Both the position numbers and the translations under genes were made by a program. The notes below the pieces were generated by a model, which saw only the letters and a program-made list of their open reading frames with translations, had not been told where the DNA came from and searched no databases. 64,000 nucleotides of DNA from contig JASHNS010000089.1 in NCBI GenBank assembly GCA_030041515.1, forward strand, positions 1 to 64,000. Reading direction: 5' to 3'. The stretch comes from Acidobacteriaceae bacterium (lineage in GTDB: Bacteria > Acidobacteriota > Terriglobia > Terriglobales > Acidobacteriaceae). Positions 1 through 64,000 of this stretch are shown one piece after another; the first letter of the stretch is position 1; each line of letters opens with the position of its first letter.

Positions 1-500
1 TTGGGCAGCAGCGGCCAAACGACGAAACCCAGGAGCGCCAGAAGAATCGCGCTGCGGATTTCCTGCTGACTCAGACCTCCGGCGAATGCGCGAAACTGCG
101 GCTTGAGGGCGAGCAGCATCGCGACCAGAATCGAACAGGCCACGGGAGTGAAGATGTGCCCTTCGCCGACCAGAACGCCGAGGAGGAAGATCAGCGCCAG
201 CGCCAGCGATGTGGTCGCCTCGAGCTTGCGCTGGACGGTGATGCTGCGGAAATTGGCAAAGGCAATCAGGATAAGAACAGAGGCCCCGCTGACAACCATT
301 GCTGCGAGTCCGAGCAGCGAACCGATGAGGCCGAGCAGCGCCGCCATCGCGAAGGTGCGCGCACCGATATCCTTGTTGGACCACTCGCGCTCGAAGCCGA
401 CGAGCAGGCCAAGAGCGACGGTTACGCCAATCTTGACGGCCACTTCCGAGGCAGGGAACGGTCGGTACGGGCCGTGAAATGTCCTGAGCCAATCCTGCAT
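1..500 (-). CDS. MgtC/SapB family membrane protein, 5' part only
   Basis: The gene runs leftwards out of the window, so only about the first 166 residues are present. The start ATG (498-500) follows GGAGG with 8-base spacing. The protein begins MQDWLRTFHG and soon shows the MgtC-type segment GLLVGFEREW, then a stretch on either side of ARTFAMAALLGLIGSLLGL, followed by more hydrophobic helices (LALALIFLLGVLVGEGH and AILLALLGFVVWPLLP). This matches the larger MgtC/SapB-DUF4010 proteins, inner-membrane proteins of poorly defined transport or regulatory role. The C-terminal part that would confirm DUF4010 is outside the window. Confidence 0.75.
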   Translation of the reverse strand, partial: MQDWLRTFHGPYRPFPASEVAVKIGVTVALGLLVGFEREWSNKDIGARTFAMAALLGLIGSLLGLAAMVVSGASVLILIAFANFRSITVQRKLEATTSLALALIFLLGVLVGEGHIFTPVACSILVAMLLALKPQFRAFAGGLSQQEIRSAILLALLGFVVWPLLP

Positions 501-578
501 CGCCAATACCTCCGAAGCTCTGCCTCGGGATCCGGTTGCTCCTGAGAGGTGGGATCTCTTGCTCTTAACTCTCCGCTT

Positions 579-1208
579 CTACCTGGCCGGGCCGGGACAA
601 GCGCTGCTCAGATGGCCGTTGAGATCCTCATGTTCGATCTTGAAGGTCAGTCTGGGCCGCCCGCCGTCCTGCCGGATTTTGAATATGTAAATCCGGTCAT
701 AATCGCTGTTCGGCCACGCTGGCACTTCGGCCGGATTGTCGCCATAGCTCTTCAGCATCTGCCCGGCGAACTGGTTGAGCATCCCGTGCTCCCAGGCCAC
801 AAAGATCAAGCCATGTGCATAAGCAGGCGCCGTCAGCACCGACTGGAGTCTGGAGATATCCATGAAGCCGATCTGCGCGTTGACCGGCATGCCCAGCGCG
901 ATCGCGGTCGGCTCGATGGTCATCAGCGGACGCACATACGAATACTGATGGTTGCTTCCGTCATTGACCTGATCAGCGGGATCGGGCGCAAAGATCGCGT
1001 CCGGCCTGCCAAATCTGCCGATCAGGATCTTTGGCAACGCAAGCGCCCGGTTCAGCCCCTGGCATGTCAGTTGACCAAGGCCAGCGGCCGGCTTTTCCGC
1101 GTGACGGATTGCAACGATGGTCTCCTGTGCATGAACCGGCGCTCCGGCCCATCCAATGCCGATCAGAAGCATAGCCGCGAAACGCCAAAACCACCGTTTG
1201 AATTGCAT
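579..1208 (-). CDS. Secreted histidine phosphatase-like protein
   Basis: A 209-residue protein with an N-terminal signal peptide (MQFKRWFWRFAAMLLIGIGW, then a likely cleavage near APVHAQ). Right after it comes AIRHAEKP, the histidine-phosphatase signature in which His is the phospho-acceptor. The reading frame extends 41 codons upstream, but the ATG at 1206-1208 has GAGG well placed before it and starts the signal peptide, so I chose it. The family removes phosphate from small molecules or proteins; the substrate here is unknown. The position after the signal peptide suggests a periplasmic location. Confidence 0.7.
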   Translation of the reverse strand: MQFKRWFWRFAAMLLIGIGWAGAPVHAQETIVAIRHAEKPAAGLGQLTCQGLNRALALPKILIGRFGRPDAIFAPDPADQVNDGSNHQYSYVRPLMTIEPTAIALGMPVNAQIGFMDISRLQSVLTAPAYAHGLIFVAWEHGMLNQFAGQMLKSYGDNPAEVPAWPNSDYDRIYIFKIRQDGGRPRLTFKIEHEDLNGHLSSACPGPAR

Positions 1209-1405
1209 CCAGTTCACCTCGTCCTTCTTAACCGAGATGAACACAAGCAACCGTGGAATTGCGCCATTAGGCTTCGGCAGATGAAAGAAAAAAGTTGCGG
1301 CAGTCCCATTCTCCGGTCCCGACAAGCGCATGACCGACAGGTCGGCCTGTGAACCGGCGTGATGAACGCAGCTTCTGGAAGCCGGCGCGACGGGCCACTT
1401 CGCAT

Positions 1406-4400
1406 TCAGAAACTGAATTTCAGTGCACCCTGGAGAATGCGCGGGGGAGCCGCACTGATCACCTGGCCGAAAGTTGTGCTGCCGATATCTCCATCGACCA
1501 CCTGAGGACCATTGAACTGGGTATGGTTGAAGACGTTGAAGGCTTCCACGCGGAAAAGCAGATCCCTTGATTCCGTAAGCGGCAACTTCTTAGCGACTGC
1601 CATGTCGAAGTTGTCCGATCCGGGCCCATAGAAGAATCGGCGTTTCGAGGTGCCCGGACTTCCCAGCGCATTCATGCTGAACGAGCGAATGTTGAAATAT
1701 TTGTTGCCGTTTCTGCGCGGATCCTTGCCGAGGTGAATCGGTCCGCCGTTGTAGTCGGGCTCGTCGATGCTCGAATTGTTCACGCCGTTTGGGTTGGTCC
1801 CGATCAGAGAATTGTCGCCGTTATCAATCATGGTCACCGGGAATCCGCTGGCGATGTGGGTGATGCCGGAGAGAGACCATCCATCCGTCAGCCGGCTGGG
1901 GCGAAAGAGCCGATCAAGCGGCAGTTGATAGTCGTAGCTGACGACGAAGTTGTGCTTGATGTCGTAGGAGGAAATGGCGTAGCTCAGTGCCGGGTTAAAG
2001 GGGTTGATCTCCTCGCCGATGTTCGATGACTCATCGAGCGATTTGCCGTAGGTATAGGAGGCATCAATTTCCAGCTGGCCAGACGTGTGCCGCGCGCTCA
2101 GTTCCAGCGCATTATAGTTGGCGTGGCCGATATTCGACTGGAGAGCATTACTGCCGAAATCCGGGCCCAGTTGCTGGCGCGTTCCGTTGATGACGCCCCC
2201 CGACGCCGGATAGTAGACCGTATCCTCCCCGTAGGGTCCGCAGGTCAGCGTTCCAACCATGACATCGCTCGGGTGGCTCAGACTCAGGCAAAGGGCCGGA
2301 TTTCCGGCATTCTCGGCGATCAGCACACGCTCGCGATGTGTGGAGGAACCGACATAGGTTGCGTCGAGAACGGTCTTCGGACCGGCCTGGCGTTCGACCG
2401 AAAGCGACCACTCCTCGGTATACGGCGTGTGGTTGTGGATGTCGTATCCTGGAATGCCGCTGATCGGTTCATAGGTGGCCCAGTCGATATTCGCATCGGG
2501 GTTGCTCCGCGACGAGTTGAGCGGTGCAAACTTATAGGGAAAGGGCTGTCCGTTGTTGATTCCATCGGCCGCGCCGATGAATGGCGTTGCGAACAGCGGG
2601 GGCTCGGGACTGCTGTAAGTGGTCCCATAGGGAGCGTTGGCCGCGAGCACGCCGATCGAAGTGGCATCGATGGCCGTATAGAAGTTGCCGAAGCCGGCAC
2701 GCACGCTGGTCGATCCCGGCGAACCCAGAATATTCCCCAGGACTGTGCCTGACTCCGCCTGAGGAGACCATGCCAGGCCGATGCGCGGCGAGAAATCCAG
2801 CTTGTCGACAGGAGCGAGTGTGTTCGGAATCCCCGGATCGCCGGGATAGAGGATGCCCGGGGGCGCACCGGGAAAGACGACCGACTGTGCTCGCGGCACA
2901 AAGGTCGAGATCTGGTTATACTTTTCCGACCAGGGAGCAATGCGGTCCCAACGAAGTCCATAGTTGAAGGTCAGGTTCTGGAGAACGTGCCAGCTATCCT
3001 GCGCGAAGAGTCCGACATACTTGTTGCGATCGTAGAACGGATTGAGCTGGCTCTGGTTATATTGGCTGGGCACTCCAATCAGGAAGTCCGCGAAGTCCAC
3101 ACCAGTTTCCTGCCCGGTGAAGACAAAGCTGCCGTTGAACTGGGCGATGGGGGCGGCATTCACCTGGTCGGCATGGAACTCAGCTCCAAACTTCATGGTG
3201 TGGTTGCCCAACACCTTCGAGAAGCTGTCGGATGCCTGATAGGTATTGTTCACCTGAATGAGCTGGTTGGCGGCGGCGCCGGTTGAATAGGCGTTGAAGT
3301 TCAGATTCTCGACGCTCTGCCCGTTGGGATCGAGAGCGACGATGCTGTCGGTTCCATCTGCGTTCACAAATCCCTGAGAGGCTAGGCTCACATCGCGTCC
3401 GCCAATCGGCTGCCCGAGATTGGTGTTGTCGCGCATGAAACTTAGGTGGAACTCGTTCACCATGGTCGCGCCGAAGCTTTTCGTGTCCCCGAGTGAGAGC
3501 AACTGGGTGCGGCCGCTGGTGGCCGCCGAGAAGCCGGGAACGCTGGCGCCGCTCTGCGCAACCGGATAGGGATTGACGAGGTAAAAGTCATCGATGAAGT
3601 AATAGGCCGACGTCAGTCCCCAGCGCGCATTCCAATCGACACGAGACCCTGCCTTGTCGTCGCGCACCGTCTGGTTATAAGAGGAAGTAGCGAAGTAGCC
3701 CTGTGTCGTGTTCGGGGCCGGAATATACTGCAGCATCTTCTGCGCCGGCACCGACCAGGCCCTCTGTGGAATCACGGCATTGGGAAAGACGCATGTCGAG
3801 GATAACGTGCATCCCGGCAGGTAGTAGGGCTCGCCTGCCACGACCTGGTAGCCGAGTTTCTGCGTGAGAATGCTTGCAAAGTACGGTCCGCTCAAAAGAC
3901 CGTTCAGCTGGTTGCCGCCCGGACCTGTCGTGAAATCGAATAGATCGCCGGTACGGTCGGCGGTTGAAGGCACCGCAATACGGCCGGTATCGACACCCAT
4001 TGCCTGCCGTGTCCCCTGATAATCGAGGAAGAAGAAAAGTTTGTCCCTGCGGATCGGACCGCCTAAAGTTCCGCCGAACTGGTTCTGACGGAACGCGCCT
4101 CGCGTCGGTGAGAAGTAGTTGCGTGCGTCGAGGTCGGTGTTGCGCAGAAACTCGAAGGCATCCCCGTGAAATGCATTCGTGCCCGATTTGGTGACCACGT
4201 TGATCTGGCCGCCGCTGTATTCGCCGTATTCGGCGTCGAAGTTGCTGGTAATGATGCGGAACTCTGCGATCGAATCAAGGTTGGGAATGACTGCCGTGCC
4301 TTCGTTGACATCCTCTTCCACGTCGCTGCCGTTTACACCGAAATAGTTGGCCGTTTCCCGCTGCCCGTTGACGGACAGGTTGCCCGGGTCTAACGTCCCG

Positions 4401-4969
4401 GAAGGGTCGAGAACGGTGGCCCCTACGTCCTGCACTGTCGTGTCGGTGATCGCAGTCTGGGGCGCTACTCCTGGCTGGAGAGACAGAAGGTCGGTGAAGC
4501 TGCGTCCATTCAAAGGCACAGCGGTCATCTGCCGTCCGGCGATGACCTGGCCGAGCTGCGTGCTGGTTGTTTCGACGTGAAGAGTATTGTCGGTTACGGT
4601 CACACTCTGGGAAACGCTGCCCACAACCAGTGAGACATTGAGCGTGAGCGCAGCATTCGTGTTCAGAACAATCGCTTTCCGCTCGTACCTTTCGAATCCG
4701 GGAACTTCGACATCGAGCACATAACGGCCGACAGGAAGAACAGGCAGGCTGTAGTAGCCCTTGCTGTCGGTGTGTGTTTCCCAGGAAAGTCCGGTATCCG
4801 ATTCCCTGATGACGACGTGAGCGTTGGCAAGGACACGTCCGGACGGATCCTTGACCGTTCCCGAGATGCTGCCGCTCACACTCGCCCAAGCCGTAGTAAC
4901 GGAGGAGGCCGGAAGTATAGCGATGGCCGCCATCATCCAGATAATGAAACGAAGGGCTCTGCTAGTCAT
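1406..4969 (-). CDS. TonB-dependent receptor, Oar type with carboxypeptidase-regulatory domain
   Basis: About 1187 residues. A signal peptide (MTSRALRFIIWMMAAIAILP) is followed by a carboxypeptidase-regulatory-like beta sandwich (SISGTVKDPSGRVL to GRYVLDVEVPGFERY, about residues 33-105), a plug domain (PLNGRSFTDLLSLQPGV, then NVVTKSGTNAFHGDAFEFLR) and a long outer-membrane beta barrel ending in the aromatic LKFSF. I chose the ATG at 4969 because GGAGAGAGG precedes it; an in-frame ATG seven codons upstream is less well supported. Such receptors are greatly expanded in Acidobacteriota and are thought to import oligosaccharides or other large ligands. It lies directly downstream of a truncated multicopper oxidase on the same strand. 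Confidence 0.9.
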   Translation of the reverse strand: MTSRALRFIIWMMAAIAILPASSVTTAWASVSGSISGTVKDPSGRVLANAHVVIRESDTGLSWETHTDSKGYYSLPVLPVGRYVLDVEVPGFERYERKAIVLNTNAALTLNVSLVVGSVSQSVTVTDNTLHVETTSTQLGQVIAGRQMTAVPLNGRSFTDLLSLQPGVAPQTAITDTTVQDVGATVLDPSGTLDPGNLSVNGQRETANYFGVNGSDVEEDVNEGTAVIPNLDSIAEFRIITSNFDAEYGEYSGGQINVVTKSGTNAFHGDAFEFLRNTDLDARNYFSPTRGAFRQNQFGGTLGGPIRRDKLFFFLDYQGTRQAMGVDTGRIAVPSTADRTGDLFDFTTGPGGNQLNGLLSGPYFASILTQKLGYQVVAGEPYYLPGCTLSSTCVFPNAVIPQRAWSVPAQKMLQYIPAPNTTQGYFATSSYNQTVRDDKAGSRVDWNARWGLTSAYYFIDDFYLVNPYPVAQSGASVPGFSAATSGRTQLLSLGDTKSFGATMVNEFHLSFMRDNTNLGQPIGGRDVSLASQGFVNADGTDSIVALDPNGQSVENLNFNAYSTGAAANQLIQVNNTYQASDSFSKVLGNHTMKFGAEFHADQVNAAPIAQFNGSFVFTGQETGVDFADFLIGVPSQYNQSQLNPFYDRNKYVGLFAQDSWHVLQNLTFNYGLRWDRIAPWSEKYNQISTFVPRAQSVVFPGAPPGILYPGDPGIPNTLAPVDKLDFSPRIGLAWSPQAESGTVLGNILGSPGSTSVRAGFGNFYTAIDATSIGVLAANAPYGTTYSSPEPPLFATPFIGAADGINNGQPFPYKFAPLNSSRSNPDANIDWATYEPISGIPGYDIHNHTPYTEEWSLSVERQAGPKTVLDATYVGSSTHRERVLIAENAGNPALCLSLSHPSDVMVGTLTCGPYGEDTVYYPASGGVINGTRQQLGPDFGSNALQSNIGHANYNALELSARHTSGQLEIDASYTYGKSLDESSNIGEEINPFNPALSYAISSYDIKHNFVVSYDYQLPLDRLFRPSRLTDGWSLSGITHIASGFPVTMIDNGDNSLIGTNPNGVNNSSIDEPDYNGGPIHLGKDPRRNGNKYFNIRSFSMNALGSPGTSKRRFFYGPGSDNFDMAVAKKLPLTESRDLLFRVEAFNVFNHTQFNGPQVVDGDIGSTTFGQVISAAPPRILQGALKFSF

Positions 4970-5005
4970 GACCTCTCTCCTGTTTTCCATGTGGGGCTGG
5001 AGCCC

Positions 5006-5506
5006 TTAGCCGATGGTGATCGGGGCGTTCACGCTGGTCTGGTTGGCGAGTGACATCGTCATGCTCGCCATGTTGTCGCTCCCGGTCACTGCTGTGGCCG
5101 CTGGGAGAGCGTTCTGGAAATGAATGATCAGTTTGTCGCCGGGATTGACGACCAGGGTTGGAGCTTCGAGACCCCTCTCGGTCACATAGCAGTAGCGCAC
5201 CAGACCCTGCGAGGCGGTCACGGTGAGGAATTTCATCGTGACTTCGAGTACGCCGTTTTGACTTTGGAGCGCAGGCGGGTCTGAGATCGTTGAACCCGTT
5301 GTACTCCGGCCGCATAGCTGATCAGCAGCGGTTGTGCCGACTGCCGCGGGCGAAAGCAGTCTCGAAAGTTCCTGGGCCGAAACTGCGCCGCGGCCAGGAT
5401 ACTTATGCTGCATTTGGGCCGGAGCGACGGCTGCCAGACTGAGAGCCAGAGCGATCAGGAAGACAAAGCGAAGACGCCATGACAACCGAGCAGCAACATC
5501 CATCAT
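5006..5506 (-). pseudogene. Truncated multicopper oxidase, N-terminal cupredoxin fragment
   Basis: A 166-residue open frame with a signal peptide (WRLRFVFLIALALSLAAVAPA) and the start of a cupredoxin fold: VLEVTMKFLTVTASQGLVRYCYV, then LVVNPGDKLIIHFQNALP. In multicopper oxidases this segment comes shortly before the first copper-binding HxH motif (typically TNLHFHG). Here the frame stops after NAPITIG, before any copper ligand, and the next gene begins about 40 bases later. A full-length relative would be roughly 500-650 residues. I read it as a decayed gene. A short functional cupredoxin-like secreted protein is possible but would have no copper site. Confidence 0.65.
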
Positions 5507-5693
5507 TTCCTTGCCTCACAGGAATGCATCTGGCCATCTGAGCCCGCGGCCGAGGCCGACGGCTTAGAGAGCTGTTGAATCCTTGCGGGCAGGACCCTAT
5601 AGTGAAGGCAGCCCGCAGTCGATCTGGCTGTGGTCCCCAGGTCCCCGCGGTTCTCCGCCAAGAGTTGGCCGCGGGGGCCTGATACTTATCCTG
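5507..5693. other. Intergenic region upstream of the truncated oxidase
   Basis: No gene seen. It contains GC-rich inverted segments around 5637-5680 (CCCCGCGG and CCGCGGGGG arms) that could fold as a hairpin after the Fur-family gene, which ends at 5694 on the minus strand. No convincing T run follows in that direction. Confidence 0.4.
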
Positions 5694-6155
5694 CTACTGC
5701 AGATGTTTCTTTTTCCCTGCGGTACAGCTGCCGCAGAGCCCTCCTGCTTCGAGACGTATTACCTGAATCTCAAACTGGTTCGCCGTCGCGATTTCATGCC
5801 TCAGCCGCTCAAACGCCGGAGTCGCGAATTCGATGATCTTTCCGCACGCGAAGCAGGCAAGATGAAGATGGTCCCGCTCGGTCCTGACCTCGTAGTAATG
5901 CTTCTCCCCGTCGAGGTGCATCAGATCGAGCTCGTCAATCATGCCCAGCTTCTTCAACAGCTCAATCGTTCGATAGACGGTCGCACGGTTGATGTTTGGA
6001 GATCGCTCACGAGCCAGCCTGAGAAGGCTTGCTGCGTCAAGGTGCGTCGCCGCCTCCTGAATGGTCTCGATCAGAGCCCGGCGCTGAGCAGTGAGGCGTA
6101 TTCCTCTGGTTTCCACCTGATTCAGCAATTCATGACGCGGAAACAACGTCAGCAC
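5694..6155 (-). CDS. Fur-family metal or peroxide sensing transcriptional regulator
   Basis: 153 residues, the usual Fur length. The winged-helix part includes GIRLTAQRRALIETI and the recognition region INRATVYRTIELLKKLGMI (about residues 54-73). The dimerisation part has HYYEVRTERDHLHLACFACGKIIEF, with the histidines and CxxC typical of Fur proteins, and a second CGSC near the C-terminus, so a structural zinc site with two CxxC motifs is likely. Which metal or signal it senses cannot be told from sequence alone; a Zur, PerR or Nur-like role is possible. A perfect palindrome six bases upstream of the start suggests autoregulation. Confidence 0.85.
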   Translation of the reverse strand: MLTLFPRHELLNQVETRGIRLTAQRRALIETIQEAATHLDAASLLRLARERSPNINRATVYRTIELLKKLGMIDELDLMHLDGEKHYYEVRTERDHLHLACFACGKIIEFATPAFERLRHEIATANQFEIQVIRLEAGGLCGSCTAGKKKHLQ

Positions 6156-6160
6156 CTCTA

Positions 6161-6179
6161 GTTGCGACCAAGTCGCAAC
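6161..6179. promoter_or_regulatory. Perfect 8-3-8 palindrome, probable Fur-family operator
   Basis: GTTGCGAC-CAA-GTCGCAAC, a perfect inverted repeat immediately upstream of the Fur-family start at 6155. Its TTGCGAC half-sites resemble the TTGCAA-type half-sites of some Fur-family regulators such as Nur. Autoregulation is inferred from position and symmetry. Confidence 0.65.
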
Positions 6180-6185
6180 ATGAAA

Positions 6186-6214
6186 TATAGGACCAAATCG
6201 GTCCCATTCCTATA
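6186..6214. promoter_or_regulatory. Nested inverted repeats upstream of the Fur-family gene
   Basis: Two nested dyads: GGACC (6190-6194) with GGTCC (6200-6204), and TATAGGA (6186-6192) with TCCTATA (6208-6214). A further TAGTCC half lies at about 6226-6231. The pattern resembles Rrf2/IscR-type operators (GGACNAAATNGGTCC). No gene of that family is in the window, so the cognate protein is unknown. Confidence 0.45.
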
Positions 6215-6583
6215 TACGACATATTTAGTCCTTATTACAAGAGCGTCATGTGAATTTCACCTTCCGCTTCGGGATCATCGCAGGAGGTGGAATGCTGTGA
6301 TGAGGCGAGCCGGGTTGAAATCAATCCAATCACAGGCCTCCCGCGGTGCCTCGCCAGGCGAGGCGCCACGAGAGTCCGAACAGCGACACCCTTCGCTATA
6401 GCCGTTTGAGGGCTTTGTGCGGCATGAATATACCTGCGACATCCGCCGAATACACCCCGCCGACTCAGGAGGATGCCCTTTGAAGTTGCGGGGCCCTTGA
6501 GAACTCATAGAGAGATACCGTCGCAGCCCGAAAGGTGCTCTCCAGGGAATGATTCCGCACCGCCGACAACGCAGGCGATACGC
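6215..6583. other. Gene-poor interval with a strong GC hairpin
   Basis: No gene I can support. The one clear structure is at 6346-6368, where GGTGCCTCGCC and GGCGAGGCGCC form an 11-pair stem around a single A. It lies between the Fur-family gene and the secreted unknown, both on the minus strand, and has no T run in either direction. Confidence 0.5.
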
Positions 6584-7228
6584 CTATGACATCAGGGAAC
6601 CCCAGACCCAGGGCAGCAACTCCCACCGGCTTCCTTTGCGCTCCAGCACAACCCAGGACCAATTTCCGCACAGGTCACCGCACCACATCCCTTCCTCTAC
6701 AAGCGCCAGGGAGTGGCTTGCGTTGAAGAAGACCTCAGTGAAACTATGCAGGCCAGCTCCATCCGCGAACTCGGCAGGCGGACTGAGCACATTTGTTCTG
6801 AAGATTCGCCTCTCCTCGGCATTCAACAGACGCACCGGCAGCCTGGTCCTGAAGCTGTCACGATCGAGCTGGATCACGTCGTGGCAGTGCCGGTCGAAAT
6901 CGGCCAGGAGCTCGTTCCACTCCGCTTGCCTGTCTACGGGTGGGATCACCCCGTTGTGCGGATTCATGAGGTTTTTTCCGGAGGTGGGACGGCAGGCGCT
7001 GTCGAGTGGCATCGCAGTCGTGGTGTCCTCGATGAGCCATTGCGTTCTTTTGGCATCTCGCCATTCGATCGGGCCGCTCCTGAGCAGCATTGAATAGATG
7101 GCATAGGAGTCCTCGGCTCTACTGGGCGGCATAGGCTGAGGCGGCGCGTAACGCGGCGCCCCGCCCCCCTGTGCCAAGAGGGGAGCGGTCAATCCGGCAG
7201 AGATTAACAGGACTAGCAGAGTTCGCAT
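6584..7228 (-). CDS. Secreted protein of unknown function
   Basis: 214 residues from the ATG at 7226-7228, which has AGGAGG upstream and opens a clear signal peptide (MRTLLVLLISAGLTAPLLAQ). The mature part is acidic and tryptophan-rich and begins with a proline-rich linker (PQPMPPSRAEDSYAIYSMLL). It ends with a short segment rich in Cys, Trp and Val (MWCGDLCGNW, then SWVVLERKG). I recognise no catalytic motif. It resembles a family of acidobacterial exported proteins of similar length, but I cannot name a function. Confidence 0.65.
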   Translation of the reverse strand: MRTLLVLLISAGLTAPLLAQGGGAPRYAPPQPMPPSRAEDSYAIYSMLLRSGPIEWRDAKRTQWLIEDTTTAMPLDSACRPTSGKNLMNPHNGVIPPVDRQAEWNELLADFDRHCHDVIQLDRDSFRTRLPVRLLNAEERRIFRTNVLSPPAEFADGAGLHSFTEVFFNASHSLALVEEGMWCGDLCGNWSWVVLERKGSRWELLPWVWGSLMS

Positions 7229-7669
7229 CCTGGCGCCTCCTGGGAATGCTGAAAGAGCCAGTGGGGTTCGTGAACCCATCGTGCATGTTCGCCGATGCAC
7301 TCGTCAAACCTCCCTGGTCGTATCGGCGGCGCTGGAGGACTTCGTTCGCTTTCGCAGGGTGACACGGCTCCCGCGCGCTGCGGCTTTGCGCCATTCGCGG
7401 TTTATGCGGAGGTGTGGGAAGTATGTTGTGGGCCTTTGTGCCTTAATCCTGACAGTGCCAATCGCAGAAGAAGCTGTTCCCAGCACGAAGGGCGGATGCA
7501 GGTCTGTGACGGCGGTCACAAACCCGGACTCAGTTTCCGGAATACGCTTTTCTAAACAACGCGCAATGACCCTTTGCGGCAACTGAAGCCTCACTCCCCC
7601 GAATCGAGCGACGGTGCCGCGCACTTCATAGTTTGTTCTGCTTCAAATGGAGAAGGGTGGGCGAGTCGG
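7229..7669. other. Intergenic region, nothing identified
   Basis: About 440 bases upstream of the secreted unknown (minus strand) and of the small gene at 7670 (plus strand). The short open frames here have no ribosome site or composition that supports coding. It probably carries divergent promoters, but I could not place them. Confidence 0.4.
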
Positions 7670-7969
7670 GTGAAAAAGGGCAGAGAGAGGAAATCTCAAT
7701 ACCGGCTTATCGCACAGCACGTCCGTGGGAATGTCAAAGGTCCATGGCGCCTGATCGCATATGGAAATGGCAGAACCTTCCCACCCTGTCATTTCCAATC
7801 CGCCGACGAGCTATTGCGAACGATGCATTTGGCGCTGCCCGATCACAACGATCCGGGCCTGCCTGCGACCGGCGTCGAGCGAGGAGAAAGCTACATTCTG
7901 TTCAGCGAAGACGTCATGCTTGACGAGATGCAGATGTCAATTCTGGGCTTGTTGCCATCAAAGCCATAA
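7670..7969 (+). CDS. Small hypothetical protein
   Basis: About 99 residues if the GTG at 7670 is the start; the open frame continues upstream to 7574. The C-terminal two thirds look protein-like (WRLIAYGNGRTFPPCHF, then SADELLRTMHLALPDH and YILFSEDVMLDEMQMSILGL), with amphipathic acidic helices. No known domain recognised. The ribosome site is weak and the start uncertain. It is isolated between two minus-strand genes. Confidence 0.42.
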   Translation: MKKGRERKSQYRLIAQHVRGNVKGPWRLIAYGNGRTFPPCHFQSADELLRTMHLALPDHNDPGLPATGVERGESYILFSEDVMLDEMQMSILGLLPSKP

Positions 7970-8065
7970 TCAGAGACATTCTCCCGCTCCTCGCTATTAT
8001 TCGGCCCCTTACTCCAAAGAACAGGCGATGTCCGGCCGCTCCGCCTGTCGTGGCCCCTAAAGGGT

Positions 8066-10594
8066 TTAGACCAGGCCGCCCATCCGCGGATCGCTGAAGC
8101 CAGGGCGTCCGGTTTCGACGCGGCCAGCGAAGCTTGCTTCCGCATCGGAACCGCTGCTCTTCACGGCGAAGTCATACCAATTGTGGCTTCGTCCCAGGTG
8201 CAGGGTCACGACTTTCTCGTCGCCGGGGTGCACATGGTGCGACATGGAGCGCGCCTCAGAGGAATTGTCCTCAATAACGGCCTCCACCGTGCGATTCCCT
8301 GTGTTGCGCAGATGCACCCGAACGTTGCCGGTGCACCTTCCGTCCCGCACCTCGTATTCCAAATGGACAAGCAGCGGGCGCGAACTCCCGTTCCCACGGA
8401 AAGAGCGGTAGAAGCCGTTCGGCCCATGCACTTCGATCGCGTATTGCGCGTTTGCAAAGAGTGTCAGCGGAAATTGCTGCGTCACCGTGTCTCCTGAACG
8501 AACCGCCCACGTCGCTGCGCGCATCCCATCCACTGCGCCCTCAGTGCCCTGGCTTAGATTGCGCAGGTAAACGTTGAATGGCGCACCTGCCCCATCGCTG
8601 CCAAATAATTTGTTCCCCGCCGTCATCCGCAGCTCGAAGGCCTTGCCGTCCTTGCTTAGCTCGCCTTCCGCATACAGCTCGTAGGGCAGCGCGCAGGCGC
8701 GGCGGATCCCCGCTTCCTGGCGGGGCATCAGTGAGGACCCCGCGGGCGAGCGGTTGATCTCCGCGATCCCAGCCGCATTCAGAGGTTTGTAATTGGAGGG
8801 AATCTCCTTGTAACGAGCTTTCTGGATGCCGATCACGAACTGGTCGCGGTTCAGAAAGTCCAGCTCCGGCTCCTTCGGATCGTAGGGCCTGAAGACCGAA
8901 GTGAGGTTGCCGGAGATAGCGCGCCGCCATGGGCTGATGTTCTCCTCGCGCACCGTCTTGCCGAGCTTCTGCTGAACGAACTGTTCGAGAAACATCAGCG
9001 TGGAGGTGTGGTCGAAGAGCTGCGAGTTCACCCAGCCGCCCCGGCTCCACGGCGAGGCGATGATCATGGGCACGCGGAAGCCCAGGCCGATGGGGCCGGT
9101 TCGCGCCTCTTTCTCCGGAACGCCCTGCACCAGCTCATCTTCCTTATAGGTGTATTCAAGGCCGGTGTCGATGCCGGCGGAGGCTCCGCCCGTCCAGGGC
9201 CGCTTCGGATCGGCCGCGACAAACGATGGCGCGTGATCGAAGTAGCCGTCATTCTCGTCATACGTGAGAACGAAGATCGTCTTCTTCCATACCTCCGGGT
9301 TCTTTGTCAGGATATCCATGACCTCAGAGACATACCACGCGCCGTACCATGGCGCTATGGGATGGTCGGAGAAGTTCTCGGGCGCGGTGAGCCACGAAAT
9401 TGTCGGAAGATTCCCATCCTCGACGTCCTTGCGGAATTGGCAGAGGATGTCTCCTTTCGGTACGTTCATGGCGAGTTGCTTGCCATTGTCCACAAAAGGC
9501 AGAGATGCGAGCGTGTGATAGTCGGGGTCGACAGCGTTCGTGACAAACGCCGCGTGAAACAGCGCTTTCTGCTGCGGCGTGAGCTGTCGATAGCGAGCTT
9601 CGCCACTGTTCTCAAGCGCTGCCTTACACTTCGCGATGCGCTTTTGCGCATAGGCCATGCGCGACTTCAGGTCATCGATCTTGTCGGGATCGTTGGCCTG
9701 GGAGAGTTCGCCCTCAAGCGCGGCCATTTCCGCGGTGTAATGAGCGATCTCTGCCTGCTGTTCCTTAACGTATCCGGGATACGCCTCGATATTGTAGGCG
9801 GCGAAGAGTTCGAGAATATTGCAGCCGAAATTCCCCAGCCATGCGTCGTACTCGTCGCTAAGGCCCGAATACGTCAGCTCATTTTGATAGAACTTCCAGC
9901 TGATTCCGGCCTCCTGCAATCGCTCCGGGTAGGTCTTCCAGGACATGCCCAGGCGGAAGTACTGATCGTTTCGCATGTAGACCTTCGAATCTGTGCTCTG
10001 CCGGTCGCGCACGGTTCCGGTCCAGAAGCAGCTGCGATTCGGCGTGGTGCTGGTCATGATGCCGCAGTAGTTCTGATCGCAGACCGTGAAAGCGTCGGCC
10101 AGCGCGTAGTAGAACGGAAGGTCTTCCCGGGTATAGTGGCCCATGGTCATAGGCACGCTGGCATACTGCGCATTGTACGAGCGCTTGGCATCGAGCCAGT
10201 CGTTATGCCGGCCCTCGTTCCAGGCGTCGACCTGACTGTTGCGCGAATGAGGGATGGAGCCCATCCAGGTGATGCGCGTGTCGTGCATATCGAGCCGCCA
10301 GGGCGCATAGGAGATGCCGGCTTTGTCCGTCTGCACGAAGACTGAATTGCCGTTGGGCAGGCGAATCGCACGCGGATCGTTGAAGCCCCGCACACCCCGG
10401 AGCATGCCAAGAGCGTGGTCGAAGGAACGGTTTTCCTGCATCAGGATGACGATGTGCTCAGCGTCCAGCCAGGTCGAGCTAGGCTCGGGCGCAATGGCAT
10501 AAGCACGCCGAATCGAATCGGGAACGAAGCCGGAGACTCCGGCCGCTCCCGACAACAGGGCGGCAAACTTCAGAAAGTCGCGTCGTGTCTTCAT
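8066..10594 (-). CDS. Phosphocholine-type phospholipase C, Tat-exported
   Basis: 842 residues. The N-terminus carries a twin-arginine signal (MKTRRDFLKFAALLSGAAGV). The catalytic alkaline-phosphatase-like part begins IVILMQENRSFDHALGMLRG, contains TPNRSCFWTGTV, and has the conserved DENDGYFDHAPS segment (about residues 445-456) that contributes metal and active-site residues. Two C-terminal beta domains typical of bacterial non-haemolytic phospholipase C follow (YELYAEGELSKDGKAFELRM, then LLVHLEYEVRDGRCTGNVRV). Family members split phosphatidylcholine or related lipids outside the cytoplasm. The gene appears monocistronic. Confidence 0.9.
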   Translation of the reverse strand: MKTRRDFLKFAALLSGAAGVSGFVPDSIRRAYAIAPEPSSTWLDAEHIVILMQENRSFDHALGMLRGVRGFNDPRAIRLPNGNSVFVQTDKAGISYAPWRLDMHDTRITWMGSIPHSRNSQVDAWNEGRHNDWLDAKRSYNAQYASVPMTMGHYTREDLPFYYALADAFTVCDQNYCGIMTSTTPNRSCFWTGTVRDRQSTDSKVYMRNDQYFRLGMSWKTYPERLQEAGISWKFYQNELTYSGLSDEYDAWLGNFGCNILELFAAYNIEAYPGYVKEQQAEIAHYTAEMAALEGELSQANDPDKIDDLKSRMAYAQKRIAKCKAALENSGEARYRQLTPQQKALFHAAFVTNAVDPDYHTLASLPFVDNGKQLAMNVPKGDILCQFRKDVEDGNLPTISWLTAPENFSDHPIAPWYGAWYVSEVMDILTKNPEVWKKTIFVLTYDENDGYFDHAPSFVAADPKRPWTGGASAGIDTGLEYTYKEDELVQGVPEKEARTGPIGLGFRVPMIIASPWSRGGWVNSQLFDHTSTLMFLEQFVQQKLGKTVREENISPWRRAISGNLTSVFRPYDPKEPELDFLNRDQFVIGIQKARYKEIPSNYKPLNAAGIAEINRSPAGSSLMPRQEAGIRRACALPYELYAEGELSKDGKAFELRMTAGNKLFGSDGAGAPFNVYLRNLSQGTEGAVDGMRAATWAVRSGDTVTQQFPLTLFANAQYAIEVHGPNGFYRSFRGNGSSRPLLVHLEYEVRDGRCTGNVRVHLRNTGNRTVEAVIEDNSSEARSMSHHVHPGDEKVVTLHLGRSHNWYDFAVKSSGSDAEASFAGRVETGRPGFSDPRMGGLV

Positions 10595-11193
10595 AGTGAG
10601 CTCTGTGACACTTGTAGTATCCCCTGGCGCGGGCGACGCGCGACGTGCCGCAGCGTACCCAGGAAGTTTTTGCGCGACTGCTCATAGTCGAATTTCTGGA
10701 GTCTTCGCAAATTTCGGCCCGCGACTGCGGGACAACTGCCGGGGTTTTGGCCGTTGATGAGACGGTTGGCTCGCAGGGACGGACGAGGTGGCCGTTATCG
10801 AAATGCCGGAGGATATGCTCGTGCGGGTCAGGGAGGCACTTGGCAAGAGTGCGCGGGCCAAAGTTGCTAACCACGCATTCGGGGGATTTGGAGCGAGTTG
10901 CTTGATTCGCGAAACACTGCCGGTTCGCTCGACACCCTGAGTCGGGCCGCGCAAGTGCTTGGACAGCACCTTGTCGTCAGAATCGGGACTTTGAAGTCTC
11001 CTCAAGGCCACGCACGCCGGACTCGGTGCCGTACCACCGCGAAAACTGGTACCTAACGGCCACTTTTGAGCGCACGATTAGCAGGAAACGCCGATCAGAG
11101 CGATGTCCTGTCTCGCCAATCGATACCCAACCAGACAAACCACTCAAAACAACGCGACTTCTCAGGACGTATCAGCCAGGATTGAAGGCAAAG
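10595..11193. other. Non-coding interval upstream of the first riboswitch
   Basis: About 600 bases holding the phospholipase promoter region on the minus side. The open frames here are short, arginine-rich and unsupported. I see no gene. Confidence 0.4.
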
Positions 11194-11223
11194 TTGACGC
11201 GCAGTCCAATGGGAAGAAATACT
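11194..11223 (+). promoter_or_regulatory. Sigma-70-type promoter for riboswitch 1
   Basis: TTGACG (11194-11199), 18-base spacer, AATACT (11218-11223). The predicted start is about 10 bases downstream, just before the aptamer. The promoter closely resembles the one in front of riboswitch 2 (minus strand, 17722-17751), including bases of the spacer and the TGAANCCGAGC that follows. Confidence 0.6.
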
Positions 11224-11233
11224 GAATCCGAGC

Positions 11234-11287
11234 AGGTGTTGGAGTCCACTTCGACCGCCCCTCGCCAGAGGGGAAGATGACTCCTAC
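11234..11287 (+). ncRNA. Fluoride riboswitch 1 (U6/A38 variant)
   Basis: It matches the crcB-motif layout. P1 is GGTG (11235-11238) with CACT (11247-11250), enclosing the loop TTGGAGTC. Next comes the joining GACCG, then the P3 hairpin CCCCTC-GCCA-GAGGGG, then AAGATGACTCCT. The loop GGAGTC pairs perfectly with GACTCC as the pseudoknot. Counting from the known Thermotoga aptamer, position 6 is U and position 38 is A instead of the usual A and U. The expression platform is unclear: ACTCCT could pair with AGGGGT at 11304-11309. It precedes the MutS-like pair. Confidence 0.82.
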
Positions 11288-11397
11288 GAGTATGGAACTC
11301 GGAAGGGGTGTGCCTTGCTCTCACGAATCAGGATTGGAATGCGCCGGGGATCCTGCGCCGTCATGCCAGAATCAATTCTTCGGGTGAGGCATGGCCA

Positions 11398-13026
11398 GTG
11401 ACAGCGCCGGACCCAATGACCACGAAAGGCGCCGCGGACTCGGAACCTGCGGCTATCGCCGCTGATAGGTTTGAGAGCATCCTGTTCCCGAACCGCCAGT
11501 CTCCGGCTGAGATCGACAGCCTGCGCCAGCCAGAGTGCTTCTCTGACCTGAATCTTGATCAGGTCGTCGAGACAGCGACGGCAGGGCGCGGGGAGTACAC
11601 CCTGCAGCCGTTCTTTTTCGCCACGTCGAGAGACCCTGCCACGATTTACTATCGCCACGATGTTTTCCGGGACCTCGACAATCCGGCCGCAGGGAATTGC
11701 GTTCGAGTGTTCGCAACGGCGATGCAAGAGTTGCGCGGGCATCTGGCCCAGGCCGGGAAACATTACTACACCCTCCAGAAGCAACGGTGTTTCCTCGATG
11801 CTGTGGACGTTTACTGCAGGGCGTTGCGCAGACTGGCGGATGAACTGGCGACGACTGCGCTTCAGTCGGAGGGTTTGAACCGGCTTCGCAAATACCTGGC
11901 GGACACCTTCGCCGCTCGGGATTTCCGCGACATGGAGTCCGAAGCCGGAAAGCTCATCGATGCGCTGGGACAGGTCAGATACGCGCTCCTGATCGATGGG
12001 AAACGGATCACTGTGCGCCGCTATGAACCGGAGCCGGATTACGGCGCAGACGTGCTGGAGACCTTTGAGAAATTCAGACAGGGATCGTCGAAGGAATACC
12101 GCTTCGATTTCCGCTTCAACGCGGAGATGAACCACGTCGAGGCCGCGATCCTGGACCGGGTGGCTCGGCTGTATCCCGAGGTCTTCTCTGCGCTCGCCGA
12201 TTATTGCTCGCATCACGCAGATTTCCTGGACCCCGTGATAGCCCGATTCGACCGTGAAGTGCAGTTCTACCTGGCATGGATTGAGTACGCCCAGCGGTTC
12301 AAAGACGAAGAGCTCTCTTTCTGTTATCCCGCGGTATCGGATCAGGCCAGGGCCGTGTTCGCAAACGAAGCTTTCGACCTGGCTCTGGCAGAGAAGCTTC
12401 GTGTGGACAAGAGCAGCAAGGCCATCGTGACGAACGATTTCTCTCTGACTGGCATGGAGCGGATCATCGTCATTACAGGACCGAACCAGGGCGGCAAAAC
12501 CACGTTTGCCCGGATGTTTGGTCAACTCCATTACCTGGCGAGCCTTGGCTGTCCCGTTCCGGCAAAGGAGGCCAGCCTGTTCCTCTGGGACCGGCTGTGC
12601 ACGCATTTCGAGAAAGAAGAGAACGTCGACGATCTCACCGGAAAGCTGGAGGACGAACTGCTCAGAATTCACGGGATTCTGGAATCCGCGACTTCCGACA
12701 GCATCCTGATTATGAATGAGAGCTTCCTCTCGACCACGCTGAACGATGCGCTCTTCCTCAGCCGCAAGGTCATGGAACAGATTGTGAAACTGGACATTCT
12801 CTGCGTGTCCGTTACCTTCCTGGACGAACTGTCCTCCATGAGCAGGAGCACGGTCAGCATGGTGGCAACCGTCGACCCGATCGTTCCGTCACGGCGGACA
12901 TTCAAGGTTATCCGCAGGCCCGCGGACGGCTTGGCCTACGCCGTTGCTATTGCGGAAAAGTACCGCCTCACACATCACGACGTGAAGGCGCGAATCAGCC
13001 GAAACGCCGGGGAGGGAAGGGCGTGA
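11398..13026 (+). CDS. MutS-like ATPase A
   Basis: About 542 residues from GTG 11398, which has GAGG eight bases upstream; ATG 11416 is the alternative. The C-terminal half is a MutS-family ABC ATPase: Walker A GPNQGGKTTFARM (from about residue 361), then the Walker B region SDSILIMNESFLSTT. The middle is helical and resembles the MutS core/lever. The mismatch-binding and connector domains of true MutS are absent, so this is not a classical mismatch-repair MutS. It overlaps the next gene, a paralogue, by four bases. MutS-like genes have been reported downstream of fluoride riboswitches in other bacteria, as I recall. Confidence 0.8.
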   Translation: MTAPDPMTTKGAADSEPAAIAADRFESILFPNRQSPAEIDSLRQPECFSDLNLDQVVETATAGRGEYTLQPFFFATSRDPATIYYRHDVFRDLDNPAAGNCVRVFATAMQELRGHLAQAGKHYYTLQKQRCFLDAVDVYCRALRRLADELATTALQSEGLNRLRKYLADTFAARDFRDMESEAGKLIDALGQVRYALLIDGKRITVRRYEPEPDYGADVLETFEKFRQGSSKEYRFDFRFNAEMNHVEAAILDRVARLYPEVFSALADYCSHHADFLDPVIARFDREVQFYLAWIEYAQRFKDEELSFCYPAVSDQARAVFANEAFDLALAEKLRVDKSSKAIVTNDFSLTGMERIIVITGPNQGGKTTFARMFGQLHYLASLGCPVPAKEASLFLWDRLCTHFEKEENVDDLTGKLEDELLRIHGILESATSDSILIMNESFLSTTLNDALFLSRKVMEQIVKLDILCVSVTFLDELSSMSRSTVSMVATVDPIVPSRRTFKVIRRPADGLAYAVAIAEKYRLTHHDVKARISRNAGEGRA

Positions 13027-14585
13027 AGGCATTTCTGATGTACGTCGGCCGAGACTTCGATCCGCAGGAGCCGCTGCCTGCTAACGCGACTGATCTGATG
13101 CAGGACTTGGGATTGGAAGTGATCTTTGGCGCCATGTCCGGCGGCGATCCATTTCTTCAGGAAGTGGCGAAGAACGCAGTGCTGTCGAGCCTTGCGGAAC
13201 AGGGCGAGATCCTGTATCGGCAACAGATTCTGATCGACGCGATGGCGAATCCGGAAGTCGTGCGCGGCCTCTACGATCTGGCTGTTGAAGCCATCGAGCG
13301 GGAGAAACACATCTGGGGCTGGATGACCACAAGATATCCGAATGAATTGCTGCATCGTTCGGTTGAAGTGATGGAACTCTTCGCGGATAGGCTCTCCCGT
13401 CTCCGCCGGATTGCGGACGAGCACGGGCCACGATTTCAGTCGACGGGATTCTGCCGATTCTTCGCCATGTTGCGAACGGAGCTGGATGACGAGTACCTGC
13501 GCAGGGTTCGCGACCACCTGGCGCGGTTAGCCTTTCGCGGCGGAGTGCTGATGAGCGCCGATCTGGGCCCTGAGAACAAAGGAGTCGATTACGTTCTGCG
13601 CAAGCCGCCCGATGCGCGGGGAGGCTGGCTGGCGCGGCTTCAGGAGTGGGTCTCGCACCTGGGCGAGGAGCCGCAGGAGGCTTATACCTATGAGGTTGCG
13701 GAACGAGATGAGGCCGGATTCAACGCCTTGTCTGAACTGAAGAGCGAGGGGATTGCCCCGGTCGCCGCGGCGCTGGCGCAGTCTACGGATCACATTCTGA
13801 GCTTTTTCAAAATGCTGCGACTGGAGCTGGCCTTTTATGCCGGTTGTCTGAACCTTCGTGACCGGCTTACCGCCAAAGGTGAACCAATTTGCATCCCCAA
13901 GCCTGCCAATCTGGGTGAGACCGTGCTTTCTGGCCGCGGACTTTACGACCCGGCTCTGAGCCTGAGCATGGAAAGCCGCGTTGTTCCCAACGACGTCGAT
14001 GCCAACGGCAAGGAGTTGGTGATCATCACCGGCGCAAATCGTGGCGGCAAATCCACGCTGCTGCGCGGGCTGGGCCTGGCTCAGCTCATGATGCAATGCG
14101 GGATGTTCGTGCCGGCCGAGTCGTTCCGAGCGACCGTGTGCAGCGCTTTGTTTACTCACTTCAAGCGCGAAGAGGATTCCGGGATGAAGAGCGGCAAGTT
14201 GGACGAGGAACTTGCGAGAATGAGCGCCATCGTGGACAGGCTGACGCCGCACTGCCTGGTTGTCCTGAACGAGTCGTTCGCCTCGACCAATGAGCGGGAA
14301 GGATCGGAAATTGGTCGACAGATCGTGCGCGCTCTTCTGGCTTCGCAAATCAGGGTGTATTACGTCACCCACATGTACGACCTGGCACGCGGATTCTTTG
14401 CGGAGTGCCTCTCCAGCGCGCTGTTTCTGCGCGCCGAGCGCCTCGCCGATGGCGAGCGAACCTTCCGGTTGACGGAAGGCGAGCCGCTGCCTACGAGTTT
14501 TGGCGAAGATCTCTACCGGCTCGTTTTTGCACAGCCAACGCAAGCCGCGACTCCCGCTTCCTCGGGAGCTACGTCTGCGACATGA
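13023..14585 (+). CDS. MutS-like ATPase B
   Basis: 520 residues starting at GTG 13023, which overlaps the stop of the upstream paralogue. The N-terminal and middle parts are helical (MTTRYPNELLHRSVEVMELF). The ATPase domain has Walker A TGANRGGKSTLLRGLGLAQL (about residues 336-355), a region equivalent to Walker B (CLVVLNESFASTNEREGSEI) and a late VYYVTHMYDLARGFF segment corresponding to the D-loop/H-loop area. It lacks the mismatch-recognition domain. The two proteins probably form a heterodimer, as MutS-type ATPases need two nucleotide sites; this is inferred from the tight pairing. Confidence 0.8.
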   Translation: MKAFLMYVGRDFDPQEPLPANATDLMQDLGLEVIFGAMSGGDPFLQEVAKNAVLSSLAEQGEILYRQQILIDAMANPEVVRGLYDLAVEAIEREKHIWGWMTTRYPNELLHRSVEVMELFADRLSRLRRIADEHGPRFQSTGFCRFFAMLRTELDDEYLRRVRDHLARLAFRGGVLMSADLGPENKGVDYVLRKPPDARGGWLARLQEWVSHLGEEPQEAYTYEVAERDEAGFNALSELKSEGIAPVAAALAQSTDHILSFFKMLRLELAFYAGCLNLRDRLTAKGEPICIPKPANLGETVLSGRGLYDPALSLSMESRVVPNDVDANGKELVIITGANRGGKSTLLRGLGLAQLMMQCGMFVPAESFRATVCSALFTHFKREEDSGMKSGKLDEELARMSAIVDRLTPHCLVVLNESFASTNEREGSEIGRQIVRALLASQIRVYYVTHMYDLARGFFAECLSSALFLRAERLADGERTFRLTEGEPLPTSFGEDLYRLVFAQPTQAATPASSGATSAT

Positions 14586-14693
14586 GGCAGACTTTGCCAC
14601 TACCGACTCATCATCGCCTTTGCATTGAAGGCGAACGGCGAAAGGGCGCTAGGTACCAGCTCCGGGGGCGTTCAGCGTGAGTCGGAGAGTGCG

Positions 14694-14933
14694 ATGTCCT
14701 ATGTAAAGAACTCATTCACTGGCGAGAAAGCCCGACTTCTTGCCAGACGTGGGAGTTTGTCAACTCGCGGCATTCGGGCGCAGCCCTGGTGGCCGGAGGA
14801 AGTGTGCGAGAAAGTTGAGAGGATCGTATGGGTGGTCTACAGTCTGGGAGACATCGGAGATGATCTGCACGAATTTACCGCCTACGATAAGCGTGGCAAT
14901 GTACTTGGTGTCCGCCGCATCGAGCAACTCTAA
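14694..14933 (+). CDS. 79-residue protein, first of a tandem paralogous pair
   Basis: 79 residues from ATG 14694, with GGAGAG upstream. Key segment: RRGSLSTRGIRAQPWWPEEV followed by ERIVWVVYSLGDIGDDLHEF and AYDKRGNVLGVRRIEQL. The next gene encodes a protein with the same skeleton (GSLS, then PWWPEE, IVWVV, EF-AYD, and G-HRIE/RRIE). No known domain recognised. Its position behind the MutS-like pair and riboswitch 1 suggests it belongs to the same unit, about 110 bases after MutS-like B. Confidence 0.65.
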   Translation: MSYVKNSFTGEKARLLARRGSLSTRGIRAQPWWPEEVCEKVERIVWVVYSLGDIGDDLHEFTAYDKRGNVLGVRRIEQL

Positions 14934-14962
14934 CCAATAACAACGCGACGTGAGGCTTTGCA

Positions 14963-15202
14963 GTGCCGGATGTTCAAAAACCAATCGTCGGCGAAATTGC
15001 CAGACGCCTGGCGAGAAATGGCAGTCTGTCTTCCCGAACCACTCGCTGCCGTCCATGGTGGCCGGAAGAGATTTGCAGAAACATCGACAAGATAGTGTGG
15101 GTCGTGTCGGGACTGAACGAGGCTGGCAATTGTTGGCAGGAATTCATCGCATACGACGCGTGCGGAAGGCAGTTGGGATCGCATCGCATCGAAGGGGCAT
15201 GA
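14963..15202 (+). CDS. 79-residue protein, second of a tandem paralogous pair
   Basis: 79 residues from GTG 14963 with GTGAGG upstream. It aligns end to end with the preceding protein: ARNGSLSSRTTRCRPWWPEE, then IDKIVWVVSGLNEAGNCWQE, FIAYDACGRQLGSHRIEGA. The shared PWWPEE-(V/I)C-IVWVV-EF-AYD pattern shows a tandem duplication. Function unknown. Two tryptophans next to Pro and acidic residues look like a binding surface. Confidence 0.65.
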   Translation: MPDVQKPIVGEIARRLARNGSLSSRTTRCRPWWPEEICRNIDKIVWVVSGLNEAGNCWQEFIAYDACGRQLGSHRIEGA

Positions 15203-15294
15203 ATACGCAGGGATGATTCGGGGTCGTTGGTTGTGGCTGCTCGTGGTTAAGCCGGCATAGCTCATCATGGATGATTAAGGGATTGTGAGGTTCG

Positions 15295-15609
15295 ATGTAT
15301 CTCTCAAGGGTCTATGAAGCGGGAGCGACATCCCATCGGATTCGCTACGCCATTGACAACATTCTCCGCGACCGGGTGGTGAATGAGGGAGCCTTCCGAG
15401 TCTGCTTCGAGATGGGGGATGAAGATGTGGTGATGGTAGCGATTCTTCGCCGTGGATTGAGAAACCCAAGGTTGCGGATGGCACTGGAGCGCAGTCATCT
15501 CATCGATCTGACGCATTGGCTGGCGCGGTATCCGGATCTGGCAGAGGCTTACCTCGCGATTGGAAGCTCTGAGTTCCATGACGGTTGTGGCAACCGGCGG
15601 CGCATGTAG
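15295..15609 (+). CDS. Small hypothetical protein
   Basis: 104 residues from ATG 15295, with GTGAGG five bases upstream. Sequence begins MYLSRVYEAGATSHRIRYAI and continues with a plausible helical middle (RVCFEMGDEDVVMVAILRRG, then LRMALERSHLIDLTHWLARY). No domain recognised. It ends 11 bases before the stop of the convergent gene at 15620. It may be the last gene of the riboswitch 1 unit or independent. Confidence 0.5.
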   Translation: MYLSRVYEAGATSHRIRYAIDNILRDRVVNEGAFRVCFEMGDEDVVMVAILRRGLRNPRLRMALERSHLIDLTHWLARYPDLAEAYLAIGSSEFHDGCGNRRRM

Positions 15610-15619
15610 TCGCGCCACG

Positions 15620-15934
15620 TCAGCGTCGGTGCCCTTTGACACTCAGTGTCATGTGACATTCACAGGTGAATGCATCGGATGCGGGTGCGCGCTGATCGAG
15701 CCAACGCTCGAACTCGGCTTCTTCCTTGACACCGTGAACCTCACGATCAGGATTCAGCTGACCCCACTCGAACCATTTCCCGCTCAGCCACAGAAAATAT
15801 GGCGTGAGCAGCGCATCAGGACAGCGGTCCTTGTCAAGCACGAGCATCTGTTCCGAGGTCATGCCGTGGTCGCGAGCGTATGCGCAATACCGAAGCTGAA
15901 AATCTCCTTTATATCGGATCCTTCCCGTACGCAT
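15620..15934 (-). CDS. Small hypothetical protein
   Basis: 104 residues: MRTGRIRYKGDFQLRYCAYA, then RDHGMTSEQMLVLDKDRCPD and TPYFLWLSGKWFEWGQLNPD, ending in an acidic stretch. It reads like a folded cytoplasmic protein with many aromatic residues, but I recognise no domain. It follows the AAA ATPase gene (ends 16010) on the same strand across a 75-base gap that holds a perfect stem-loop. Confidence 0.55.
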   Translation of the reverse strand: MRTGRIRYKGDFQLRYCAYARDHGMTSEQMLVLDKDRCPDALLTPYFLWLSGKWFEWGQLNPDREVHGVKEEAEFERWLDQRAPASDAFTCECHMTLSVKGHRR

Positions 15935-15954
15935 GGTATCCCAACCTGTCTCCT

Positions 15955-15982
15955 GAACTCCTACCGGAGGAGGTAGGAGTTC
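15955..15982 (-). promoter_or_regulatory. Perfect 11-bp stem-loop between two minus-strand genes
   Basis: GAACTCCTACC (15955-15965) and GGTAGGAGTTC (15972-15982) flank a 6-base loop. There is no T run, so it is a weak terminator candidate. It lies about 20 bases before the start of the 15934 gene and could affect its translation or mark an RNA-processing point. Confidence 0.5.
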
Positions 15983-16009
15983 CGAATTCTGGAGTTCGCT
16001 ATGCGTCTG

Positions 16010-17296
16010 TCAGGACTCCGAAAGGAAGTACCTTTCCGCCGCTTTGATCAAAGAAGCGCGGTCAAGACACGGCTGCTTATCCTTGTACCTGGCAGCCCAA
16101 ACAATTTGATTGATTAAATCTCTGGGCTGGCATCCTCGTAATTCCTGATGATGCCGGCCCCGAATCTCGGCGATCAACTCACTGAGCAAGGCTGAGTCCA
16201 CTTCCACCCCCCGTTCGTTAGCCAGCCTGCGGAAAATCTCGCAGAACTGTTCGTCGGATGCCACAGCGATTTTGATTTTGGTCTGAATCCTCCGCAGAAA
16301 GGCGGCATCGACCAGTTCCGCCGGATTCATGTTGGTGACAAAGACCACAAGCATCTCGAACGGAATCTCGATCTTCTTTCCTCCCGCCAAAGTCAGAAAA
16401 TCGATACCGCGATCCAGCGGTACCACCCATCGGTTGAGTAACTCCTCCGGAGGCGTTCGCTGCCTTCCAAAGTCATCGAGAATCAGGACGCCGTTGTTCG
16501 CTTTCATTTGAACAGGACCGACATAGAATCCGGTGCTGGAGTTGAGTTGCAGATCGAGCATCTCCCCTGTAAGCTCTCCGCCGACCAGAACAGAAGGTCT
16601 GTGGCAGCGAACCCAGCGCTCATCTTCGTTCTCCTTATTTGGAACAGCCTGCTTGTGAATCATTGCGTCAAAAACAACGATAATGTTTCCGTCGACTTCA
16701 ACGGCGTATGGTATCCACACGTCGTCCACAGAGAGCACCCGCGAAATTGTTTCAGCGATGGCCGTTTTTCCCACCCCGGCCGGTCCGTAGAGGAAGATCG
16801 AAGCCCCGGAGTTCAGTGCAGTTCCCACCTCTTCGAGGGTTTTGCTCTCGATCACAAGATGACCAAACGCTCGCACGACATCCGATTCATGTACGACGAC
16901 ATTCCGCACGCTTTGCCTGCGTGCCTGAACTACGTAGTTCCGAAGAGAGACTGGCGCCGCGCCCGCATATTGACTCCGAGCAAGCAGTTCCAGAGCTCTG
17001 GCTCTGCCAGGCGATGTCACTGCGAGGTCAGGAAGACTACCTGACATGCCGGTAACCTGACAAAACTGATCCGCTCGCATTTTTGAAATGAGCTCGTTTG
17101 TAGGCTCGATCCCGAGTTTGATGTGATGAGAAAGATCGCGCGTCGACATTGGTCCGGACAGATAGAGGATCTTTAGCGCGATATCTTCGAGAACCGTCTG
17201 CCGTATACCGAGCTCGGTCAGGGATCGTGGCTTATGTTCAGGCCCGTCAAGGGACGCGTTCGGTCGACGATCGTTAGCATCAATTGCTGTGTTCAT
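16010..17296 (-). CDS. AAA-family ATPase
   Basis: 428 residues. The N-terminal third is a winged-helix-like region (LEDIALKILYLSGPMSTRDL, SHHIKLGIEPTNELISKMRA). The ATPase core has Walker A FLYGPAGVGKTAIAETISRV (about residues 168-187), Walker B GVLILDDFGRQRTPPEELLN, sensor 1 VVFVTNMNPAELVDAAFLRR with an arginine finger pair, and a lid that ends QPRDLINQIVWAARYKDKQP. It resembles MoxR/ClpX-like remodelling ATPases without a protease partner. Its start lies inside the upstream small gene, so the two are translationally coupled under riboswitch 2. Substrate unknown; a role in remodelling fluoride-damaged proteins is a guess. Confidence 0.8.
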   Translation of the reverse strand: MNTAIDANDRRPNASLDGPEHKPRSLTELGIRQTVLEDIALKILYLSGPMSTRDLSHHIKLGIEPTNELISKMRADQFCQVTGMSGSLPDLAVTSPGRARALELLARSQYAGAAPVSLRNYVVQARRQSVRNVVVHESDVVRAFGHLVIESKTLEEVGTALNSGASIFLYGPAGVGKTAIAETISRVLSVDDVWIPYAVEVDGNIIVVFDAMIHKQAVPNKENEDERWVRCHRPSVLVGGELTGEMLDLQLNSSTGFYVGPVQMKANNGVLILDDFGRQRTPPEELLNRWVVPLDRGIDFLTLAGGKKIEIPFEMLVVFVTNMNPAELVDAAFLRRIQTKIKIAVASDEQFCEIFRRLANERGVEVDSALLSELIAEIRGRHHQELRGCQPRDLINQIVWAARYKDKQPCLDRASLIKAAERYFLSES

Positions 17297-17630
17297 ATTC
17301 GAGCAAACCTCGGAACGAGTCCCCCTGCCCCCAAGGATGGCAATCCGTCAGCGTCAGAATCGGGACAAGCACTGGGCCGATCAGTGCATTATCGAATTTC
17401 AAGTGGTGGCCGGGTTGGTGTTTGCGCACGGCCCTTGCTGTTGTCCGAATGTTCTTCACCATAGTCGCGAAAAGTCCCCGCCCGGCAATTCTTGCGGCGT
17501 CGGATGCACGGACGAGAATACTTTGAAGAGGCACGGTAGCGAGGTAGCGCTGCGGAGGATCTGGCTCCGCCACAAGAGGGTTTCGCCGATCGAGAGGGAC
17601 AATTAAGAATTTCGCGATCTGAGCAGGCAT
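17280..17630 (-). CDS. Small protein directly behind riboswitch 2
   Basis: 116 residues from ATG 17630 with GGAGGAGTC upstream. That ribosome site is exactly the strand that can pair with the aptamer, which strongly supports the start. Sequence: MPAQIAKFLIVPLDRRNPLV, RYLATVPLQSILVRASDAAR, then basic KNIRTTARAVRKHQ and a hydrophobic NALIGPVLVPILTLTD. No domain recognised. The 3' end overlaps the AAA ATPase start by 17 bases. Confidence 0.6.
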   Translation of the reverse strand: MPAQIAKFLIVPLDRRNPLVAEPDPPQRYLATVPLQSILVRASDAARIAGRGLFATMVKNIRTTARAVRKHQPGHHLKFDNALIGPVLVPILTLTDCHPWGQGDSFRGLLEYEHSN

Positions 17631-17655
17631 AGCTGACTCCTCCGAGTTCAAGCCT

Positions 17656-17712
17656 CGCAGGAGTCATTTTCCTCTCGGGAGAGAGGCGATTAAGAGTGGA
17701 CTCCAACACCCG
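17656..17712 (-). ncRNA. Fluoride riboswitch 2 (U6/A38 variant)
   Basis: Read on the minus strand: P1 GGGTG (17711-17707) with CACT (17698-17695) around the loop TTGGAGTC. Then TTAATCG, the P3 hairpin CCTCTC-CCGA-GAGAGG region, AAAATGACTCCTGC. The pseudoknot GGAGTC/GACTCC is perfect. Positions 6 and 38 are U and A. Expression platform: TGACTCC (17666-17660) is complementary to GGAGTCA (17640-17634), which contains the ribosome site of the next gene. Free aptamer strand would block translation; the ligand-bound fold would release it. Confidence 0.85.
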
Positions 17713-17721
17713 CTCGCGTTC

Positions 17722-17751
17722 AGTATTCCCGGAGGGTGCACTGCGTGTCAA
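17722..17751 (-). promoter_or_regulatory. Sigma-70-type promoter for riboswitch 2
   Basis: On the minus strand: TTGACA (17751-17746), 18-base spacer, AATACT (17727-17722), with the aptamer about 10 bases further on. It is nearly the same as the riboswitch 1 promoter, including CGCAGT at the start of the spacer. Confidence 0.65.
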
Positions 17752-17903
17752 TCATAACTGCCGGGCGCGAACCAGACTGCTTATCACGGCGACAAATTCC
17801 GGGGTCGTACCAATTCGGGTTTTCCGAATGTGATTCCAATCCTTCCCTGGAAACACGCGCAACTTCTCAACCGGCGGATGTTCGATTGGCCAAGCCGCGT
17901 TAC

Positions 17904-18677
17904 TCATCGGGTTGGGTCCGTTGCAGCATGGGCAAATCGCCGCCGGAGCTCGTCCAGTTGGCTCTCAATATGGAGAGCCATTACTGCAAGCAGATCCCGG
18001 CCTTCTCGGGCTGCGGTCTCGGCCTTTGCCTTGAGCTTGCCCATATCGCTCCTGGAAAGGTCCGCAATTTCGAGTTCGACGACAGAAAGCCGGTTCCGGA
18101 TCTGCCTCAAGCGACGCAAAACACGAACCAAATCTGCTGCGGTCCCGGAGCCCTCAACCGCTTCGGGGCGATATTCGGAATCCATGACGATCCGGCGAAG
18201 CGCGTCTTCATCGCCGACTGCATACGCCGCATTGACCTCCAGCATCGAGCGTTCTCGTCGCGCGCGATCCACCTCGTTGGTTGCGGTATCGGGATGAACC
18301 TGTCTGGCCGCTTCCCGATAAAGACTCTTCAGTTCGCTGAGTGGCGAGAAAAGGGGCACTTCATGAGTCTCGCTAAGGGCCGCTGAATGAGATTCCTGAT
18401 CTGGCAGGTGTGGCTGAGGGGCGTGGCTCCTATCGTCGGAAATGCCAAACTGTTCTGCCGGGAAATTCGCGAGTCGAACCTTCCACTCCTTGAGTTGGGC
18501 ATTGAGAGTTCCCAGCTTGAGAAGATAAAGCTGCTCAAACTCTGCCAGTTCTGCCTTCCAGGTCGTGAGCCTGTGTTCCTGGCTTGCGAGATCTGCTTCG
18601 AGCCAGGTCAATTCCGCTCGCCTGGAGGCCAGCTCTTCATCTTCCGGTGATGGCCGATGCACAGCTTCCGCTTTCAT
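17904..18677 (-). CDS. J-domain protein with coiled-coil N- and C-termini
   Basis: 257 residues from ATG 18677. The first 80 residues are a predicted coiled coil (LTWLEADLASQEHRLTTWKA). A J-domain follows at about 115-165: LKSLYREAARQVHPDTATNE with the diagnostic HPD, then MLEVNAAYAVGDEDALRRIV. A second coiled coil (VRVLRRLRQIRNRLSVVELE) ends the protein. J-domains stimulate the ATPase of Hsp70/DnaK, so this is likely a client- or site-specific co-chaperone. There is no Gly/Phe or zinc region, so it is not DnaJ itself. It lies about 190 bases upstream of riboswitch 2 on the same strand and could read through it. Confidence 0.8.
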   Translation of the reverse strand: MKAEAVHRPSPEDEELASRRAELTWLEADLASQEHRLTTWKAELAEFEQLYLLKLGTLNAQLKEWKVRLANFPAEQFGISDDRSHAPQPHLPDQESHSAALSETHEVPLFSPLSELKSLYREAARQVHPDTATNEVDRARRERSMLEVNAAYAVGDEDALRRIVMDSEYRPEAVEGSGTAADLVRVLRRLRQIRNRLSVVELEIADLSRSDMGKLKAKAETAAREGRDLLAVMALHIESQLDELRRRFAHAATDPTR

Positions 18678-18705
18678 CACAGCCCCGAGTGCTGCGTTTG
18701 AGAGT

Positions 18706-18711
18706 CATTAT
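18706..18711 (-). promoter_or_regulatory. Possible -10 box of the J-domain gene
   Basis: TATAAT on the minus strand 29 bases upstream of the J-domain start. A -35 match (TCTTCC at the proper 17-base spacing) is weak. Confidence 0.4.
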
Positions 18712-18763
18712 ACGAAGCTGAGGACAATGGGAAGACGGTCCGGCATCGTGAAACGCAGTCATC

Positions 18764-18792
18764 TTGACAACCACCTGCCGACGGCTCATCAT
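18764..18792 (+). promoter_or_regulatory. Promoter for riboswitch 3 and the hydrogenase-like operon
   Basis: TTGACA (18764-18769), 17-base spacer, CATCAT (18787-18792), about 20 bases before the aptamer. The -10 match is only moderate. Confidence 0.45.
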
Positions 18793-18811
18793 GGGCCTGA
18801 ACATCTCGATC

Positions 18812-18861
18812 AGGTGATGGAAGCCCACCTTTAACCGCCTTCACGGCTGATGATTCCTACC
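18812..18861 (+). ncRNA. Fluoride riboswitch 3
   Basis: P1 AGGTG (18812-18816) and CACCT (18826-18830) enclose ATGGAAGCC. Then TTAACCG, the short P3 GCC-TTCAC-GGC, TGATGATTCCTACC. The canonical A6 and U38 are present. The pseudoknot is GGAA with TTCC: where other copies pair G with C at position 11/44, this one has A with U, a compensatory change. One G/A mismatch and an extra loop base are unusual. No terminator or ribosome-site pairing is obvious in the 220 bases before hyfC. Confidence 0.8.
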
Positions 18862-19081
18862 CTTATGAGGAGCCGCGCCGTGAAGAGGATCGTCCGGAAG
18901 TTTGCGCCAGACACACAATACCCCGCTTCAGATTTCCTCCCCCTTAGCCTTCAGCCAATCCAGTCGTGGTTCGGGTCGATGACCTGCCTGATCGCAGTGC
19001 GTCGATGTTGAATTGATTCGCCTCGATGAGTCCGGAAAATTTTCGTTGGAAATTGCAAAATGCTTGTTCAGGTGAGTACTG
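18862..19081 (+). other. Leader between riboswitch 3 and hyfC
   Basis: It contains a possible 48-codon reading frame (18865-19011) starting MRSRAVKRIVRKFAPDTQYP, with no proper ribosome site, overlapping the end of the aptamer. It may be chance or a leader peptide. No terminator hairpin with T run seen. Confidence 0.35.
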
Positions 19082-20041
19082 ATGCTACGGACTGTTGTGT
19101 ACAACTTGGTTCAGCTCCTGTTCATCCTCGGCTTTGCGCCTCTGTACTCCGGCGTGCTTAGCCGGTTCAAAGAGAATGTGCAGAGCAGGCGCGGCCCCAG
19201 CATCCTTCAGCCGTATCGCGACCTCTGGAAACTCTTTCACAAGGACGAGGTCATCTCCTCACAAACAACCTGGATCTTCCGCTTTACTCCGTACCTGGTT
19301 TTTGTCGTTCCCCTGTTCGTTGCCAGCCTCATACCGGTCCTGACGGACTATCCACTGGCCTTCGCCTTCATGGGCGACATGCTGGCGGCAGGTTTTTTCC
19401 TGGGACTCGGAGGCTTCTTCGCCGCGCTCGCCGCCGTTGACACTGGCAATCCTTACGGCCCCATGGGAGCAAGCCGAACGCGCATGGTAGGCTTCTTGGC
19501 TGAACCGGTTTTCATGATCGTTTTCTTCACCGTTTCTTTCGTCGCTCAGTCGACAATCCCGTACATCGTTCAGCAACAATGGGTCGCGAGTCCCGCCGCC
19601 TTCTTTTCTCCCGCGCACATCTTGTTGCTGATCGCCTTTTTCATGCTGATCCTGGCGGAAGGAGGGAAGATCCCCGTGGATAATCCGACGGGGCACTTCG
19701 AACTGGCCATGATCGACGAATCGAAGGGGCTGGAATACTCAGGGCGCGGCGCTGCGCTGATGAAGTGGGGCGGCCAGATGAAGTTTCTGGTACTCACCTG
19801 TGTTTTCCTGAACGTCCTGCTGGCGCCCTGGGGGCTGGCCAAAGACTTATTCGTCAACCACCTTTTACTGGCGATTCCTCTCACCCTTCTCAAGATTCTT
19901 CTGTTTACGGTGATTCTGGTGGTGATTGAAACCTCTCTCGCCAAGCTGCGCCTCTTCCGCATCAGCGAGTTTCTCGGAGCCGCATTCATCATCTCTGTTG
20001 CGGCCATGATTGCCAGCATCTTTTCAACTCCGGGTGTCTAG
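19082..20041 (+). CDS. hyfC: Hydrogenase-4/FHL-like membrane subunit, NuoH homologue
   Basis: 319 residues, eight or so membrane helices. It matches HyfC/HycD/NuoH: GVLSRFKENVQSRRGPSILQ and PYRDLWKLFHKDE at the N-terminus, the loop GNPYGPMGASRTRMVGFLAE, and the acidic quinone-site-like loop GKIPVDNPTGHFELAMIDES with the conserved acidic residues. In complex I and energy-converting hydrogenases this subunit anchors the peripheral arm and links redox chemistry to ion transport. It is the first gene of a seven-gene unit behind riboswitch 3. Confidence 0.88.
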   Translation: MLRTVVYNLVQLLFILGFAPLYSGVLSRFKENVQSRRGPSILQPYRDLWKLFHKDEVISSQTTWIFRFTPYLVFVVPLFVASLIPVLTDYPLAFAFMGDMLAAGFFLGLGGFFAALAAVDTGNPYGPMGASRTRMVGFLAEPVFMIVFFTVSFVAQSTIPYIVQQQWVASPAAFFSPAHILLLIAFFMLILAEGGKIPVDNPTGHFELAMIDESKGLEYSGRGAALMKWGGQMKFLVLTCVFLNVLLAPWGLAKDLFVNHLLLAIPLTLLKILLFTVILVVIETSLAKLRLFRISEFLGAAFIISVAAMIASIFSTPGV

Positions 20042-20055
20042 AAAGGACGGCAGCG

Positions 20056-20748
20056 GTGAGCGGCACACACACGCAGCTGATCGATGGACTGAACGCCCTC
20101 ACCGCGGGGCTGGTGCTGCTGAGCGCCTTCGGGATGGTGACGACTCGCCAGGTGCAGGGCGTGATACGGTTCCTCGTCGTGCAGTCTCTTTTTGTGGCTG
20201 CGTCCGCATTCCTGATTGGATTCGACCGTCGCTCGACGGACCTTGTGGAGTTAGGCGTGATCATGATCGCGTCGAAAGTGATCACCATTCCATGGGTGCT
20301 CAGGCGGATGCTGCCGGGCGAAGTCTATGAGCGGCGGGAGATCAACCAGGCCGTTAACATTCCCTCGTCTCTTCTCCTGGCGCTGCTGCTGGCCATCGCT
20401 GCGGAGTTCCTGGTCGGCCCTTTGGTCGCCACTACGTCAGACCCTGTAATCCATGTGAACTTACCCATTGGGATGGCCGGACTGCTGATCGGCGGGTATA
20501 CCCTGATTGCTCGCCGCGAGGCTATTCCTCAGCTTATCGGCCTGTTGGCCATGGAAAATGGGGCCTTTTTTGCGGGCATCTCCATCGCCCCCGACCTTCC
20601 CCTGATTGCTGAGCTGGCCATTGCGATCGATGTGATTCTGATCGCGGTCGTCGTCGGCCTGCTGACACGGAACATTACGGAAACCATTGGAACGTCCGAA
20701 GCGGCAGCCATGAGCGAACTGAGAGAGGAGCCTCACTCATGGCGCTGA
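20056..20748 (+). CDS. hyfE: Hydrogenase-4-like membrane subunit E, NuoK-like
   Basis: 230 residues starting at GTG 20056. Six to seven membrane helices (LNALTAGLVLLSAFGMVTTR, FLVVQSLFVAASAFLIGFD, then ALLLAIAAEFLVGPLV, and LIGLLAMENGAFFAGISIA). The LLAMENG segment with a membrane Glu is typical of the NuoK-like half of HyfE. Overlaps hyfF by 10 bases, indicating tight co-translation. Confidence 0.82.
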   Translation: MSGTHTQLIDGLNALTAGLVLLSAFGMVTTRQVQGVIRFLVVQSLFVAASAFLIGFDRRSTDLVELGVIMIASKVITIPWVLRRMLPGEVYERREINQAVNIPSSLLLALLLAIAAEFLVGPLVATTSDPVIHVNLPIGMAGLLIGGYTLIARREAIPQLIGLLAMENGAFFAGISIAPDLPLIAELAIAIDVILIAVVVGLLTRNITETIGTSEAAAMSELREEPHSWR

Positions 20749-22184
20749 TGGTTGCCGTCTTTCTCCCGCTGCTGGCAGCATTGCTGTGCTGGTTGAAACC
20801 GTTACGCTCAATTGCCTGGGGCATAACGGTGTTTTGCCTCGCGGTCAGCTTTGCCGCGACAGTCGTAACTGCGGGACAGGTTCTTGGGAGGGGGCGCGTC
20901 GTTGCCATTCCGGGCTGGATCGAAGTGGACGGCTTGGGTTGTCTCGTACTTCTTCTGGTCACCTTTGTCTGTACGCTGGCCGCGATCTATGCAGGCGGTT
21001 ACATGCGCCACGGCAGCTCATCCAAGGCGCGGTTATGGTGGTTCTACTCGAACTACAACCTGCTGGTGTTTGCTCTGGCTGTCGTACCAGCGATCAAACG
21101 CACGAATCTGGTGTGGGTGGGGGTAGAGCTGGTGACCCTGTTCGCAACTCTGCTGGTCGCTTATGAGAGTACCGCCGGCGCGCTTGAGGCCTCCTGGAAG
21201 ATGGCGATCCTGACGATTATGGGAGCGCCGATCTCTCTGTTCGGATTTCTGGTTCTCTATTGGGCCTTCCGCAGCGCTGGCGGTGGGCTGGCGGAAACCT
21301 GGGCTGGCCTCTATGCCATGTCGTCAACGATGCCGCCGAACCTGCTGAAGTTCTCATTCCTGCTGGTATTCGTGGGATTCGGCGCGAAGGCGGGCCTGGC
21401 TCCCATGCATACCTGGCTCCCGGATGCCCATAGCCAGGCGCCCACGCCCGTATGCGCCGTGCTGTCCGGAGTTAAGACTACGGTGCCGCTCTACGTGATC
21501 CTGCGTTTCCTTTCCATCATCCTTGCGTCACCGGAGGCGCGCTTGGGGGAATGGATGGTGGTGATCGGCCTCTTTTCAGTGGGGATCGCAGCATTTCTGC
21601 TGCTACAGGTGAGGGAATACAAACGAATGTTTGCCTTCTCCACAGTGGAGCATATGGGCATCATCCTGGTCGCGGCCGGCTTTGCGACTCACGAAGCGGC
21701 CTACGGAGCCATGGCGCAGATGCTGAACCACGCCATCACCAAGTCACTTTGCTTCTACGCTGCGGGCATGGTGCTGCTGGCGCTCGGAACCCGCCAGATC
21801 AGCGAAGTGCGCGGGCTCTTTCGAACTTCACCCTTCGCCGGTAGTGCGCTGCTGCTGTGCTCGCTGGCCATCGCCGGGGCTCCGCCGTTTCCGATATTTC
21901 TGAGTGAATTTTCTATTCTTTCAGCAGGCCTTCGCGCCGGACATCCTGCCGCAGTTACGATTCTGGCAATTTTCATCGTTATCGCGTTTGTAGCGATCCT
22001 GCTGCAGGTGAACGGCATGTTGTTCGGCAAGCCTCAGCCGTCGGCGCCGGCGGCGGCAATACCCTTAAGCTGTCGCACGGCGGTGGTGCTGGCCGCGATT
22101 CCAGTTGTCATTCTGGGTGTTTACATTCCCGGCCCCGTGCATTCCCTCCTGACGCTGGCCGCGCAGCAATTAGGAGGACGTTGA
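20739..22184 (+). CDS. hyfF: Hydrogenase-4-like antiporter subunit F, NuoN/M-like
   Basis: 481 residues with about 14 membrane helices. It has the proton-antiporter hallmarks: LVWVGVELVTLFATLLVAY with the membrane Glu, FGAKAGLAPMHTWLPDAHSQ with the key Lys, and FAFSTVEHMGIILVAAGFAT. It matches HyfF, the mid-sized ion-translocating subunit of hydrogenase 4. The 3' end is one base from the next start. Confidence 0.88.
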   Translation: MALMVAVFLPLLAALLCWLKPLRSIAWGITVFCLAVSFAATVVTAGQVLGRGRVVAIPGWIEVDGLGCLVLLLVTFVCTLAAIYAGGYMRHGSSSKARLWWFYSNYNLLVFALAVVPAIKRTNLVWVGVELVTLFATLLVAYESTAGALEASWKMAILTIMGAPISLFGFLVLYWAFRSAGGGLAETWAGLYAMSSTMPPNLLKFSFLLVFVGFGAKAGLAPMHTWLPDAHSQAPTPVCAVLSGVKTTVPLYVILRFLSIILASPEARLGEWMVVIGLFSVGIAAFLLLQVREYKRMFAFSTVEHMGIILVAAGFATHEAAYGAMAQMLNHAITKSLCFYAAGMVLLALGTRQISEVRGLFRTSPFAGSALLLCSLAIAGAPPFPIFLSEFSILSAGLRAGHPAAVTILAIFIVIAFVAILLQVNGMLFGKPQPSAPAAAIPLSCRTAVVLAAIPVVILGVYIPGPVHSLLTLAAQQLGGR

Positions 22185-22185
22185 C

Positions 22186-23811
22186 ATGGGCGCCTGTTCC
22201 TCATCCATGGAAGAACGCGGAAGAACAACCCTGAACGACGTGGCCGCGGCCATCGAAGGCCGCTTTGGAAACGACATTTCCCGCACCCCGGCCAGCCATG
22301 GCTGCGCGCTCACATATTCCCTGACAAAGCCAAGTTCGTTGCCCGCGGTGTGCAGGTCGCTGTTTTGGGACTGCGGCTGCCTGTTGGGCGGCATCATTGC
22401 CGAAGAACAACCCGGCCGCTGGCAGATGCATTACGTGTTTCTTCTCCTGTTGTCGGGATGGATCGATGTGGTGCTCACCTTGCCGATCGAAACAACCACC
22501 GTGCCCAGCATCGTGGCCGAGGTGCATGCGGCCGACTGGCACGAGCGCGAGATCGAAGATCTTTTTGGCATTCGCTTCGAGAACCATCCCCGCCTGGGCG
22601 ACTTCGTTCTTCACGACCAGATCTGGCACGAGGGGATCGATCCGATGCGCAGGAACTTTTCGGCGAGCCCCGCTCAACTGGGGAAACAGCTGGACCTGGA
22701 GTGGCAGCCATTGCTGGTCGTGGGCGACCCTGGTTCGTTCGCTATGCCCGTCGGACCGGTGTACACGGGGGGCCTTGGCGAATCTCTGCATTTCCTGCTG
22801 GAGACGGTCGGAGAAGACGTTATCCGCGCCATTCCGCGGTTGTTTTACAACTACCGTGCGGTGGAGAAAATCGCCGAAGGGCGAACCGTGCCGGATGCGC
22901 TGCTGCTCGCGGAGCGCTTCGCGGCAACTTCGGCGTTTGCGCATTCGCTGGCATTCTGCCAGGCGGTGGAGAGAATCCATTCCGTCGAAGTGTCGGCAAG
23001 AGCCGCGCTCCTGCGTGTTCTGTTTTGCGAACTGGAGCGGCTCAGACAACACGTGGCTGCAATCTCGGCGATTTGTGATTCCACGGCATTAGCGGTTCCA
23101 GCGGCCCAGACCTCCATCATTACAGAACAGTTGTTGCGCGCCTCGGGCATCCTTGCCGGACACCGGTATCTCTTCGGATTGAACGTTCCGGGTGGACTCA
23201 GCCGCGATTTCAAGACGGAGGAATGCAGGAAACTCCTGGCATCGGCCGACGAAGCGGAACGGGAATTGCGCGTCTTGGAGAAGCGCCTTCGCTACAGCAG
23301 CAGCTTTCTCGATCGTCTGGAAGACGTCGGCGTTGTCAAGGGCGCGAACGCCCGCGATCTGAATCTGGTGGGCCCTATCGGCCGCGCATCCGGTCAGCAC
23401 TGCGATCTGCGGAAAGCTTGCCCCTATTCGGGTTACGAGCGGCTCACGTTTGAAGTGCCCTGTGAAACTGAGGGCGACGGTTATGCGCGGCTGCGCATCC
23501 TGTTTGCGGAGGCGGCCCAGTCCGTGAGGCTGATGCACCAGGCAGTCGATGCCCTTGAGCCCGGACCTGTCCGCATTCCTTGTGAGGGGAACCACCCGGG
23601 CGCGGCGCTGGGATGGGCGGAAGCGCCCAGAGGAGCAACGCTTCACTGGGTCAGTATCGACGAGAAAGGCCTGGTCGAGCGGTATCACGCGATCACGCCG
23701 TCCTTCAACAACTGGCTTGGCTTTTTTATGGCGGCCGAGAATTTTGCGTTTCAGGATTTCCCGATCATTCTCGCAACCTGGGGGCTGTCCGCAACAGAGT
23801 GTGACCGGTAG
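22186..23811 (+). CDS. hyfG: NuoCD-like large subunit without NiFe ligands
   Basis: 541 residues, a NuoC-NuoD fusion as in HycE/HyfG. The NuoC part includes ADWHEREIEDLFGIRFENHP (about 116-135), the NuoD part FYNYRAVEKIAEG. In nickel-iron enzymes the segment before FAHS reads CGICGFAHS; here it is ATSAFAHS (247-254), with both cysteines missing. The C-terminal DPCxxC motif is also gone: the protein ends ATWGLSATECDR. So this cannot hold a NiFe centre and is unlikely to be a hydrogenase. It fits the energy-converting-hydrogenase-related (Ehr) class, of unknown reaction. The ribosome site TAGGAGG is strong. Confidence 0.85.
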   Translation: MGACSSSMEERGRTTLNDVAAAIEGRFGNDISRTPASHGCALTYSLTKPSSLPAVCRSLFWDCGCLLGGIIAEEQPGRWQMHYVFLLLLSGWIDVVLTLPIETTTVPSIVAEVHAADWHEREIEDLFGIRFENHPRLGDFVLHDQIWHEGIDPMRRNFSASPAQLGKQLDLEWQPLLVVGDPGSFAMPVGPVYTGGLGESLHFLLETVGEDVIRAIPRLFYNYRAVEKIAEGRTVPDALLLAERFAATSAFAHSLAFCQAVERIHSVEVSARAALLRVLFCELERLRQHVAAISAICDSTALAVPAAQTSIITEQLLRASGILAGHRYLFGLNVPGGLSRDFKTEECRKLLASADEAERELRVLEKRLRYSSSFLDRLEDVGVVKGANARDLNLVGPIGRASGQHCDLRKACPYSGYERLTFEVPCETEGDGYARLRILFAEAAQSVRLMHQAVDALEPGPVRIPCEGNHPGAALGWAEAPRGATLHWVSIDEKGLVERYHAITPSFNNWLGFFMAAENFAFQDFPIILATWGLSATECDR

Positions 23812-23823
23812 AGGTGGAACGGA

Positions 23824-24579
23824 ATGAGCTTTTGGTTTTGGCATGGCCTGCGCAGAGGTGTTCAATCGACCCGCTACCCGCAAAAAGCGGAGACAGCGAT
23901 GGGCGTTTCTCCGGGCCGCCCCGTCAACACGGACTTCTCTTCACCTGACGAGGCCCAGCTTGCTGCAGCGATATGCCCCGTGAACGCCATCCTCGCGCAG
24001 GGCAAATCGGCTTTGGTCGATCCGGGGAAATGCGTGCATTGCCTGCGCTGCCGCTGGGGTATACCCACTCCCATGAATTGGGATGCCGGGTACGAATGGG
24101 CCAGGCCGTCGGCGGGAAACGGCGAAGGTGCGACCTTTCCTGCGTCGTTTTCCAAGTCCCTGCACATCATGGTCGTGGACGCAGGAGACTGTGGCGCCTG
24201 CCTGCACGAAGTGAAGCAGCTCAACAATCCTCTCTACAACATGCACCGGCTGGGATTCTTCTTCACCGCGACTCCACGTGCCGCCGACCTTTTGCTGGTT
24301 GTGGGACCAGTGAGTGAAAACATGCGCGGGGCGCTGCAAAAATCATGGGAAGCAATGCCCAGCACCAGGCGAGTGATGGCGGTAGGCAGTTGTGCCATTT
24401 CAGGCGGTGTCTTTGGCCGCAGCTTTATGTGCGCGGGTGGGGTAGGGTCAGTCTTGCCGGTGAACTTTGAAGTTCCGGGAAATCCACCGCCTCCGCTGGC
24501 CATCCTGCACGGTCTGCTGATGGCCACGGGCCGGAAGCCTGCCACAAAAAGTGAGCCTGTCGCCGAAGGGAGATCTTGA
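23824..24579 (+). CDS. hyfI: Ferredoxin-NuoB fusion, small subunit of the hydrogenase-like complex
   Basis: 251 residues. The N-terminus (WFWHGLRRGVQSTRYP) resembles HyfH-type proteins. A ferredoxin-like part has Cys51, Cys70, Cys73 and Cys76 (ICPVNAI, DPGKCVHCLRC), enough for one 4Fe-4S cluster. The NuoB-like part has CGAC (123-126), GSCAISGG (Cys190), and VPGNPPPP in which the usual PGCPP cysteine is Asn220. Cys203 nearby may compensate. Together the two iron-sulphur sites could pass electrons to the large subunit, although the second site is irregular. The HyfH/HyfI functions appear fused and trimmed. Confidence 0.75.
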   Translation: MSFWFWHGLRRGVQSTRYPQKAETAMGVSPGRPVNTDFSSPDEAQLAAAICPVNAILAQGKSALVDPGKCVHCLRCRWGIPTPMNWDAGYEWARPSAGNGEGATFPASFSKSLHIMVVDAGDCGACLHEVKQLNNPLYNMHRLGFFFTATPRAADLLLVVGPVSENMRGALQKSWEAMPSTRRVMAVGSCAISGGVFGRSFMCAGGVGSVLPVNFEVPGNPPPPLAILHGLLMATGRKPATKSEPVAEGRS

Positions 24580-24582
24580 CTT

Positions 24583-26727
24583 ATGGTTTCCGTAACCGGC
24601 GCGTCGATAGTCCTGTTTTTCCTGGTTTGTGCTGCGGGCATGGGTCTCTCGGCGCTTTGCGGCCGGAAGCGCGCTCCGGTGGTCATTGCTGGTGCGGGCG
24701 CGATTGCATCCGTCCTTGTGGTCCTTGCGTCTGCGGCGGTACTTCTCACCGGTCGGAGCTATGAAGCCGCTCTCTGGACGCTGGACGGCTTCGGCCGGCT
24801 CACCCTGCGCCTCGATGCATTGAGTTCCATCTTTCTGCTGACTGCCGGCATTGTCTATTTTCCGATTTCTCTGTTCGTGCGGAGTTTCCTCAAAGACCAG
24901 CAAGGTAGCGATTACCCTGCGCGTCGTTTTGGCGTCATGTACTTCGCCCTGATGGCTTCGGTCGCGCTGATCCTCATGGCGAATGACGCTCCGCTCTTCC
25001 TGATTAGCTGGGAATGCATGTCCATCCTGTGTTTCCTGCTGATCAATTTCGAATTGCAGAGCCAAACCGACAAGGCGGCCGGTTACATCATGCTGGCGAT
25101 GAGCGAGGCAGGCTTTCTGGCCGTGGTCATCGCCTTCCTGGTTCTGGGCCGAGGCGCGGCCAGCTTTTCCTTCTCAGCTCTCAGCGCGGCGGCAGGCTCG
25201 CTTTCCCCGCCAGCGCTGTGGAGCGTGTTCCTGCTTGGATTCTTCGGATTTGGAGTCAAAGCCGGCTTGGTTCCTGTCAATTTCTGGCTGCCACGGTCTT
25301 ACACTGCAGCCCCGCCTGTGTTCATCCCCGTTTTTGCGGGCGTGACACTCAATCTCGGCTTCTATGGGATTATGCGGCTCAATGCGGATCTGATCCATGC
25401 CAGCTACGGAACCGGCGTACTTGCACTGATCACAGGGAGCATCACGGCTCTGGTCGGGATTCTCTACGCCACCACCGAACGCGACATGAAGACGATGCTC
25501 GCCCACAGCTCGATCGAGAATGCGGGAATTATCGTCGCTGCTCTGGGCGCCTTCCTGATTTATCGGGCATCTGCAGAGCCAGTTGCCGCGGCGATTGCCT
25601 TATCAGCGGCGCTTTATCATATGCTGAATCACTCCGTTTACAAGACGCTGCTGTTTCAGGGAACCGCCCATGTGGAAGCTGCAACCGGCACGCGCGACAT
25701 GGATCAGCTCGGCGGCTTATCTCGAGTGTTGCCCGGAGTGTCGGCCCTGTTCCTTGTGGGTTGCTTGGCAATTTCCGCAGTGCCTCCGTTCAACGGCTTT
25801 GTCAGTGAATGGCTAACGCTGCAGTCGCTGTTGCGCAGCGCCGTTTTGTCCTCTACATCGGTGAGGATTGTCTTTGTTCTCTGCGGCGCCGCTTTGGCGC
25901 TCACCGCCGCCCTGGCGGTGACCTGTTTTGTTAAAACGTACGCCATGAATTTTCTTGGTCCACCCAGAGGCGCGTGGGAGCCGCAGTTGCGCACGCGCAA
26001 GGGGGTCCCATTTCCGCCGGCGTGTCTGGCCGTCGCCTGTCTTCTGCTCGGAGTACTCCCCACCTATGTTCTCCCCGCGCTGAATCGGGCCGTAGAACCG
26101 CTGGCGGGCGCGAGCATCACAACGGCTCTGGTGCAGCCGTTCTTTACGGCGAATGCACGGAACGGACAGCTTCCGCATGCGTTCCTTCAGGATTTCCATA
26201 ACATCGGCGCGCAGTCGGGACGCCGGGTGTTACCGGGCCGCGGGCTGGTTGTGCTGCTGCGCGGGCATAACGCGAATCCTGTGGTCTTCGCGATGTCGAC
26301 TGCGTACGCTCTTGCCGCCCTTGCCATCCTGCTCCTGCTCACGTGGTTTGCCGTTACGCGGCTGACGCGGCGGCGTTCGGTCGTGCGTCGCCCGCTTTGG
26401 GCAGGCGGAATCCCGCGACTCCTGCCGCAGATGACCTACACGGCAACGGGATTTTCTAACCCCGTGCGCGTTGTGTTCCAGGCAATCTTTCAACCCAACA
26501 TCACGGAGGACACCCGTCAGACTGTGGCGGTGCATTTCCGCACCGCCATTCACCGGCAGCGCGAAGAAACGCATGTTGTGGATCGTTTGTTCCTTCAGCC
26601 GATGGGTGCGGCTATGCGATGGGTTGCCCGGTTGTTGGCGGGCATGCACCATGGCCGGCTGAATGCTTATGTGACCTATGTGCTTGCCTTTTTCCTGCTC
26701 GTGCTGTTTCTGTACCGGGGAACGTAA
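24583..26727 (+). CDS. hyfB: Hydrogenase-4-like antiporter subunit B, copy 1 (NuoL/M-like)
   Basis: 714 residues, about 15-16 membrane helices. Ion-path signatures: LFLISWECMSILCFLLINFE, FGFGVKAGLVPVNFWLPRSY, and MKTMLAHSSIENAGIIVAAL, all with the expected Lys or Glu. The C-terminal soluble tail (RRPLWAGGIPRLLPQMTYTA onwards) is characteristic of HyfB/HycC. It begins four bases after the upstream stop. The following gene encodes a same-length paralogue. Confidence 0.87.
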   Translation: MVSVTGASIVLFFLVCAAGMGLSALCGRKRAPVVIAGAGAIASVLVVLASAAVLLTGRSYEAALWTLDGFGRLTLRLDALSSIFLLTAGIVYFPISLFVRSFLKDQQGSDYPARRFGVMYFALMASVALILMANDAPLFLISWECMSILCFLLINFELQSQTDKAAGYIMLAMSEAGFLAVVIAFLVLGRGAASFSFSALSAAAGSLSPPALWSVFLLGFFGFGVKAGLVPVNFWLPRSYTAAPPVFIPVFAGVTLNLGFYGIMRLNADLIHASYGTGVLALITGSITALVGILYATTERDMKTMLAHSSIENAGIIVAALGAFLIYRASAEPVAAAIALSAALYHMLNHSVYKTLLFQGTAHVEAATGTRDMDQLGGLSRVLPGVSALFLVGCLAISAVPPFNGFVSEWLTLQSLLRSAVLSSTSVRIVFVLCGAALALTAALAVTCFVKTYAMNFLGPPRGAWEPQLRTRKGVPFPPACLAVACLLLGVLPTYVLPALNRAVEPLAGASITTALVQPFFTANARNGQLPHAFLQDFHNIGAQSGRRVLPGRGLVVLLRGHNANPVVFAMSTAYALAALAILLLLTWFAVTRLTRRRSVVRRPLWAGGIPRLLPQMTYTATGFSNPVRVVFQAIFQPNITEDTRQTVAVHFRTAIHRQREETHVVDRLFLQPMGAAMRWVARLLAGMHHGRLNAYVTYVLAFFLLVLFLYRGT

Positions 26728-26833
26728 ACGGAAACGAAATACCCCACACCGCCGTTCACAGCAGTCCGCAGAAGCTTGCCCACGAGAGAAGAGGTTGAAC
26801 ACAGGCAGAGGCTCCTGAAGCGAAGGGAGTTGC

Positions 26834-28978
26834 ATGAATACCGTCGGACTGGCGTTAGTTCTGCTTTTTCTGGTGTGTGCCGCAGGCGTTGTGCTGGGAA
26901 TAGTCGTTCCCGCAAGACGGGTCCCCCCGTTGGTGGCATGGGCGGGATCCGCGGTCGCGGTATTGGCGCTCTGGTCCTCCGGGGCTGTTCTTATTTCTGG
27001 AAACGAATTTAGTCACCCTCTGTGGACGATTCCTTCCGTCGGTACTCTTTCGATCCTGATGGATCGCGTATCGGCGTTCTTCCTGCTGATAGCCGCGGTT
27101 GTCATACTCGCCAGCTCGATCTTTTCAGCTACCTATATGAAGCGGTATGCAGGTCGTTACAGCCTTGCGGCCTTCAACGCGTGGTATCTGGTCTTGTGCG
27201 CTTCGATCGTGTGGATTTTGATTGAGAGTGACGTTTTTGGATTCCTGCTTGCCTGGGAAGCCATGTCCCTCTCAAGCTACCTACTGGTTAATTTCGAGCA
27301 CCAGCATCAGGGAACCAGGCAGGCAGGCTATCTGATGCTGGCTATGGGTGAGGCGGGCTTCATCGCGGTGGAGCTTGTGCTGGTGCTTCTGGCCGTCAGG
27401 GCAGGATCATGGCAGTTTTCAGAACTGAAGGGGGCGGCTATTGGATTGCGCCCCGCTATCCTCTGGGTTGTTTTCCTGCTGAGCTTCTTCGGCTTTGGCG
27501 TCAAAGCGGGCCTCGTTCCCGTGAATGCCTGGTTGCCAAGGGCCCATCCGGCAGCGCCTGCTAATGTGTCCGCGATTCTGTCCGGTGTGATCCTAAACCT
27601 GGGAATTTATGGAATTATCCGAGTCGACTTTCAGCTTGTTCCCGTCAGCACCGTTGGTACAGGACTGGTGATGCTGCTTACAGGAACCGTCTCGGCGCTG
27701 GTGGGCATTCTGTACGCGACAACAGAGAGTGATCTGAAGGGGGTGCTTGCTCATAGTTCCATTGAGAACATGGGAATCGTGACTCTTGGTCTGGGCGCAA
27801 GCGTGATCTTCGTGGCTCTGGGCCTTCCGCTGCTTTCGGGCATGGCCCTGATCGCAGCCTTTTACCATATGCTGAATCACTCGTTCTATAAGTCGCTCCT
27901 GTTCCTGGGCGCGGGATCCGTGGATGAGCATGCCGGCACCCGCGATCTCGACCGGCTGGGCGGGCTTATGCGGGTCATGCCCTGGACGGCCGGCGCATTT
28001 TTGGTTGGAGCACTTGCGATTTCGGCGGTGCCGCCGTTCAATGGCTTCGTCAGCGAATGGCTGACGCTGCAGACGCTGTTGCGTGGCGTCGTGATCCAAT
28101 CGACTCCATTGCGTTTGGTCTTTGCACTTTGTGGCGCCACCCTCGCCCTTACGGCCGCGCTGGCGGTTACATGCTTCGTTAAGGCGTTTGCGATCGGTTT
28201 CCTTGGCCTGCCACGCTCTGAAGGCGCAGCGAACGCTGTCGAAGCCCATGGCACCGCGATCGCCCCAATGGCGCTGTTGGCTGTATTGTGCATCGTCCTC
28301 GGAGTTCTGCCGACCTACCTCATTCCAGCATTAAATCGAGGGCTGAAACCGCTCATCCGCCGCGGCTCAGCCCAGGTGCTGGTGCCGCCGTTCTTTACGG
28401 CAAATGCAGAGAATGGCCAACTCCCGGCGGCATTTCTCCACGACTTTCACAACCTCGGTGCGCAGTCGGGCCGAACCCTGTTGCCTGGTCGCGGACTGGT
28501 TGTCTTGCTGCGCGGGCGTGAAGCGAATCCCGTGGTTTTCGCGATGTCGCCCGCTTATGCTCTTGTGGCTCTGGCGATTCTGCTGCTGGCCGGCTGGTTC
28601 GTTGTTACGCGCCTGACTTGCGGGCGCAGCGTGGTGCGGCGCCCGCTTTGGGCAGGCGGAATCCCGCGACTTCTGCCGCAGATGACTTACACGGCAACGG
28701 GCTTTTCCAATCCGGTGCGCGTCGTCTTTCAGGCGATCTTTCAACCCCACATTACCGAAGACACGCGCCAAACCGTGGCGGTGCATTTCCGCACCGCTAT
28801 TCACCGGCAGCGCGAAGAAATCCACGTTGTGGATCGCGTTTTCCTGCGGCCGGTGGACGCAGCTGTGCGAAGGATCGCAGGGTTCCTGGCAGGAATGCAT
28901 AACGGCCGCCTCAATGCCTACGTGACGTATGCCCTTGCCTTTCTCCTCCTAATGCTTCTCATGTTCCGTGCAGCATAG
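26834..28978 (+). CDS. hyfB: Hydrogenase-4-like antiporter subunit B, copy 2 (NuoL/M-like)
   Basis: 714 residues, the same length as the preceding paralogue. Signatures: FGFLLAWEAMSLSSYLLVNF, FGFGVKAGLVPVNAWLPRAH, and LKGVLAHSSIENMGIVTLGL. The last 110 residues are almost the same as copy 1 (ATGFSNPVRVVFQAIFQP and DTRQTVAVHFRTAIHRQREE), while the N-terminal half differs more. It follows copy 1 across a 106-base gap with a good ribosome site (AAGGGAG). Two different antiporter subunits would give the complex additional ion channels. Confidence 0.87.
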   Translation: MNTVGLALVLLFLVCAAGVVLGIVVPARRVPPLVAWAGSAVAVLALWSSGAVLISGNEFSHPLWTIPSVGTLSILMDRVSAFFLLIAAVVILASSIFSATYMKRYAGRYSLAAFNAWYLVLCASIVWILIESDVFGFLLAWEAMSLSSYLLVNFEHQHQGTRQAGYLMLAMGEAGFIAVELVLVLLAVRAGSWQFSELKGAAIGLRPAILWVVFLLSFFGFGVKAGLVPVNAWLPRAHPAAPANVSAILSGVILNLGIYGIIRVDFQLVPVSTVGTGLVMLLTGTVSALVGILYATTESDLKGVLAHSSIENMGIVTLGLGASVIFVALGLPLLSGMALIAAFYHMLNHSFYKSLLFLGAGSVDEHAGTRDLDRLGGLMRVMPWTAGAFLVGALAISAVPPFNGFVSEWLTLQTLLRGVVIQSTPLRLVFALCGATLALTAALAVTCFVKAFAIGFLGLPRSEGAANAVEAHGTAIAPMALLAVLCIVLGVLPTYLIPALNRGLKPLIRRGSAQVLVPPFFTANAENGQLPAAFLHDFHNLGAQSGRTLLPGRGLVVLLRGREANPVVFAMSPAYALVALAILLLAGWFVVTRLTCGRSVVRRPLWAGGIPRLLPQMTYTATGFSNPVRVVFQAIFQPHITEDTRQTVAVHFRTAIHRQREEIHVVDRVFLRPVDAAVRRIAGFLAGMHNGRLNAYVTYALAFLLLMLLMFRAA

Positions 28979-28984
28979 AAATTT

Positions 28985-29003
28985 GGTAGTGGTGCAGTTT
29001 GAA
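28985..29003 (+). repeat. 19-base inverted repeat, left copy
   Basis: GGTAGTGGTGCAGTTTGAA, six bases after the hyfB copy 2 stop codon. Exact reverse complement of 29729-29747. Confidence 0.8.
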
Positions 29004-29077
29004 GCTCAAGAGCTGCCCCTGGATCCCGCCGCGCTCTTGCGCCCCTTCTGAGAGCCTGACACCATGAATGGAACGGG

Positions 29078-29719
29078 ATGCCGGAACTCATGCAGATCGG
29101 TTTTCAGCCGCCGAAGCCTGCCATCGCTGGTGCTCCGAAGCCTCGCGCTTCAGTGTTTTGGATACAGGGTGTCACGCTGGCATGGATGCTCGCGGAATTC
29201 GGCGTCTCTGCATACGCGGCTGTAACGGCTCATAGTCCTGCGATGTTGGCCTTTGGCTCCGACAGTCTGGTGGAGCTCTTGTCCGCTTCTGTTGTGCTCT
29301 CGCAGTGGATTCCGAGTATATCTATCTCGGAACGGAGGGCAAGCCGAACAGCCGGAGCTCTGCTTTTTGTGCTCGCCTTCGTGGTTGCAGCGATTGCTGT
29401 TGCGTCATTGGCTCTGCGGTTGCGGCCTGCGCCGAGTTACGCGAGCATTGCAATCACGATCGCGGCGCTGATCGCAATGCCTGGTCTGGCCTTCCTCAAA
29501 CGTCGTGAGGCTCGTCGCAGTAAGAATGCAGCGCTGGCTGCCGACGCAGTGCAATCCGCTACTTGCGCGTATCTTGCACTCATCGCACTGGCTGGCCTCG
29601 TTATCAATGCGGCATTCCATGCCGCATGGTTCGATTCGGTCGCCGCTTTGATGGCTGTTCCGATCCTCGCGAAGGAAGGCAGATCGGCCTGGCAAGGTCA
29701 TGCGTGCGGGTGTTGCTGA
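29078..29719 (+). CDS. Cation-efflux-like membrane protein
   Basis: 213 residues with about five or six membrane helices (LAWMLAEFGVSAYAAVTAH, ALLFVLAFVVAAIAVASLAL, SIAITIAALIAMPGLAFLK). LAFGSDSLVELLSASVVL and NAALAADAVQSATCAYLALI match the helices of cation diffusion facilitators that carry metal-site Asp residues, and the C-terminus is Cys-rich (GHACGCC). It lacks the usual cytoplasmic domain, so it is a short form. The substrate is unknown, perhaps a heavy metal. It is enclosed by the inverted repeats. Confidence 0.65.
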   Translation: MPELMQIGFQPPKPAIAGAPKPRASVFWIQGVTLAWMLAEFGVSAYAAVTAHSPAMLAFGSDSLVELLSASVVLSQWIPSISISERRASRTAGALLFVLAFVVAAIAVASLALRLRPAPSYASIAITIAALIAMPGLAFLKRREARRSKNAALAADAVQSATCAYLALIALAGLVINAAFHAAWFDSVAALMAVPILAKEGRSAWQGHACGCC

Positions 29720-29728
29720 AGCCTGATT

Positions 29729-29747
29729 TTCAAACTGCACCACTACC
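29729..29747 (-). repeat. 19-base inverted repeat, right copy
   Basis: TTCAAACTGCACCACTACC on the plus strand, the exact reverse complement of 28985-29003, ten bases after the cation-efflux-like stop codon. Confidence 0.8.
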
Positions 29748-29762
29748 GGAAACTTGGTAATG

Positions 29763-29791
29763 TTGACAGCCTCGGTGTCCAGGTATAGAAA
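29763..29791 (+). promoter_or_regulatory. Promoter for riboswitch 4 and enolase
   Basis: TTGACA (29763-29768), 17-base spacer, TAGAAA (29786-29791), about 15 bases before the aptamer. It begins 16 bases outside the right inverted repeat. Confidence 0.65.
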
Positions 29792-29805
29792 AAGTATGAA
29801 GACTG

Positions 29806-29873
29806 GAAGGTGACGGAGTTCACCTTAACCGCTGTCCTTCTCCTCTTTTGAGCCGGACAGATGATGACTCCTG
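29806..29873 (+). ncRNA. Fluoride riboswitch 4, canonical
   Basis: P1 AAGGTG (29807-29812) with CACCTT (29821-29826), loop ACGGAGTT. Then AACCG, the P3 CTGTCC (29832-29837) with GGACAG (29855-29860), ATGATGACTCCTG. The pseudoknot GGAGTT/GACTCC pairs throughout with one G-U. A6 and U38 are canonical. Just downstream, ACAGGG-ATAG-CCCTGT (29874-29889) forms a hairpin that may be part of the switch, without a T run. Enolase is a classical fluoride-inhibited enzyme and known target of this riboswitch class. Confidence 0.92.
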
Positions 29874-29889
29874 ACAGGGATAGCCCTGT

Positions 29890-30089
29890 TACGGAGCCAT
29901 GTCTGTAGCGGAGAATCCCAAAGACAATCTGAGACCTGAGTTCATGATGCCCATGGCTTCGGTGTGTTCATGTTTCGGCTTCGCCCCTGGTGCGGATACC
30001 TTCGCGCGCTCGCACTCGTTCGCCCAGGCGCAGGCCCATTCATCCGTTCTTCTTGATAACGACCGCAGGGTCGGGAAAGCGTAATCGCC
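29890..30089 (+). other. Enolase leader
   Basis: About 200 bases between the riboswitch hairpin and the enolase start. A 61-codon open frame at 29899-30084 has no supporting ribosome site or composition. I see no further defined element. Confidence 0.4.
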
Positions 30090-31394
30090 ATGTCTGAAAT
30101 TGCCAAACTGGAAGCTCTTGAAATTCTGGATTCGCGGGGCAATCCCACGCTCGCCGTTACCGCAACGCTGGCCAACGGAGTGAAAGCCACGGCCAAGGTC
30201 CCCTCTGGCGCCTCAACCGGCAAACGCGAAGCCATTGAACTTCGCGATGGGGACAAATCGCGCTATGGCGGCAAGGGTGTGCTGAAGGCGGTCAGCCATG
30301 TGGAAGGCGAGATCCAGAAAGCCGTCCGCGGATTCGATGCCAATGATCAGAAGGGGCTGGATAAAAAACTCTGTGACCTGGATGGCACCCCGAACAAAGG
30401 CCGTCTCGGAGCCAACGCCATTCTCGGTGTTTCCCTCGCGGTAGCGCGAGCGTCTGCGGATGATCGCGGCCTGCCGCTCTATGCCTCGCTGGTGGAGAAA
30501 CCCGCGAACCTGTTGCCGACGCCGGGCCTGAACGTTCTGAACGGGGGCCGCCATTCCGACAACAGCGTGGATTTTCAGGAGTTCATGATTTCCCCGGTCG
30601 GCGCGCCGAATTTTCGTGAGGCGCTGCGTGCTGCGGCGGAGACCTTCCACGCCCTGAAGTCGGTTCTGCACAGCAAGGGCTATAGCACTGCTATTGGAGA
30701 CGAGGGTGGATTCGCCCCCCAATTGAAATCGAACGAAGAGCCAATCGAGCTGATCCTTGATGCAATCCGCAAGGCCGGTTACAAATCCGGCGAGGATATC
30801 GTCATCATGCTCGATCCGGCGGCCAGCGAACTCTATCAGAACGGCGCTTACGAGTTCTGGAAGTCCGATAAGAGCCGGAAGAGTTCCGACGAGATGATCG
30901 AGCTCTGGAAGAACTGGCTCAACCAGTATCCCGAAATATGGTCGCTCGAAGACGGCATGGCCGAAGATGACCGTGCCGGCTGGCAAAAGCTGACCAGGGA
31001 ACTGGGTGACACAATCCAGCTGGTCGGCGACGACAATTTCGTCACCAACGCGGCACTCTTCCAGCAAGGGATCAAAGACGGCATTGCCAATGCGATTCTG
31101 ATCAAGCTGAACCAGATCGGCACGGTGACAGAGACGCTTGACTGCATTGAGATCGCCCGAAGGAATGGTTATGGCGCGGTGATCTCGCATCGATCGGGCG
31201 AAACCGACGACAGCAGCATCGCCGATCTTGCCGTCGCCTGTGGCACGGGCCAGATCAAAACCGGCTCAGCCTGCCGCGGCGAGCGCATCGCCAAATACAA
31301 TCGCCTGCTCGAAATCGAGCGGGAACTCGGCTCGAAGGCGAAGTACGCGGGCGCCGGCATTTATGAGCGCTGGAAGCATTCGGTTAAGGCATAA
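30090..31394 (+). CDS. eno: Enolase (phosphopyruvate hydratase)
   Basis: 434 residues, standard length. It converts 2-phosphoglycerate to phosphoenolpyruvate in the cytoplasm using magnesium. Seen: [19 protein letters not shown], the catalytic Glu/metal segments ([41 protein letters not shown]), the catalytic Lys in [11 protein letters not shown], and [20 protein letters not shown]. Some normally strict segments deviate: [15 protein letters not shown] in place of GGAHADNNVDFQEFM, and [14 protein letters not shown] in place of GSLSRTDRIAKYNQ. It is behind riboswitch 4. As enolase is a main fluoride target, this may be an inducible extra or fluoride-tolerant copy; whether the genome has another enolase cannot be seen here. 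Confidence 0.95.
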
Positions 31395-31408
31395 CATAAG
31401 CTGTCAAA

Positions 31409-31482
31409 CGGGTGTTGGAGTCCACCGCAATCGCTCACGGGCAAATGACTCCTGCAAGCTTCGAGCACTTGGAGGAGTCATG
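31409..31482 (+). ncRNA. Fluoride riboswitch 5 (U6/A38 variant) with ribosome-site-blocking platform
   Basis: P1 GGGTG (31410-31414) and CACC (31423-31426) around TTGGAGTC. Then CAATCG, a short and poorly formed P3, CAAATGACTCCTGC. The pseudoknot GGAGTC/GACTCC is perfect; positions 6 and 38 are U and A. TGACTCC (31446-31452) is complementary to GGAGTCA (31474-31480), which contains the ribosome site and the first base of the next ATG. This suggests a translational switch that opens with ligand. It heads the operon that encodes the fluoride channel. Confidence 0.83.
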
Positions 31483-33576
31483 CCCCAACACGAGCCAGAG
31501 GAGCACGCGGAAGGTCGGTTTGCCGGGGAACTGAACGGCCCCCAGCAGAATCGCCTTCGCGTGACTTGCCATTACATCGATAAGCTGCTCAGCGATGTCG
31601 AGCATGTCCTCCACCAGGCCACATCGCAGTCCCCCTTTCCGCGGTACATCATCGATGTTGCCCCGGCTCAGGTGCGCGTCGTGGAAGATTACATCCGCCA
31701 ATTGCGCGCTCAGCTCCTGCGGGCACTGGCCTGGCAGCACATGAAGCCGAATCCGCCGGACATCCCGGCCACGCGAGCAGTACTCACCAATCTTGCCTTT
31801 ATCGACATCGCCATCGAAGAGTTGCGGCCCAGCTACATGCGCGGTTCAGGAGCCGTTCCGGACGATGCGGTGGACGAATTGAATGGTGTCGTCCACGAAT
31901 TGCGTTCCCTCGTGGAAGGTACGGAGCGCTACCTTCGTCAGGAACTGGGCAGTAATCTCGAATCGCGTCTGCGGAAGCTGGAGGAAACGGGTTACGACGT
32001 CACTCTGCTCCGCGCTATTGAAGAGATCGTCACACGTCATGGCCTGGTCGAATTTCGGCCGCGTATCGCCTCGCTCGCCTCCCGCCTTGAGGATGACAGC
32101 CTGGAGGTCGCACTTTTCGGCCGGGTCAGCAGCGGCAAATCGTCGCTGCTGAATGCGCTGCTGGGCGCCGATGTGCTGCCGGTGGGGGTCAATCCCATTA
32201 CCGCGGTGCCAACAAAGCTACGTTACGGGCCCGCGCTTCGCGCTGCTGTCAGTTACGGAGACGGGCGCAACGAGATTGTCCCGATCGAACAGCTGGCCTC
32301 TCTGGTGACCGAGCAAGGCAACCCGGGCAATCTGCGCAATGTGGTGCGCGCGCTGGTCGAGGTGCCCTCGCGCCGGCTGAAGGAGGGCATCGTTCTGGTT
32401 GATACGCCCGGACTCGGTTCTTTGGCCAGAAGCGGCGCGGCTGAGACTCTCGCCTATCTACCCGGATGCGACCTGGCGCTCCTCCTGATCGACGCGGGCA
32501 CTACGCTGAACGAGGAGGACATCGGCACGCTGCGGTTGCTGTTTGAGGCCGGCATTCCCGCCCTGGTTCTGCTGAGCAAGTCCGACCTGCTGGCGGAAGG
32601 CGACCTGCATCGAGCCGTCCGGTATATCGAGGAACAACTACAGAACGAACTTGGCGTTGGCATCCATGTCCACGCGGTTAGCTCCATTCCTGCCGCCTCG
32701 GTGGTCCTCGACCATTTCTTCGAGCGCGAGCTGCTGCCCCGCTTCGAGCAGGCGAGGGCTCTGCGAGAGGCTTCCGTGGCCAGAAAAATCGGCGCTCTCC
32801 GTGAATCGGTGATGGCCGCCCTTGAAACCAGTCTGGATCGTGCGAAGCGAGAACCGGGGAAGTCCAAACCGGATACTCAGGAAATGGAAACACGGCTCCG
32901 TGTCATCACCGGAGAGATTGGCGAACTGAGCACAACCCTCAGCCACGCATGGCTGGAGTTTGGTGAATCCCCGGAACGGGTGATCGATCAGGTGGCGGAC
33001 ATGGCAGTCCGCTGGAGCCATTCCGAATCCACAAAGGGTATTCCCGCAGTCCAGCTTTCGGAGTGGCTTCACGACGTGGTGCAGGAATTCCTGGCGCGCA
33101 GAATAGAGCAGGTGCGCAGCGCGGCCGATCGCGCCCTGACAACTCTTCACCAGGTCGCGCAGGAGCTGGGAAACACGGAGACGCCTTCAGCGGAGGAACT
33201 CGAACGCATTCTGCGCGACGCGCCTCGGTTCGAGTTTGCAACTCTCCCGGATGAGGTCCATGCCGGACGCTGGAAATGGATGGGCGACGGGGTCCTTCGA
33301 TCCGCGATCAGGAGCCATTTGCGACAGAATGTCGGTTCCGTGCTGAAAGAGGAACTGCACCAATACGCACGAGCGCTCTCGCAATGGAGCGAGCAGACGC
33401 TGAAGAAGATTGAGGCGTTCCTCAATTCCTATGCCGACGCTTACCGGATTCAGATTCACCGGCTCAGCGGTTTCTCGAAGGGCGCGAAAGACCTGCCGGG
33501 AATAGAACAGGACCTGAACCGCCTGCGCCGCTGGAGGGCGGAGGAAGGTTCGGGCCTGGTTAAGAAGCGGGCTTAA
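31480..33576 (+). CDS. Dynamin-like GTPase 1
   Basis: 698 residues from ATG 31480 (ribosome site GGAGGAG within the riboswitch platform). The N-terminal 200 residues are helical. The GTPase has G1 GRVSSGKSS (about 214-222), G2 in NPITAVPTKLRYG, G3 DTPGLGS, and G4 LLSKSDLL. The remaining 300 residues are helical (VRALVEVPSRRLKE is still in the G-domain; later REPGKSKPDTQEMETRLRVI). This layout fits bacterial dynamin-like proteins, which bind and reshape membranes, some in repair of damaged membranes. It is the first gene of the unit ending with dynamin-like GTPase 2. Confidence 0.85.
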   Translation: MPQHEPEEHAEGRFAGELNGPQQNRLRVTCHYIDKLLSDVEHVLHQATSQSPFPRYIIDVAPAQVRVVEDYIRQLRAQLLRALAWQHMKPNPPDIPATRAVLTNLAFIDIAIEELRPSYMRGSGAVPDDAVDELNGVVHELRSLVEGTERYLRQELGSNLESRLRKLEETGYDVTLLRAIEEIVTRHGLVEFRPRIASLASRLEDDSLEVALFGRVSSGKSSLLNALLGADVLPVGVNPITAVPTKLRYGPALRAAVSYGDGRNEIVPIEQLASLVTEQGNPGNLRNVVRALVEVPSRRLKEGIVLVDTPGLGSLARSGAAETLAYLPGCDLALLLIDAGTTLNEEDIGTLRLLFEAGIPALVLLSKSDLLAEGDLHRAVRYIEEQLQNELGVGIHVHAVSSIPAASVVLDHFFERELLPRFEQARALREASVARKIGALRESVMAALETSLDRAKREPGKSKPDTQEMETRLRVITGEIGELSTTLSHAWLEFGESPERVIDQVADMAVRWSHSESTKGIPAVQLSEWLHDVVQEFLARRIEQVRSAADRALTTLHQVAQELGNTETPSAEELERILRDAPRFEFATLPDEVHAGRWKWMGDGVLRSAIRSHLRQNVGSVLKEELHQYARALSQWSEQTLKKIEAFLNSYADAYRIQIHRLSGFSKGAKDLPGIEQDLNRLRRWRAEEGSGLVKKRA

Positions 33577-33598
33577 TTCACCTGAGGAGAGACGGGCT

Positions 33599-33976
33599 TT
33601 GCAGAAATATTTCTACATCGCGGTGGGTGGCGCACTCGGAGCGCTGGCGCGGTATGGGGTGGGAGTGTTTGTCACCGGCCGAATGGGGACGAAGTTCCCC
33701 TATGGCACATTCGTCATCAACATGACGGCGTGCGTGATCATTGGCTTTTCTCTCACGTTCCTGAGCCGGCGAGCAGGACTGAATCCGGCATGGCGCTACC
33801 TGGTCCCCGTGGGCTTTGTCGGAGCTTACAGCACGTTTTCCACCTATGAATGGGAGACACTCTCCACGTTGCGTTCGGGGGCCTTCTCGGTCGCTGCGCT
33901 CTATGCCTTCAGCAGTCTGATCCTGGGTCTGGTGGCCGTGTGGTGCGGCATTCTGCTCGCGGAGGTCGTTGGATGA
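33599..33976 (+). CDS. crcB: Fluoride channel CrcB/Fluc
   Basis: 125 residues, four membrane helices, starting at TTG 33599 with GAGGAGAG upstream. Conserved motifs: GGALGALARYGVG (helix 1), FPYGTFVINMTACVIIGF (helix 2 with the Asn), and VGAYSTFSTYEWET (helix 3 with the Phe-box and Thr-Ser that line the fluoride path). It works as a dual-topology homodimer that lets fluoride leave the cell. It overlaps the next gene by four bases. Its presence confirms that the surrounding aptamers are for fluoride. Confidence 0.96.
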   Translation: MQKYFYIAVGGALGALARYGVGVFVTGRMGTKFPYGTFVINMTACVIIGFSLTFLSRRAGLNPAWRYLVPVGFVGAYSTFSTYEWETLSTLRSGAFSVAALYAFSSLILGLVAVWCGILLAEVVG

Positions 33977-34545
33977 GGAAACACACCCAGCTTGTTCTCT
34001 ATCAATCCATTCTGCCGGTACTCCATCAACCGGGCTGCCCCTTTTGCCGCTTGCTGAAAGATTTCCAGGCAGACCGGCTGCAGAAGCATACGCAGGGAGA
34101 GCTGCACCACCTGTGCAACTTTCATGTCTGGGGCCTTGCTGCCGTGCAGGATGCGCCGGCGGCGGCTCGGATCTTTCTGGATCTTGTCAACGAAGCGGCT
34201 CCGCTATCCAACGGTGTGCAGACCTGCGATATCTGCAGCGAAGTCGGCCGCGAAGAAGATCTGAGGATTCGGGAATTCCTGAGTTGCCTGGAGCGGGCTG
34301 AAGTGACGCAGTGGCTCCGAGCTGGCGGTACATTGTGCATTCCCCACGGCCTCAAACTTCGGTCCGGGATGCCGCCGGTGCTGGTACCGAGGATCGACAC
34401 CATCATGGAGAATTGCCGGCAGCAACTCAGCGCCGATCTCAAACATCTCCGCGACGAGTGGATGCCGGAATCGAATCGAACGGGTTGGGGTGCGGTTGGC
34501 CGCGCCGCCGAATTTCTTGTTGCCCTGCGGGGCCTGCGCCATTAA
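33973..34545 (+). CDS. Protein with two CxxC/CxxH modules
   Basis: 190 residues, ATG 33973 overlapping the crcB stop. It contains two repeats: Cys22-PF-Cys25 with Cys48-NF-His51, and Cys85-DI-Cys88 with Cys122-IP-His125. Each would make a zinc or other metal site (three Cys and one His). The same two-repeat arrangement is found at the C-terminus of dynamin-like GTPase 3 (38897-40567). It resembles DUF6062-type proteins. No enzyme motif seen. Likely a cytosolic partner of the GTPases or of the channel; this is inferred from sharing and position. Confidence 0.7.
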   Translation: MRKHTQLVLYQSILPVLHQPGCPFCRLLKDFQADRLQKHTQGELHHLCNFHVWGLAAVQDAPAAARIFLDLVNEAAPLSNGVQTCDICSEVGREEDLRIREFLSCLERAEVTQWLRAGGTLCIPHGLKLRSGMPPVLVPRIDTIMENCRQQLSADLKHLRDEWMPESNRTGWGAVGRAAEFLVALRGLRH

Positions 34546-34552
34546 GGAGAAG

Positions 34553-35308
34553 ATGACCATGCTGAATGCCGGCAAAGCAGTGAAAGTTTCCATCTACCTG
34601 AGCGAAGGATCGACGCACCACGGCGTTTCAACGTACTCGTCGATTCTGGATTTTCTTTTTTACCGGGGAGTCTCCGGAGCGACGGTCCTGAAGGGAGTCG
34701 CTGGCTTCGGCGCCGATCACCACATGCACACCTCATCCACCGTCGACATTTCGGATCATCTGCCCATCAAGATCGAATTTGTCGAGACGCGGGCGCGAGT
34801 AGAGGAATTGCTCGGCAAGCTGGAGGATCTTGCGGGCTCGGGGATGATCGAGATTCAGGAAACGACGGTGGCGAAACCGGCGCAGCGGTCGAAGGCGAAG
34901 GCCCCTGTCCCGATGGGCCATCGGAAGATCGAGGGTAAAGCCCGCATGATGCGAATCTATATTGGCGAAGCCGACCGCTGGCGGGACAAGCCGCTGTACC
35001 AGGCGCTGGTGGAAGCCATGCGCGCCAACGACATTGCCGGCGTGACCGTCTACAAGGGCATTCTCGGGTATGGCGCGCACCGCAGAGTCCACAGGGATAA
35101 GCCGCTGCATCTGAGCCACGACAGCTCTATTATGCTGGCCGCCGTCGACACGGAGGAGAAGCTGCGGGAGTTCCTGCCCATCGTGGAACAGATGGTCGAG
35201 GAGGGGCTGGTGGTGCTGTCGAATGTTGAGATCATCAAGTATTCGCATCGTCCCATCGAAGTCGATTTAGGCGACAACTCCACAAAATCGGGAGAGGTAA
35301 TGGCATAG
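34553..35308 (+). CDS. Protein with two tandem DUF190 domains
   Basis: 251 residues; ATG 34553 or ATG 34559 are both served by AAGGAG. First DUF190 at about 8-105 (VKVSIYLSEGSTHHGVSTYS, GATVLKGVAGFGADHHMHTS, DLPI-type IKIEFVET) and second at about 128-230 (MMRIYIGEADRWRDKPLYQA, GVTVYKGILGYGAHRRVHRD). DUF190 proteins have a PII-like ferredoxin fold and are often encoded next to crcB. They may sense nucleotides or ions or modulate the channel. A double-domain form is less common than the single form that follows. Confidence 0.85.
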   Translation: MTMLNAGKAVKVSIYLSEGSTHHGVSTYSSILDFLFYRGVSGATVLKGVAGFGADHHMHTSSTVDISDHLPIKIEFVETRARVEELLGKLEDLAGSGMIEIQETTVAKPAQRSKAKAPVPMGHRKIEGKARMMRIYIGEADRWRDKPLYQALVEAMRANDIAGVTVYKGILGYGAHRRVHRDKPLHLSHDSSIMLAAVDTEEKLREFLPIVEQMVEEGLVVLSNVEIIKYSHRPIEVDLGDNSTKSGEVMA

Positions 35309-35322
35309 GCGGAGGCTGCACC

Positions 35323-35676
35323 ATGAAAGAGCAATTTCAGGCACGCATGCTGCGAGTTCATTTCGGTGAAAGCGACAAATGGCACGGAAAACCATTGCAT
35401 GAGGCCATTGTCGCGAAATGCCAGGAACTTGGGATCGCGGGTGTCATCGTGTATCGGGGAATAGAAGGGTACGGAGCGAGCGCCCACATTCACCACGCTG
35501 GTCATTGGGGGTTTAGCAGGGATGCACCCATCATGTTGAGCATCATCGACAAGGAGGAGCAGATCGCCAGGCTGCTGCCCCATCTGGACGAAATGGTGGA
35601 CGAAGGCCTGATCGCCATGTCCGACGTTGAAGCGATTCGACTCTTCCGTCCGGAAGAGGTTCGGTCGAAAGCGTGA
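35323..35676 (+). CDS. DUF190 protein, single domain
   Basis: 117 residues: MLRVHFGESDKWHGKPLHEA, then GVIVYRGIEGYGASAHIHHA and DAPIMLSIIDKEEQIARLLP. It is closely related to the second half of the upstream double-domain protein. PII-like fold expected, likely trimeric. It starts 15 bases after the previous stop and is followed seven bases later by dynamin-like GTPase 2. Confidence 0.87.
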   Translation: MKEQFQARMLRVHFGESDKWHGKPLHEAIVAKCQELGIAGVIVYRGIEGYGASAHIHHAGHWGFSRDAPIMLSIIDKEEQIARLLPHLDEMVDEGLIAMSDVEAIRLFRPEEVRSKA

Positions 35677-35682
35677 TGACAA

Positions 35683-37437
35683 ATGCGGGAATCCACGAGC
35701 AGTCCGGCGGTGCAGGAGTACGGCAGCCACGGGGCTGATGCATCCGTGACTGTGGATGGGGCGCCTCGCCTATTGCGGCTTGCCGAGGTGGCCCGGGAAC
35801 TTGGTGCGGAACCTGTCTTTGAGGAGGCGCGTGAACTCGCGGCGCGCGTTGCCGAAGGGCGCTTTTATGTGGCCTGCATTGGTCAGTTCAAGCGGGGCAA
35901 GTCCACCCTGCTCAACGCTCTGGTCGGCCATGAAGTGGTTCCCACCGGCTTTATTCCGGTCACTGCAGTGCCTACCGTGATTCGCTTTGGCGACCAGCTT
36001 CGCGCGCGCATTCGCATGCGAGATGGCGCCTGGCGCGATGTCGACCTGCCCGACCTGAAGGACTACGTAACCGAAGAACGAAATCCAGAAAACAAAAAGG
36101 GCGTGGACGGCGCGGAGGTATTCGTCCCGAGCGCCTTGCTGTCTTCCGGCATGTGCTTTGTGGATACGCCGGGTTTGGGTTCGGTCTTCACTGGGAATAC
36201 GGCAACCACGCAGGCGTTCATTCCTCACATCGATGCGACGCTGGTGGTGGTTGGAGCCGATCCGCCGATTGCCGGCGAGGAACTGGAACTGGTGGAGGCC
36301 GTTGGCAGGCAGGTCCAGGACCTCATCCTGGTGATCAACAAGGCCGACCGCACCAGCGATGCCGAGAGAGCGGCAGCGGTCCAGTTCACGCGCGACATTC
36401 TGGAGAAGCGGCTGCATCGCCCCATGGGCGATGTCTTTCAGGTGAGTGCTGCCGACCGGATGGAAGGCCGCGGTCCGCTGCGGGATTGGGAACAACTGCT
36501 GGCAAGCTTGCATAGCCTTGTTGAGGACTCAGGCAGAAATCTCGTTCGCGTCGCCTGCGAGCGAGGCCTCCAGCGCTTAAGCGAGCAGTTGCTGGCGATG
36601 ATCGATGAGGACCGTGAGGCGCTGCAGCGGCCCATCGAGGAATCCGAGCGGCGCATTGAACTGATGAAGCAAACCATCGGCGAAGCGGAACGCTCCATGC
36701 GCGAGCTGAGCTTCCTGTTGATGGCGGAGCAGCAGCGAATTTCAGATCTCTTCGTTGCGAGGCACAGGCAGTTCTTGGGTACCTCATCGGTGATAGCCGA
36801 AAGCGAATTCGAACAGGCGCTGTCGTCCGTACCTCGCGGTTTTGGCCCGCGCTATCGGCGACGTGTGATGCATCTCGCCCAGGAGATCGCGCGCAGTCAG
36901 GTCATGCCCTGGCTCAGGCCGGAGCAGGAAGAGGGTGAGCGCCAATATCGTGCGGTGGCCCTTCGATTCGTCGGGATGGGCAACACGTTTTTGAAAACAC
37001 TGGCCGATGCCGGCCTCAGTGAACTCACGCGCATGCCCCATGCGCTCGATCCGGAGAGAGGTTTCCGGGTGCGTTCACGGTTCACGTTCGAGGACTTCAT
37101 TGGAACCGCGCAACCTCCATCGCCGCTGCGCTGGGTCGCCGACATCTTTCTGCCGATGGTCGGTGCACGCAGAATCATCACGAACGAAGCGCGGGAATTT
37201 CTGCGCCACCTTTTGGAAGTGAACTGTTCGCGTGTCCAAAACGATATTCTCAACCGCATTCAGGAGAGCCGGGACCGGCTGGAGGTCGAGATACGCAAGC
37301 TGCTGTACGAAATCAGCCGCGTTGCGGAGCAGGCCCTCGACAGGGCCCGGAAAGTCAAAGATGAGGGATCTCCGGCCGTCCAGTCTGCAGTCGAACGCCT
37401 CAATCGACTGGAACGAGAGGTGTCCTCACTTGTCTGA
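35683..37437 (+). CDS. Dynamin-like GTPase 2
   Basis: 584 residues. GTPase motifs: G1 GQFKRGKS (about 67-74), G2 FIPVTAVPTVIRFG, G3 DTPGLGS, G4 VINKADRTSDAERA. A long helical stalk follows (MKQTIGEAERSMRELSFLLM), then a hydrophobic stretch (SPLRWVADIFLPMVGARRI) that could be a membrane paddle, and a helical C-terminus (VEIRKLLYEISRVAEQALDR). It closes the riboswitch 5 unit. Dynamins of this kind often work as unequal pairs, so pairing with GTPase 1 is plausible. Confidence 0.85.
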   Translation: MRESTSSPAVQEYGSHGADASVTVDGAPRLLRLAEVARELGAEPVFEEARELAARVAEGRFYVACIGQFKRGKSTLLNALVGHEVVPTGFIPVTAVPTVIRFGDQLRARIRMRDGAWRDVDLPDLKDYVTEERNPENKKGVDGAEVFVPSALLSSGMCFVDTPGLGSVFTGNTATTQAFIPHIDATLVVVGADPPIAGEELELVEAVGRQVQDLILVINKADRTSDAERAAAVQFTRDILEKRLHRPMGDVFQVSAADRMEGRGPLRDWEQLLASLHSLVEDSGRNLVRVACERGLQRLSEQLLAMIDEDREALQRPIEESERRIELMKQTIGEAERSMRELSFLLMAEQQRISDLFVARHRQFLGTSSVIAESEFEQALSSVPRGFGPRYRRRVMHLAQEIARSQVMPWLRPEQEEGERQYRAVALRFVGMGNTFLKTLADAGLSELTRMPHALDPERGFRVRSRFTFEDFIGTAQPPSPLRWVADIFLPMVGARRIITNEAREFLRHLLEVNCSRVQNDILNRIQESRDRLEVEIRKLLYEISRVAEQALDRARKVKDEGSPAVQSAVERLNRLEREVSSLV

Positions 37438-37449
37438 TCCTGTTTCGCA

Positions 37450-37478
37450 TTGCAGGTTGTTGGTAGCTGTGCTAAACC
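37450..37478 (+). promoter_or_regulatory. Promoter for riboswitch 6
   Basis: TTGCAG (37450-37455), 17-base spacer, TAAACC (37473-37478); the aptamer starts about 7 bases later. Confidence 0.5.
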
Positions 37479-37484
37479 TTGACC

Positions 37485-37540
37485 TGGCGACGGAATCCGC
37501 CATCAACCGCCATCCGAAAGGGAATGGCTGATGACTCCTG
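37485..37540 (+). ncRNA. Fluoride riboswitch 6
   Basis: P1 TGGCG (37485-37489) and CGCCA (37498-37502), loop ACGGAATC. Then CAACCG, the P3 GCCATCC-GAAA-GGGAATGGC, TGATGACTCCTG. A6 and U38 are canonical. Pseudoknot pairs GGA..TC with GA..TCC with one A/C mismatch. It precedes inorganic pyrophosphatase, a known fluoride-sensitive enzyme, and is followed by an overlapping terminator. Confidence 0.93.
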
Positions 37541-37563
37541 CTCAGGCGCAGGAGTTTTCTTTT
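37534..37563 (+). terminator. Riboswitch-controlled intrinsic terminator
   Basis: ACTCCTGC (37534-37541) and GCAGGAGT (37548-37555) form a perfect 8-pair stem followed by TTTTCTTTT. The 5' arm is the pseudoknot strand of the aptamer, so ligand binding should prevent the terminator and allow transcription of the pyrophosphatase. Confidence 0.88.
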
Positions 37564-37593
37564 GCTCCTGTGCGACAACCGCAAAGGAGCGAA

Positions 37594-38142
37594 ATGAACG
37601 ACGACTATCTGCAACTTCCCATTGGCGACAAGGCGCCGGAGATTGTCACCGCCGTCATCGAAATTCCACAGGACAGCGTCAACAAATACGAGTACGACAA
37701 GCAGCTGAAGGTATTTCGCCTGGACAGAAATTTGCATTCTCCCATTCATTACCCCGGGGATTATGGATTCATTCCGCGCACGGTGGCGGAGGACGGAGAT
37801 CCGCTCGACATTCTCGTGCTGGGAGATGCACCAACCTTCCCTGGCTGCATCTATAAGGCCCGCGTCATCGGACTCTTCGAGATGCTCGACCAGGGGGTGC
37901 CGGATGAAAAGATTCTGGCCTATGCCACGGGCAATCCGCGATTCTCCTCGATCAGCAGCTACAGCGACGTGATGCCGCACACCCTGCGCGAGGTCGAGCA
38001 CTTCTTTTCCGTATACAAGAATCTCGAAGGGAAGCGGACTGAAGTGCTTGGCTGGAAGGATCGCGAGGCCGCTTTCGAGGCCATCCGCAGCAGTCACGAG
38101 CGCTTCCAGGCCGCGACGCCGGCCTCTTCAGGTACTCGCTGA
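37594..38142 (+). CDS. ppa: Inorganic pyrophosphatase, family I
   Basis: 182 residues from ATG 37594 (ribosome site AAAGGAG). An upstream in-frame ATG at 37531 lies inside the aptamer and terminator, so it is not the start. Signature: NKYEYDKQLKVFRLDRNLHS, HYPGDYGFIPRTVAEDGDPL and DILVLGDAP, with the Asp triad that binds magnesium. It splits pyrophosphate to phosphate in the cytoplasm; fluoride is a strong inhibitor of family I enzymes. It overlaps the next gene as TGATG. Confidence 0.94.
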   Translation: MNDDYLQLPIGDKAPEIVTAVIEIPQDSVNKYEYDKQLKVFRLDRNLHSPIHYPGDYGFIPRTVAEDGDPLDILVLGDAPTFPGCIYKARVIGLFEMLDQGVPDEKILAYATGNPRFSSISSYSDVMPHTLREVEHFFSVYKNLEGKRTEVLGWKDREAAFEAIRSSHERFQAATPASSGTR

Positions 38143-38891
38143 TGGTAAGCACGGCTCTTCAGTCACCGGATGCACAATACCTTGCCGCGGTCGATCGTAC
38201 AGAGGAACTGGCAAGGCTGCGTGCGCAGGCGCAGAAGAGAAAGTCCATGTTGGTTTTTGGCCCGGAAGGCGTTGGCAAGACCCGCTTGCTTCTTGCTTTC
38301 GTTCAAACTCAACCCTTCGCGCTGTATGTCCCGCAGATTCGTTCACCGCGGGAGTTCATGATGGCGCTCATCGAGAATATGCGCCTCCTGGACAAGCGAG
38401 GTCTCCGGCTGCCCGCGACCACGAATTCGCTTAGTGCCCGATCGCTCAAGGGAATCGTGCAGCGGGCTTTAGCTGAGTTGCCCTGCATGCTCGTGCTCGA
38501 TCATCTGGCAGGTCCTTCTCGCGTCGTTACCGGAATCGTTAAGGAGTTCAGCGACTACGGGCGCCGGCCCATCTATTTTGCCGCCCGCACCCCGCACATG
38601 GAAGACATCGGCAACCTGCAGCCCATGTGCGCCGATCGCTCGGAACGGCTGGAGATCAGGAACTTTACAGCAGCGATTGCGCTTGAATTCGCGAAGAGGG
38701 AGGCCGAGCGGAGCGGCCTGTGGGCATCAAACCTCGATTCGTCGTTGCACTCGCTTGTGGAATGGAGTGAGGGCAATCCCGGCAGCATCCTGCAGATGCT
38801 CAAAATGGCGAACTTTCCCCGGTACCGCATGGGCGATCAGATCAAAGCGCATGTACTGTACCTCGATTACCGGATGGGGCGTCGTGACTAA
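38142..38891 (+). CDS. P-loop ATPase, AAA-like
   Basis: 249 residues. Walker A FGPEGVGKTRLLLAFVQ (about 39-55), Walker B LPCMLVLDHLAG, then a sensor-like YFAARTPHMEDIG and a helical C-terminal lid (LHSLVEWSEGNPGSILQMLK). This resembles STAND/ORC-like ATPases such as the TniB/ExeA group, without a DNA-binding domain. Its start overlaps the ppa stop, so it should be co-expressed with pyrophosphatase under riboswitch 6. Function unknown. Confidence 0.7.
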   Translation: MVSTALQSPDAQYLAAVDRTEELARLRAQAQKRKSMLVFGPEGVGKTRLLLAFVQTQPFALYVPQIRSPREFMMALIENMRLLDKRGLRLPATTNSLSARSLKGIVQRALAELPCMLVLDHLAGPSRVVTGIVKEFSDYGRRPIYFAARTPHMEDIGNLQPMCADRSERLEIRNFTAAIALEFAKREAERSGLWASNLDSSLHSLVEWSEGNPGSILQMLKMANFPRYRMGDQIKAHVLYLDYRMGRRD

Positions 38892-38896
38892 CGCGC

Positions 38897-40567
38897 TCAC
38901 AGGACATATTCGATTACCCATGGAGAACTCAGGTTACGGTGTCCGGCAAGCAGGAGCAGGGCAATTTGCGCCGCCCGTCGTTCCTCCTCGCTGGTGAGGT
39001 ATCGCCGCAGGGCATCGTGCTTCAGCGCGTATCGTTGCAGGTCTTCCGCAGTGCGTTCCAGCAGGGCAGCATGGGCTGCCAGGAGTTTCCGTGTCGATTC
39101 GCCTGGTCCGAGGCTTTTGGCAACCATCGCGAGATGCGGAAGGCAACAGGCGGGAAGCCGCGCGGCGCACGCCGTGGCCTGTCGCGCCAAAGCCGCAAGT
39201 TCCTCAACCGCTGCCCCCTCTGAACCAAGGCGCACCTCACATGCGGGACAGGACTGAGGCGTGGCGACCAGCTGGCGGACTCCTTCCGCATCGCCCCCTC
39301 TCGCCGCAATTTGATCAAGATATGTGGATGTGCCGTGCGCCAATGCGGGATATGCCACACATACACCGTACGGGGAAGAGATGCCTTCGTATTGCCAGGT
39401 GTGAAGCGGGCAGAAGCCATGTCTTCGGAAATGACTCTGCTGCGCCTCAGGATCGATCGTGAGCTCGTACTGATACTTGCTGAGAAATCGGAACGTCGCC
39501 TCCAGGATGACGCCGCATATATGACAGCCCGTCTTGCGGTCGATGTCGAGTTTCCACGCGTCGGCCGAGGAGTCTGTCAGCTCGACGTGTTCTGACGGCG
39601 TTCCACTTCCTGTGATGCTCTCCCGCTGACTGCGCAGGCGCTCCATGAGGGCGTTCCATGCGTGCTCGTCCGGACGCGACCACTCGGTCAGCAGGTGCAT
39701 GGTGCGCTCATACATATTCACAAGAAACAACTGTGCGCGATCTTCCGTAAGGAACTGCAGCAACTCCGTCTCGAAACCCGGAATCCCGCTCTCGTTGAGA
39801 TAGTGAAGATTCCGTGAGAGCTTCGCCTCCAGGGCTTGCCGCGCTGAAATCGAGTGAAGGGGATCGACTGCCCGTCCAAGCCTCGCGGCCAACTGTTCAG
39901 CGACGAACTGTCGAGCCTGCTCCTGCTCCGCCGCTGTGACGGTGTCCTGCTTGTTGATCACAACGAACAGTTTCTTGCCCGTGTTCCGGATTCTCTCGAG
40001 GATGCGATCTTCTTCCTCGGAGAGCGGGCTTTCGTAGCTGGTTACGAGAATGAATGCGTCGGCCTGTGGCAGAAACCGTTCGGTCGTTAGCGTGTTTTCA
40101 ATGATGGGCGAGCCCAGGCCTGGCGTATCGACAAAGAAGAACCCCCGCCGCAGGATTTCTGCGGGGAGCTGAATCTCTGCCCAGGCAATTTTCTTCACAT
40201 TTCCCGGATTGCCTTTCTGGGTTACATAATCGGCAAGTTGCACCAGCGGGATCTCGTGGTTCAGGCCGAAATCCCGGAAATGCAGCACTACCTGCGGTCT
40301 GCTTCCGTATCGGACCGTCGTGATGACGGACGTAAGTGGCACAATGCCTGTGGGCAAATAATCGCCGCCGAGAATTGCGTTCATCAGCGTCGATTTGCCC
40401 CGGCTGAAACGGCCGACTACCATCAGGTTGAACTGATCCTCCGCGAGGCGCGCCACCAATTCACGGCAATCTCCCTGCAAAACCGTGTTTTTGGTGTCAA
40501 TGGCTTGCGCCGTACGGATGATCTCCGCCAGCAGGAACTTTCGTTGCTCGTATTCCTTCAGGTCCAT
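38897..40567 (-). CDS. Dynamin-like GTPase 3 with C-terminal Cys/His modules
   Basis: 556 residues from ATG 40567; a TTG 18 bases earlier is an alternative. G1 GRFSRGKS (about 52-59), G2 PLTSVITTVRYG, G3 DTPGLGS, G4 VINKQD. After the G-domain and a short helical part, the C-terminus has two modules: Cys348-HI-Cys351 with Cys386-PL-His389, and Cys440-PA-Cys443 with Cys475-LP-His478. The same pattern makes up the 190-residue protein next to crcB. It is the last gene of the riboswitch 7 unit and ends 5 bases from the convergent ATPase gene. Confidence 0.83.
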   Translation of the reverse strand: MDLKEYEQRKFLLAEIIRTAQAIDTKNTVLQGDCRELVARLAEDQFNLMVVGRFSRGKSTLMNAILGGDYLPTGIVPLTSVITTVRYGSRPQVVLHFRDFGLNHEIPLVQLADYVTQKGNPGNVKKIAWAEIQLPAEILRRGFFFVDTPGLGSPIIENTLTTERFLPQADAFILVTSYESPLSEEEDRILERIRNTGKKLFVVINKQDTVTAAEQEQARQFVAEQLAARLGRAVDPLHSISARQALEAKLSRNLHYLNESGIPGFETELLQFLTEDRAQLFLVNMYERTMHLLTEWSRPDEHAWNALMERLRSQRESITGSGTPSEHVELTDSSADAWKLDIDRKTGCHICGVILEATFRFLSKYQYELTIDPEAQQSHFRRHGFCPLHTWQYEGISSPYGVCVAYPALAHGTSTYLDQIAARGGDAEGVRQLVATPQSCPACEVRLGSEGAAVEELAALARQATACAARLPACCLPHLAMVAKSLGPGESTRKLLAAHAALLERTAEDLQRYALKHDALRRYLTSEEERRAAQIALLLLAGHRNLSSPWVIEYVL

Positions 40568-40618
40568 GATCTTTACCGATAACAAGCTCGTTGGCGCAAC
40601 TGTGGAGTCTTATGCGGT

Positions 40619-41572
40619 TCACGAATGCGTGTCTTCCAGTTCGCCTTTCAGAATGTGTTTCAGGATCCTCCAGACAGGGCTCAGCCAGTTCGGATGCTCA
40701 CCTCGAATCTGTCGTTCACGGACGAGGCCCCTGGCTAATTCGCGAGCAATATCCCGGTGGTCATCCAACAGCCTGCCCACGTCGTCTTCCTGTGCCCAGT
40801 TCAAATGAGGTGAAACGCGAAACAGGGCTTTGGCAATGTCCCGATGGTCCTGAATCGGTGCCATCTGAAATCCGATCTGTGCCGCCGCAATCACCACATC
40901 GGCGTCTGGATCGTGCAGAAACTCACGCAAGTCGTGCCACTCTTCGGGAGTTACGCCAAACTCGCGGAGTAATTGCAGAGTAGCGCGCCGCCTGCTTAGC
41001 GCCGATAGCTCATAGAGGCCAGGCGTGACCGCTCCTCGAACTGAAAGAATCGCATACTGCCGTGCGACGTCTGGTACCTTCCGAAGAGCTTCCTTCGCTT
41101 CCTCGCGACATAGATCGTCCTCCAGCGCGGCAAAGAGCGAGGGAACGCTTTCTGGCCGGCGGAACTCGCCAAGAGCAAGGATTAACCCACTCGTAACGCG
41201 TTGCCGGGATGCGTCCAACAAGGTTCTATAAACCTCGTCGGACTTCCATCGCATTAGCTGCTGAGCTGCAACACTGCGCACGCTATCCTCGGCAAACAAT
41301 ACGGCCGCGTCTTCCGGGCGCCGGTATTGACGAAAATATGCGATCAGAATGGACCAGGCGCCCAACTCGCCAAGTGCCCGCACGGCTCTGCAGCGCGGCA
41401 GAGGGAGGCTTCTCGGCCGCCCATCGAGCAGATACTGTTCCAGGAATGGGACGCTCCCCTGTCCAATGGCAATCAGCGCTTCGGTGGCCCGATCTCCATC
41501 GACGATCAAGTCCAAAGCCTCGACCAGACCCGCGATTCGTTGTCCAGAGAGTTCCTGAGCCGAATCCGTCAT
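40619..41572 (-). CDS. HEAT-repeat protein
   Basis: 317 residues made of repeated helix pairs: RCRAVRALGELGAWSILIAY, then SVRSVAAQQLMRWKSDEVYR, LILALGEFRRPESVPSLFAA, REEAKEALRKVP. This alpha-solenoid pattern marks a protein-binding scaffold. No catalytic motif. It overlaps the upstream cfa gene by 4 bases and precedes dynamin-like GTPase 3 by about 50 bases, so it may act as an adaptor for that GTPase. Confidence 0.78.
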   Translation of the reverse strand: MTDSAQELSGQRIAGLVEALDLIVDGDRATEALIAIGQGSVPFLEQYLLDGRPRSLPLPRCRAVRALGELGAWSILIAYFRQYRRPEDAAVLFAEDSVRSVAAQQLMRWKSDEVYRTLLDASRQRVTSGLILALGEFRRPESVPSLFAALEDDLCREEAKEALRKVPDVARQYAILSVRGAVTPGLYELSALSRRRATLQLLREFGVTPEEWHDLREFLHDPDADVVIAAAQIGFQMAPIQDHRDIAKALFRVSPHLNWAQEDDVGRLLDDHRDIARELARGLVRERQIRGEHPNWLSPVWRILKHILKGELEDTHS

Positions 41573-42849
41573 ACTTCTATCCTCTTTCGGTCCGGACTTT
41601 CCGCATACCAGTCCTCTCGCGTAAGCGGCAGACCGCTGATTCCGTTATCGGGCCGGCTGAGGAGCAACTGGTAGACGGCAATGCTTCCGCGGCGAAACGC
41701 CGCCGCAGACCCCGCCATATACAGGAGCCAAATTCGATATGTCTCTGACGACACATGCCGGAGGAGATCGTTGGCATTTGCCTGCAAGGCGGCCACCCAT
41801 CTGCGCAGTGTCAGCTCGTAGTGCTCGCGAAGATTCTCGATATCGCGCACTTCGAGACCCTCAGCCTCGGCCGCTTGCATTGCCTGCGACAACGCCACTA
41901 GCTGTCCGTCGGGAAAGACATAATGATCGATGAATGAATTCTTCCGCGGAGATGAGTCGTACGCACGCGCAATACCGTGATTAAGAAACACGCCACCTGG
42001 CCTCAGCCAGCCGCGGACCGTGCGGAAATACTGTCTTAGATTCGTGAGGCCGACATGCTCGAACATTCCCACACTGGCGATTTTGTCAAATGAATGCGGT
42101 TCACGATTCAACCGGCGATAGTCGCAAAGAACCACGTCGCATCGATCACCCACTTCAGAGACGTCGATCCGTCGGCGAGCTTCCTCGTATTGCGCGCGGC
42201 TCAGAGTGATTCCGAGAGAGTTTGCGCCATAATGACGGGCAGCACAGATAGGAAGACTGCCCCAGCCACATCCAATATCCAGAAAGCGATCGCCGCGCAG
42301 CAAGCGGAGCTTGTCACAGATCAGCGCAAGTTTCTGCTCCTGGGCCAGGTCAAGCGGATCGTCACAGTTGCGAAAATAGGCGCAGGAATAGACGAGCGAC
42401 TTTCCCAGCCATGGGCGGAAGAATTCGACGGGCTGATCATAGTGATACGCGATCGCGGCGCGATCCCTGGCCAGCGAATGGTGCGGGCCGTTTACCATCC
42501 ACTGGCCAAGCCCAACTGCTGCCTGAGTGGCTTTTGCAACGATCCGACTGTGCAGATTCTCCTGGCGGTTGAGAATGTGCTCCGCCACAGAGAAGACAGA
42601 AAAGACATCGCCCTCCACATCAAGATCGCGGTGAATAAATGCTTCGCCCAAGCCGATCTCATTGGGCGATACGAGAAGGGTCTTTAGAGCCTTCTCGTTT
42701 CGCAGGACGATTGTGCATGCCGGCTCCACGCCCGGAGACGACGACCACTGCCAGCCGTCCCATAGTCGAATGGAGAAAACTGATCCGTCGTAGTATCGGA
42801 ATAAGGACGCCAGCACCCGATTTCTTTGTTCAGATGAGTCGTACATCAT
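41569..42849 (-). CDS. cfa: Cyclopropane-fatty-acyl-phospholipid synthase
   Basis: About 426 residues from ATG 42849 (GGGAG 8 bases upstream). The methyltransferase part has GDRFLDIGCGWGSLPICAAR (SAM-binding) and SFDKIASVGMFEHVGLTNLR, followed by YVFPDGQLVALSQAM and the C-terminal RRGSIAVYQLLLSR, all as in Cfa. The enzyme adds a methylene from SAM across double bonds of membrane phospholipid chains, making the membrane less permeable to protons and small acids. Located second in the unit under riboswitch 7, which links lipid change to fluoride, presumably to reduce HF entry. Confidence 0.88.
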   Translation of the reverse strand: MMYDSSEQRNRVLASLFRYYDGSVFSIRLWDGWQWSSSPGVEPACTIVLRNEKALKTLLVSPNEIGLGEAFIHRDLDVEGDVFSVFSVAEHILNRQENLHSRIVAKATQAAVGLGQWMVNGPHHSLARDRAAIAYHYDQPVEFFRPWLGKSLVYSCAYFRNCDDPLDLAQEQKLALICDKLRLLRGDRFLDIGCGWGSLPICAARHYGANSLGITLSRAQYEEARRRIDVSEVGDRCDVVLCDYRRLNREPHSFDKIASVGMFEHVGLTNLRQYFRTVRGWLRPGGVFLNHGIARAYDSSPRKNSFIDHYVFPDGQLVALSQAMQAAEAEGLEVRDIENLREHYELTLRRWVAALQANANDLLRHVSSETYRIWLLYMAGSAAAFRRGSIAVYQLLLSRPDNGISGLPLTREDWYAESPDRKRIEV

Positions 42850-42872
42850 CGCTTTCGCTCCCGGCAGAGAGA

Positions 42873-43610
42873 TCAATTCTTAACGGCACTGTGCTCGGAC
42901 GCCGACGCCCGCGGCGATGGAATCTCTCCGGTGCGAAGCACCGCAATCAAAGCGTCCTTATCCTCGTCGACAATTGGCATGCTACGAATGTCGCGGATGG
43001 TCTCTTCCAGGGGATATTCGTATTCCTTCAGGGAAACGACTCCTTCCTCCCAGACCGCATAACAAGCCAGGGGTCGTCCCGTCTTGGGCTGACCAAGGCT
43101 GCCGGGATTCACGATCGTGGTGTCGCCTATTACACGGACAAAAGGCGTATGCGTGTGTCCGACAACCAGGACATCAGCCTGGATGCCATCGACCTCCCAA
43201 TTCCATTGATCGGAGTCCTTCGCGCAGTATCCAAAAAGAGGGTTCGTTGGCGTTGCGTGAACAACGTAAAAGTGCGTGGAAGCTACCTTTATCTGGCGGC
43301 ACACTGGAAGCGTCCGGAGGAACTCGAGGTCCTCCGATGAACAGACTTGTTGTGTAAAGCGCAGCGTTTCGGCGGCCAGTCGACGAAACGCCGGGGAACA
43401 CTGGGGATCTGCGGAAGAACCTGCGGCGTAATCGTGATTTCCGCAAACGCTGAGATCAACGCGATTGCGAATCTCCTGGATAACCTCATGCGGTTTCGGA
43501 CCGTAGTCGACGAGATCCCCCACACACCAGAGAGCGTCATAGGAGGTTTCGGGGAACGCATTCAATGCCGCCAGATTTGCGTGAACGTCGGAAATGATGG
43601 CGATCTTCAT
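42873..43610 (-). CDS. Calcineurin-like metallophosphoesterase
   Basis: 245 residues from ATG 43610. Motifs in order: MKIAIISDVHANLAALNAF (DxH), CVGDLVDYGPKP (GDxxDYG), VCGNHDYAAG (GNHD), VVGHTHTPF and NPGSLGQPKTGRP. This is the YfcE/MJ0936-like type that binds two metals and splits small phosphodiesters. The substrate is unknown. The frame extends 16 codons further upstream but without a ribosome site. It is the first gene after riboswitch 7. Confidence 0.82.
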   Translation of the reverse strand: MKIAIISDVHANLAALNAFPETSYDALWCVGDLVDYGPKPHEVIQEIRNRVDLSVCGNHDYAAGSSADPQCSPAFRRLAAETLRFTQQVCSSEDLEFLRTLPVCRQIKVASTHFYVVHATPTNPLFGYCAKDSDQWNWEVDGIQADVLVVGHTHTPFVRVIGDTTIVNPGSLGQPKTGRPLACYAVWEEGVVSLKEYEYPLEETIRDIRSMPIVDEDKDALIAVLRTGEIPSPRASASEHSAVKN

Positions 43611-43709
43611 AGCCCGAGGTTGACTGCGGCGGAGAGGAGCCGCAGTCCCTTTCTTCAAAGTTTTCGCCGAAGACTCCTGCAGGGCGGGAGACTCCCCGAC
43701 GAAGGATCG

Positions 43710-43778
43710 TCAGGGGTCATCATCCGTCCGTCCGCACAGATAAGGAAGGAACAGCGGTTAAGGCGAACCCCTTCGCCT
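43710..43778 (-). ncRNA. Fluoride riboswitch 7, covarying GGGG/CCCC pseudoknot
   Basis: Read on the minus strand: P1 AGGCG (43778-43774) and CGCCT (43765-43761), loop AAGGGGTT. Then TTAACCG, a loose P3 (CTGTTCC with GGACGG), ATGATGACCCCTG. A6 and U38 are present. The pseudoknot here is GGGGTT with GACCCC, in place of GGAGTT with GACTCC, which is a strong covariation. Position 7 is A. Downstream, CCCCTGACGA and TCGTCGGGG (43716-43694) can form a competing hairpin using the pseudoknot strand; no clear T run follows. Confidence 0.88.
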
Positions 43779-44019
43779 CTGCGTCTCATGAACGCATGTT
43801 CAGTTTATCAGGCGCAATGAAGAAGCTGAATCCCGGACCGCTTATGGCGCGCCCAGGATTGTGAATGTCTCTCACACCTTGCGCGCGAGGTGCCGTGGGC
43901 TCTGGAACTGCGGGTCAGGTTCCTTTCGTACAGTCGCGCCTGCGTCAAAGCCAAATTGACACTCCCTGAAATGGTGTTTGGGGCTGGGCGAGGCTTCGCC
44001 ACGCTTCGACTGTCACTGC
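43779..44019. other. Intergenic region between riboswitch 7 and the toxin-antitoxin operon
   Basis: Contains the promoter region of the riboswitch 7 unit on the minus side; I could not place clear boxes. No gene supported. Confidence 0.4.
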
Positions 44020-44037
44020 TGTACCGTATCTGGTACA
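44020..44037 (+). promoter_or_regulatory. Perfect 6-6-6 palindrome upstream of the toxin-antitoxin operon
   Basis: TGTACC-GTATCT-GGTACA, 12 bases before the toxin ATG. It is a likely binding site for the HTH antitoxin. Confidence 0.65.
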
Positions 44038-44048
44038 CTACGGATGCG

Positions 44049-44426
44049 ATGTCGGATAAGGGCCTGAAGCGCATCCCGGCGATCTTCTTTCGTACCGCGA
44101 CGGGTCGGGAACCGGTTCGGGAGTGGCTGAGGGAACTGAAACCTGTCGAAGACCGCAAGCAGATTGGCGTCGACATTCAGACGGTCGAATTCGGCTGGCC
44201 GATCGGGATGCCGGTCTGCCGCCCGCTTGGGGATGGCCTCTACGAAGTCCGTTCGGACCTGAGCCGGAATCGGATCGCTCGGGTTCTGTTTTATATCGAC
44301 CGCGAGAGCCGAATGGTTCTGCTGCACGGGTTCATCAAGAAGACGCAGAAAGCCCCGGCTGGGGACCTTGAGCTGGCGCGCCGAAACAAGGGTCTGCATG
44401 AAGTCGAGATGAAGAAGAGGGGATAG
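44049..44426 (+). CDS. higB: HigB/RelE-type toxin (Gp49-like)
   Basis: 125 residues from ATG 44049. Typical segments: IFFRTATGREPVREWLREL, VEFGWPIGMPVCRPLGDGLY, EVRSDLSRNRIARVLFYIDR, and MVLLHGFIKKTQKAPAGDLE with the basic catalytic-side residues of Gp49/HigB toxins. These cut mRNA at the ribosome. The toxin comes before the antitoxin, the usual hig order, with a 2-base gap. Confidence 0.85.
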   Translation: MSDKGLKRIPAIFFRTATGREPVREWLRELKPVEDRKQIGVDIQTVEFGWPIGMPVCRPLGDGLYEVRSDLSRNRIARVLFYIDRESRMVLLHGFIKKTQKAPAGDLELARRNKGLHEVEMKKRG

Positions 44427-44428
44427 TC

Positions 44429-44782
44429 ATGGCCAATGGAGTGGCAGAGGTACACAGCGGATCCTCATTCGAGGATTTCCTCGAAGATCAGGGAATTCGG
44501 GAGGAGGTCGAAAGTGCTGCCATTAAGAGGGTGCTGGCCTGGCAGTTCGAGCAGGAGATGGCGCGCCAGAAGAAGACCAAGCGGGCAATGGCGGCCGAAC
44601 TCAGGACCAGCCGCTCGCAGCTCGACCGGCTGCTCGATCCTCAGAACACATCCGTCTCGCTCGATACCTTGAGCCGGGCAGCAAGGGTCCTGGGCAAGCG
44701 GCTGGTGCTCCGGATCGAGGATCGAAAGCCTCGGCGCGGACGGCGCGGCACGCCTGGCCGGAGAAGGGCAGAGGTCGCCTGA
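44429..44782 (+). CDS. higA: HigA-type antitoxin with helix-turn-helix
   Basis: 117 residues. A helix-turn-helix lies at about 50-85 (KKTKRAMAAELRTSRSQLDR, then LDPQNTSVSLDTLSRAARVL). The C-terminus is very basic (RKPRRGRRGTPGRRRAEV). It should neutralise the upstream toxin and repress the operon via the palindrome at 44020. Confidence 0.82.
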   Translation: MANGVAEVHSGSSFEDFLEDQGIREEVESAAIKRVLAWQFEQEMARQKKTKRAMAAELRTSRSQLDRLLDPQNTSVSLDTLSRAARVLGKRLVLRIEDRKPRRGRRGTPGRRRAEVA

Positions 44783-44877
44783 GGCCTTATTGAACCCACG
44801 ACCTCTGCCTAAAAGCAGAGGTCTCGGCAGAGGTTTGGGCAGAGGTTTAGAGGGCAGAGGTCGCGGGTGCAATAAGG
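44768..44877. repeat. Cluster of GCAGAGGT repeats within a 25-base imperfect inverted repeat
   Basis: Five direct copies of GCAGAGGT occur between 44768 and 44862, starting inside the antitoxin 3' end. The arms 44785-44809 and 44853-44877 are inverted repeats matching at 23 of 25 positions (CCTTATTG.ACCC.CGACC). The structure could fold as a long hairpin. It resembles a mobile miniature repeat or a recombination region close to the tRNA fragment. Confidence 0.65.
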
Positions 44878-44964
44878 GTTCGATAACCCTTCCCAGGTAT
44901 GCCTGAAGGCGCTAAAGTGTGCCATCCGTTACGCCTTGTTTCAATAAGTTACTGGTTTAAGGTT

Positions 44965-45011
44965 CCCTGTCACGGCGGAGGTCGCGGGTTCGAGCCCCGT
45001 CGTTCTCGCCA
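44965..45011 (+). other. 3' part of tRNA-Asp(GTC), candidate attachment site
   Basis: The 47 bases contain the anticodon loop CTGTCAC (GTC), the 3' anticodon strand, GGAGGTC, the T-arm GCGGGTTCGAGCCCCGT, and the acceptor end ending GCCA. The 5' side does not match a tRNA: upstream bases cannot complete the anticodon stem beyond two pairs and no matching GAGAACG acceptor strand is present. A tRNA cut at the anticodon loop is typical of integration sites of tyrosine-recombinase elements. With this orientation the inserted DNA would lie to the left. Confidence 0.75.
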
Positions 45012-45082
45012 GCACTCCAGATTCCTGACGTTCGTAATCGCACGACAAATTTGACCTGCGCTTCTCTCGCTGGCTCGCGGAG

Positions 45083-47263
45083 TCAATGGCCGGCGGAATC
45101 CTGTCCCGGCGCCTTCCGGATCCCCAGGTTCCAAGCCTCGAAGGCCCAGACGTCTGCGTCCTGCTGGATTTCCTTGTCTGTCGGCATGTAAATGTGACTC
45201 GTGCTTCCGGTGGTAAGCAGGAGGATCGGATTGGCGCAGCCCTGCGCCTGCTGAAGTTTCGCCGCGAACTTAAATTCGTGACTTGGCACCACGCGGTCGT
45301 CGTCCCATGACGTCGTGATGAGCGTGGGGGGATAGCAGGTTCCGGGATGGATATTGTGAAGCGGTGAATACCTGATCAGCCACTGGAACGCCTTCTGGTT
45401 GTCTGAGCGTCCATATTCTGGAACCCAGAACGACCCGCCCGAGAACTTCTGATAGCGCAGCATGTCCAGCACGCCGTGGCCAATATATGCCGCTCCGAAC
45501 AGCTGAGGCCGTTCCGTGATGGAGGCGCCCGTCAGCAGGCCACCGTTCGAGTAACCCTGAATGGCCAGGTGCTGCGGGGACGTGTAGCCCTGCTGATAAA
45601 GGTACTTTGCGGCCCACGCAAAATCATCGAATACGTTCTGCTTTTTGCCCAGCATGCCGGCGTGGTGCCATGCTTCGCCGTATTCCCCGCCACCGCGAAG
45701 ATTGGGGACGGCGTAGACGCCGCCCATCTCGAGCCATACCGGCAACATGGGGCTGAAGCTCGGCGCGATGGTGATGTCGAAACCGCCGTACGCATACATC
45801 ACAGTGGGGTGAGTACCGTCAAGCTTGATGCCTCTTTTTGCGACGATAAACATGGGCACTTTGGTGCCGTCTTTGGAGGTGTAGAAGACCTGTTTGGTCT
45901 CGTACGGCGAGCGATCGAACTGAACCGCAGGCTTGAAGGTGACGGAAGTCTTCCCGTCAGCCACGTTGTAGTTGTAGATCGTTTGCGGAAAAAGAAACGA
46001 AGTGAAGTCGTAATAGACGACCGGAGAATCGTTTCTGGCAGAGACGCCATTGACTGCGCCCAGCGCGGGAAGAGGCAAAATATGCAGCAGCTTTCCGGAG
46101 GTGTCAAACAATTCGAGATCGCTTACGGCCACATTCTGGAAACCGGCAAGGATGTTTCCGCCAGCCATGCCGGAATTGGCCAGCACGCCGGCAGCCTGGG
46201 GGACGACCGTTCTCCAGTGCGCCGGACCCGGGTTGCTCAAACTCGCAGCGACGATGCGCCCTCGCGGCGCGTCCAGCGTGGTCTGTAGATACAAGATAGC
46301 GCCGACATTGCCGATGGGGGCGTACGCCGCATCGTTCTTTGTGTAGAGCGGCTCGATCTTAGCGTTGAGATCCGGTTTGTCCGGATTGCCGAGCGCAGCG
46401 TAGTACAGCTCATTGTTGCTGATGGAGTTGTTCTCGATATAGATCCAGAGATAATGGCCGTCTTCACTCACAACCGCGCCGATGGCCGCATGGGGCAGGT
46501 CAGGGCGCGCGTAGATCAGCTCGTCCTGGGATTGCGGTGTGCCCAGCGCATGATAGTAGAGCTTCTGGTTGATGATTGCCTGGCTGATCTGCTTCTCGCC
46601 GCTCGGCGGCTCAGGATAGCGCGAATAGTAGAAGCCTTTGCCATCGTGGGTCCAGGATATGCCGGAGAATTTTACCCATTTCACCTCATCGGGCAATGGC
46701 TTGCCGCTTGCAACGTCCAGCACGTGGATTGTCTCCCAGTCGGAGCCACCGTTGGAAAGCGCATAGGCAAGGTACTTTCCCTGGGGAGATGGCTCGGTGC
46801 CCGCCAACGCGATCGACCCGTTTGGTGAGAGCTTGTTCGGATCGAGCAGTACCCGCGCCTGGGCGGTAGCCGACTGCTGCACATAAACGACGCTCTGATT
46901 CTGCAGACCGGAGTTTCTCCGGAAGAAGAGCATGCCGTTCCTCAGTTGGGTGGGCGTCCCCTCCTTCGCGTAATTCCACAGTTGGGTGAGGCGATGATCG
47001 ATCCAGCCGCGCACTGGAATGTTGGCAAGGTAGCGGTCTGTGAGCTTGTTCTCGGCATCGACCCACTGGTGTAACTCCGGGCTCGTCAGGTTCTCCATCC
47101 ACTGGTAGGGAGCCGGCACAGAGGTTCCGAAGTAGGTGTCGACGGTGTCGTCGCGATGTGCGACCGGGTAATCCAGTTTCTGCGTGGCTGGAGTGTTGGC
47201 TGCTGTCACAACGAGCGGAGTTGCGGCAACCAGCGCGCAAAGCGCGCGGACCATACGCTTCAT
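45083..47263 (-). CDS. Prolyl oligopeptidase-family serine peptidase
   Basis: 726 residues from ATG 47263 with a signal peptide (MKRMVRALCALVAATPLVVT). An N-terminal beta-propeller (YPVAHRDDTVDTYFGTSVPA, PYQWMENLTSPELHQWVDAE; repeats later) covers a C-terminal alpha/beta hydrolase. The catalytic Ser is in IQGYSNGGLLTG, the Asp in TTSWDDDRVVP, and the His in TGSTSHIYMP. The family cuts after proline in short peptides. The usual GGSNGG is GYSNGG here. Location probably periplasmic. Confidence 0.9.
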   Translation of the reverse strand: MKRMVRALCALVAATPLVVTAANTPATQKLDYPVAHRDDTVDTYFGTSVPAPYQWMENLTSPELHQWVDAENKLTDRYLANIPVRGWIDHRLTQLWNYAKEGTPTQLRNGMLFFRRNSGLQNQSVVYVQQSATAQARVLLDPNKLSPNGSIALAGTEPSPQGKYLAYALSNGGSDWETIHVLDVASGKPLPDEVKWVKFSGISWTHDGKGFYYSRYPEPPSGEKQISQAIINQKLYYHALGTPQSQDELIYARPDLPHAAIGAVVSEDGHYLWIYIENNSISNNELYYAALGNPDKPDLNAKIEPLYTKNDAAYAPIGNVGAILYLQTTLDAPRGRIVAASLSNPGPAHWRTVVPQAAGVLANSGMAGGNILAGFQNVAVSDLELFDTSGKLLHILPLPALGAVNGVSARNDSPVVYYDFTSFLFPQTIYNYNVADGKTSVTFKPAVQFDRSPYETKQVFYTSKDGTKVPMFIVAKRGIKLDGTHPTVMYAYGGFDITIAPSFSPMLPVWLEMGGVYAVPNLRGGGEYGEAWHHAGMLGKKQNVFDDFAWAAKYLYQQGYTSPQHLAIQGYSNGGLLTGASITERPQLFGAAYIGHGVLDMLRYQKFSGGSFWVPEYGRSDNQKAFQWLIRYSPLHNIHPGTCYPPTLITTSWDDDRVVPSHEFKFAAKLQQAQGCANPILLLTTGSTSHIYMPTDKEIQQDADVWAFEAWNLGIRKAPGQDSAGH

Positions 47264-47623
47264 TGAGGTCGTCTCTTTTCCGGGAGAGTTTGGCAAGGCC
47301 CAATCATAAGCTGGCCATCCTGCGCACGCAATGCGAGCGTGGCTGAACGGCAACAGGAGCGCCCACGGTTCACAGCAACAGCCATTCCGGGCCATAAATG
47401 TCCTCGATTTCCACAATCACTCATTTTTATAGGGGAAAATCCTTATATCCAGGGCGATACCCTGAAGGGGAAGCTTCCAACTGCGACCACCTGCGCGCCG
47501 CCGGCACCTCGTCGTCCCGGCTGTGTCGGGTCCTACTGGAGTGGGGCAGGCGCGGAGCTAATTCAACCGGGTCCCCAACGCGCCCGATCCTGGCGCGACG
47601 GGGTGGTTAAGACGAGGAGACGC
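47264..47623. other. Divergent promoter region of peptidase and glutamine synthetase
   Basis: About 360 bases. Some AT-rich stretches (CATTTTTATAGGGGAAAAT near 47422-47440) may hold promoter elements. I could not identify a defined nitrogen-control site. Confidence 0.4.
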
Positions 47624-49054
47624 ATGTCGACGGAATATCGCAGTTTTCAGGCGCTGAGTTACGGAGAGCTGGAAGAGCTGAATCTGAAGGCCAAGGAACA
47701 ACGGCGCAAACGGGTGGACGCGGGCAAGATCCGCGAGGAGCGGCTGAAGTACCTGACAGACGAGAAGGGCATCAAGGCCGTCACGGTGCTGTTCTGCGAT
47801 CTCGAGGGGCGGCTGCATATGCTGGACTATGACAAGAAATTCCTGCTCAAGTCCTACGAGAATCTCACTTTTGATGGCTCGTCGATTCGCGGCTTTACAG
47901 CACAAAAAGAGAGCGACCTGCGCCTTGGCATCGACTGGAGCGCCTTCTACTTCGCGCCAGCCGACATCTTTGGCGCGGGCAAGGTGCTCGTCTTTGGCGA
48001 TGTCATCGACAAGGACGGCACGCCCTACGGGGGCGACACGCGCGGCCTGCTGAAGACCTTCGCCAAAGAGCAGCACGAGAAGAACAAGTACACGCTGAAT
48101 GCGGCCAACGAGATTGAAGGTTTTCTTTTCGCGGGCGTTGATGCGGAACGCAACTTCGGCACCACCGGCAAGTTCGACTACGTCAACACCGGCGGCTACT
48201 ATCACTCGCTCCCCGGCGATCCGCTGCGCACTTTCATCGACACAGTGGCCGAAGTGCAGCGCGCCATGGGCTTCGAGAACGAAAAGGATCACCCCGAAGT
48301 CGCGCCATCCCAGTTCGAGATCAACTATGGCTACGGCGAAGTGGTTGCGGCTGCGGATCAGATTCAACTCTACAAGCTTGTGTGTCGCCAGGTGGCGACG
48401 CGCCTGGGCATGACTGCCTCGTTTCTGCCCAAGCCAGTCGTCGGCGTCAATGGCAGCGGCATGCACACCAACGTTTCCATCAGCAAAGACGGCAAGAATC
48501 TTTTCTGGGATCCGAAGGGCGAGGAAAAGCTCTCCGCCACCGGCTGGGCGTTCCTCGATCGCATCCTCACCCACGGAAACGATATCTGCCTCATGCTCAA
48601 CTCCAGCGTGAACGCCTATCGCCGTCTCGATCCTCACTTCGAGGCACCGAACCAGATTAAGGCGTCCGCGGTCGATCGCGGCTCCATGATCCGCATCCCC
48701 ATCGGCAACGAGCGCTCGATGCGCGTCGAGGTTCGCTCGGTCGCACCGGATTCGAATCCGTACCTCGTCATGCTGTCGGTCTTCAAGACGGGCATCGAAG
48801 GAGATACGTCGAAGACGAAGAACCTGCGCCAGGCGGAGCGCTACTTGCCGGACAACATCTATACCGCCATCGAGAACTTCCGTGACGCGGCGTGGACCAC
48901 AAAGTTGTTGGGCGCCGATGTCAAGGGCCGCTACGCGGACCTGAAGCAGGCCTCGGCAGACCGCTGCCCGAGGTTGCTCGGGACCTTCGTCAAGCCGCAG
49001 GAGGTCCTGTTCCACCACGAGGTCTACAACCAGTTCCTCTGGAACCAGTTCTAA
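47624..49054 (+). CDS. glnA: Glutamine synthetase
   Basis: 476 residues from ATG 47624 (GAGGAG upstream). Typical GS segments: LTFDGSSIRGFTAQKESDL, NEIEGFLF, HPEVAPSQFEINYGYGEVVA, FLPKPVVGVNGSGMHTNVSI, and NERSMRVEVRSVAPDSNPYL. It joins ammonia to glutamate using ATP. The protein has a helical N-terminal extension of about 40 residues and lacks the usual adenylylation-loop Tyr context, so GlnE control is uncertain. Confidence 0.92.
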   Translation: MSTEYRSFQALSYGELEELNLKAKEQRRKRVDAGKIREERLKYLTDEKGIKAVTVLFCDLEGRLHMLDYDKKFLLKSYENLTFDGSSIRGFTAQKESDLRLGIDWSAFYFAPADIFGAGKVLVFGDVIDKDGTPYGGDTRGLLKTFAKEQHEKNKYTLNAANEIEGFLFAGVDAERNFGTTGKFDYVNTGGYYHSLPGDPLRTFIDTVAEVQRAMGFENEKDHPEVAPSQFEINYGYGEVVAAADQIQLYKLVCRQVATRLGMTASFLPKPVVGVNGSGMHTNVSISKDGKNLFWDPKGEEKLSATGWAFLDRILTHGNDICLMLNSSVNAYRRLDPHFEAPNQIKASAVDRGSMIRIPIGNERSMRVEVRSVAPDSNPYLVMLSVFKTGIEGDTSKTKNLRQAERYLPDNIYTAIENFRDAAWTTKLLGADVKGRYADLKQASADRCPRLLGTFVKPQEVLFHHEVYNQFLWNQF

Positions 49055-49111
49055 GAGGCGAATGTTGTTCCGCGCACGATGGGATGCCGCGAAGCGGCAC
49101 GGCGGTAGAAG

Positions 49112-49131
49112 CCCCGGTCTTTAGACCGGGG
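49112..49131. repeat. Perfect palindromic hairpin
   Basis: CCCCGGTCTTTAGACCGGGG, an 8-base stem around TTTA. It lies between glnA and its terminator. Confidence 0.6.
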
Positions 49132-49186
49132 ACCTGCGCGGCTTGAATCCGCGGCCTCCAGGCCCGGTTGACCTCACGCACACCAC

Positions 49187-49217
49187 GCGCCCCGGTCCAC
49201 GGGGCGCTTTTTTTTTT
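49187..49217 (+). terminator. Intrinsic terminator of glnA
   Basis: GCGCCCCG (from 49187) and CGGGGCGC (to 49207) form a strong GC stem followed by about ten Ts. Confidence 0.9.
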
Positions 49218-49653
49218 CGTAGGCGTGTGCGAGAAATCCCCCATATACGCAAAAAGATGCCCGTGACTGGAGACGTAGTCACGGGCTTTCGGGAGGATAC
49301 AACTAAGAAACTCGATTCGGCCCGCCCGGCGCGGACGACGCCTCAGCGCCGGCGCACTCTACGCGCCGCAGCGCAGCACAAGCGAGAAGCGCTCAGCGCA
49401 CCCGCTCAAAATTCTGGATTCTTCGACAGGGAAGTGCGAAGCCTGGCGTCTCCGGACCGGGGAGAGCCGTTTCGCGGCGCCGAGGCTGTCCAGCCCACAG
49501 GCGCGATAAGCCATTCTTTCCGCAACCAGGCGAAAGCGCAAGCGGCATCAGCAAATCCTATCGCCCACATAAGCCCGGGCCACATCCGCCACGAAACGCA
49601 GTATCCCTGAAACTTGCTCTAAAATGGCGCATCCGCCGTTTCAGGAGTGCCGG
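49218..49653. other. Intergenic region, nothing identified
   Basis: The open frame that spans 49143-49610 runs across the glnA terminator and has no codon character, so I do not call it. It probably holds the promoter of the permease. Confidence 0.4.
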
Positions 49654-52137
49654 GTGAATCTTTGGAATCAGGACCTTCGCTTCGCGCTGCGCCAGCTCCG
49701 CAAGTCGCCCGCCTTCGCTGTCACCGCCATCGTGACGCTTGGCCTCGGCATCGGGGTCTGCGCGGCCATGTTCTCTGTGGTCGAGCAGGTCATCCTGCGC
49801 CCGCTGCCTTATGCCAACCAAAGCCGGCTGGTCGCCATACAGAAAATCCCGCCCTCCGGCGACAACATCGGCGGCAACTTTTCCGTGCCCGATCTGCAGG
49901 ATTACTCCGCGCGCTGCCATTCCATCGCCGGTATCGGCGCCTTCACCTTTCAGCTTCCTACCCTTGGCGGTACTGACAATCCCCAGCTGGTTCCGGAGAT
50001 GATGATCACCCCCAACCTGTTTCAGGTTGTCGGCATCCACACCCAGCTCGGCCGCGACTTCACGCCCGAAGACAGCAAATCCGGCCACACCAGCGTCCTC
50101 ATTCTCAGCAATTCCGTTTGGCAGAAGTTCTATCACGGAGACCGCTCCATCATCGGCCGCACCGTTCCCATCGACGGTGACCCCTACATGGTCATCGGCG
50201 TGCTCCCGCCCCACATTTATTTCCCCATGGGAGTCAATGGACGGGAAATCATCAGTCCTCTGAACCTCGATGACAAGAGTCTGCAGAGACGTGACGATGC
50301 GATGCTCCAGCCCATCGCTCTTCTCCGCCCGGGCGTCTCGCTGGCCCAGGCCCAGGCGGAAATGAACGCAGTTCACGCCCAGTTGATGCACGACCATCCG
50401 AAGGAAGAGGATGTCGACACGATTCGGTTGCTCGACTACCACACCAAGATTACGGAGCACTCCCGTGGCGCGCTCTTCGCGCTCGACTGGTCCGTCCTCG
50501 CCGTCTGGCTCATTGCCTGCGCCAATGTAGCCGGGCTCATGCTCACCCGCACCAACGGCCGCCGCCGCGAGATCGCCATCCGGGGTGCCCTCGGCGCTCC
50601 CCGCCGCCGCATCACGCGGCAGTTCCTCACCGAGAGTCTCATGATTGCCCTGGCCGGATCAGTCCTCGGGCTGGGGCTTGCAGCTCTCGCTTTGCGCGTG
50701 CTTCGGCATTATCTTGCCGACAATGTTCTCTACGGCAACGACATTCACATCAATCTCGGCGTCCTCGCCTTTCTCCTCGTCGCTGCTTGCCTCTCAGCTT
50801 TGGCTTTCGGCCTCGTCCCGGCGTGGCATGCCTCCGGCGTTCCCGCGCAGGATGGTCTGCGCGAAGGCACGGCGGCGGCCGGTACCAGCCGTCGCCAGGC
50901 CCTGTGGCGCGATGGCCTGGTCATCGCTGAAGTATCGCTCACTCTCGCCCTGCTCGTCGCCGCCGGCCTCATGATGCACACCCTGCTCAGTCTGCGCCGC
51001 GCGGACCTCGGCTTCGTCACCGGCAACGTCGTCAACGCCGCGATCTATCCTCCCACGCACGGCATGGTGTTGACCTTCCAGGGCAGCCCCAACTCCGCCA
51101 GCATGGTCCAGACCTTCTACGACCCGCTGGAGCAGAAACTTCTGCGGATCCCCGGAGTCGTTGCCGCCGGATTCTCTTCGGTGCGGCCCCTCAGCCCCAA
51201 TTTCGAATTCGACGACACCCTTCACGTGAAGGGCACGCCGGAACCCACCCCGGCGCAGTCGATCCACGCGCAGGTCCGTTCCACCAATGACGGCTATTTC
51301 CATGCTCTCGGCATCCGCCTGCTCGCCGGCCGCTTCTTCGGCGATCTCGATGGTCCCGACGCGCCCATCGCCATCATCGTCAACCAGGCTCTCGTGAAAG
51401 CGCAGTTCCCGCACCAGAACCCTCTCGGCCAGCAGCTGGAGGTCGGCGACAAAGATAAGCCGCGCCAGTGGGGCACCATCGTCGGTGTCGTCGCCGACGT
51501 GCGGCAGGACTCAGCCGGTCAGCCCTCTCTGCCGGAAATGGACCTCAATCTCGAGCAGCTTCGGCCCATCGACCCCTTTTATCCCATGCTGGTGACCTTC
51601 CACATGGACCTCGCCGTCCGCGCCCGCATGGCGCCCAACCTCATCGAGGACACCATCCGCCGCGACGTGCACGCCCTCGCCCCCGAAACCGCCGTCGAAG
51701 ACCTCGAGCCCCTGCAGCAGGTCGTCGATGATTCCATGGGCGGCCAGACCATGGCTGCTCGTCTCCTCGGCATCTTTTCCCTGGCGGCTTTGCTGATCGC
51801 CATCGCCGGCATCTACGGTCTGCTGGCGTACTCCGTCAGCCAGCGCACCCGCGAACTCGCCGTTCGCATCGCCCTCGGCGCGCAGCGCGACGACATTGTT
51901 TGGCTGGTTCTGCGCCATGCGCTCATTCTCCTCGGCGTGGGCGGCGGTATCGGACTCATCGTGGCCTGGGGGGCCGGCGGATTGATGCGCTCTTACCTGT
52001 ATGGCGCGCACGGATGGGACGCAGCCACGATTCTGCTCGTCCTGCTGGTCCTTGGATCCTGTGGTCTCGCCGCCAGCTACCTGCCAGCGCGCCGCGCCGC
52101 CCGCGTCGATCCCATCGAGGCTCTGCGCAGCGAATGA
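49654..52137 (+). CDS. ADOP-type ABC permease (MacB/FtsX-like, duplicated)
   Basis: About 827 residues from GTG 49654, which has AGGAG six bases upstream; ATG 49624 is an alternative. It opens NLWNQDLRFALRQLRKSPAF, the typical start of the acidobacterial duplicated orphan permeases, then a MacB periplasmic core and two FtsX blocks (around 285-400 and 720-820; IREIAIRGALGAPRRRITRQ-type and LAVRIALGAQRDDIVWLVL). It ends with RAARVDPIEALRSE. No ATPase gene is next to it. Such proteins may export or signal; the substrate is unknown. Confidence 0.88.
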   Translation: MNLWNQDLRFALRQLRKSPAFAVTAIVTLGLGIGVCAAMFSVVEQVILRPLPYANQSRLVAIQKIPPSGDNIGGNFSVPDLQDYSARCHSIAGIGAFTFQLPTLGGTDNPQLVPEMMITPNLFQVVGIHTQLGRDFTPEDSKSGHTSVLILSNSVWQKFYHGDRSIIGRTVPIDGDPYMVIGVLPPHIYFPMGVNGREIISPLNLDDKSLQRRDDAMLQPIALLRPGVSLAQAQAEMNAVHAQLMHDHPKEEDVDTIRLLDYHTKITEHSRGALFALDWSVLAVWLIACANVAGLMLTRTNGRRREIAIRGALGAPRRRITRQFLTESLMIALAGSVLGLGLAALALRVLRHYLADNVLYGNDIHINLGVLAFLLVAACLSALAFGLVPAWHASGVPAQDGLREGTAAAGTSRRQALWRDGLVIAEVSLTLALLVAAGLMMHTLLSLRRADLGFVTGNVVNAAIYPPTHGMVLTFQGSPNSASMVQTFYDPLEQKLLRIPGVVAAGFSSVRPLSPNFEFDDTLHVKGTPEPTPAQSIHAQVRSTNDGYFHALGIRLLAGRFFGDLDGPDAPIAIIVNQALVKAQFPHQNPLGQQLEVGDKDKPRQWGTIVGVVADVRQDSAGQPSLPEMDLNLEQLRPIDPFYPMLVTFHMDLAVRARMAPNLIEDTIRRDVHALAPETAVEDLEPLQQVVDDSMGGQTMAARLLGIFSLAALLIAIAGIYGLLAYSVSQRTRELAVRIALGAQRDDIVWLVLRHALILLGVGGGIGLIVAWGAGGLMRSYLYGAHGWDAATILLVLLVLGSCGLAASYLPARRAARVDPIEALRSE

Positions 52138-52226
52138 GGCTCCGCCGCGCACGTGCGTCTTGTCACAATTGATCTGGAAGGGAACTTCAGGGCATCGGCT
52201 CGCGCCCCATTGCCGACTCTCAAATA
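52138..52226. other. Short interval between permease and small membrane gene
   Basis: No element identified. Confidence 0.3.
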
Positions 52227-52400
52227 TTACGGCTGAGAAACCGGCGCAATGCTGGGCTTGGCCCGCTCAGCCACCTGCAACGCATGAATCCGGAAGGCCG
52301 CAAATGCACCGCGGCATACCACGTACGCCGCCAACACTCCAAACGCCAGTGCAGCCAGTATGGCGCAAATCAACATCAGCACATCAACCGGATTTTGCAT
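52227..52400 (-). CDS. Small single-pass membrane protein
   Basis: 57 residues from ATG 52400 (GGGAG upstream): MQNPVDVLMLICAILAALAF, continuing GVLAAYVVCRGAFAAFRIHA, then a short soluble tail. One clear membrane helix. No known family named. Its closely spaced ribosome site and natural membrane pattern support it as a real gene. Confidence 0.55.
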   Translation of the reverse strand: MQNPVDVLMLICAILAALAFGVLAAYVVCRGAFAAFRIHALQVAERAKPSIAPVSQP

Positions 52401-52661
52401 TCCCAGCCCGTCTCCCGCCGAAGCATGCATTCATCCCGCAAAACTCCAATCGCAGTCACAGGACAGCCGCTTCGTCCTCGTACGATGCTATTGTTAGCAG
52501 AAATAGCTTCGAATTGACTCTGATTTTTGTTGCTGAATAAGATACCGGTAGGGTTTCGTTCCAGTTTGAATCAACTAGTACCCTTTTGCATCAGACACTT
52601 GCAGGGCACTGCGACTTTTGTTGTACTTCCTGCCATCACCAACCCGGATTCCTCCTGATTC
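52401..52661. other. Region upstream of uvrA
   Basis: No gene. A lower-GC stretch around 52490-52600 may hold the uvrA promoter, but no convincing SOS box was found. Confidence 0.4.
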
Positions 52662-55541
52662 ATGGCTATTTCCCACATCACCGTGCGGGGCGCCCGGCAA
52701 CACAACCTGCGCGATATCGGCGTCCGCATTCCGCGGAATACCCTTACCGTAGTCACCGGGCTCTCCGGCTCTGGCAAGTCCTCGCTCGCTTTCGACACCA
52801 TCTACGCCGAGGGCCAGCGCCGCTACGTCGAAACTCTTTCCGCCTACGCCCGGCAGTTCCTCGACCAGATCGAGCGGCCCGACGTGGACTCCATCGAAGG
52901 CCTCTCGCCTGCGATTTCGATCGAACAGAAGACCACCAGCCGGAGCCCGCGTTCCACCGTCGGCACCATCACCGAGATTTACGACTACCTCCGTCTGCTT
53001 TACGCTTCGATCGGCGTCCCGCATTGCCCCAATTGCGGCCGACAAATCTCCCGCCAATCCGCCGAGCAGATCGTCGAGCGCATCCTCGCCTTCGGGCAGG
53101 GCGAACGCGTCATTCTTTACGCGCCCGTAGTCCGCGGCAGGAAAGGTGAGTTCAAAGACCTCCTCGACAAGCTCGATCAGCAGGGGTTCCGCGCGCGTGT
53201 CGACGGAGAAGTGCGCGACCTCTCGGAATCGCTGAACCTCGATAAGCGTAAGAATCACACTATCGAAGCCATCGTTTACCGCGCGGTGCTCAAGCCCGGC
53301 ATCGAAAAGGCCCTCACCGAATCCGTTGAGCGCGCGCTGCAAATGGCCAACGGCCTCGTGCTCGTCGCCGCGCAGGGAAGCGAACAACTCTATTCTTCCT
53401 CGATGGCCTGTCCCGACTGCGGCCTGGACGTACCCAGGCTGGAGCCGCGCAGTTTCTCCTTCAACAGCAGTTACGGCGCCTGCCCTGAATGTCACGGTCT
53501 CGGCAGCATCTACGATTTCGATCCCGCGAAAGTCATCGCCGACTGGTCGCGCCCCTTGCTCGATGGCGCGCTCGGCCCCGGCTCCGCATCGCAATACCTC
53601 ATCCGGCTCATCCAACTGGCCGCGCAACGCTACAAAATCGACCTGAAGCAGCCCTTCGAGCAGCTTTCGCAAAAACATCAGGACCTTCTTCTTCATGGTC
53701 CCGGACAGGCTGAAGCTCCGCGCACCGGTTTCCACGGGATCCTGGCATATCTCCGCGATTCGCTCGACGAAGCCAAGTCCGACGCCTACCGCGAATGGAT
53801 GATGCAATACATGTCGGCTTCCGACTGCCCGGCATGCCACGGCCTCCGCCTGCGCCCGGAGTCGCTGGCTGTCAAGGTCGATGGCATGTCCATCGCCGAT
53901 TTCACCGCGCTGCCCATGGACCGCGCGCTGGCCCGAGCGGAGGCGGTCCCGTTTACCGCGCGGGAAGCGCTCGTGGCTGAGCGCCTCCGCCGCGAAATCG
54001 TCGAGCGCCTGCAATTCCTGAACGCCGTTGGCCTTGGTTATCTTTCGCTGGACCGGAATGCCGCCACGCTCTCCGGAGGCGAAGGCCAGCGGATTCGTTT
54101 GGCCACGCAAATCGGCTCGCGTCTCCGCGGCGTCCTCTACGTCCTCGACGAGCCGTCCATCGGCCTGCACCAGCGGGACAACCAGCGTTTGATCCACGCC
54201 CTCGAGTCTCTCCGCAATCTGGGCAATACCGTCCTCGTCGTCGAGCACGACGAGGAAACCATACGCCACGCCGACTACATCCTCGATCTTGGCCCTGGAG
54301 CCGGCCGTCTCGGCGGTCAGGTCGTCGCCGAAGGTCCTCCCGCGGCCATCATGAGTGCACCGGCCTCGCTCACAGGCCGGTATCTTGCCGGCGAAATCTC
54401 CACGCTGCACCGTCTGGTCCCACGCCTGCTCACGGGCAAGTGGATCACTGTCGAAGGCGCGCGCAGCCACAACCTGCAGAATCTAACCGTGCGGTTTCCG
54501 GTTGGGGTTATGACCGTCGTCACCGGCGTCTCAGGTTCAGGCAAAAGTACGCTGGTCAACGACATTCTCTATCGTGCACTGGCCCGTGAGCTCTACGGCT
54601 CGCGCGAAGCTCCCGGCGAGCACACTCGCATCCGCGGCTTCGAGAACCTCGACAAAGCCGTCCGCATCGACCAGTCGCCCATCGGACGCACGCCGCGATC
54701 GAATCCCGCTACGTACACCGGCGTCTTCACCGCCATCCGCGATCTCTTCGCCATGCTTCCGGAATCGCGCGAGCGAGGCTACAAGCCGGGCCGCTTTTCC
54801 TTCAACGTGCAGGGCGGCCGCTGCGAAGCCTGCCAGGGGGAAGGGCAGCGCCGCATCGAGATGAGCTTCCTTCCCGATGTCTACGTCCACTGCGAAGTCT
54901 GCAATGGACGCAGGTACAACCAGGAAACGCTCGCTGTGAAATTCAACGGTTATTCCATCGCCGACATTCTCGATCTGACCATCGAGGATGCGCTCCCCGT
55001 CCTTGCCGACATTCCCCAGGCGCGCCAAAAACTCCAAACCCTGGTCGATGTCGGTCTTGGCTACATCCATCTTGGCCAGGCAGCCACCACGCTTTCCGGT
55101 GGCGAAGCACAGCGCATGAAGCTCGCCCGCGAGCTCTCCAAGCGCCAGACCGGCCGCACCCTTTATCTGCTCGACGAACCCACCACCGGCCTTCACTTCG
55201 ACGATGTGCGCAAGCTGCTCGAGGTTCTGCACCGGCTGACCGACCTTGGCAACACGATCATCATCATCGAGCACAACCTCGACGTCATCCGCAATGCTGA
55301 CTGGCTCATCGACCTGGGTCCCGAGGGCGGGGAAGGCGGCGGCCGGGTCGTCGCCGAAGGGCCGCCTGAGCAGGTTGCCGGCGTCGCCCAGTCGTGGACT
55401 GGTAAGTATCTCCGCCGCTATTATGCGAAAGCCGGGGACGGCGAGACAATCGGGCTGGCGGGTCTTTCCTCCCGCAACGCGCGGAAATCTGCCAATCCAT
55501 CCCGGTTGAAAGCCAAACCCCGAAAAGAGACGCTGCAATGA
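52662..55541 (+). CDS. uvrA: UvrABC excinuclease subunit A
   Basis: 959 residues. First Walker [21 protein letters not shown], first zinc site [18 protein letters not shown] with [11 protein letters not shown] signature [19 protein letters not shown]. Second Walker [21 protein letters not shown], second zinc site [20 protein letters not shown] with CEVCNGRRY, signature [20 protein letters not shown]. It finds bulky DNA lesions and loads UvrB for nucleotide-excision repair. The stop overlaps the next start by four bases. Confidence 0.97.
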
Positions 55542-56566
55542 CCCTGAACGAACCCACGAACCCTGAGCGTCCCGTACACCAGAATTCCGACCAGGAGGAC
55601 ACCAGCGCCGTACCTGATCGGGAAGTTGCGTCAGACGCCCAGTATGAAACCGGCCCAGTGTCCTCGTCTCTCTCTCAGCGTATTGAACCTGCCGAGCCCC
55701 CACTCTATTCCTGGCCACCCGCGCAGGAGCCGCTCGTCGCGATGCAAGCCCCTGTCGCGCCGCCCCCGCCGCGGCTGCTGCCGAATATCGGCCACGCGGT
55801 CATTTTCGGAGTTATCGCAGGCTTCACCCTGATGACCGGCGCCCTCACCACCTTTCTCACGCTGATGGCCGTCGAGCACGTCTCGCTGCACACCTTCCAG
55901 ACCAGAATGGTGCGCAACGTTTCCTGGGCCATCGCCGCGCAGGCAGTTTGGTACATCGAACTCTGGGCCGTCGTCATTCTGGTCTTCAGTCTTTGGTGGG
56001 GACGGTCGCTTTTTAAGGGTGTTAGCTGGAATGCTGTCAACGCACGCCGCTGGTTTTTTCGTCTGGCGGGCATCGGTCTCGCCACCGGCGCAGTTATCGC
56101 GCTCGCCGGCAACTTCGTTCCCATCCCCCACACCACGCCGATCCTGAAGGACATCCAGACTTCGACCACAAGCGCCTGGGTGCTGATGGTCTTCGGTATT
56201 ACGCTGGCTCCCCTGACCGAAGAGCTCGCTTTCCGCGGCTTCCTCCTTCCGAGCCTCATCAACGTCTTTCGCTGGATGCAGCGCCGCCGGATGATCGGCG
56301 AAGGAGTTGTCCGCGGTTTCGGTATCCCGCTTTCGATCGTGATCACCTCTGCTGTTTTTGCCCTCGTTCATTCCGCTCAGGTCTCTCACGCCTGGGGCCC
56401 CGTGCTGCTCATCGGACTGGTGAGTGTGGTCCTGTGTATCGTTCGCCTCCGCACCAGTTCCGTTGCCGCTGGCGTCGTGGTGCACGCCTCGTACAATTTT
56501 CTGTTGTTCGCTGCGCTCCTTTACCAGACCGACTGGTTCCGTCACCTGAGCAAGCTGAAGGGCTAG
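55538..56566 (+). CDS. CPBP-family intramembrane protease
   Basis: 342 residues. A proline-rich cytoplasmic N-terminus of about 80 residues precedes six to seven membrane helices. CPBP motifs: [19 protein letters not shown] (EExxxR), [17 protein letters not shown] (His), and [19 protein letters not shown] (His/Asn). Family members cleave CaaX-type or other membrane proteins. It overlaps uvrA by four bases, so likely co-transcribed. Confidence 0.85.
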
Positions 56567-56580
56567 GGATAGTCGACGCG

Positions 56581-57876
56581 ATGCCGAAGCATCCCCTGAG
56601 TGGCGGGCGCGAAGCGGGTTCGTCCGCAAGGCAAAGGTCGCCGCGCTTTCGCACTGCGCGCACAGCCGGTCTGGCGCTCTTTCTGTTGGCCAGCCTCAAC
56701 CTCTTCAATTTCATTGACCGTTACGTGTTGCCCGGGGTCCAGCCGCTCATCCAGCGTCAGTTCCACATCAATTTCGCGCAGGCAGGCACGCTCACCTCCG
56801 CCTTCTTCTTCACCTACATGCTCATCGCACCGCTCACCGGATGGCTCGGCGACCGGCTGCCCCGCAAGCCCCTCATCATCGCCGGCGCTTTGCTGTGGAG
56901 TGCAGCGACCCTTTCGACGGCGCTCGTCCACAGCTACACCACGCTGCTCATCCGCCACGCCATCGTCGGCATCGGCGAAGCCACCTTCTCCATCTTCGCG
57001 CCTGCCATGCTCGCCGACTTCTATCCCGAAGAAGACCGCAACCGGGTCCTTACCATCTTCTACTTCACTATCCCGGTTGGCGGTGCCCTGGGATATATCC
57101 TGGGCGGCGTTCTCGGCCAGTCTTACGGCTGGCGCGCGCCCTTTTACATCGCCGCTGGGCCTGGTGTTCTCATCGCCCTCTTCTTCTGGCTCTTTGTCCG
57201 AGAGCCCCAGCGCGGCGCTGCCGACACCCTGGCCACCACTCATGCCCGCGCCAGCTTCTCCGGCCTCTTTTTGAATCCGGCCTTCTGGTCCGCCACGCTC
57301 GGCATGGCCATGTGGACCTTCGCCGTCGGCGGCATCTCCGCGTTCCTGCCCACGTTTTTTCAGAATATGGGCCACTTCTCGCTCGCCCACGCCGACCTGG
57401 CCACCGGCGAAATCACCGCCGTCGACGGCCTTCTCGCCACCATTGCCGGCGGCTGGATCGCCCAGCTTTGGCTCAGACGCAATCATCGCGCCCTTTATTA
57501 CGTCTCCGCATGGAGCGCCATCCTCGCCATCCCTTTCGGGGTCCTCGTCTTCTTCGGCCCCATGCGCTGGATGGTCCCCGGCGCCTGGCTCGCCGAGTTT
57601 TGCCTCTTCCTGAACACTGGCCCGCTCAACACCGCCATCGTCAATTCCGTCTCTGCGCCCATCCGCGCCACGGCCATCTCCGTCAACCTTTTTGTCATTC
57701 ATCTGCTCGGCGATTTCCCTTCGCCGCACCTCATCGGTTGGGTCGGTGACCGCCGCGGCCTCAGCGCCGGCCTTGGCATCACGCTCGTCTCGCTCGCGCT
57801 CTCCGGCTTCATCCTCTTCTTCGGCGCCCGCTTCGCTCCACGCCTGCCTGATCTGGAAAATAATCTGTCATCCTGA
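56581..57876 (+). CDS. MFS transporter, spinster-like
   Basis: 431 residues from ATG 56581; 12 membrane helices. Features: LFNFIDRYVLPGVQPLIQRQ in helix 1 and the MFS loop motif GWLGDRLPRKPLII. The FIDRYVL start and general layout resemble the spinster group. The substrate is unknown. It is 14 bases after the CPBP gene. Confidence 0.82.
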   Translation: MPKHPLSGGREAGSSARQRSPRFRTARTAGLALFLLASLNLFNFIDRYVLPGVQPLIQRQFHINFAQAGTLTSAFFFTYMLIAPLTGWLGDRLPRKPLIIAGALLWSAATLSTALVHSYTTLLIRHAIVGIGEATFSIFAPAMLADFYPEEDRNRVLTIFYFTIPVGGALGYILGGVLGQSYGWRAPFYIAAGPGVLIALFFWLFVREPQRGAADTLATTHARASFSGLFLNPAFWSATLGMAMWTFAVGGISAFLPTFFQNMGHFSLAHADLATGEITAVDGLLATIAGGWIAQLWLRRNHRALYYVSAWSAILAIPFGVLVFFGPMRWMVPGAWLAEFCLFLNTGPLNTAIVNSVSAPIRATAISVNLFVIHLLGDFPSPHLIGWVGDRRGLSAGLGITLVSLALSGFILFFGARFAPRLPDLENNLSS

Positions 57877-57952
57877 AAATGAACCGTCAGCAAAGTGGAG
57901 CGCGCGTTGGGCGCGGTCTACGCAGTCGAAAGACCTGCATTTCAACTCAGCC

Positions 57953-59137
57953 ATGGTTTTGCCGATCGCTTTCGCCATCCTCCTCTGGCTCCTCGCCGCC
58001 TTCTGGCTCCTCTGCGGCCTCACCGCTCTCCGCGGCCTTCGCCGCGTCCCGAGACTCCGGGACATCTCGTGGACTCCGCCCGGCGGCGAGCCGTCCCCGC
58101 GAATCACCGTCATCATCCCCGCCCGCAACGAAGCCGCCGCCATCGAAGCCACCCTCCGCTCCCTCCTGGCTCAGACCATCCCCGTCGACATCGTCGCCGT
58201 CGACGACCGCTCCACCGACGCGACCGGCGCCCTCATGGATCGCATCGCCGCCGAACCTCTCCCATCCGGCAAATCGCTGCGCGTCCTCCACGTTCAGCAA
58301 CTTCCCGAGGGCTGGCTCGGCAAGCCCCACGCCATGGCCTTCGCCGCGCGCCATGCCACCACGCCCTGGCTGCTCTTCACGGATGCCGACGTTCTGTTCG
58401 CCCCCGACGTGCTCGGCCGCGCCCTGCGCTTCGCCGAGGAATCCCAGGCCGATCACCTGGTCCTGATGCCCACGCTGATCCTCAAATCCACGGGCGAGCG
58501 CGCCATGGCCACCTTCTTCCAGGCGCTCTCGCTGCTTTGGTGGCGTCCCTGGCGCATCGCCGACGCGCGCACCCGCGACTCCATCGGCATCGGCGCCTTC
58601 AATCTCATCCGCTCCGAGGTCTACCGCGCCGTCGGCGGCTTCGAGGCGCAGCGCTTCCAGGTCCTCGACGACGTGCGTCTTGGCGTCGAAGTCAAGCGTG
58701 CCGGCTATTGTCAGCGCATCGTCTTCGGCAGGGACCTCATCCGCCTCCACTGGGCGCCCGGCGCGCTGGGCATGGCCCGCAACCTTACCAAGAACCTCTT
58801 CGCCGGATTCGGCTTCAACCCCGCGTTGCTGCTGGGCGCCTGCCTCGGCCTGGGGTTGATCTGCTACGCACCTCTCGCCGGGCTCTTCTTCTCCTGGCCG
58901 ATGCGCATCGCCGCGCTGCTCTCGCTCGCCATGATCGCCCTCCACTATCGCCTCGCCGGCCGCTATTTCAGCGGACTCAGCACCGCCTGGGCGCTCACCC
59001 TGCCGGCCGCCGGAATTTTGGTCCTCTACGCCATGCTTCGTTCCATGATCCTCACCCTCACCCGCCGTGGCATCGTCTGGCGCGGCACCTTCTACCCCCT
59101 CGCGGCTCTGCGCCGGGAATCTCGCCCGGTGCGCTAA
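57953..59137 (+). CDS. Membrane-anchored glycosyltransferase, family 2
   Basis: 394 residues from ATG 57953. One N-terminal membrane helix (VLPIAFAILLWLLAAFWLL), then a GT-A fold: ITVIIPARNEAAAIEATLRS, VDIVAVDDRSTDATGALMDR, and LLFTDADVLFAPDVLGRALR with the DxD metal site. Three or four C-terminal helices. It resembles HpnB-type or polysaccharide glycosyltransferases; the sugar and acceptor are unknown. Confidence 0.82.
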   Translation: MVLPIAFAILLWLLAAFWLLCGLTALRGLRRVPRLRDISWTPPGGEPSPRITVIIPARNEAAAIEATLRSLLAQTIPVDIVAVDDRSTDATGALMDRIAAEPLPSGKSLRVLHVQQLPEGWLGKPHAMAFAARHATTPWLLFTDADVLFAPDVLGRALRFAEESQADHLVLMPTLILKSTGERAMATFFQALSLLWWRPWRIADARTRDSIGIGAFNLIRSEVYRAVGGFEAQRFQVLDDVRLGVEVKRAGYCQRIVFGRDLIRLHWAPGALGMARNLTKNLFAGFGFNPALLLGACLGLGLICYAPLAGLFFSWPMRIAALLSLAMIALHYRLAGRYFSGLSTAWALTLPAAGILVLYAMLRSMILTLTRRGIVWRGTFYPLAALRRESRPVR

Positions 59138-59147
59138 CCTCTGTTCT

Positions 59148-59180
59148 GCGCGAAGCGCCGCCCGCTGGACGCGCAGTCCC
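59148..59180 (+). repeat. GCGCGAAGCGC intergenic repeat, copy 1 (divergent)
   Basis: Begins GCGCGAAGCGC and ends CGCAGTCCC. Related to the copies at 59219 and 60529. Confidence 0.55.
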
Positions 59181-59218
59181 GCCGCCACTCCGGCCGTCTG
59201 CGTTAGTTGCCCGACTTT

Positions 59219-59251
59219 GCGCGAAGCGCGGCCGCCTGAACGGCCAGTCCC
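59219..59251 (+). repeat. GCGCGAAGCGC intergenic repeat, copy 2
   Basis: 33 bases; starts GCGCGAAGCGCGG, then CGCCTGAACGGCCAGTCC. It ends 25 bases before ispG. Confidence 0.65.
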
Positions 59252-59276
59252 CCTGTAAACTAGAGACGAGGCCTCT

Positions 59277-60521
59277 ATGCCGGAAATCCACCGCCGCAAG
59301 ACCGTCACTGTCAACGTCGGCTCTGTCCGCGTCGGCTCCGACGCCCCCGTCGTTGTGCAGTCCATGACCAACACCGACACCACCGACGTGGCCGGCACCA
59401 TCCAGCAGACCGCTGAGCTCGTCCAGGCCGGCTCGGAACTGGTCCGCGTCACCGTCAACAACGACGACGCCGCCCAAGCCGTCCCGTACATCGTCGAAGG
59501 CCTCGCGAAGCAGGGAATTCACGTCCCCATCATTGGCGACTTCCACTACAACGGCCACCTGCTGCTCAAGAAGTATCCCTCCTGCGCGCGCGCCCTCGCC
59601 AAATACCGCATCAATCCCGGCAACTGCTCCATCGGCCGCAAGGACGACGAAAACTTCCGCACCATGATCGAGTGCGCCGTCGAGAACCAGAAGCCCGTGC
59701 GCATCGGCGTCAACTGGGGCTCGCTCGACCAGGCTCTCCTCACCCGCCTCATGGACGAAAACTCAAAGCTCCCCGATCCCGTGCCTGCCCGCGACGTCAT
59801 GCTCGAAGCCATGTGCCGGAGCGCGCTCGACTCCGCCTCCGCGGCCGAGCGCTACGGCCTCCGCCACGACCAGATCATCATCAGCGGCAAGGTCTCCGGC
59901 GTCCGCGACCTCCTCGACGTCTACACCATGCTCGCCGCCCGCTGCGACTATCCACTGCACCTGGGCCTCACTGAAGCCGGCATGGGCATGAAGGGCATCG
60001 TCGCCTCTACCGCCGGCCTCGCGCCGCTGCTGCTCCAGGGCATCGGCGACACCATCCGCGTCTCGCTCACCCCCAGGCCCGGCTCCAGCCGCACCGAAGA
60101 AGTCCTCACCGCCCAGCAGATTCTGCAGTCCCTCTCGATCCGCAGCTTCGCGCCGCAGGTCACGGCCTGCCCCGGCTGCGGGCGCACCACCAGCACCTTC
60201 TTCCAGGAGCTGGCCCAGCAAATCCAGGACTACCTCCGCACCTCCATGCCCGTCTGGCGCGCGCAATATCCCGGCGTCGAAGAGCTCAAGCTGGCCGTCA
60301 TGGGCTGCGTCGTCAATGGCCCCGGCGAGTCGAAGCACGCCAACATCGGCATCTCGCTCCCCGGCACCTTCGAGGAGCCCAAAGCCCCCGTCTACGTCGA
60401 TGGCCGCCTGATGACCACCCTCCGCGGCGACACCATCGTCCAGGACTTTAAGAAGATCCTGGATGACTATGTCCGCACGCGATATGGAGCCGAGAAGGAA
60501 CTCGAAACCACCGTGGTTTAG
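59277..60521 (+). CDS. ispG: 4-hydroxy-3-methylbut-2-en-1-yl diphosphate synthase
   Basis: 414 residues. [20 protein letters not shown] opens the TIM barrel. The C-terminal 4Fe-4S ligands are in [15 protein letters not shown] (two Cys) and [20 protein letters not shown] (third Cys, then the Glu). It carries out the sixth step of the non-mevalonate isoprenoid pathway, the reductive opening of the cyclodiphosphate. The gene stands alone between intergenic repeats. Confidence 0.96.
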
Positions 60522-60528
60522 GAACCGG

Positions 60529-60561
60529 CGCGAAGCGCGGTCGCCTGAACGGCTAGTTCCA
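60529..60561 (+). repeat. GCGCGAAGCGC intergenic repeat, copy 3
   Basis: 33 bases differing from copy 2 at only a few positions (GGTCGCC, GGCTAGTTCC). It spans the end of the minus-strand gene at 60553. Confidence 0.65.
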
Positions 60562-61353
60562 CTTCGGCTCGCGCTTCTCCAAAAACGCCGTCACGCCCTC
60601 GCGGAAATCCCCATGCCCGCGCATCTGCACGCTGGCCCGAATCGCCCCATCCACATCGTCCAGCAACCGCCGCTCCGCAAACCGGCTCAGCAGCCGCTTC
60701 GTCGCCGCCATCGCCGCGGGACTGTTCCGCGTCAGCTTCTCCGCCACCGACCGCGCCTCGCGCATCAGCTCCGGTTCCGGAACCACGCGGGTCACCAGCC
60801 CCAGCGCCGCCGCTTCCTCCGCCCCAATCAGCCGCCCCGTCAGCAGCAGATCGCGCGCCCGCTTGTCCCCAATCTGACTCCGCAAATACGCCGACACAAT
60901 CGCCGGAATGAACCCGATCCGCACCTCGGTGTACCCGAACTTCGCCTCCGGCACAGCCAGCGTCAGATCGCAGATGGTCGCAATCCCCATGCCGCCCGCA
61001 ATCGCCGCCCCATTCACCGCCGCAATCGTCGGCTTCGGCAGCTCGTACAGCGTCCGCAACAGTGTCGCAATCCGCTCTGCATCGGCCAGCGCCGCCTCTT
61101 CGCCGGCGCCCACGTTCGCGCGCAGAACCTCCAGGTCCAGCCCCGCGCAAAACGCCGATCCCGCGCCGGTAATCACCACCACGCGAGAGTGAGGATTCGC
61201 CCCCGCCGTCTGCAGCGCCTGCGTCAGTTCCTCGATCAATTGCGGCGTCAGGGCATTGCGCTTCTCCGGGCGGTTCAGCAGGATCGTATGTACACCCGCT
61301 TCGGTTTGCGTGTGCAGCGTCTCGTAATGGCTCACAATCAGTTCTCCGGGCAA
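60553..61353 (-). CDS. Enoyl-CoA hydratase/isomerase family protein
   Basis: 266 residues. Crotonase-fold motifs: ILLNRPEKRNALTPQLIEEL, VITGAGSAFCAGLDLEVLR (oxyanion hole) and PTIAAVNGAAIAGGMGIATI with FGYTEVRIGFIPA. The Glu that activates water (in FGYTEV) is present, and the second catalytic Glu is in the usual region as an Ala or Pro-rich turn, so hydratase versus isomerase cannot be set. Likely role in acyl-CoA breakdown. Confidence 0.88.
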   Translation of the reverse strand: MPGELIVSHYETLHTQTEAGVHTILLNRPEKRNALTPQLIEELTQALQTAGANPHSRVVVITGAGSAFCAGLDLEVLRANVGAGEEAALADAERIATLLRTLYELPKPTIAAVNGAAIAGGMGIATICDLTLAVPEAKFGYTEVRIGFIPAIVSAYLRSQIGDKRARDLLLTGRLIGAEEAAALGLVTRVVPEPELMREARSVAEKLTRNSPAAMAATKRLLSRFAERRLLDDVDGAIRASVQMRGHGDFREGVTAFLEKREPKWN

Positions 61354-61392
61354 ACGTTCCAGCTTACGGCATTTTGAGTCCGGGAAAAAGAT

Positions 61393-61995
61393 TTACCTGC
61401 ACTGCGTCACCAGCGCCCACGCGACAATCGTATCGCCGTGGCGTCCCGACGACCGTTCCACCTCCGCATTGGCTTCGGCTTCCAGCTCGTGGGAGTCCAG
61501 ATGGAGTTCGCAACCGGCAACCTCCTCGTCGCTCGCTCCCTCGAAGCACAATTCACAGACTCCCAGCCCATCTTCCGTACGCAGCGGCAGACCGAATACC
61601 CGGCAGGTGATCGGCCGTTCATTGTAGAGATCGCACATCCCCGTCTGCGGATCCAGCACCGGACACGGCTCATCGTTGGCGAAGCTCTCGAACTCCTCGC
61701 CGCGACCGGGATCCAGGATCCCGGTGCGTGCATCTCCTGGGAAATTGGTTCCCAGGCGCGCCACGGCTTGCCGTGCCCGCTCGAGCACGGCCCGCGCGCG
61801 CTGAGGGTCACTCTCTGCGAGCGCCTCCAGCCCGGCGCGCAGCCGTTCCGCATCCAGTTGCGATATCGCAAACACGCCGATGCAGCATTGCGTGCAGCCT
61901 GGCGCGCACTTTACCCACGCGCCGGCGCGCCCAGTTGCTTCGGCAGCCGCTGCATTCACAATCTGTACCAGGCGTCGATCGCTCGCAGGGATCAC
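61393..61995 (-). CDS. YkgJ-type cysteine-cluster protein
   Basis: 200 residues. Cysteine motifs: CAPGCTQCCIGVF (about 30-42) and CPVLDPQTGMCDLYNERPIT with CRVFGLP (about 111-137). These match YkgJ/CxxCxxCC proteins that probably bind zinc or an iron-sulphur cluster. Function unknown. Confidence 0.83.
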   Translation of the reverse strand: MIPASDRRLVQIVNAAAAEATGRAGAWVKCAPGCTQCCIGVFAISQLDAERLRAGLEALAESDPQRARAVLERARQAVARLGTNFPGDARTGILDPGRGEEFESFANDEPCPVLDPQTGMCDLYNERPITCRVFGLPLRTEDGLGVCELCFEGASDEEVAGCELHLDSHELEAEANAEVERSSGRHGDTIVAWALVTQCR

Positions 61996-62012
61996 AACGT
62001 CAGCATAGTCTT

Positions 62013-64000
62013 TTAGAATTGCAGCCGAAGCTCTCCCGTCAGCATCCTCGGCGTTACATAATGGGTTCCGCTGAAGGTCGACAGGAAATTGTAGAGCGCA
62101 TACTTATTGGTCACATTCACCGCTGTGAACGTCGCGCCGAGTTTGTAATGATCACCGTGAAAGAGATTGTCCTCACCCAGCGACATATCAAACAGGCTCC
62201 GCGAATCGATTCGCGGCGGGTTCCTGTCGTTGTCCCCGGTGTACGGTGCGGGAATCTTCACCAAATCCGAGCTGTACTGCGACGCGAGGCAGGCGCTGGG
62301 CAGCGGATGTCCGATCGTCGCTTTGACACCGTCGCAGGACAAGCCCGCTTCGAACTCCTCATCCGCGTCCAGCCCGCTCAAATTCACCGCCGGCTGCCCA
62401 TTGATGTACATCGAAGTGCTGGCGCAAGCACTGTTGGGGTCATTCGACAACGGATTGAAGCAGGGCACCGCCCCGGCTACCAGCCCGCTGTCGTAGCGCC
62501 AGTTGAAGCTGTACCACGGTGCGCGTTTCCACGGCAGTTGGTACTGGAAATGCGTTGTCTGGTTAAAGCGCTCGTCGTGGTCGATGCGGAAGGGCAGCCC
62601 TGTTTGTCCAACCGTCGCGCCCGCGCCGCCCACCTGCGGCGGGAAGAAGCGCGCCGCCACCGACGACATCGCCGTATAGGCGCTGAAGCCATGAATCGGT
62701 GTCACCGTCACGCGCGCCGCGTACCCAGGAATCTTTGACTGCTTCCACTCGATGGGGAAGGTAATCGGCGTATTCCCCAGCACGCTGAAGTCGTAGCCGT
62801 TCCGCGTGTACTTCCAGATGTACTCGCCATTCACCACGATATGGCGCGCGAACACCTGCTGCAGTCCCAGGTGATACTCGTTGCGGTACCCGGGCGAAAG
62901 AGGGGCCGAATGCGCGGCGGTGCACAGCAGCAGCGGGTTCAGCACTGGATTCAGGCATCCGTTGCTCGACAGCACCAGGTTCTCGTTGAACGGCGTCTCC
63001 AGCGTGCGCGCGTAGGAAGCCCGCAGTACCGTATTCGTCTTCTTCACCGTGTACGACCCGCCCAGCCGTGGCTCCGCCTGCGTCGCATCGGTCAGCCCGT
63101 CGTACACATCGCCGCGCAGGCCCAAATTGAACAGCCAGTCCCCTTTGGTCAGGATGTCTTCAACGTATTGCGAGAACTCGCGTACGTCCGCATGTCCGTG
63201 GAAATCGTACAGTCCGCCGCCCCGTGTCAGATCGTAAGGCAGCAAGTACGTGCATGGCGGCCCGGTCGGCACATTGCCCGCCATGCAGCCCAGCGAGGCG
63301 AGGTAGCCGGGCGCCACAATGCCCAGCGTGTCATTCTCGTTCAGAAACGTGGAGTAGTATTCGAGGCCCGCTTTCACGTCGTTGATCCCGTGTACCCACG
63401 CGATGTCCGTGTGCACACCCGTATTCGTCAGGTTGCGCGCCTGGCCCACCGTTTCCTGCTGCACCGGCCCAAGGTCCTCGAAGGGGTCAGGACTCGGATA
63501 GTAGTTGTAGCCGTCCCGCCGGAAATACGTGATCACGTTCCACACCAGGTGCTGGTTCACGATCCGCGTGTAGCTGGGCGCCAAATCCACGGTGCCGATC
63601 TTCGACCGCTGATCCGTCTGTCCGGGCACCGGAGTACCCGCCAGATTCACGCGGCCGAAATTCAGGTTGTCGTACGTATTCGGGTTCTGAAACCACGACC
63701 GCGAGTAGTTGAAGTTCAGGTGCAGCGAATTCGCCGCATTGATCGTGTAGTCCACGCGATCGAAAATGTTCTCTTCGTTCCCCTTGTCGTGCAGGATCGC
63801 GAATTCAGGCCCATCCAGAAATCGCCCGGTGTTTAAACCGGTTGCGGTGAGGAAATTGCCCCACTTCTGGCCGCCATACCCCAGGCTCCCCCCGCCCTGC
63901 ACCGTCCCGAACGAGCCGTAGGAGACATTCCCCGCGCCGGTCGGTTTGGTGTCGCCCTGGCCCGACCGCGTTGTCACATCGATGACCAGGCTTGTCTTGT
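62013..64000 (-). CDS. TonB-dependent receptor, N-terminus beyond window
   Basis: At least 662 residues read from the window edge (SLVIDVTTRSGQGDTKPTGA) to the stop at 62013. It begins in the plug domain and covers most of the beta barrel, ending in the typical aromatic TGELRLQF. Barrel features: NAANSLHLNFNYSRSWFQNP, YVEDILTKGDWLFNLGLRGD and GYRNEYHLGLQQVFARHIVV. Like the receptor at 1406, it belongs to the large acidobacterial receptors, but no regulatory domain can be seen because of the cut. Confidence 0.9.
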   Translation of the reverse strand, partial: KTSLVIDVTTRSGQGDTKPTGAGNVSYGSFGTVQGGGSLGYGGQKWGNFLTATGLNTGRFLDGPEFAILHDKGNEENIFDRVDYTINAANSLHLNFNYSRSWFQNPNTYDNLNFGRVNLAGTPVPGQTDQRSKIGTVDLAPSYTRIVNQHLVWNVITYFRRDGYNYYPSPDPFEDLGPVQQETVGQARNLTNTGVHTDIAWVHGINDVKAGLEYYSTFLNENDTLGIVAPGYLASLGCMAGNVPTGPPCTYLLPYDLTRGGGLYDFHGHADVREFSQYVEDILTKGDWLFNLGLRGDVYDGLTDATQAEPRLGGSYTVKKTNTVLRASYARTLETPFNENLVLSSNGCLNPVLNPLLLCTAAHSAPLSPGYRNEYHLGLQQVFARHIVVNGEYIWKYTRNGYDFSVLGNTPITFPIEWKQSKIPGYAARVTVTPIHGFSAYTAMSSVAARFFPPQVGGAGATVGQTGLPFRIDHDERFNQTTHFQYQLPWKRAPWYSFNWRYDSGLVAGAVPCFNPLSNDPNSACASTSMYINGQPAVNLSGLDADEEFEAGLSCDGVKATIGHPLPSACLASQYSSDLVKIPAPYTGDNDRNPPRIDSRSLFDMSLGEDNLFHGDHYKLGATFTAVNVTNKYALYNFLSTFSGTHYVTPRMLTGELRLQF

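Follow-up and report, generated by a model that had tools for sequence, protein, structure and literature searches.

Fluoride riboswitches of the crcB class, modelled in Rfam as RF01734, have among their targets crcB, enolase and a formate-hydrogenlyase-like complex (PMC8752731). Covarying regions are reported for the class in P1, the pseudoknot and P3 (PMC13273304), and a pseudoknot helix is reported to be the element added for it (PMC7657543). The crcB switch of Bacillus cereus is transcriptional, with a terminator in competition with the pseudoknot (PMC10687018, PMC8752731), and translational examples are described from P. syringae and B. pseudomallei (PMC13273304). A tertiary contact of the B. 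cereus aptamer, A10-U38 there and the same as the one called 6-38 below, is described as a Watson-Crick pair of reversed type, separate from the A40-U48 linchpin and in all likelihood formed when fluoride is present (PMC10687018).

The window considered here, 64,000 nt of DNA from a member of the Acidobacteriaceae, contains an island (Table 1) in which, as its sequence leads us to think with considerable confidence, seven aptamers (four with A6-U38 and three with U6-A38) are predicted to induce one gene unit each, seven in all, as fluoride rises. With RF01734 the island aptamers have in common P1, the pseudoknot, the P2/P3 hairpin, the AUGA strand and U48, and the known targets named above resemble island units (PMC8752731), whereas three of the seven have the inverted 6-38 pair with scores under the Rfam cut-off, and dynamin-like targets were not found in the literature searched. 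In the leaders with a masking hairpin control is predicted to be translational, as in the P. syringae and B. pseudomallei switches (PMC13273304), and not by termination; the difference is that the masking strand here complements the pseudoknot strand, and before one dynamin type it extends into the start codon in 17 of 26 leaders. The leader of the pyrophosphatase unit comes closer to B. cereus crcB in that its terminator is predicted to compete with the pseudoknot, but differs from it (PMC10687018, PMC8752731) in being one of seven switches within 33 kb.

Table 1. Aptamers, genes and predicted leader elements of the island, in window coordinates; aptamer scores are from RF01734 and their E-values are genome-wide
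Feature	Position	Strand	Evidence
U6-A38 aptamer, before MutS-like pair	11226-11293	+	26.2 bits, E 7.9e-5
Two MutS-like ATPase genes (start of the first provisional)	11308-13026, 13023-14585	+	MutS_V in both
AAA ATPase	16010-17296	-	AAA matches under curated cut-off
Small protein (ORF), likely AUG 17630	17280-17651	-	
Predicted masking hairpin	17628-17665	-	-22.5 kcal/mol, z -4.27, 0/200 shuffles as good
U6-A38 aptamer, before small protein and AAA ATPase	17651-17719	-	23.5 bits, E 5.9e-4
Canonical A6-U38 fluoride aptamer, before Hyf-like complex	18804-18866	+	52.6 bits
Possible 43-codon leader ORF, GTG start	18880-19011	+	ends VRRC-stop
Seven-gene complex-I/Hyf-like membrane complex	19082-28978	+	NADHdh, Proton_antipo_M, Complex1_49kDa, Oxidored_q6
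Canonical A6-U38 fluoride aptamer, before enolase	29800-29880	+	37.6 bits
Enolase, extra copy	30090-31394	+	TIGR01060 614.8 bits
U6-A38 aptamer, before dynamin-CrcB unit	31402-31461	+	28.1 bits, E 1.8e-5
Predicted masking hairpin	31445-31482	+	-19.5 kcal/mol, z -4.06, 0/200 shuffles as good
Dynamin-like GTPase	31480-33576	+	Dynamin_N
CrcB	33599-33976	+	CRCB; TIGR00494 104.1 bits (cut-off 80.45)
DUF190 proteins	34490-35308, 35323-35676	+	DUF190
Dynamin-like GTPase	35683-37437	+	Dynamin_N
Canonical A6-U38 fluoride aptamer, before pyrophosphatase	37477-37547	+	46.6 bits
Predicted intrinsic terminator sharing pseudoknot strand	37533-37564	+	-16.9 kcal/mol, z -3.48
Pyrophosphatase, likely start 37594	37594-38142	+	Pyrophosphatase
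Small ATPase	38142-38891	+	ATPase_2
Dynamin-like GTPase	38897-40585	-	Dynamin_N
HEAT protein	40619-41572	-	HEAT_2
Cyclopropane synthase	41569-42876	-	CMAS
Phosphoesterase	42873-43658	-	Metallophos_2
Canonical A6-U38 aptamer, before phosphoesterase unit	43704-43786	-	30.7 bits, E 2.6e-6

RF01734, with a gathering score of 34 bits, was used both to score the individual sites and to search the whole genome (4.77 Mb, 99.93% complete), and it recovered all seven crcB-type aptamers at the places and on the strands where a first-pass annotation had folded them by eye, three of the seven passing the gathering score. Their genome-wide E-values are at most 5.9e-4, the next match stands at 0.2, and no further match below 0.1 lies outside the island anywhere in the genome; seven sites falling within one 32.6-kb span has p ~7e-13 under uniform placement across the 4.77 Mb. 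P1, the pseudoknot, the joining strand and P2 are present in every one of the seven, both in alignments and in a scan that requires these elements, and the linchpin strand AUGA...CCU can be seen by sight in each; the aptamer before the phosphoesterase unit varies in having A7 and a G9-C pair in its pseudoknot. The annotation had taken the seven as one kind. With positions numbered as in the Thermotoga structure, the tertiary pair is the canonical A6-U38 in four of them and U6-A38 in the three before the MutS-like pair, the small protein and the dynamin-CrcB unit, so that the letters are exchanged and the pairing is kept.

Relatives carry the same exchange. With positions 6 and 38 left open in the search pattern, 300 genomes of the family gave 122 matches: 65 A-U, 48 U-A (in 38 genomes of 17 genera), four G-C (in four genomes of two genera) and five with other pairs, which by eye have no joining strand and look like chance. 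Pair 6-38 thus swaps among A-U, U-A and G-C. Loci fetched with 6 and 38 unconstrained comprised 108 A-U, 18 U-A, one A-C and three false-looking among 130 distinct candidates. Mutual information between the two positions is 1.21 bits over 118 distinct strings against a maximum of 0.19 in 2000 shuffles (shuffles that ignore relatedness), and among 184 distinct in-frame candidates no column pair tested has a higher corrected value than 6-38, which ranks above a P1 pair; the credible rows of that set number 136 A-U, 40 U-A, four G-C and one A-C, and three rows, two of them C-G and one G-C, were left out as false (L029, L068, L100). Exceptions that break or weaken the rule are a row with A6-C38 (L043) and two with G6-U38 (L136, L189). 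U48 of the linchpin, which the pattern leaves free, is kept in all 115 related aptamers so compared, while A40 is fixed by the pattern. The open pattern also demands U7 and a single pseudoknot sequence, and the island's canonical four fall outside its sample for that reason. A further compensation suggested by two island aptamers, C22-G39 to U22-A39, was rejected: in the A-U and U-A rows A39 goes with C22 more often than with U22 (13 against 4). The exchange at 6-38 adds evidence from natural covariation for this contact next to the bound fluoride, for which structural work and probing had been the earlier sources.

A covariance model of the U-A form, built on 46 sequences with the island's three included, gives those three training sequences 58.6 (MutS-like pair), 57.7 (small protein) and 62.8 bits (dynamin-CrcB), and the island's four canonical aptamers 18-31.6 bits. 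Run over the genome it recovers six of the seven, missing the one before the phosphoesterase unit, and finds no site outside the island at E up to 1. As the Rfam threshold misses a subtype found in 17 genera of one family, fluoride regulons in Acidobacteriota have probably been under-counted.

The two forms keep different company. Grouping the open-pattern set by letters 6 and 38 alone, the first recognised gene after the 46 U-A aptamers is dynamin-like in 30, MutS-like in 10, CrcB in five and the island's small protein in one, and after the 65 A-U aptamers CrcB in 38, CLC in nine, DUF190 in nine, dynamin in two and cyclopropane synthase in one, the six units without a recognised first gene being kept in the denominator; all four G-C aptamers precede CrcB. 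A dynamin- or MutS-like gene thus comes first in 40/46 against 2/65 (Fisher p 2.7e-21, a value that ignores relatedness). Counting all downstream genes listed, 18 of the 46 U-A units include CrcB, and 23 include CrcB or DUF190. These counts come from 115 stretches against 117 credible matches, the two missing being U-A (46 where 48 were matched) and probably collapsed as identical, and the labels are BLAST matches to the proteins of the window and nine other reference proteins, for which Pfam confirms CLC, Na/H-exchanger and Usp and the remaining six were labelled by eye. A set of 232 aptamers (236 less four false candidates), with genes labelled in the same way and many of whose members were fetched for being U-A, has the same tendency: dynamin first in 55 and MutS in 18 of 93 U-A, as against nine and three of 134 A-U. 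Searches of the open literature for a paper joining fluoride, riboswitch and dynamin, or fluoride riboswitch and MutS, returned none, and as far as such searches go both the inverted-pair subtype and its partition of genes appear to be new. Dynamin-like GTPases would thereby enter fluoride biology.

How might binding be conveyed to the genes? At five of the seven sites a downstream hairpin, scored by folding energy and z against shuffles, has a z between -3.3 and -4.3, and two leaders of the subtype are predicted to be able to hide a ribosome-binding site. In the dynamin-CrcB leader AUGACUCCU, the strand of the pseudoknot, is able to pair with AGGAGUCAU, a pairing that would take in the ribosome-binding site together with part of AUG 31480, and AGGAGUYAUG recurs in 17 of 26 U-A leaders of this dynamin type, the island's included, as against none of 65 A-U leaders; before the small protein the pseudoknot strand pairs with AGGAGUC lying directly before its likely AUG. 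In the pyrophosphatase leader the hairpin resembles an intrinsic terminator, being followed by the U-rich run UUUUCUUUU read in the sequence. Strong hairpins without a U tract follow the aptamers before the enolase (z -3.67) and the phosphoesterase unit (z -3.34), and those downstream of the aptamers before the MutS-like pair (z -1.36) and the Hyf-like complex (z +0.22) are no better than shuffles. On such folds the 3' strand of the pseudoknot would, without fluoride, pair with its downstream complement and hide the ribosome-binding site in the two subtype leaders, or join the terminator in the pyrophosphatase leader; fluoride with Mg2+ may lock the pseudoknot and free the downstream complement, in both subtypes as we infer, and fluoride would lift the masking by analogy with the known class.

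The gene units are much as first described, save that the large subunit of the complex called hydrogenase-like has 14 cysteines and by eye no NiFe-centre cysteine pairs. Subunits of the complex resemble HyfB, E, F, G, I and NuoH, and it is this lack, together with NCBIfam scores under their cut-offs, that sets it apart from Hydrogenase-4. The first MutS-like gene has, at the place of its relatives' ATG, a TTG in a different reading frame from the long ORF. The small protein and AAA ATPase have weak partial IetA matches, and antiphage models in general gave weak partial matches at most. The possible leader ORF before the Hyf-like complex has the same length and VRRC end in four related loci, with a modest excess of third-position changes; an ORF before the enolase (29899-30084) is not put forward as a protein, related loci being alike over about its first 25 codons only. 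One more full enolase is encoded in the genome (contig C119, 429 bits) and the pyrophosphatase is likewise an extra copy, with two others elsewhere. A genome-wide search found no second CrcB, and the three strong dynamin matches are all in the island, with one weak fourth elsewhere.

That the island is one regulon, as the annotation proposed, is borne out as far as sequence can do so, every aptamer below E 0.1, the only CrcB and the three strong dynamins lying within it; a regulon confined to the island is well supported on these grounds, and a response of all seven units to fluoride or HF would follow by inference. The families are given by the profile matches, and from them the units would presumably supply export through CrcB, spare copies of two fluoride-sensitive enzymes, enolase and pyrophosphatase, movement of ions or protons by the Hyf-like complex and membrane upkeep by the dynamins and cyclopropane synthase, with the MutS-like ATPases also among the units predicted to be induced.

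On their scores the four low-scoring sites might be chance matches or decayed copies. The annotation had itself named most sites falling below the gathering score, coupled with no fluoride-dependent protection, as what would tell against it, and four of the seven literally do fall below, yet their genome-wide E-values run from 2.6e-6 to 5.9e-4 before the gap to 0.2, changes at 6-38 are compensated across 38 genomes of 17 genera, and the layout of the leaders is conserved in relatives. Chance or decay is therefore most improbable, the E-values and the pair swaps in relatives ruling out decay as the source of the low scores.

If the low scorers are genuine aptamers, what does the inverted form sense? 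The U-A form stands before other genes than the A-U form, and in other riboswitch classes specificity has shifted with changes close to the binding site, both of which could speak for a ligand other than fluoride; since the genome's only CrcB gene sits in a unit of the subtype, however, fluoride is its likely ligand, and CrcB behind 18/46 and U48 in 46/46 of the subtype aptamers also weigh against another, which we think very unlikely. Granting that the subtype probably still senses fluoride, the inversion may be functionally neutral, an old leader family inherited with the dynamin and MutS units and responding much as the canonical form does, in which case the gene partition would reflect history and not tuning. 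This fits the explanation preferred above, of seven fluoride-responsive units, and is evenly poised in our estimation: both U-A and A-U forms precede CrcB in some genomes, and yet the association is strong (with relatedness uncorrected) and involves two unrelated kinds of gene. Its main rival, which we put forward tentatively and hold to be the less probable, is a two-tier regulon in Acidobacteriota, in which A6-U38 aptamers would govern exporters and spare enzymes, and U6-A38 aptamers, answering to another fluoride level or at another speed, would govern dynamin-based membrane repair and MutS-like ATPases, both tiers being packed in genomic fluoride islands. Can one inverted base pair retune an ion-sensing RNA? 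The question is now one that can be put to the test.

Seven aptamers in one stretch had been thought exceptional, and in this the annotation was mistaken. Under strict filters at least one match occurs in 262 of the 300 family genomes and five or more in 18, and more sensitive searches of 39 and of eight of those genomes raised the count to as many as 21 (G266), 20 (G279) and 18 (G210). Clusters are seen in three genomes whose contigs are long, with 17 of 18 aptamers in 60.4 kb (G210), 12 of 15 in 55.5 kb (G169) and six of eight in 32.4 kb (G088), the most fragmented assemblies being uninformative on clustering, and from these three it follows that fluoride islands recur in the family. Looking beyond the phylum for the subtype, 78 of the 80 matches listed, from at least 116 in all, bear Acidobacteriota titles. 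A locus titled Arcobacter (L196), with 66% GC, is probably misfiled, and one titled Blautia (L198) is a chance match without the joining strand; neither is taken as an instance of the subtype in another phylum. Within a sample of the phylum the scan recognises as aptamers seven of 14 pattern matches, in five of 396 genomes, and two of these aptamers (G429, G519) are outside the family.

Between the aptamers and the genes behind them lie two open reading frames (ORFs), one before the Hyf-like operon and one before enolase. The first, a possible leader ORF, has a product whose length of 43 residues and VRRC-stop ending recur in the related loci L093, L091, L180 and L085, and its ribosome-binding site (RBS) could, judging by the sequence, pair with the 3' pseudoknot strand of the aptamer; the ORF may encode an attenuating leader peptide. 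Before enolase, the RBS of the ORF is contained in the predicted anti-pseudoknot hairpin, and likeness to relatives is confined to the first ~25 codons. At the MutS-like gene the out-of-frame TTG suggests, from sequence, a frame change or else a short leader ORF.

Features in the window and in related loci
Feature	Position	Strand	Remark
TTG where relatives have the MutS start codon	11290-11400	+	frame differs from long MutS ORF
Possible leader ORF, 43 codons, GTG start	18880-19011	+	between 18804 aptamer and Hyf-like operon
ORF, 61 codons	29899-30084	+	between 29800 aptamer and enolase
Gp49-like (HigB-like) and HTH_37 genes	43890-44782	+	right edge of island
Long, near-perfect hairpin	44786-44875	-	
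G6-C38 aptamer, L170	2649-2700		head-to-head with U6-A38 aptamer
G6-C38 aptamer, L192	4091-4139		head-to-head with U6-A38 aptamer

In relatives, fluoride aptamers also occur as head-to-head pairs on opposite strands, at most ~300 bases apart (genome:contig G138:C108, G114:C28, G114:C134, G062:C97 and G097:C99), and at L170 and L192 one promoter region holds aptamers with two different 6-38 tertiary pairs next to each other. Genes unlike the window's stand behind canonical (A6-U38) aptamers at L221, L154 and others, the largest groups being Na/H-exchanger (n=12) and universal-stress-protein (n=5), with the family confirmed for one member of each; U-A aptamers precede two of the 12 Na/H-exchanger members.

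The genes at the island's right edge are probably a toxin-antitoxin pair. The hairpin may be a terminator or what is left of a mobile element; its match to mir-1258, scoring below that family's cut-off, is false.
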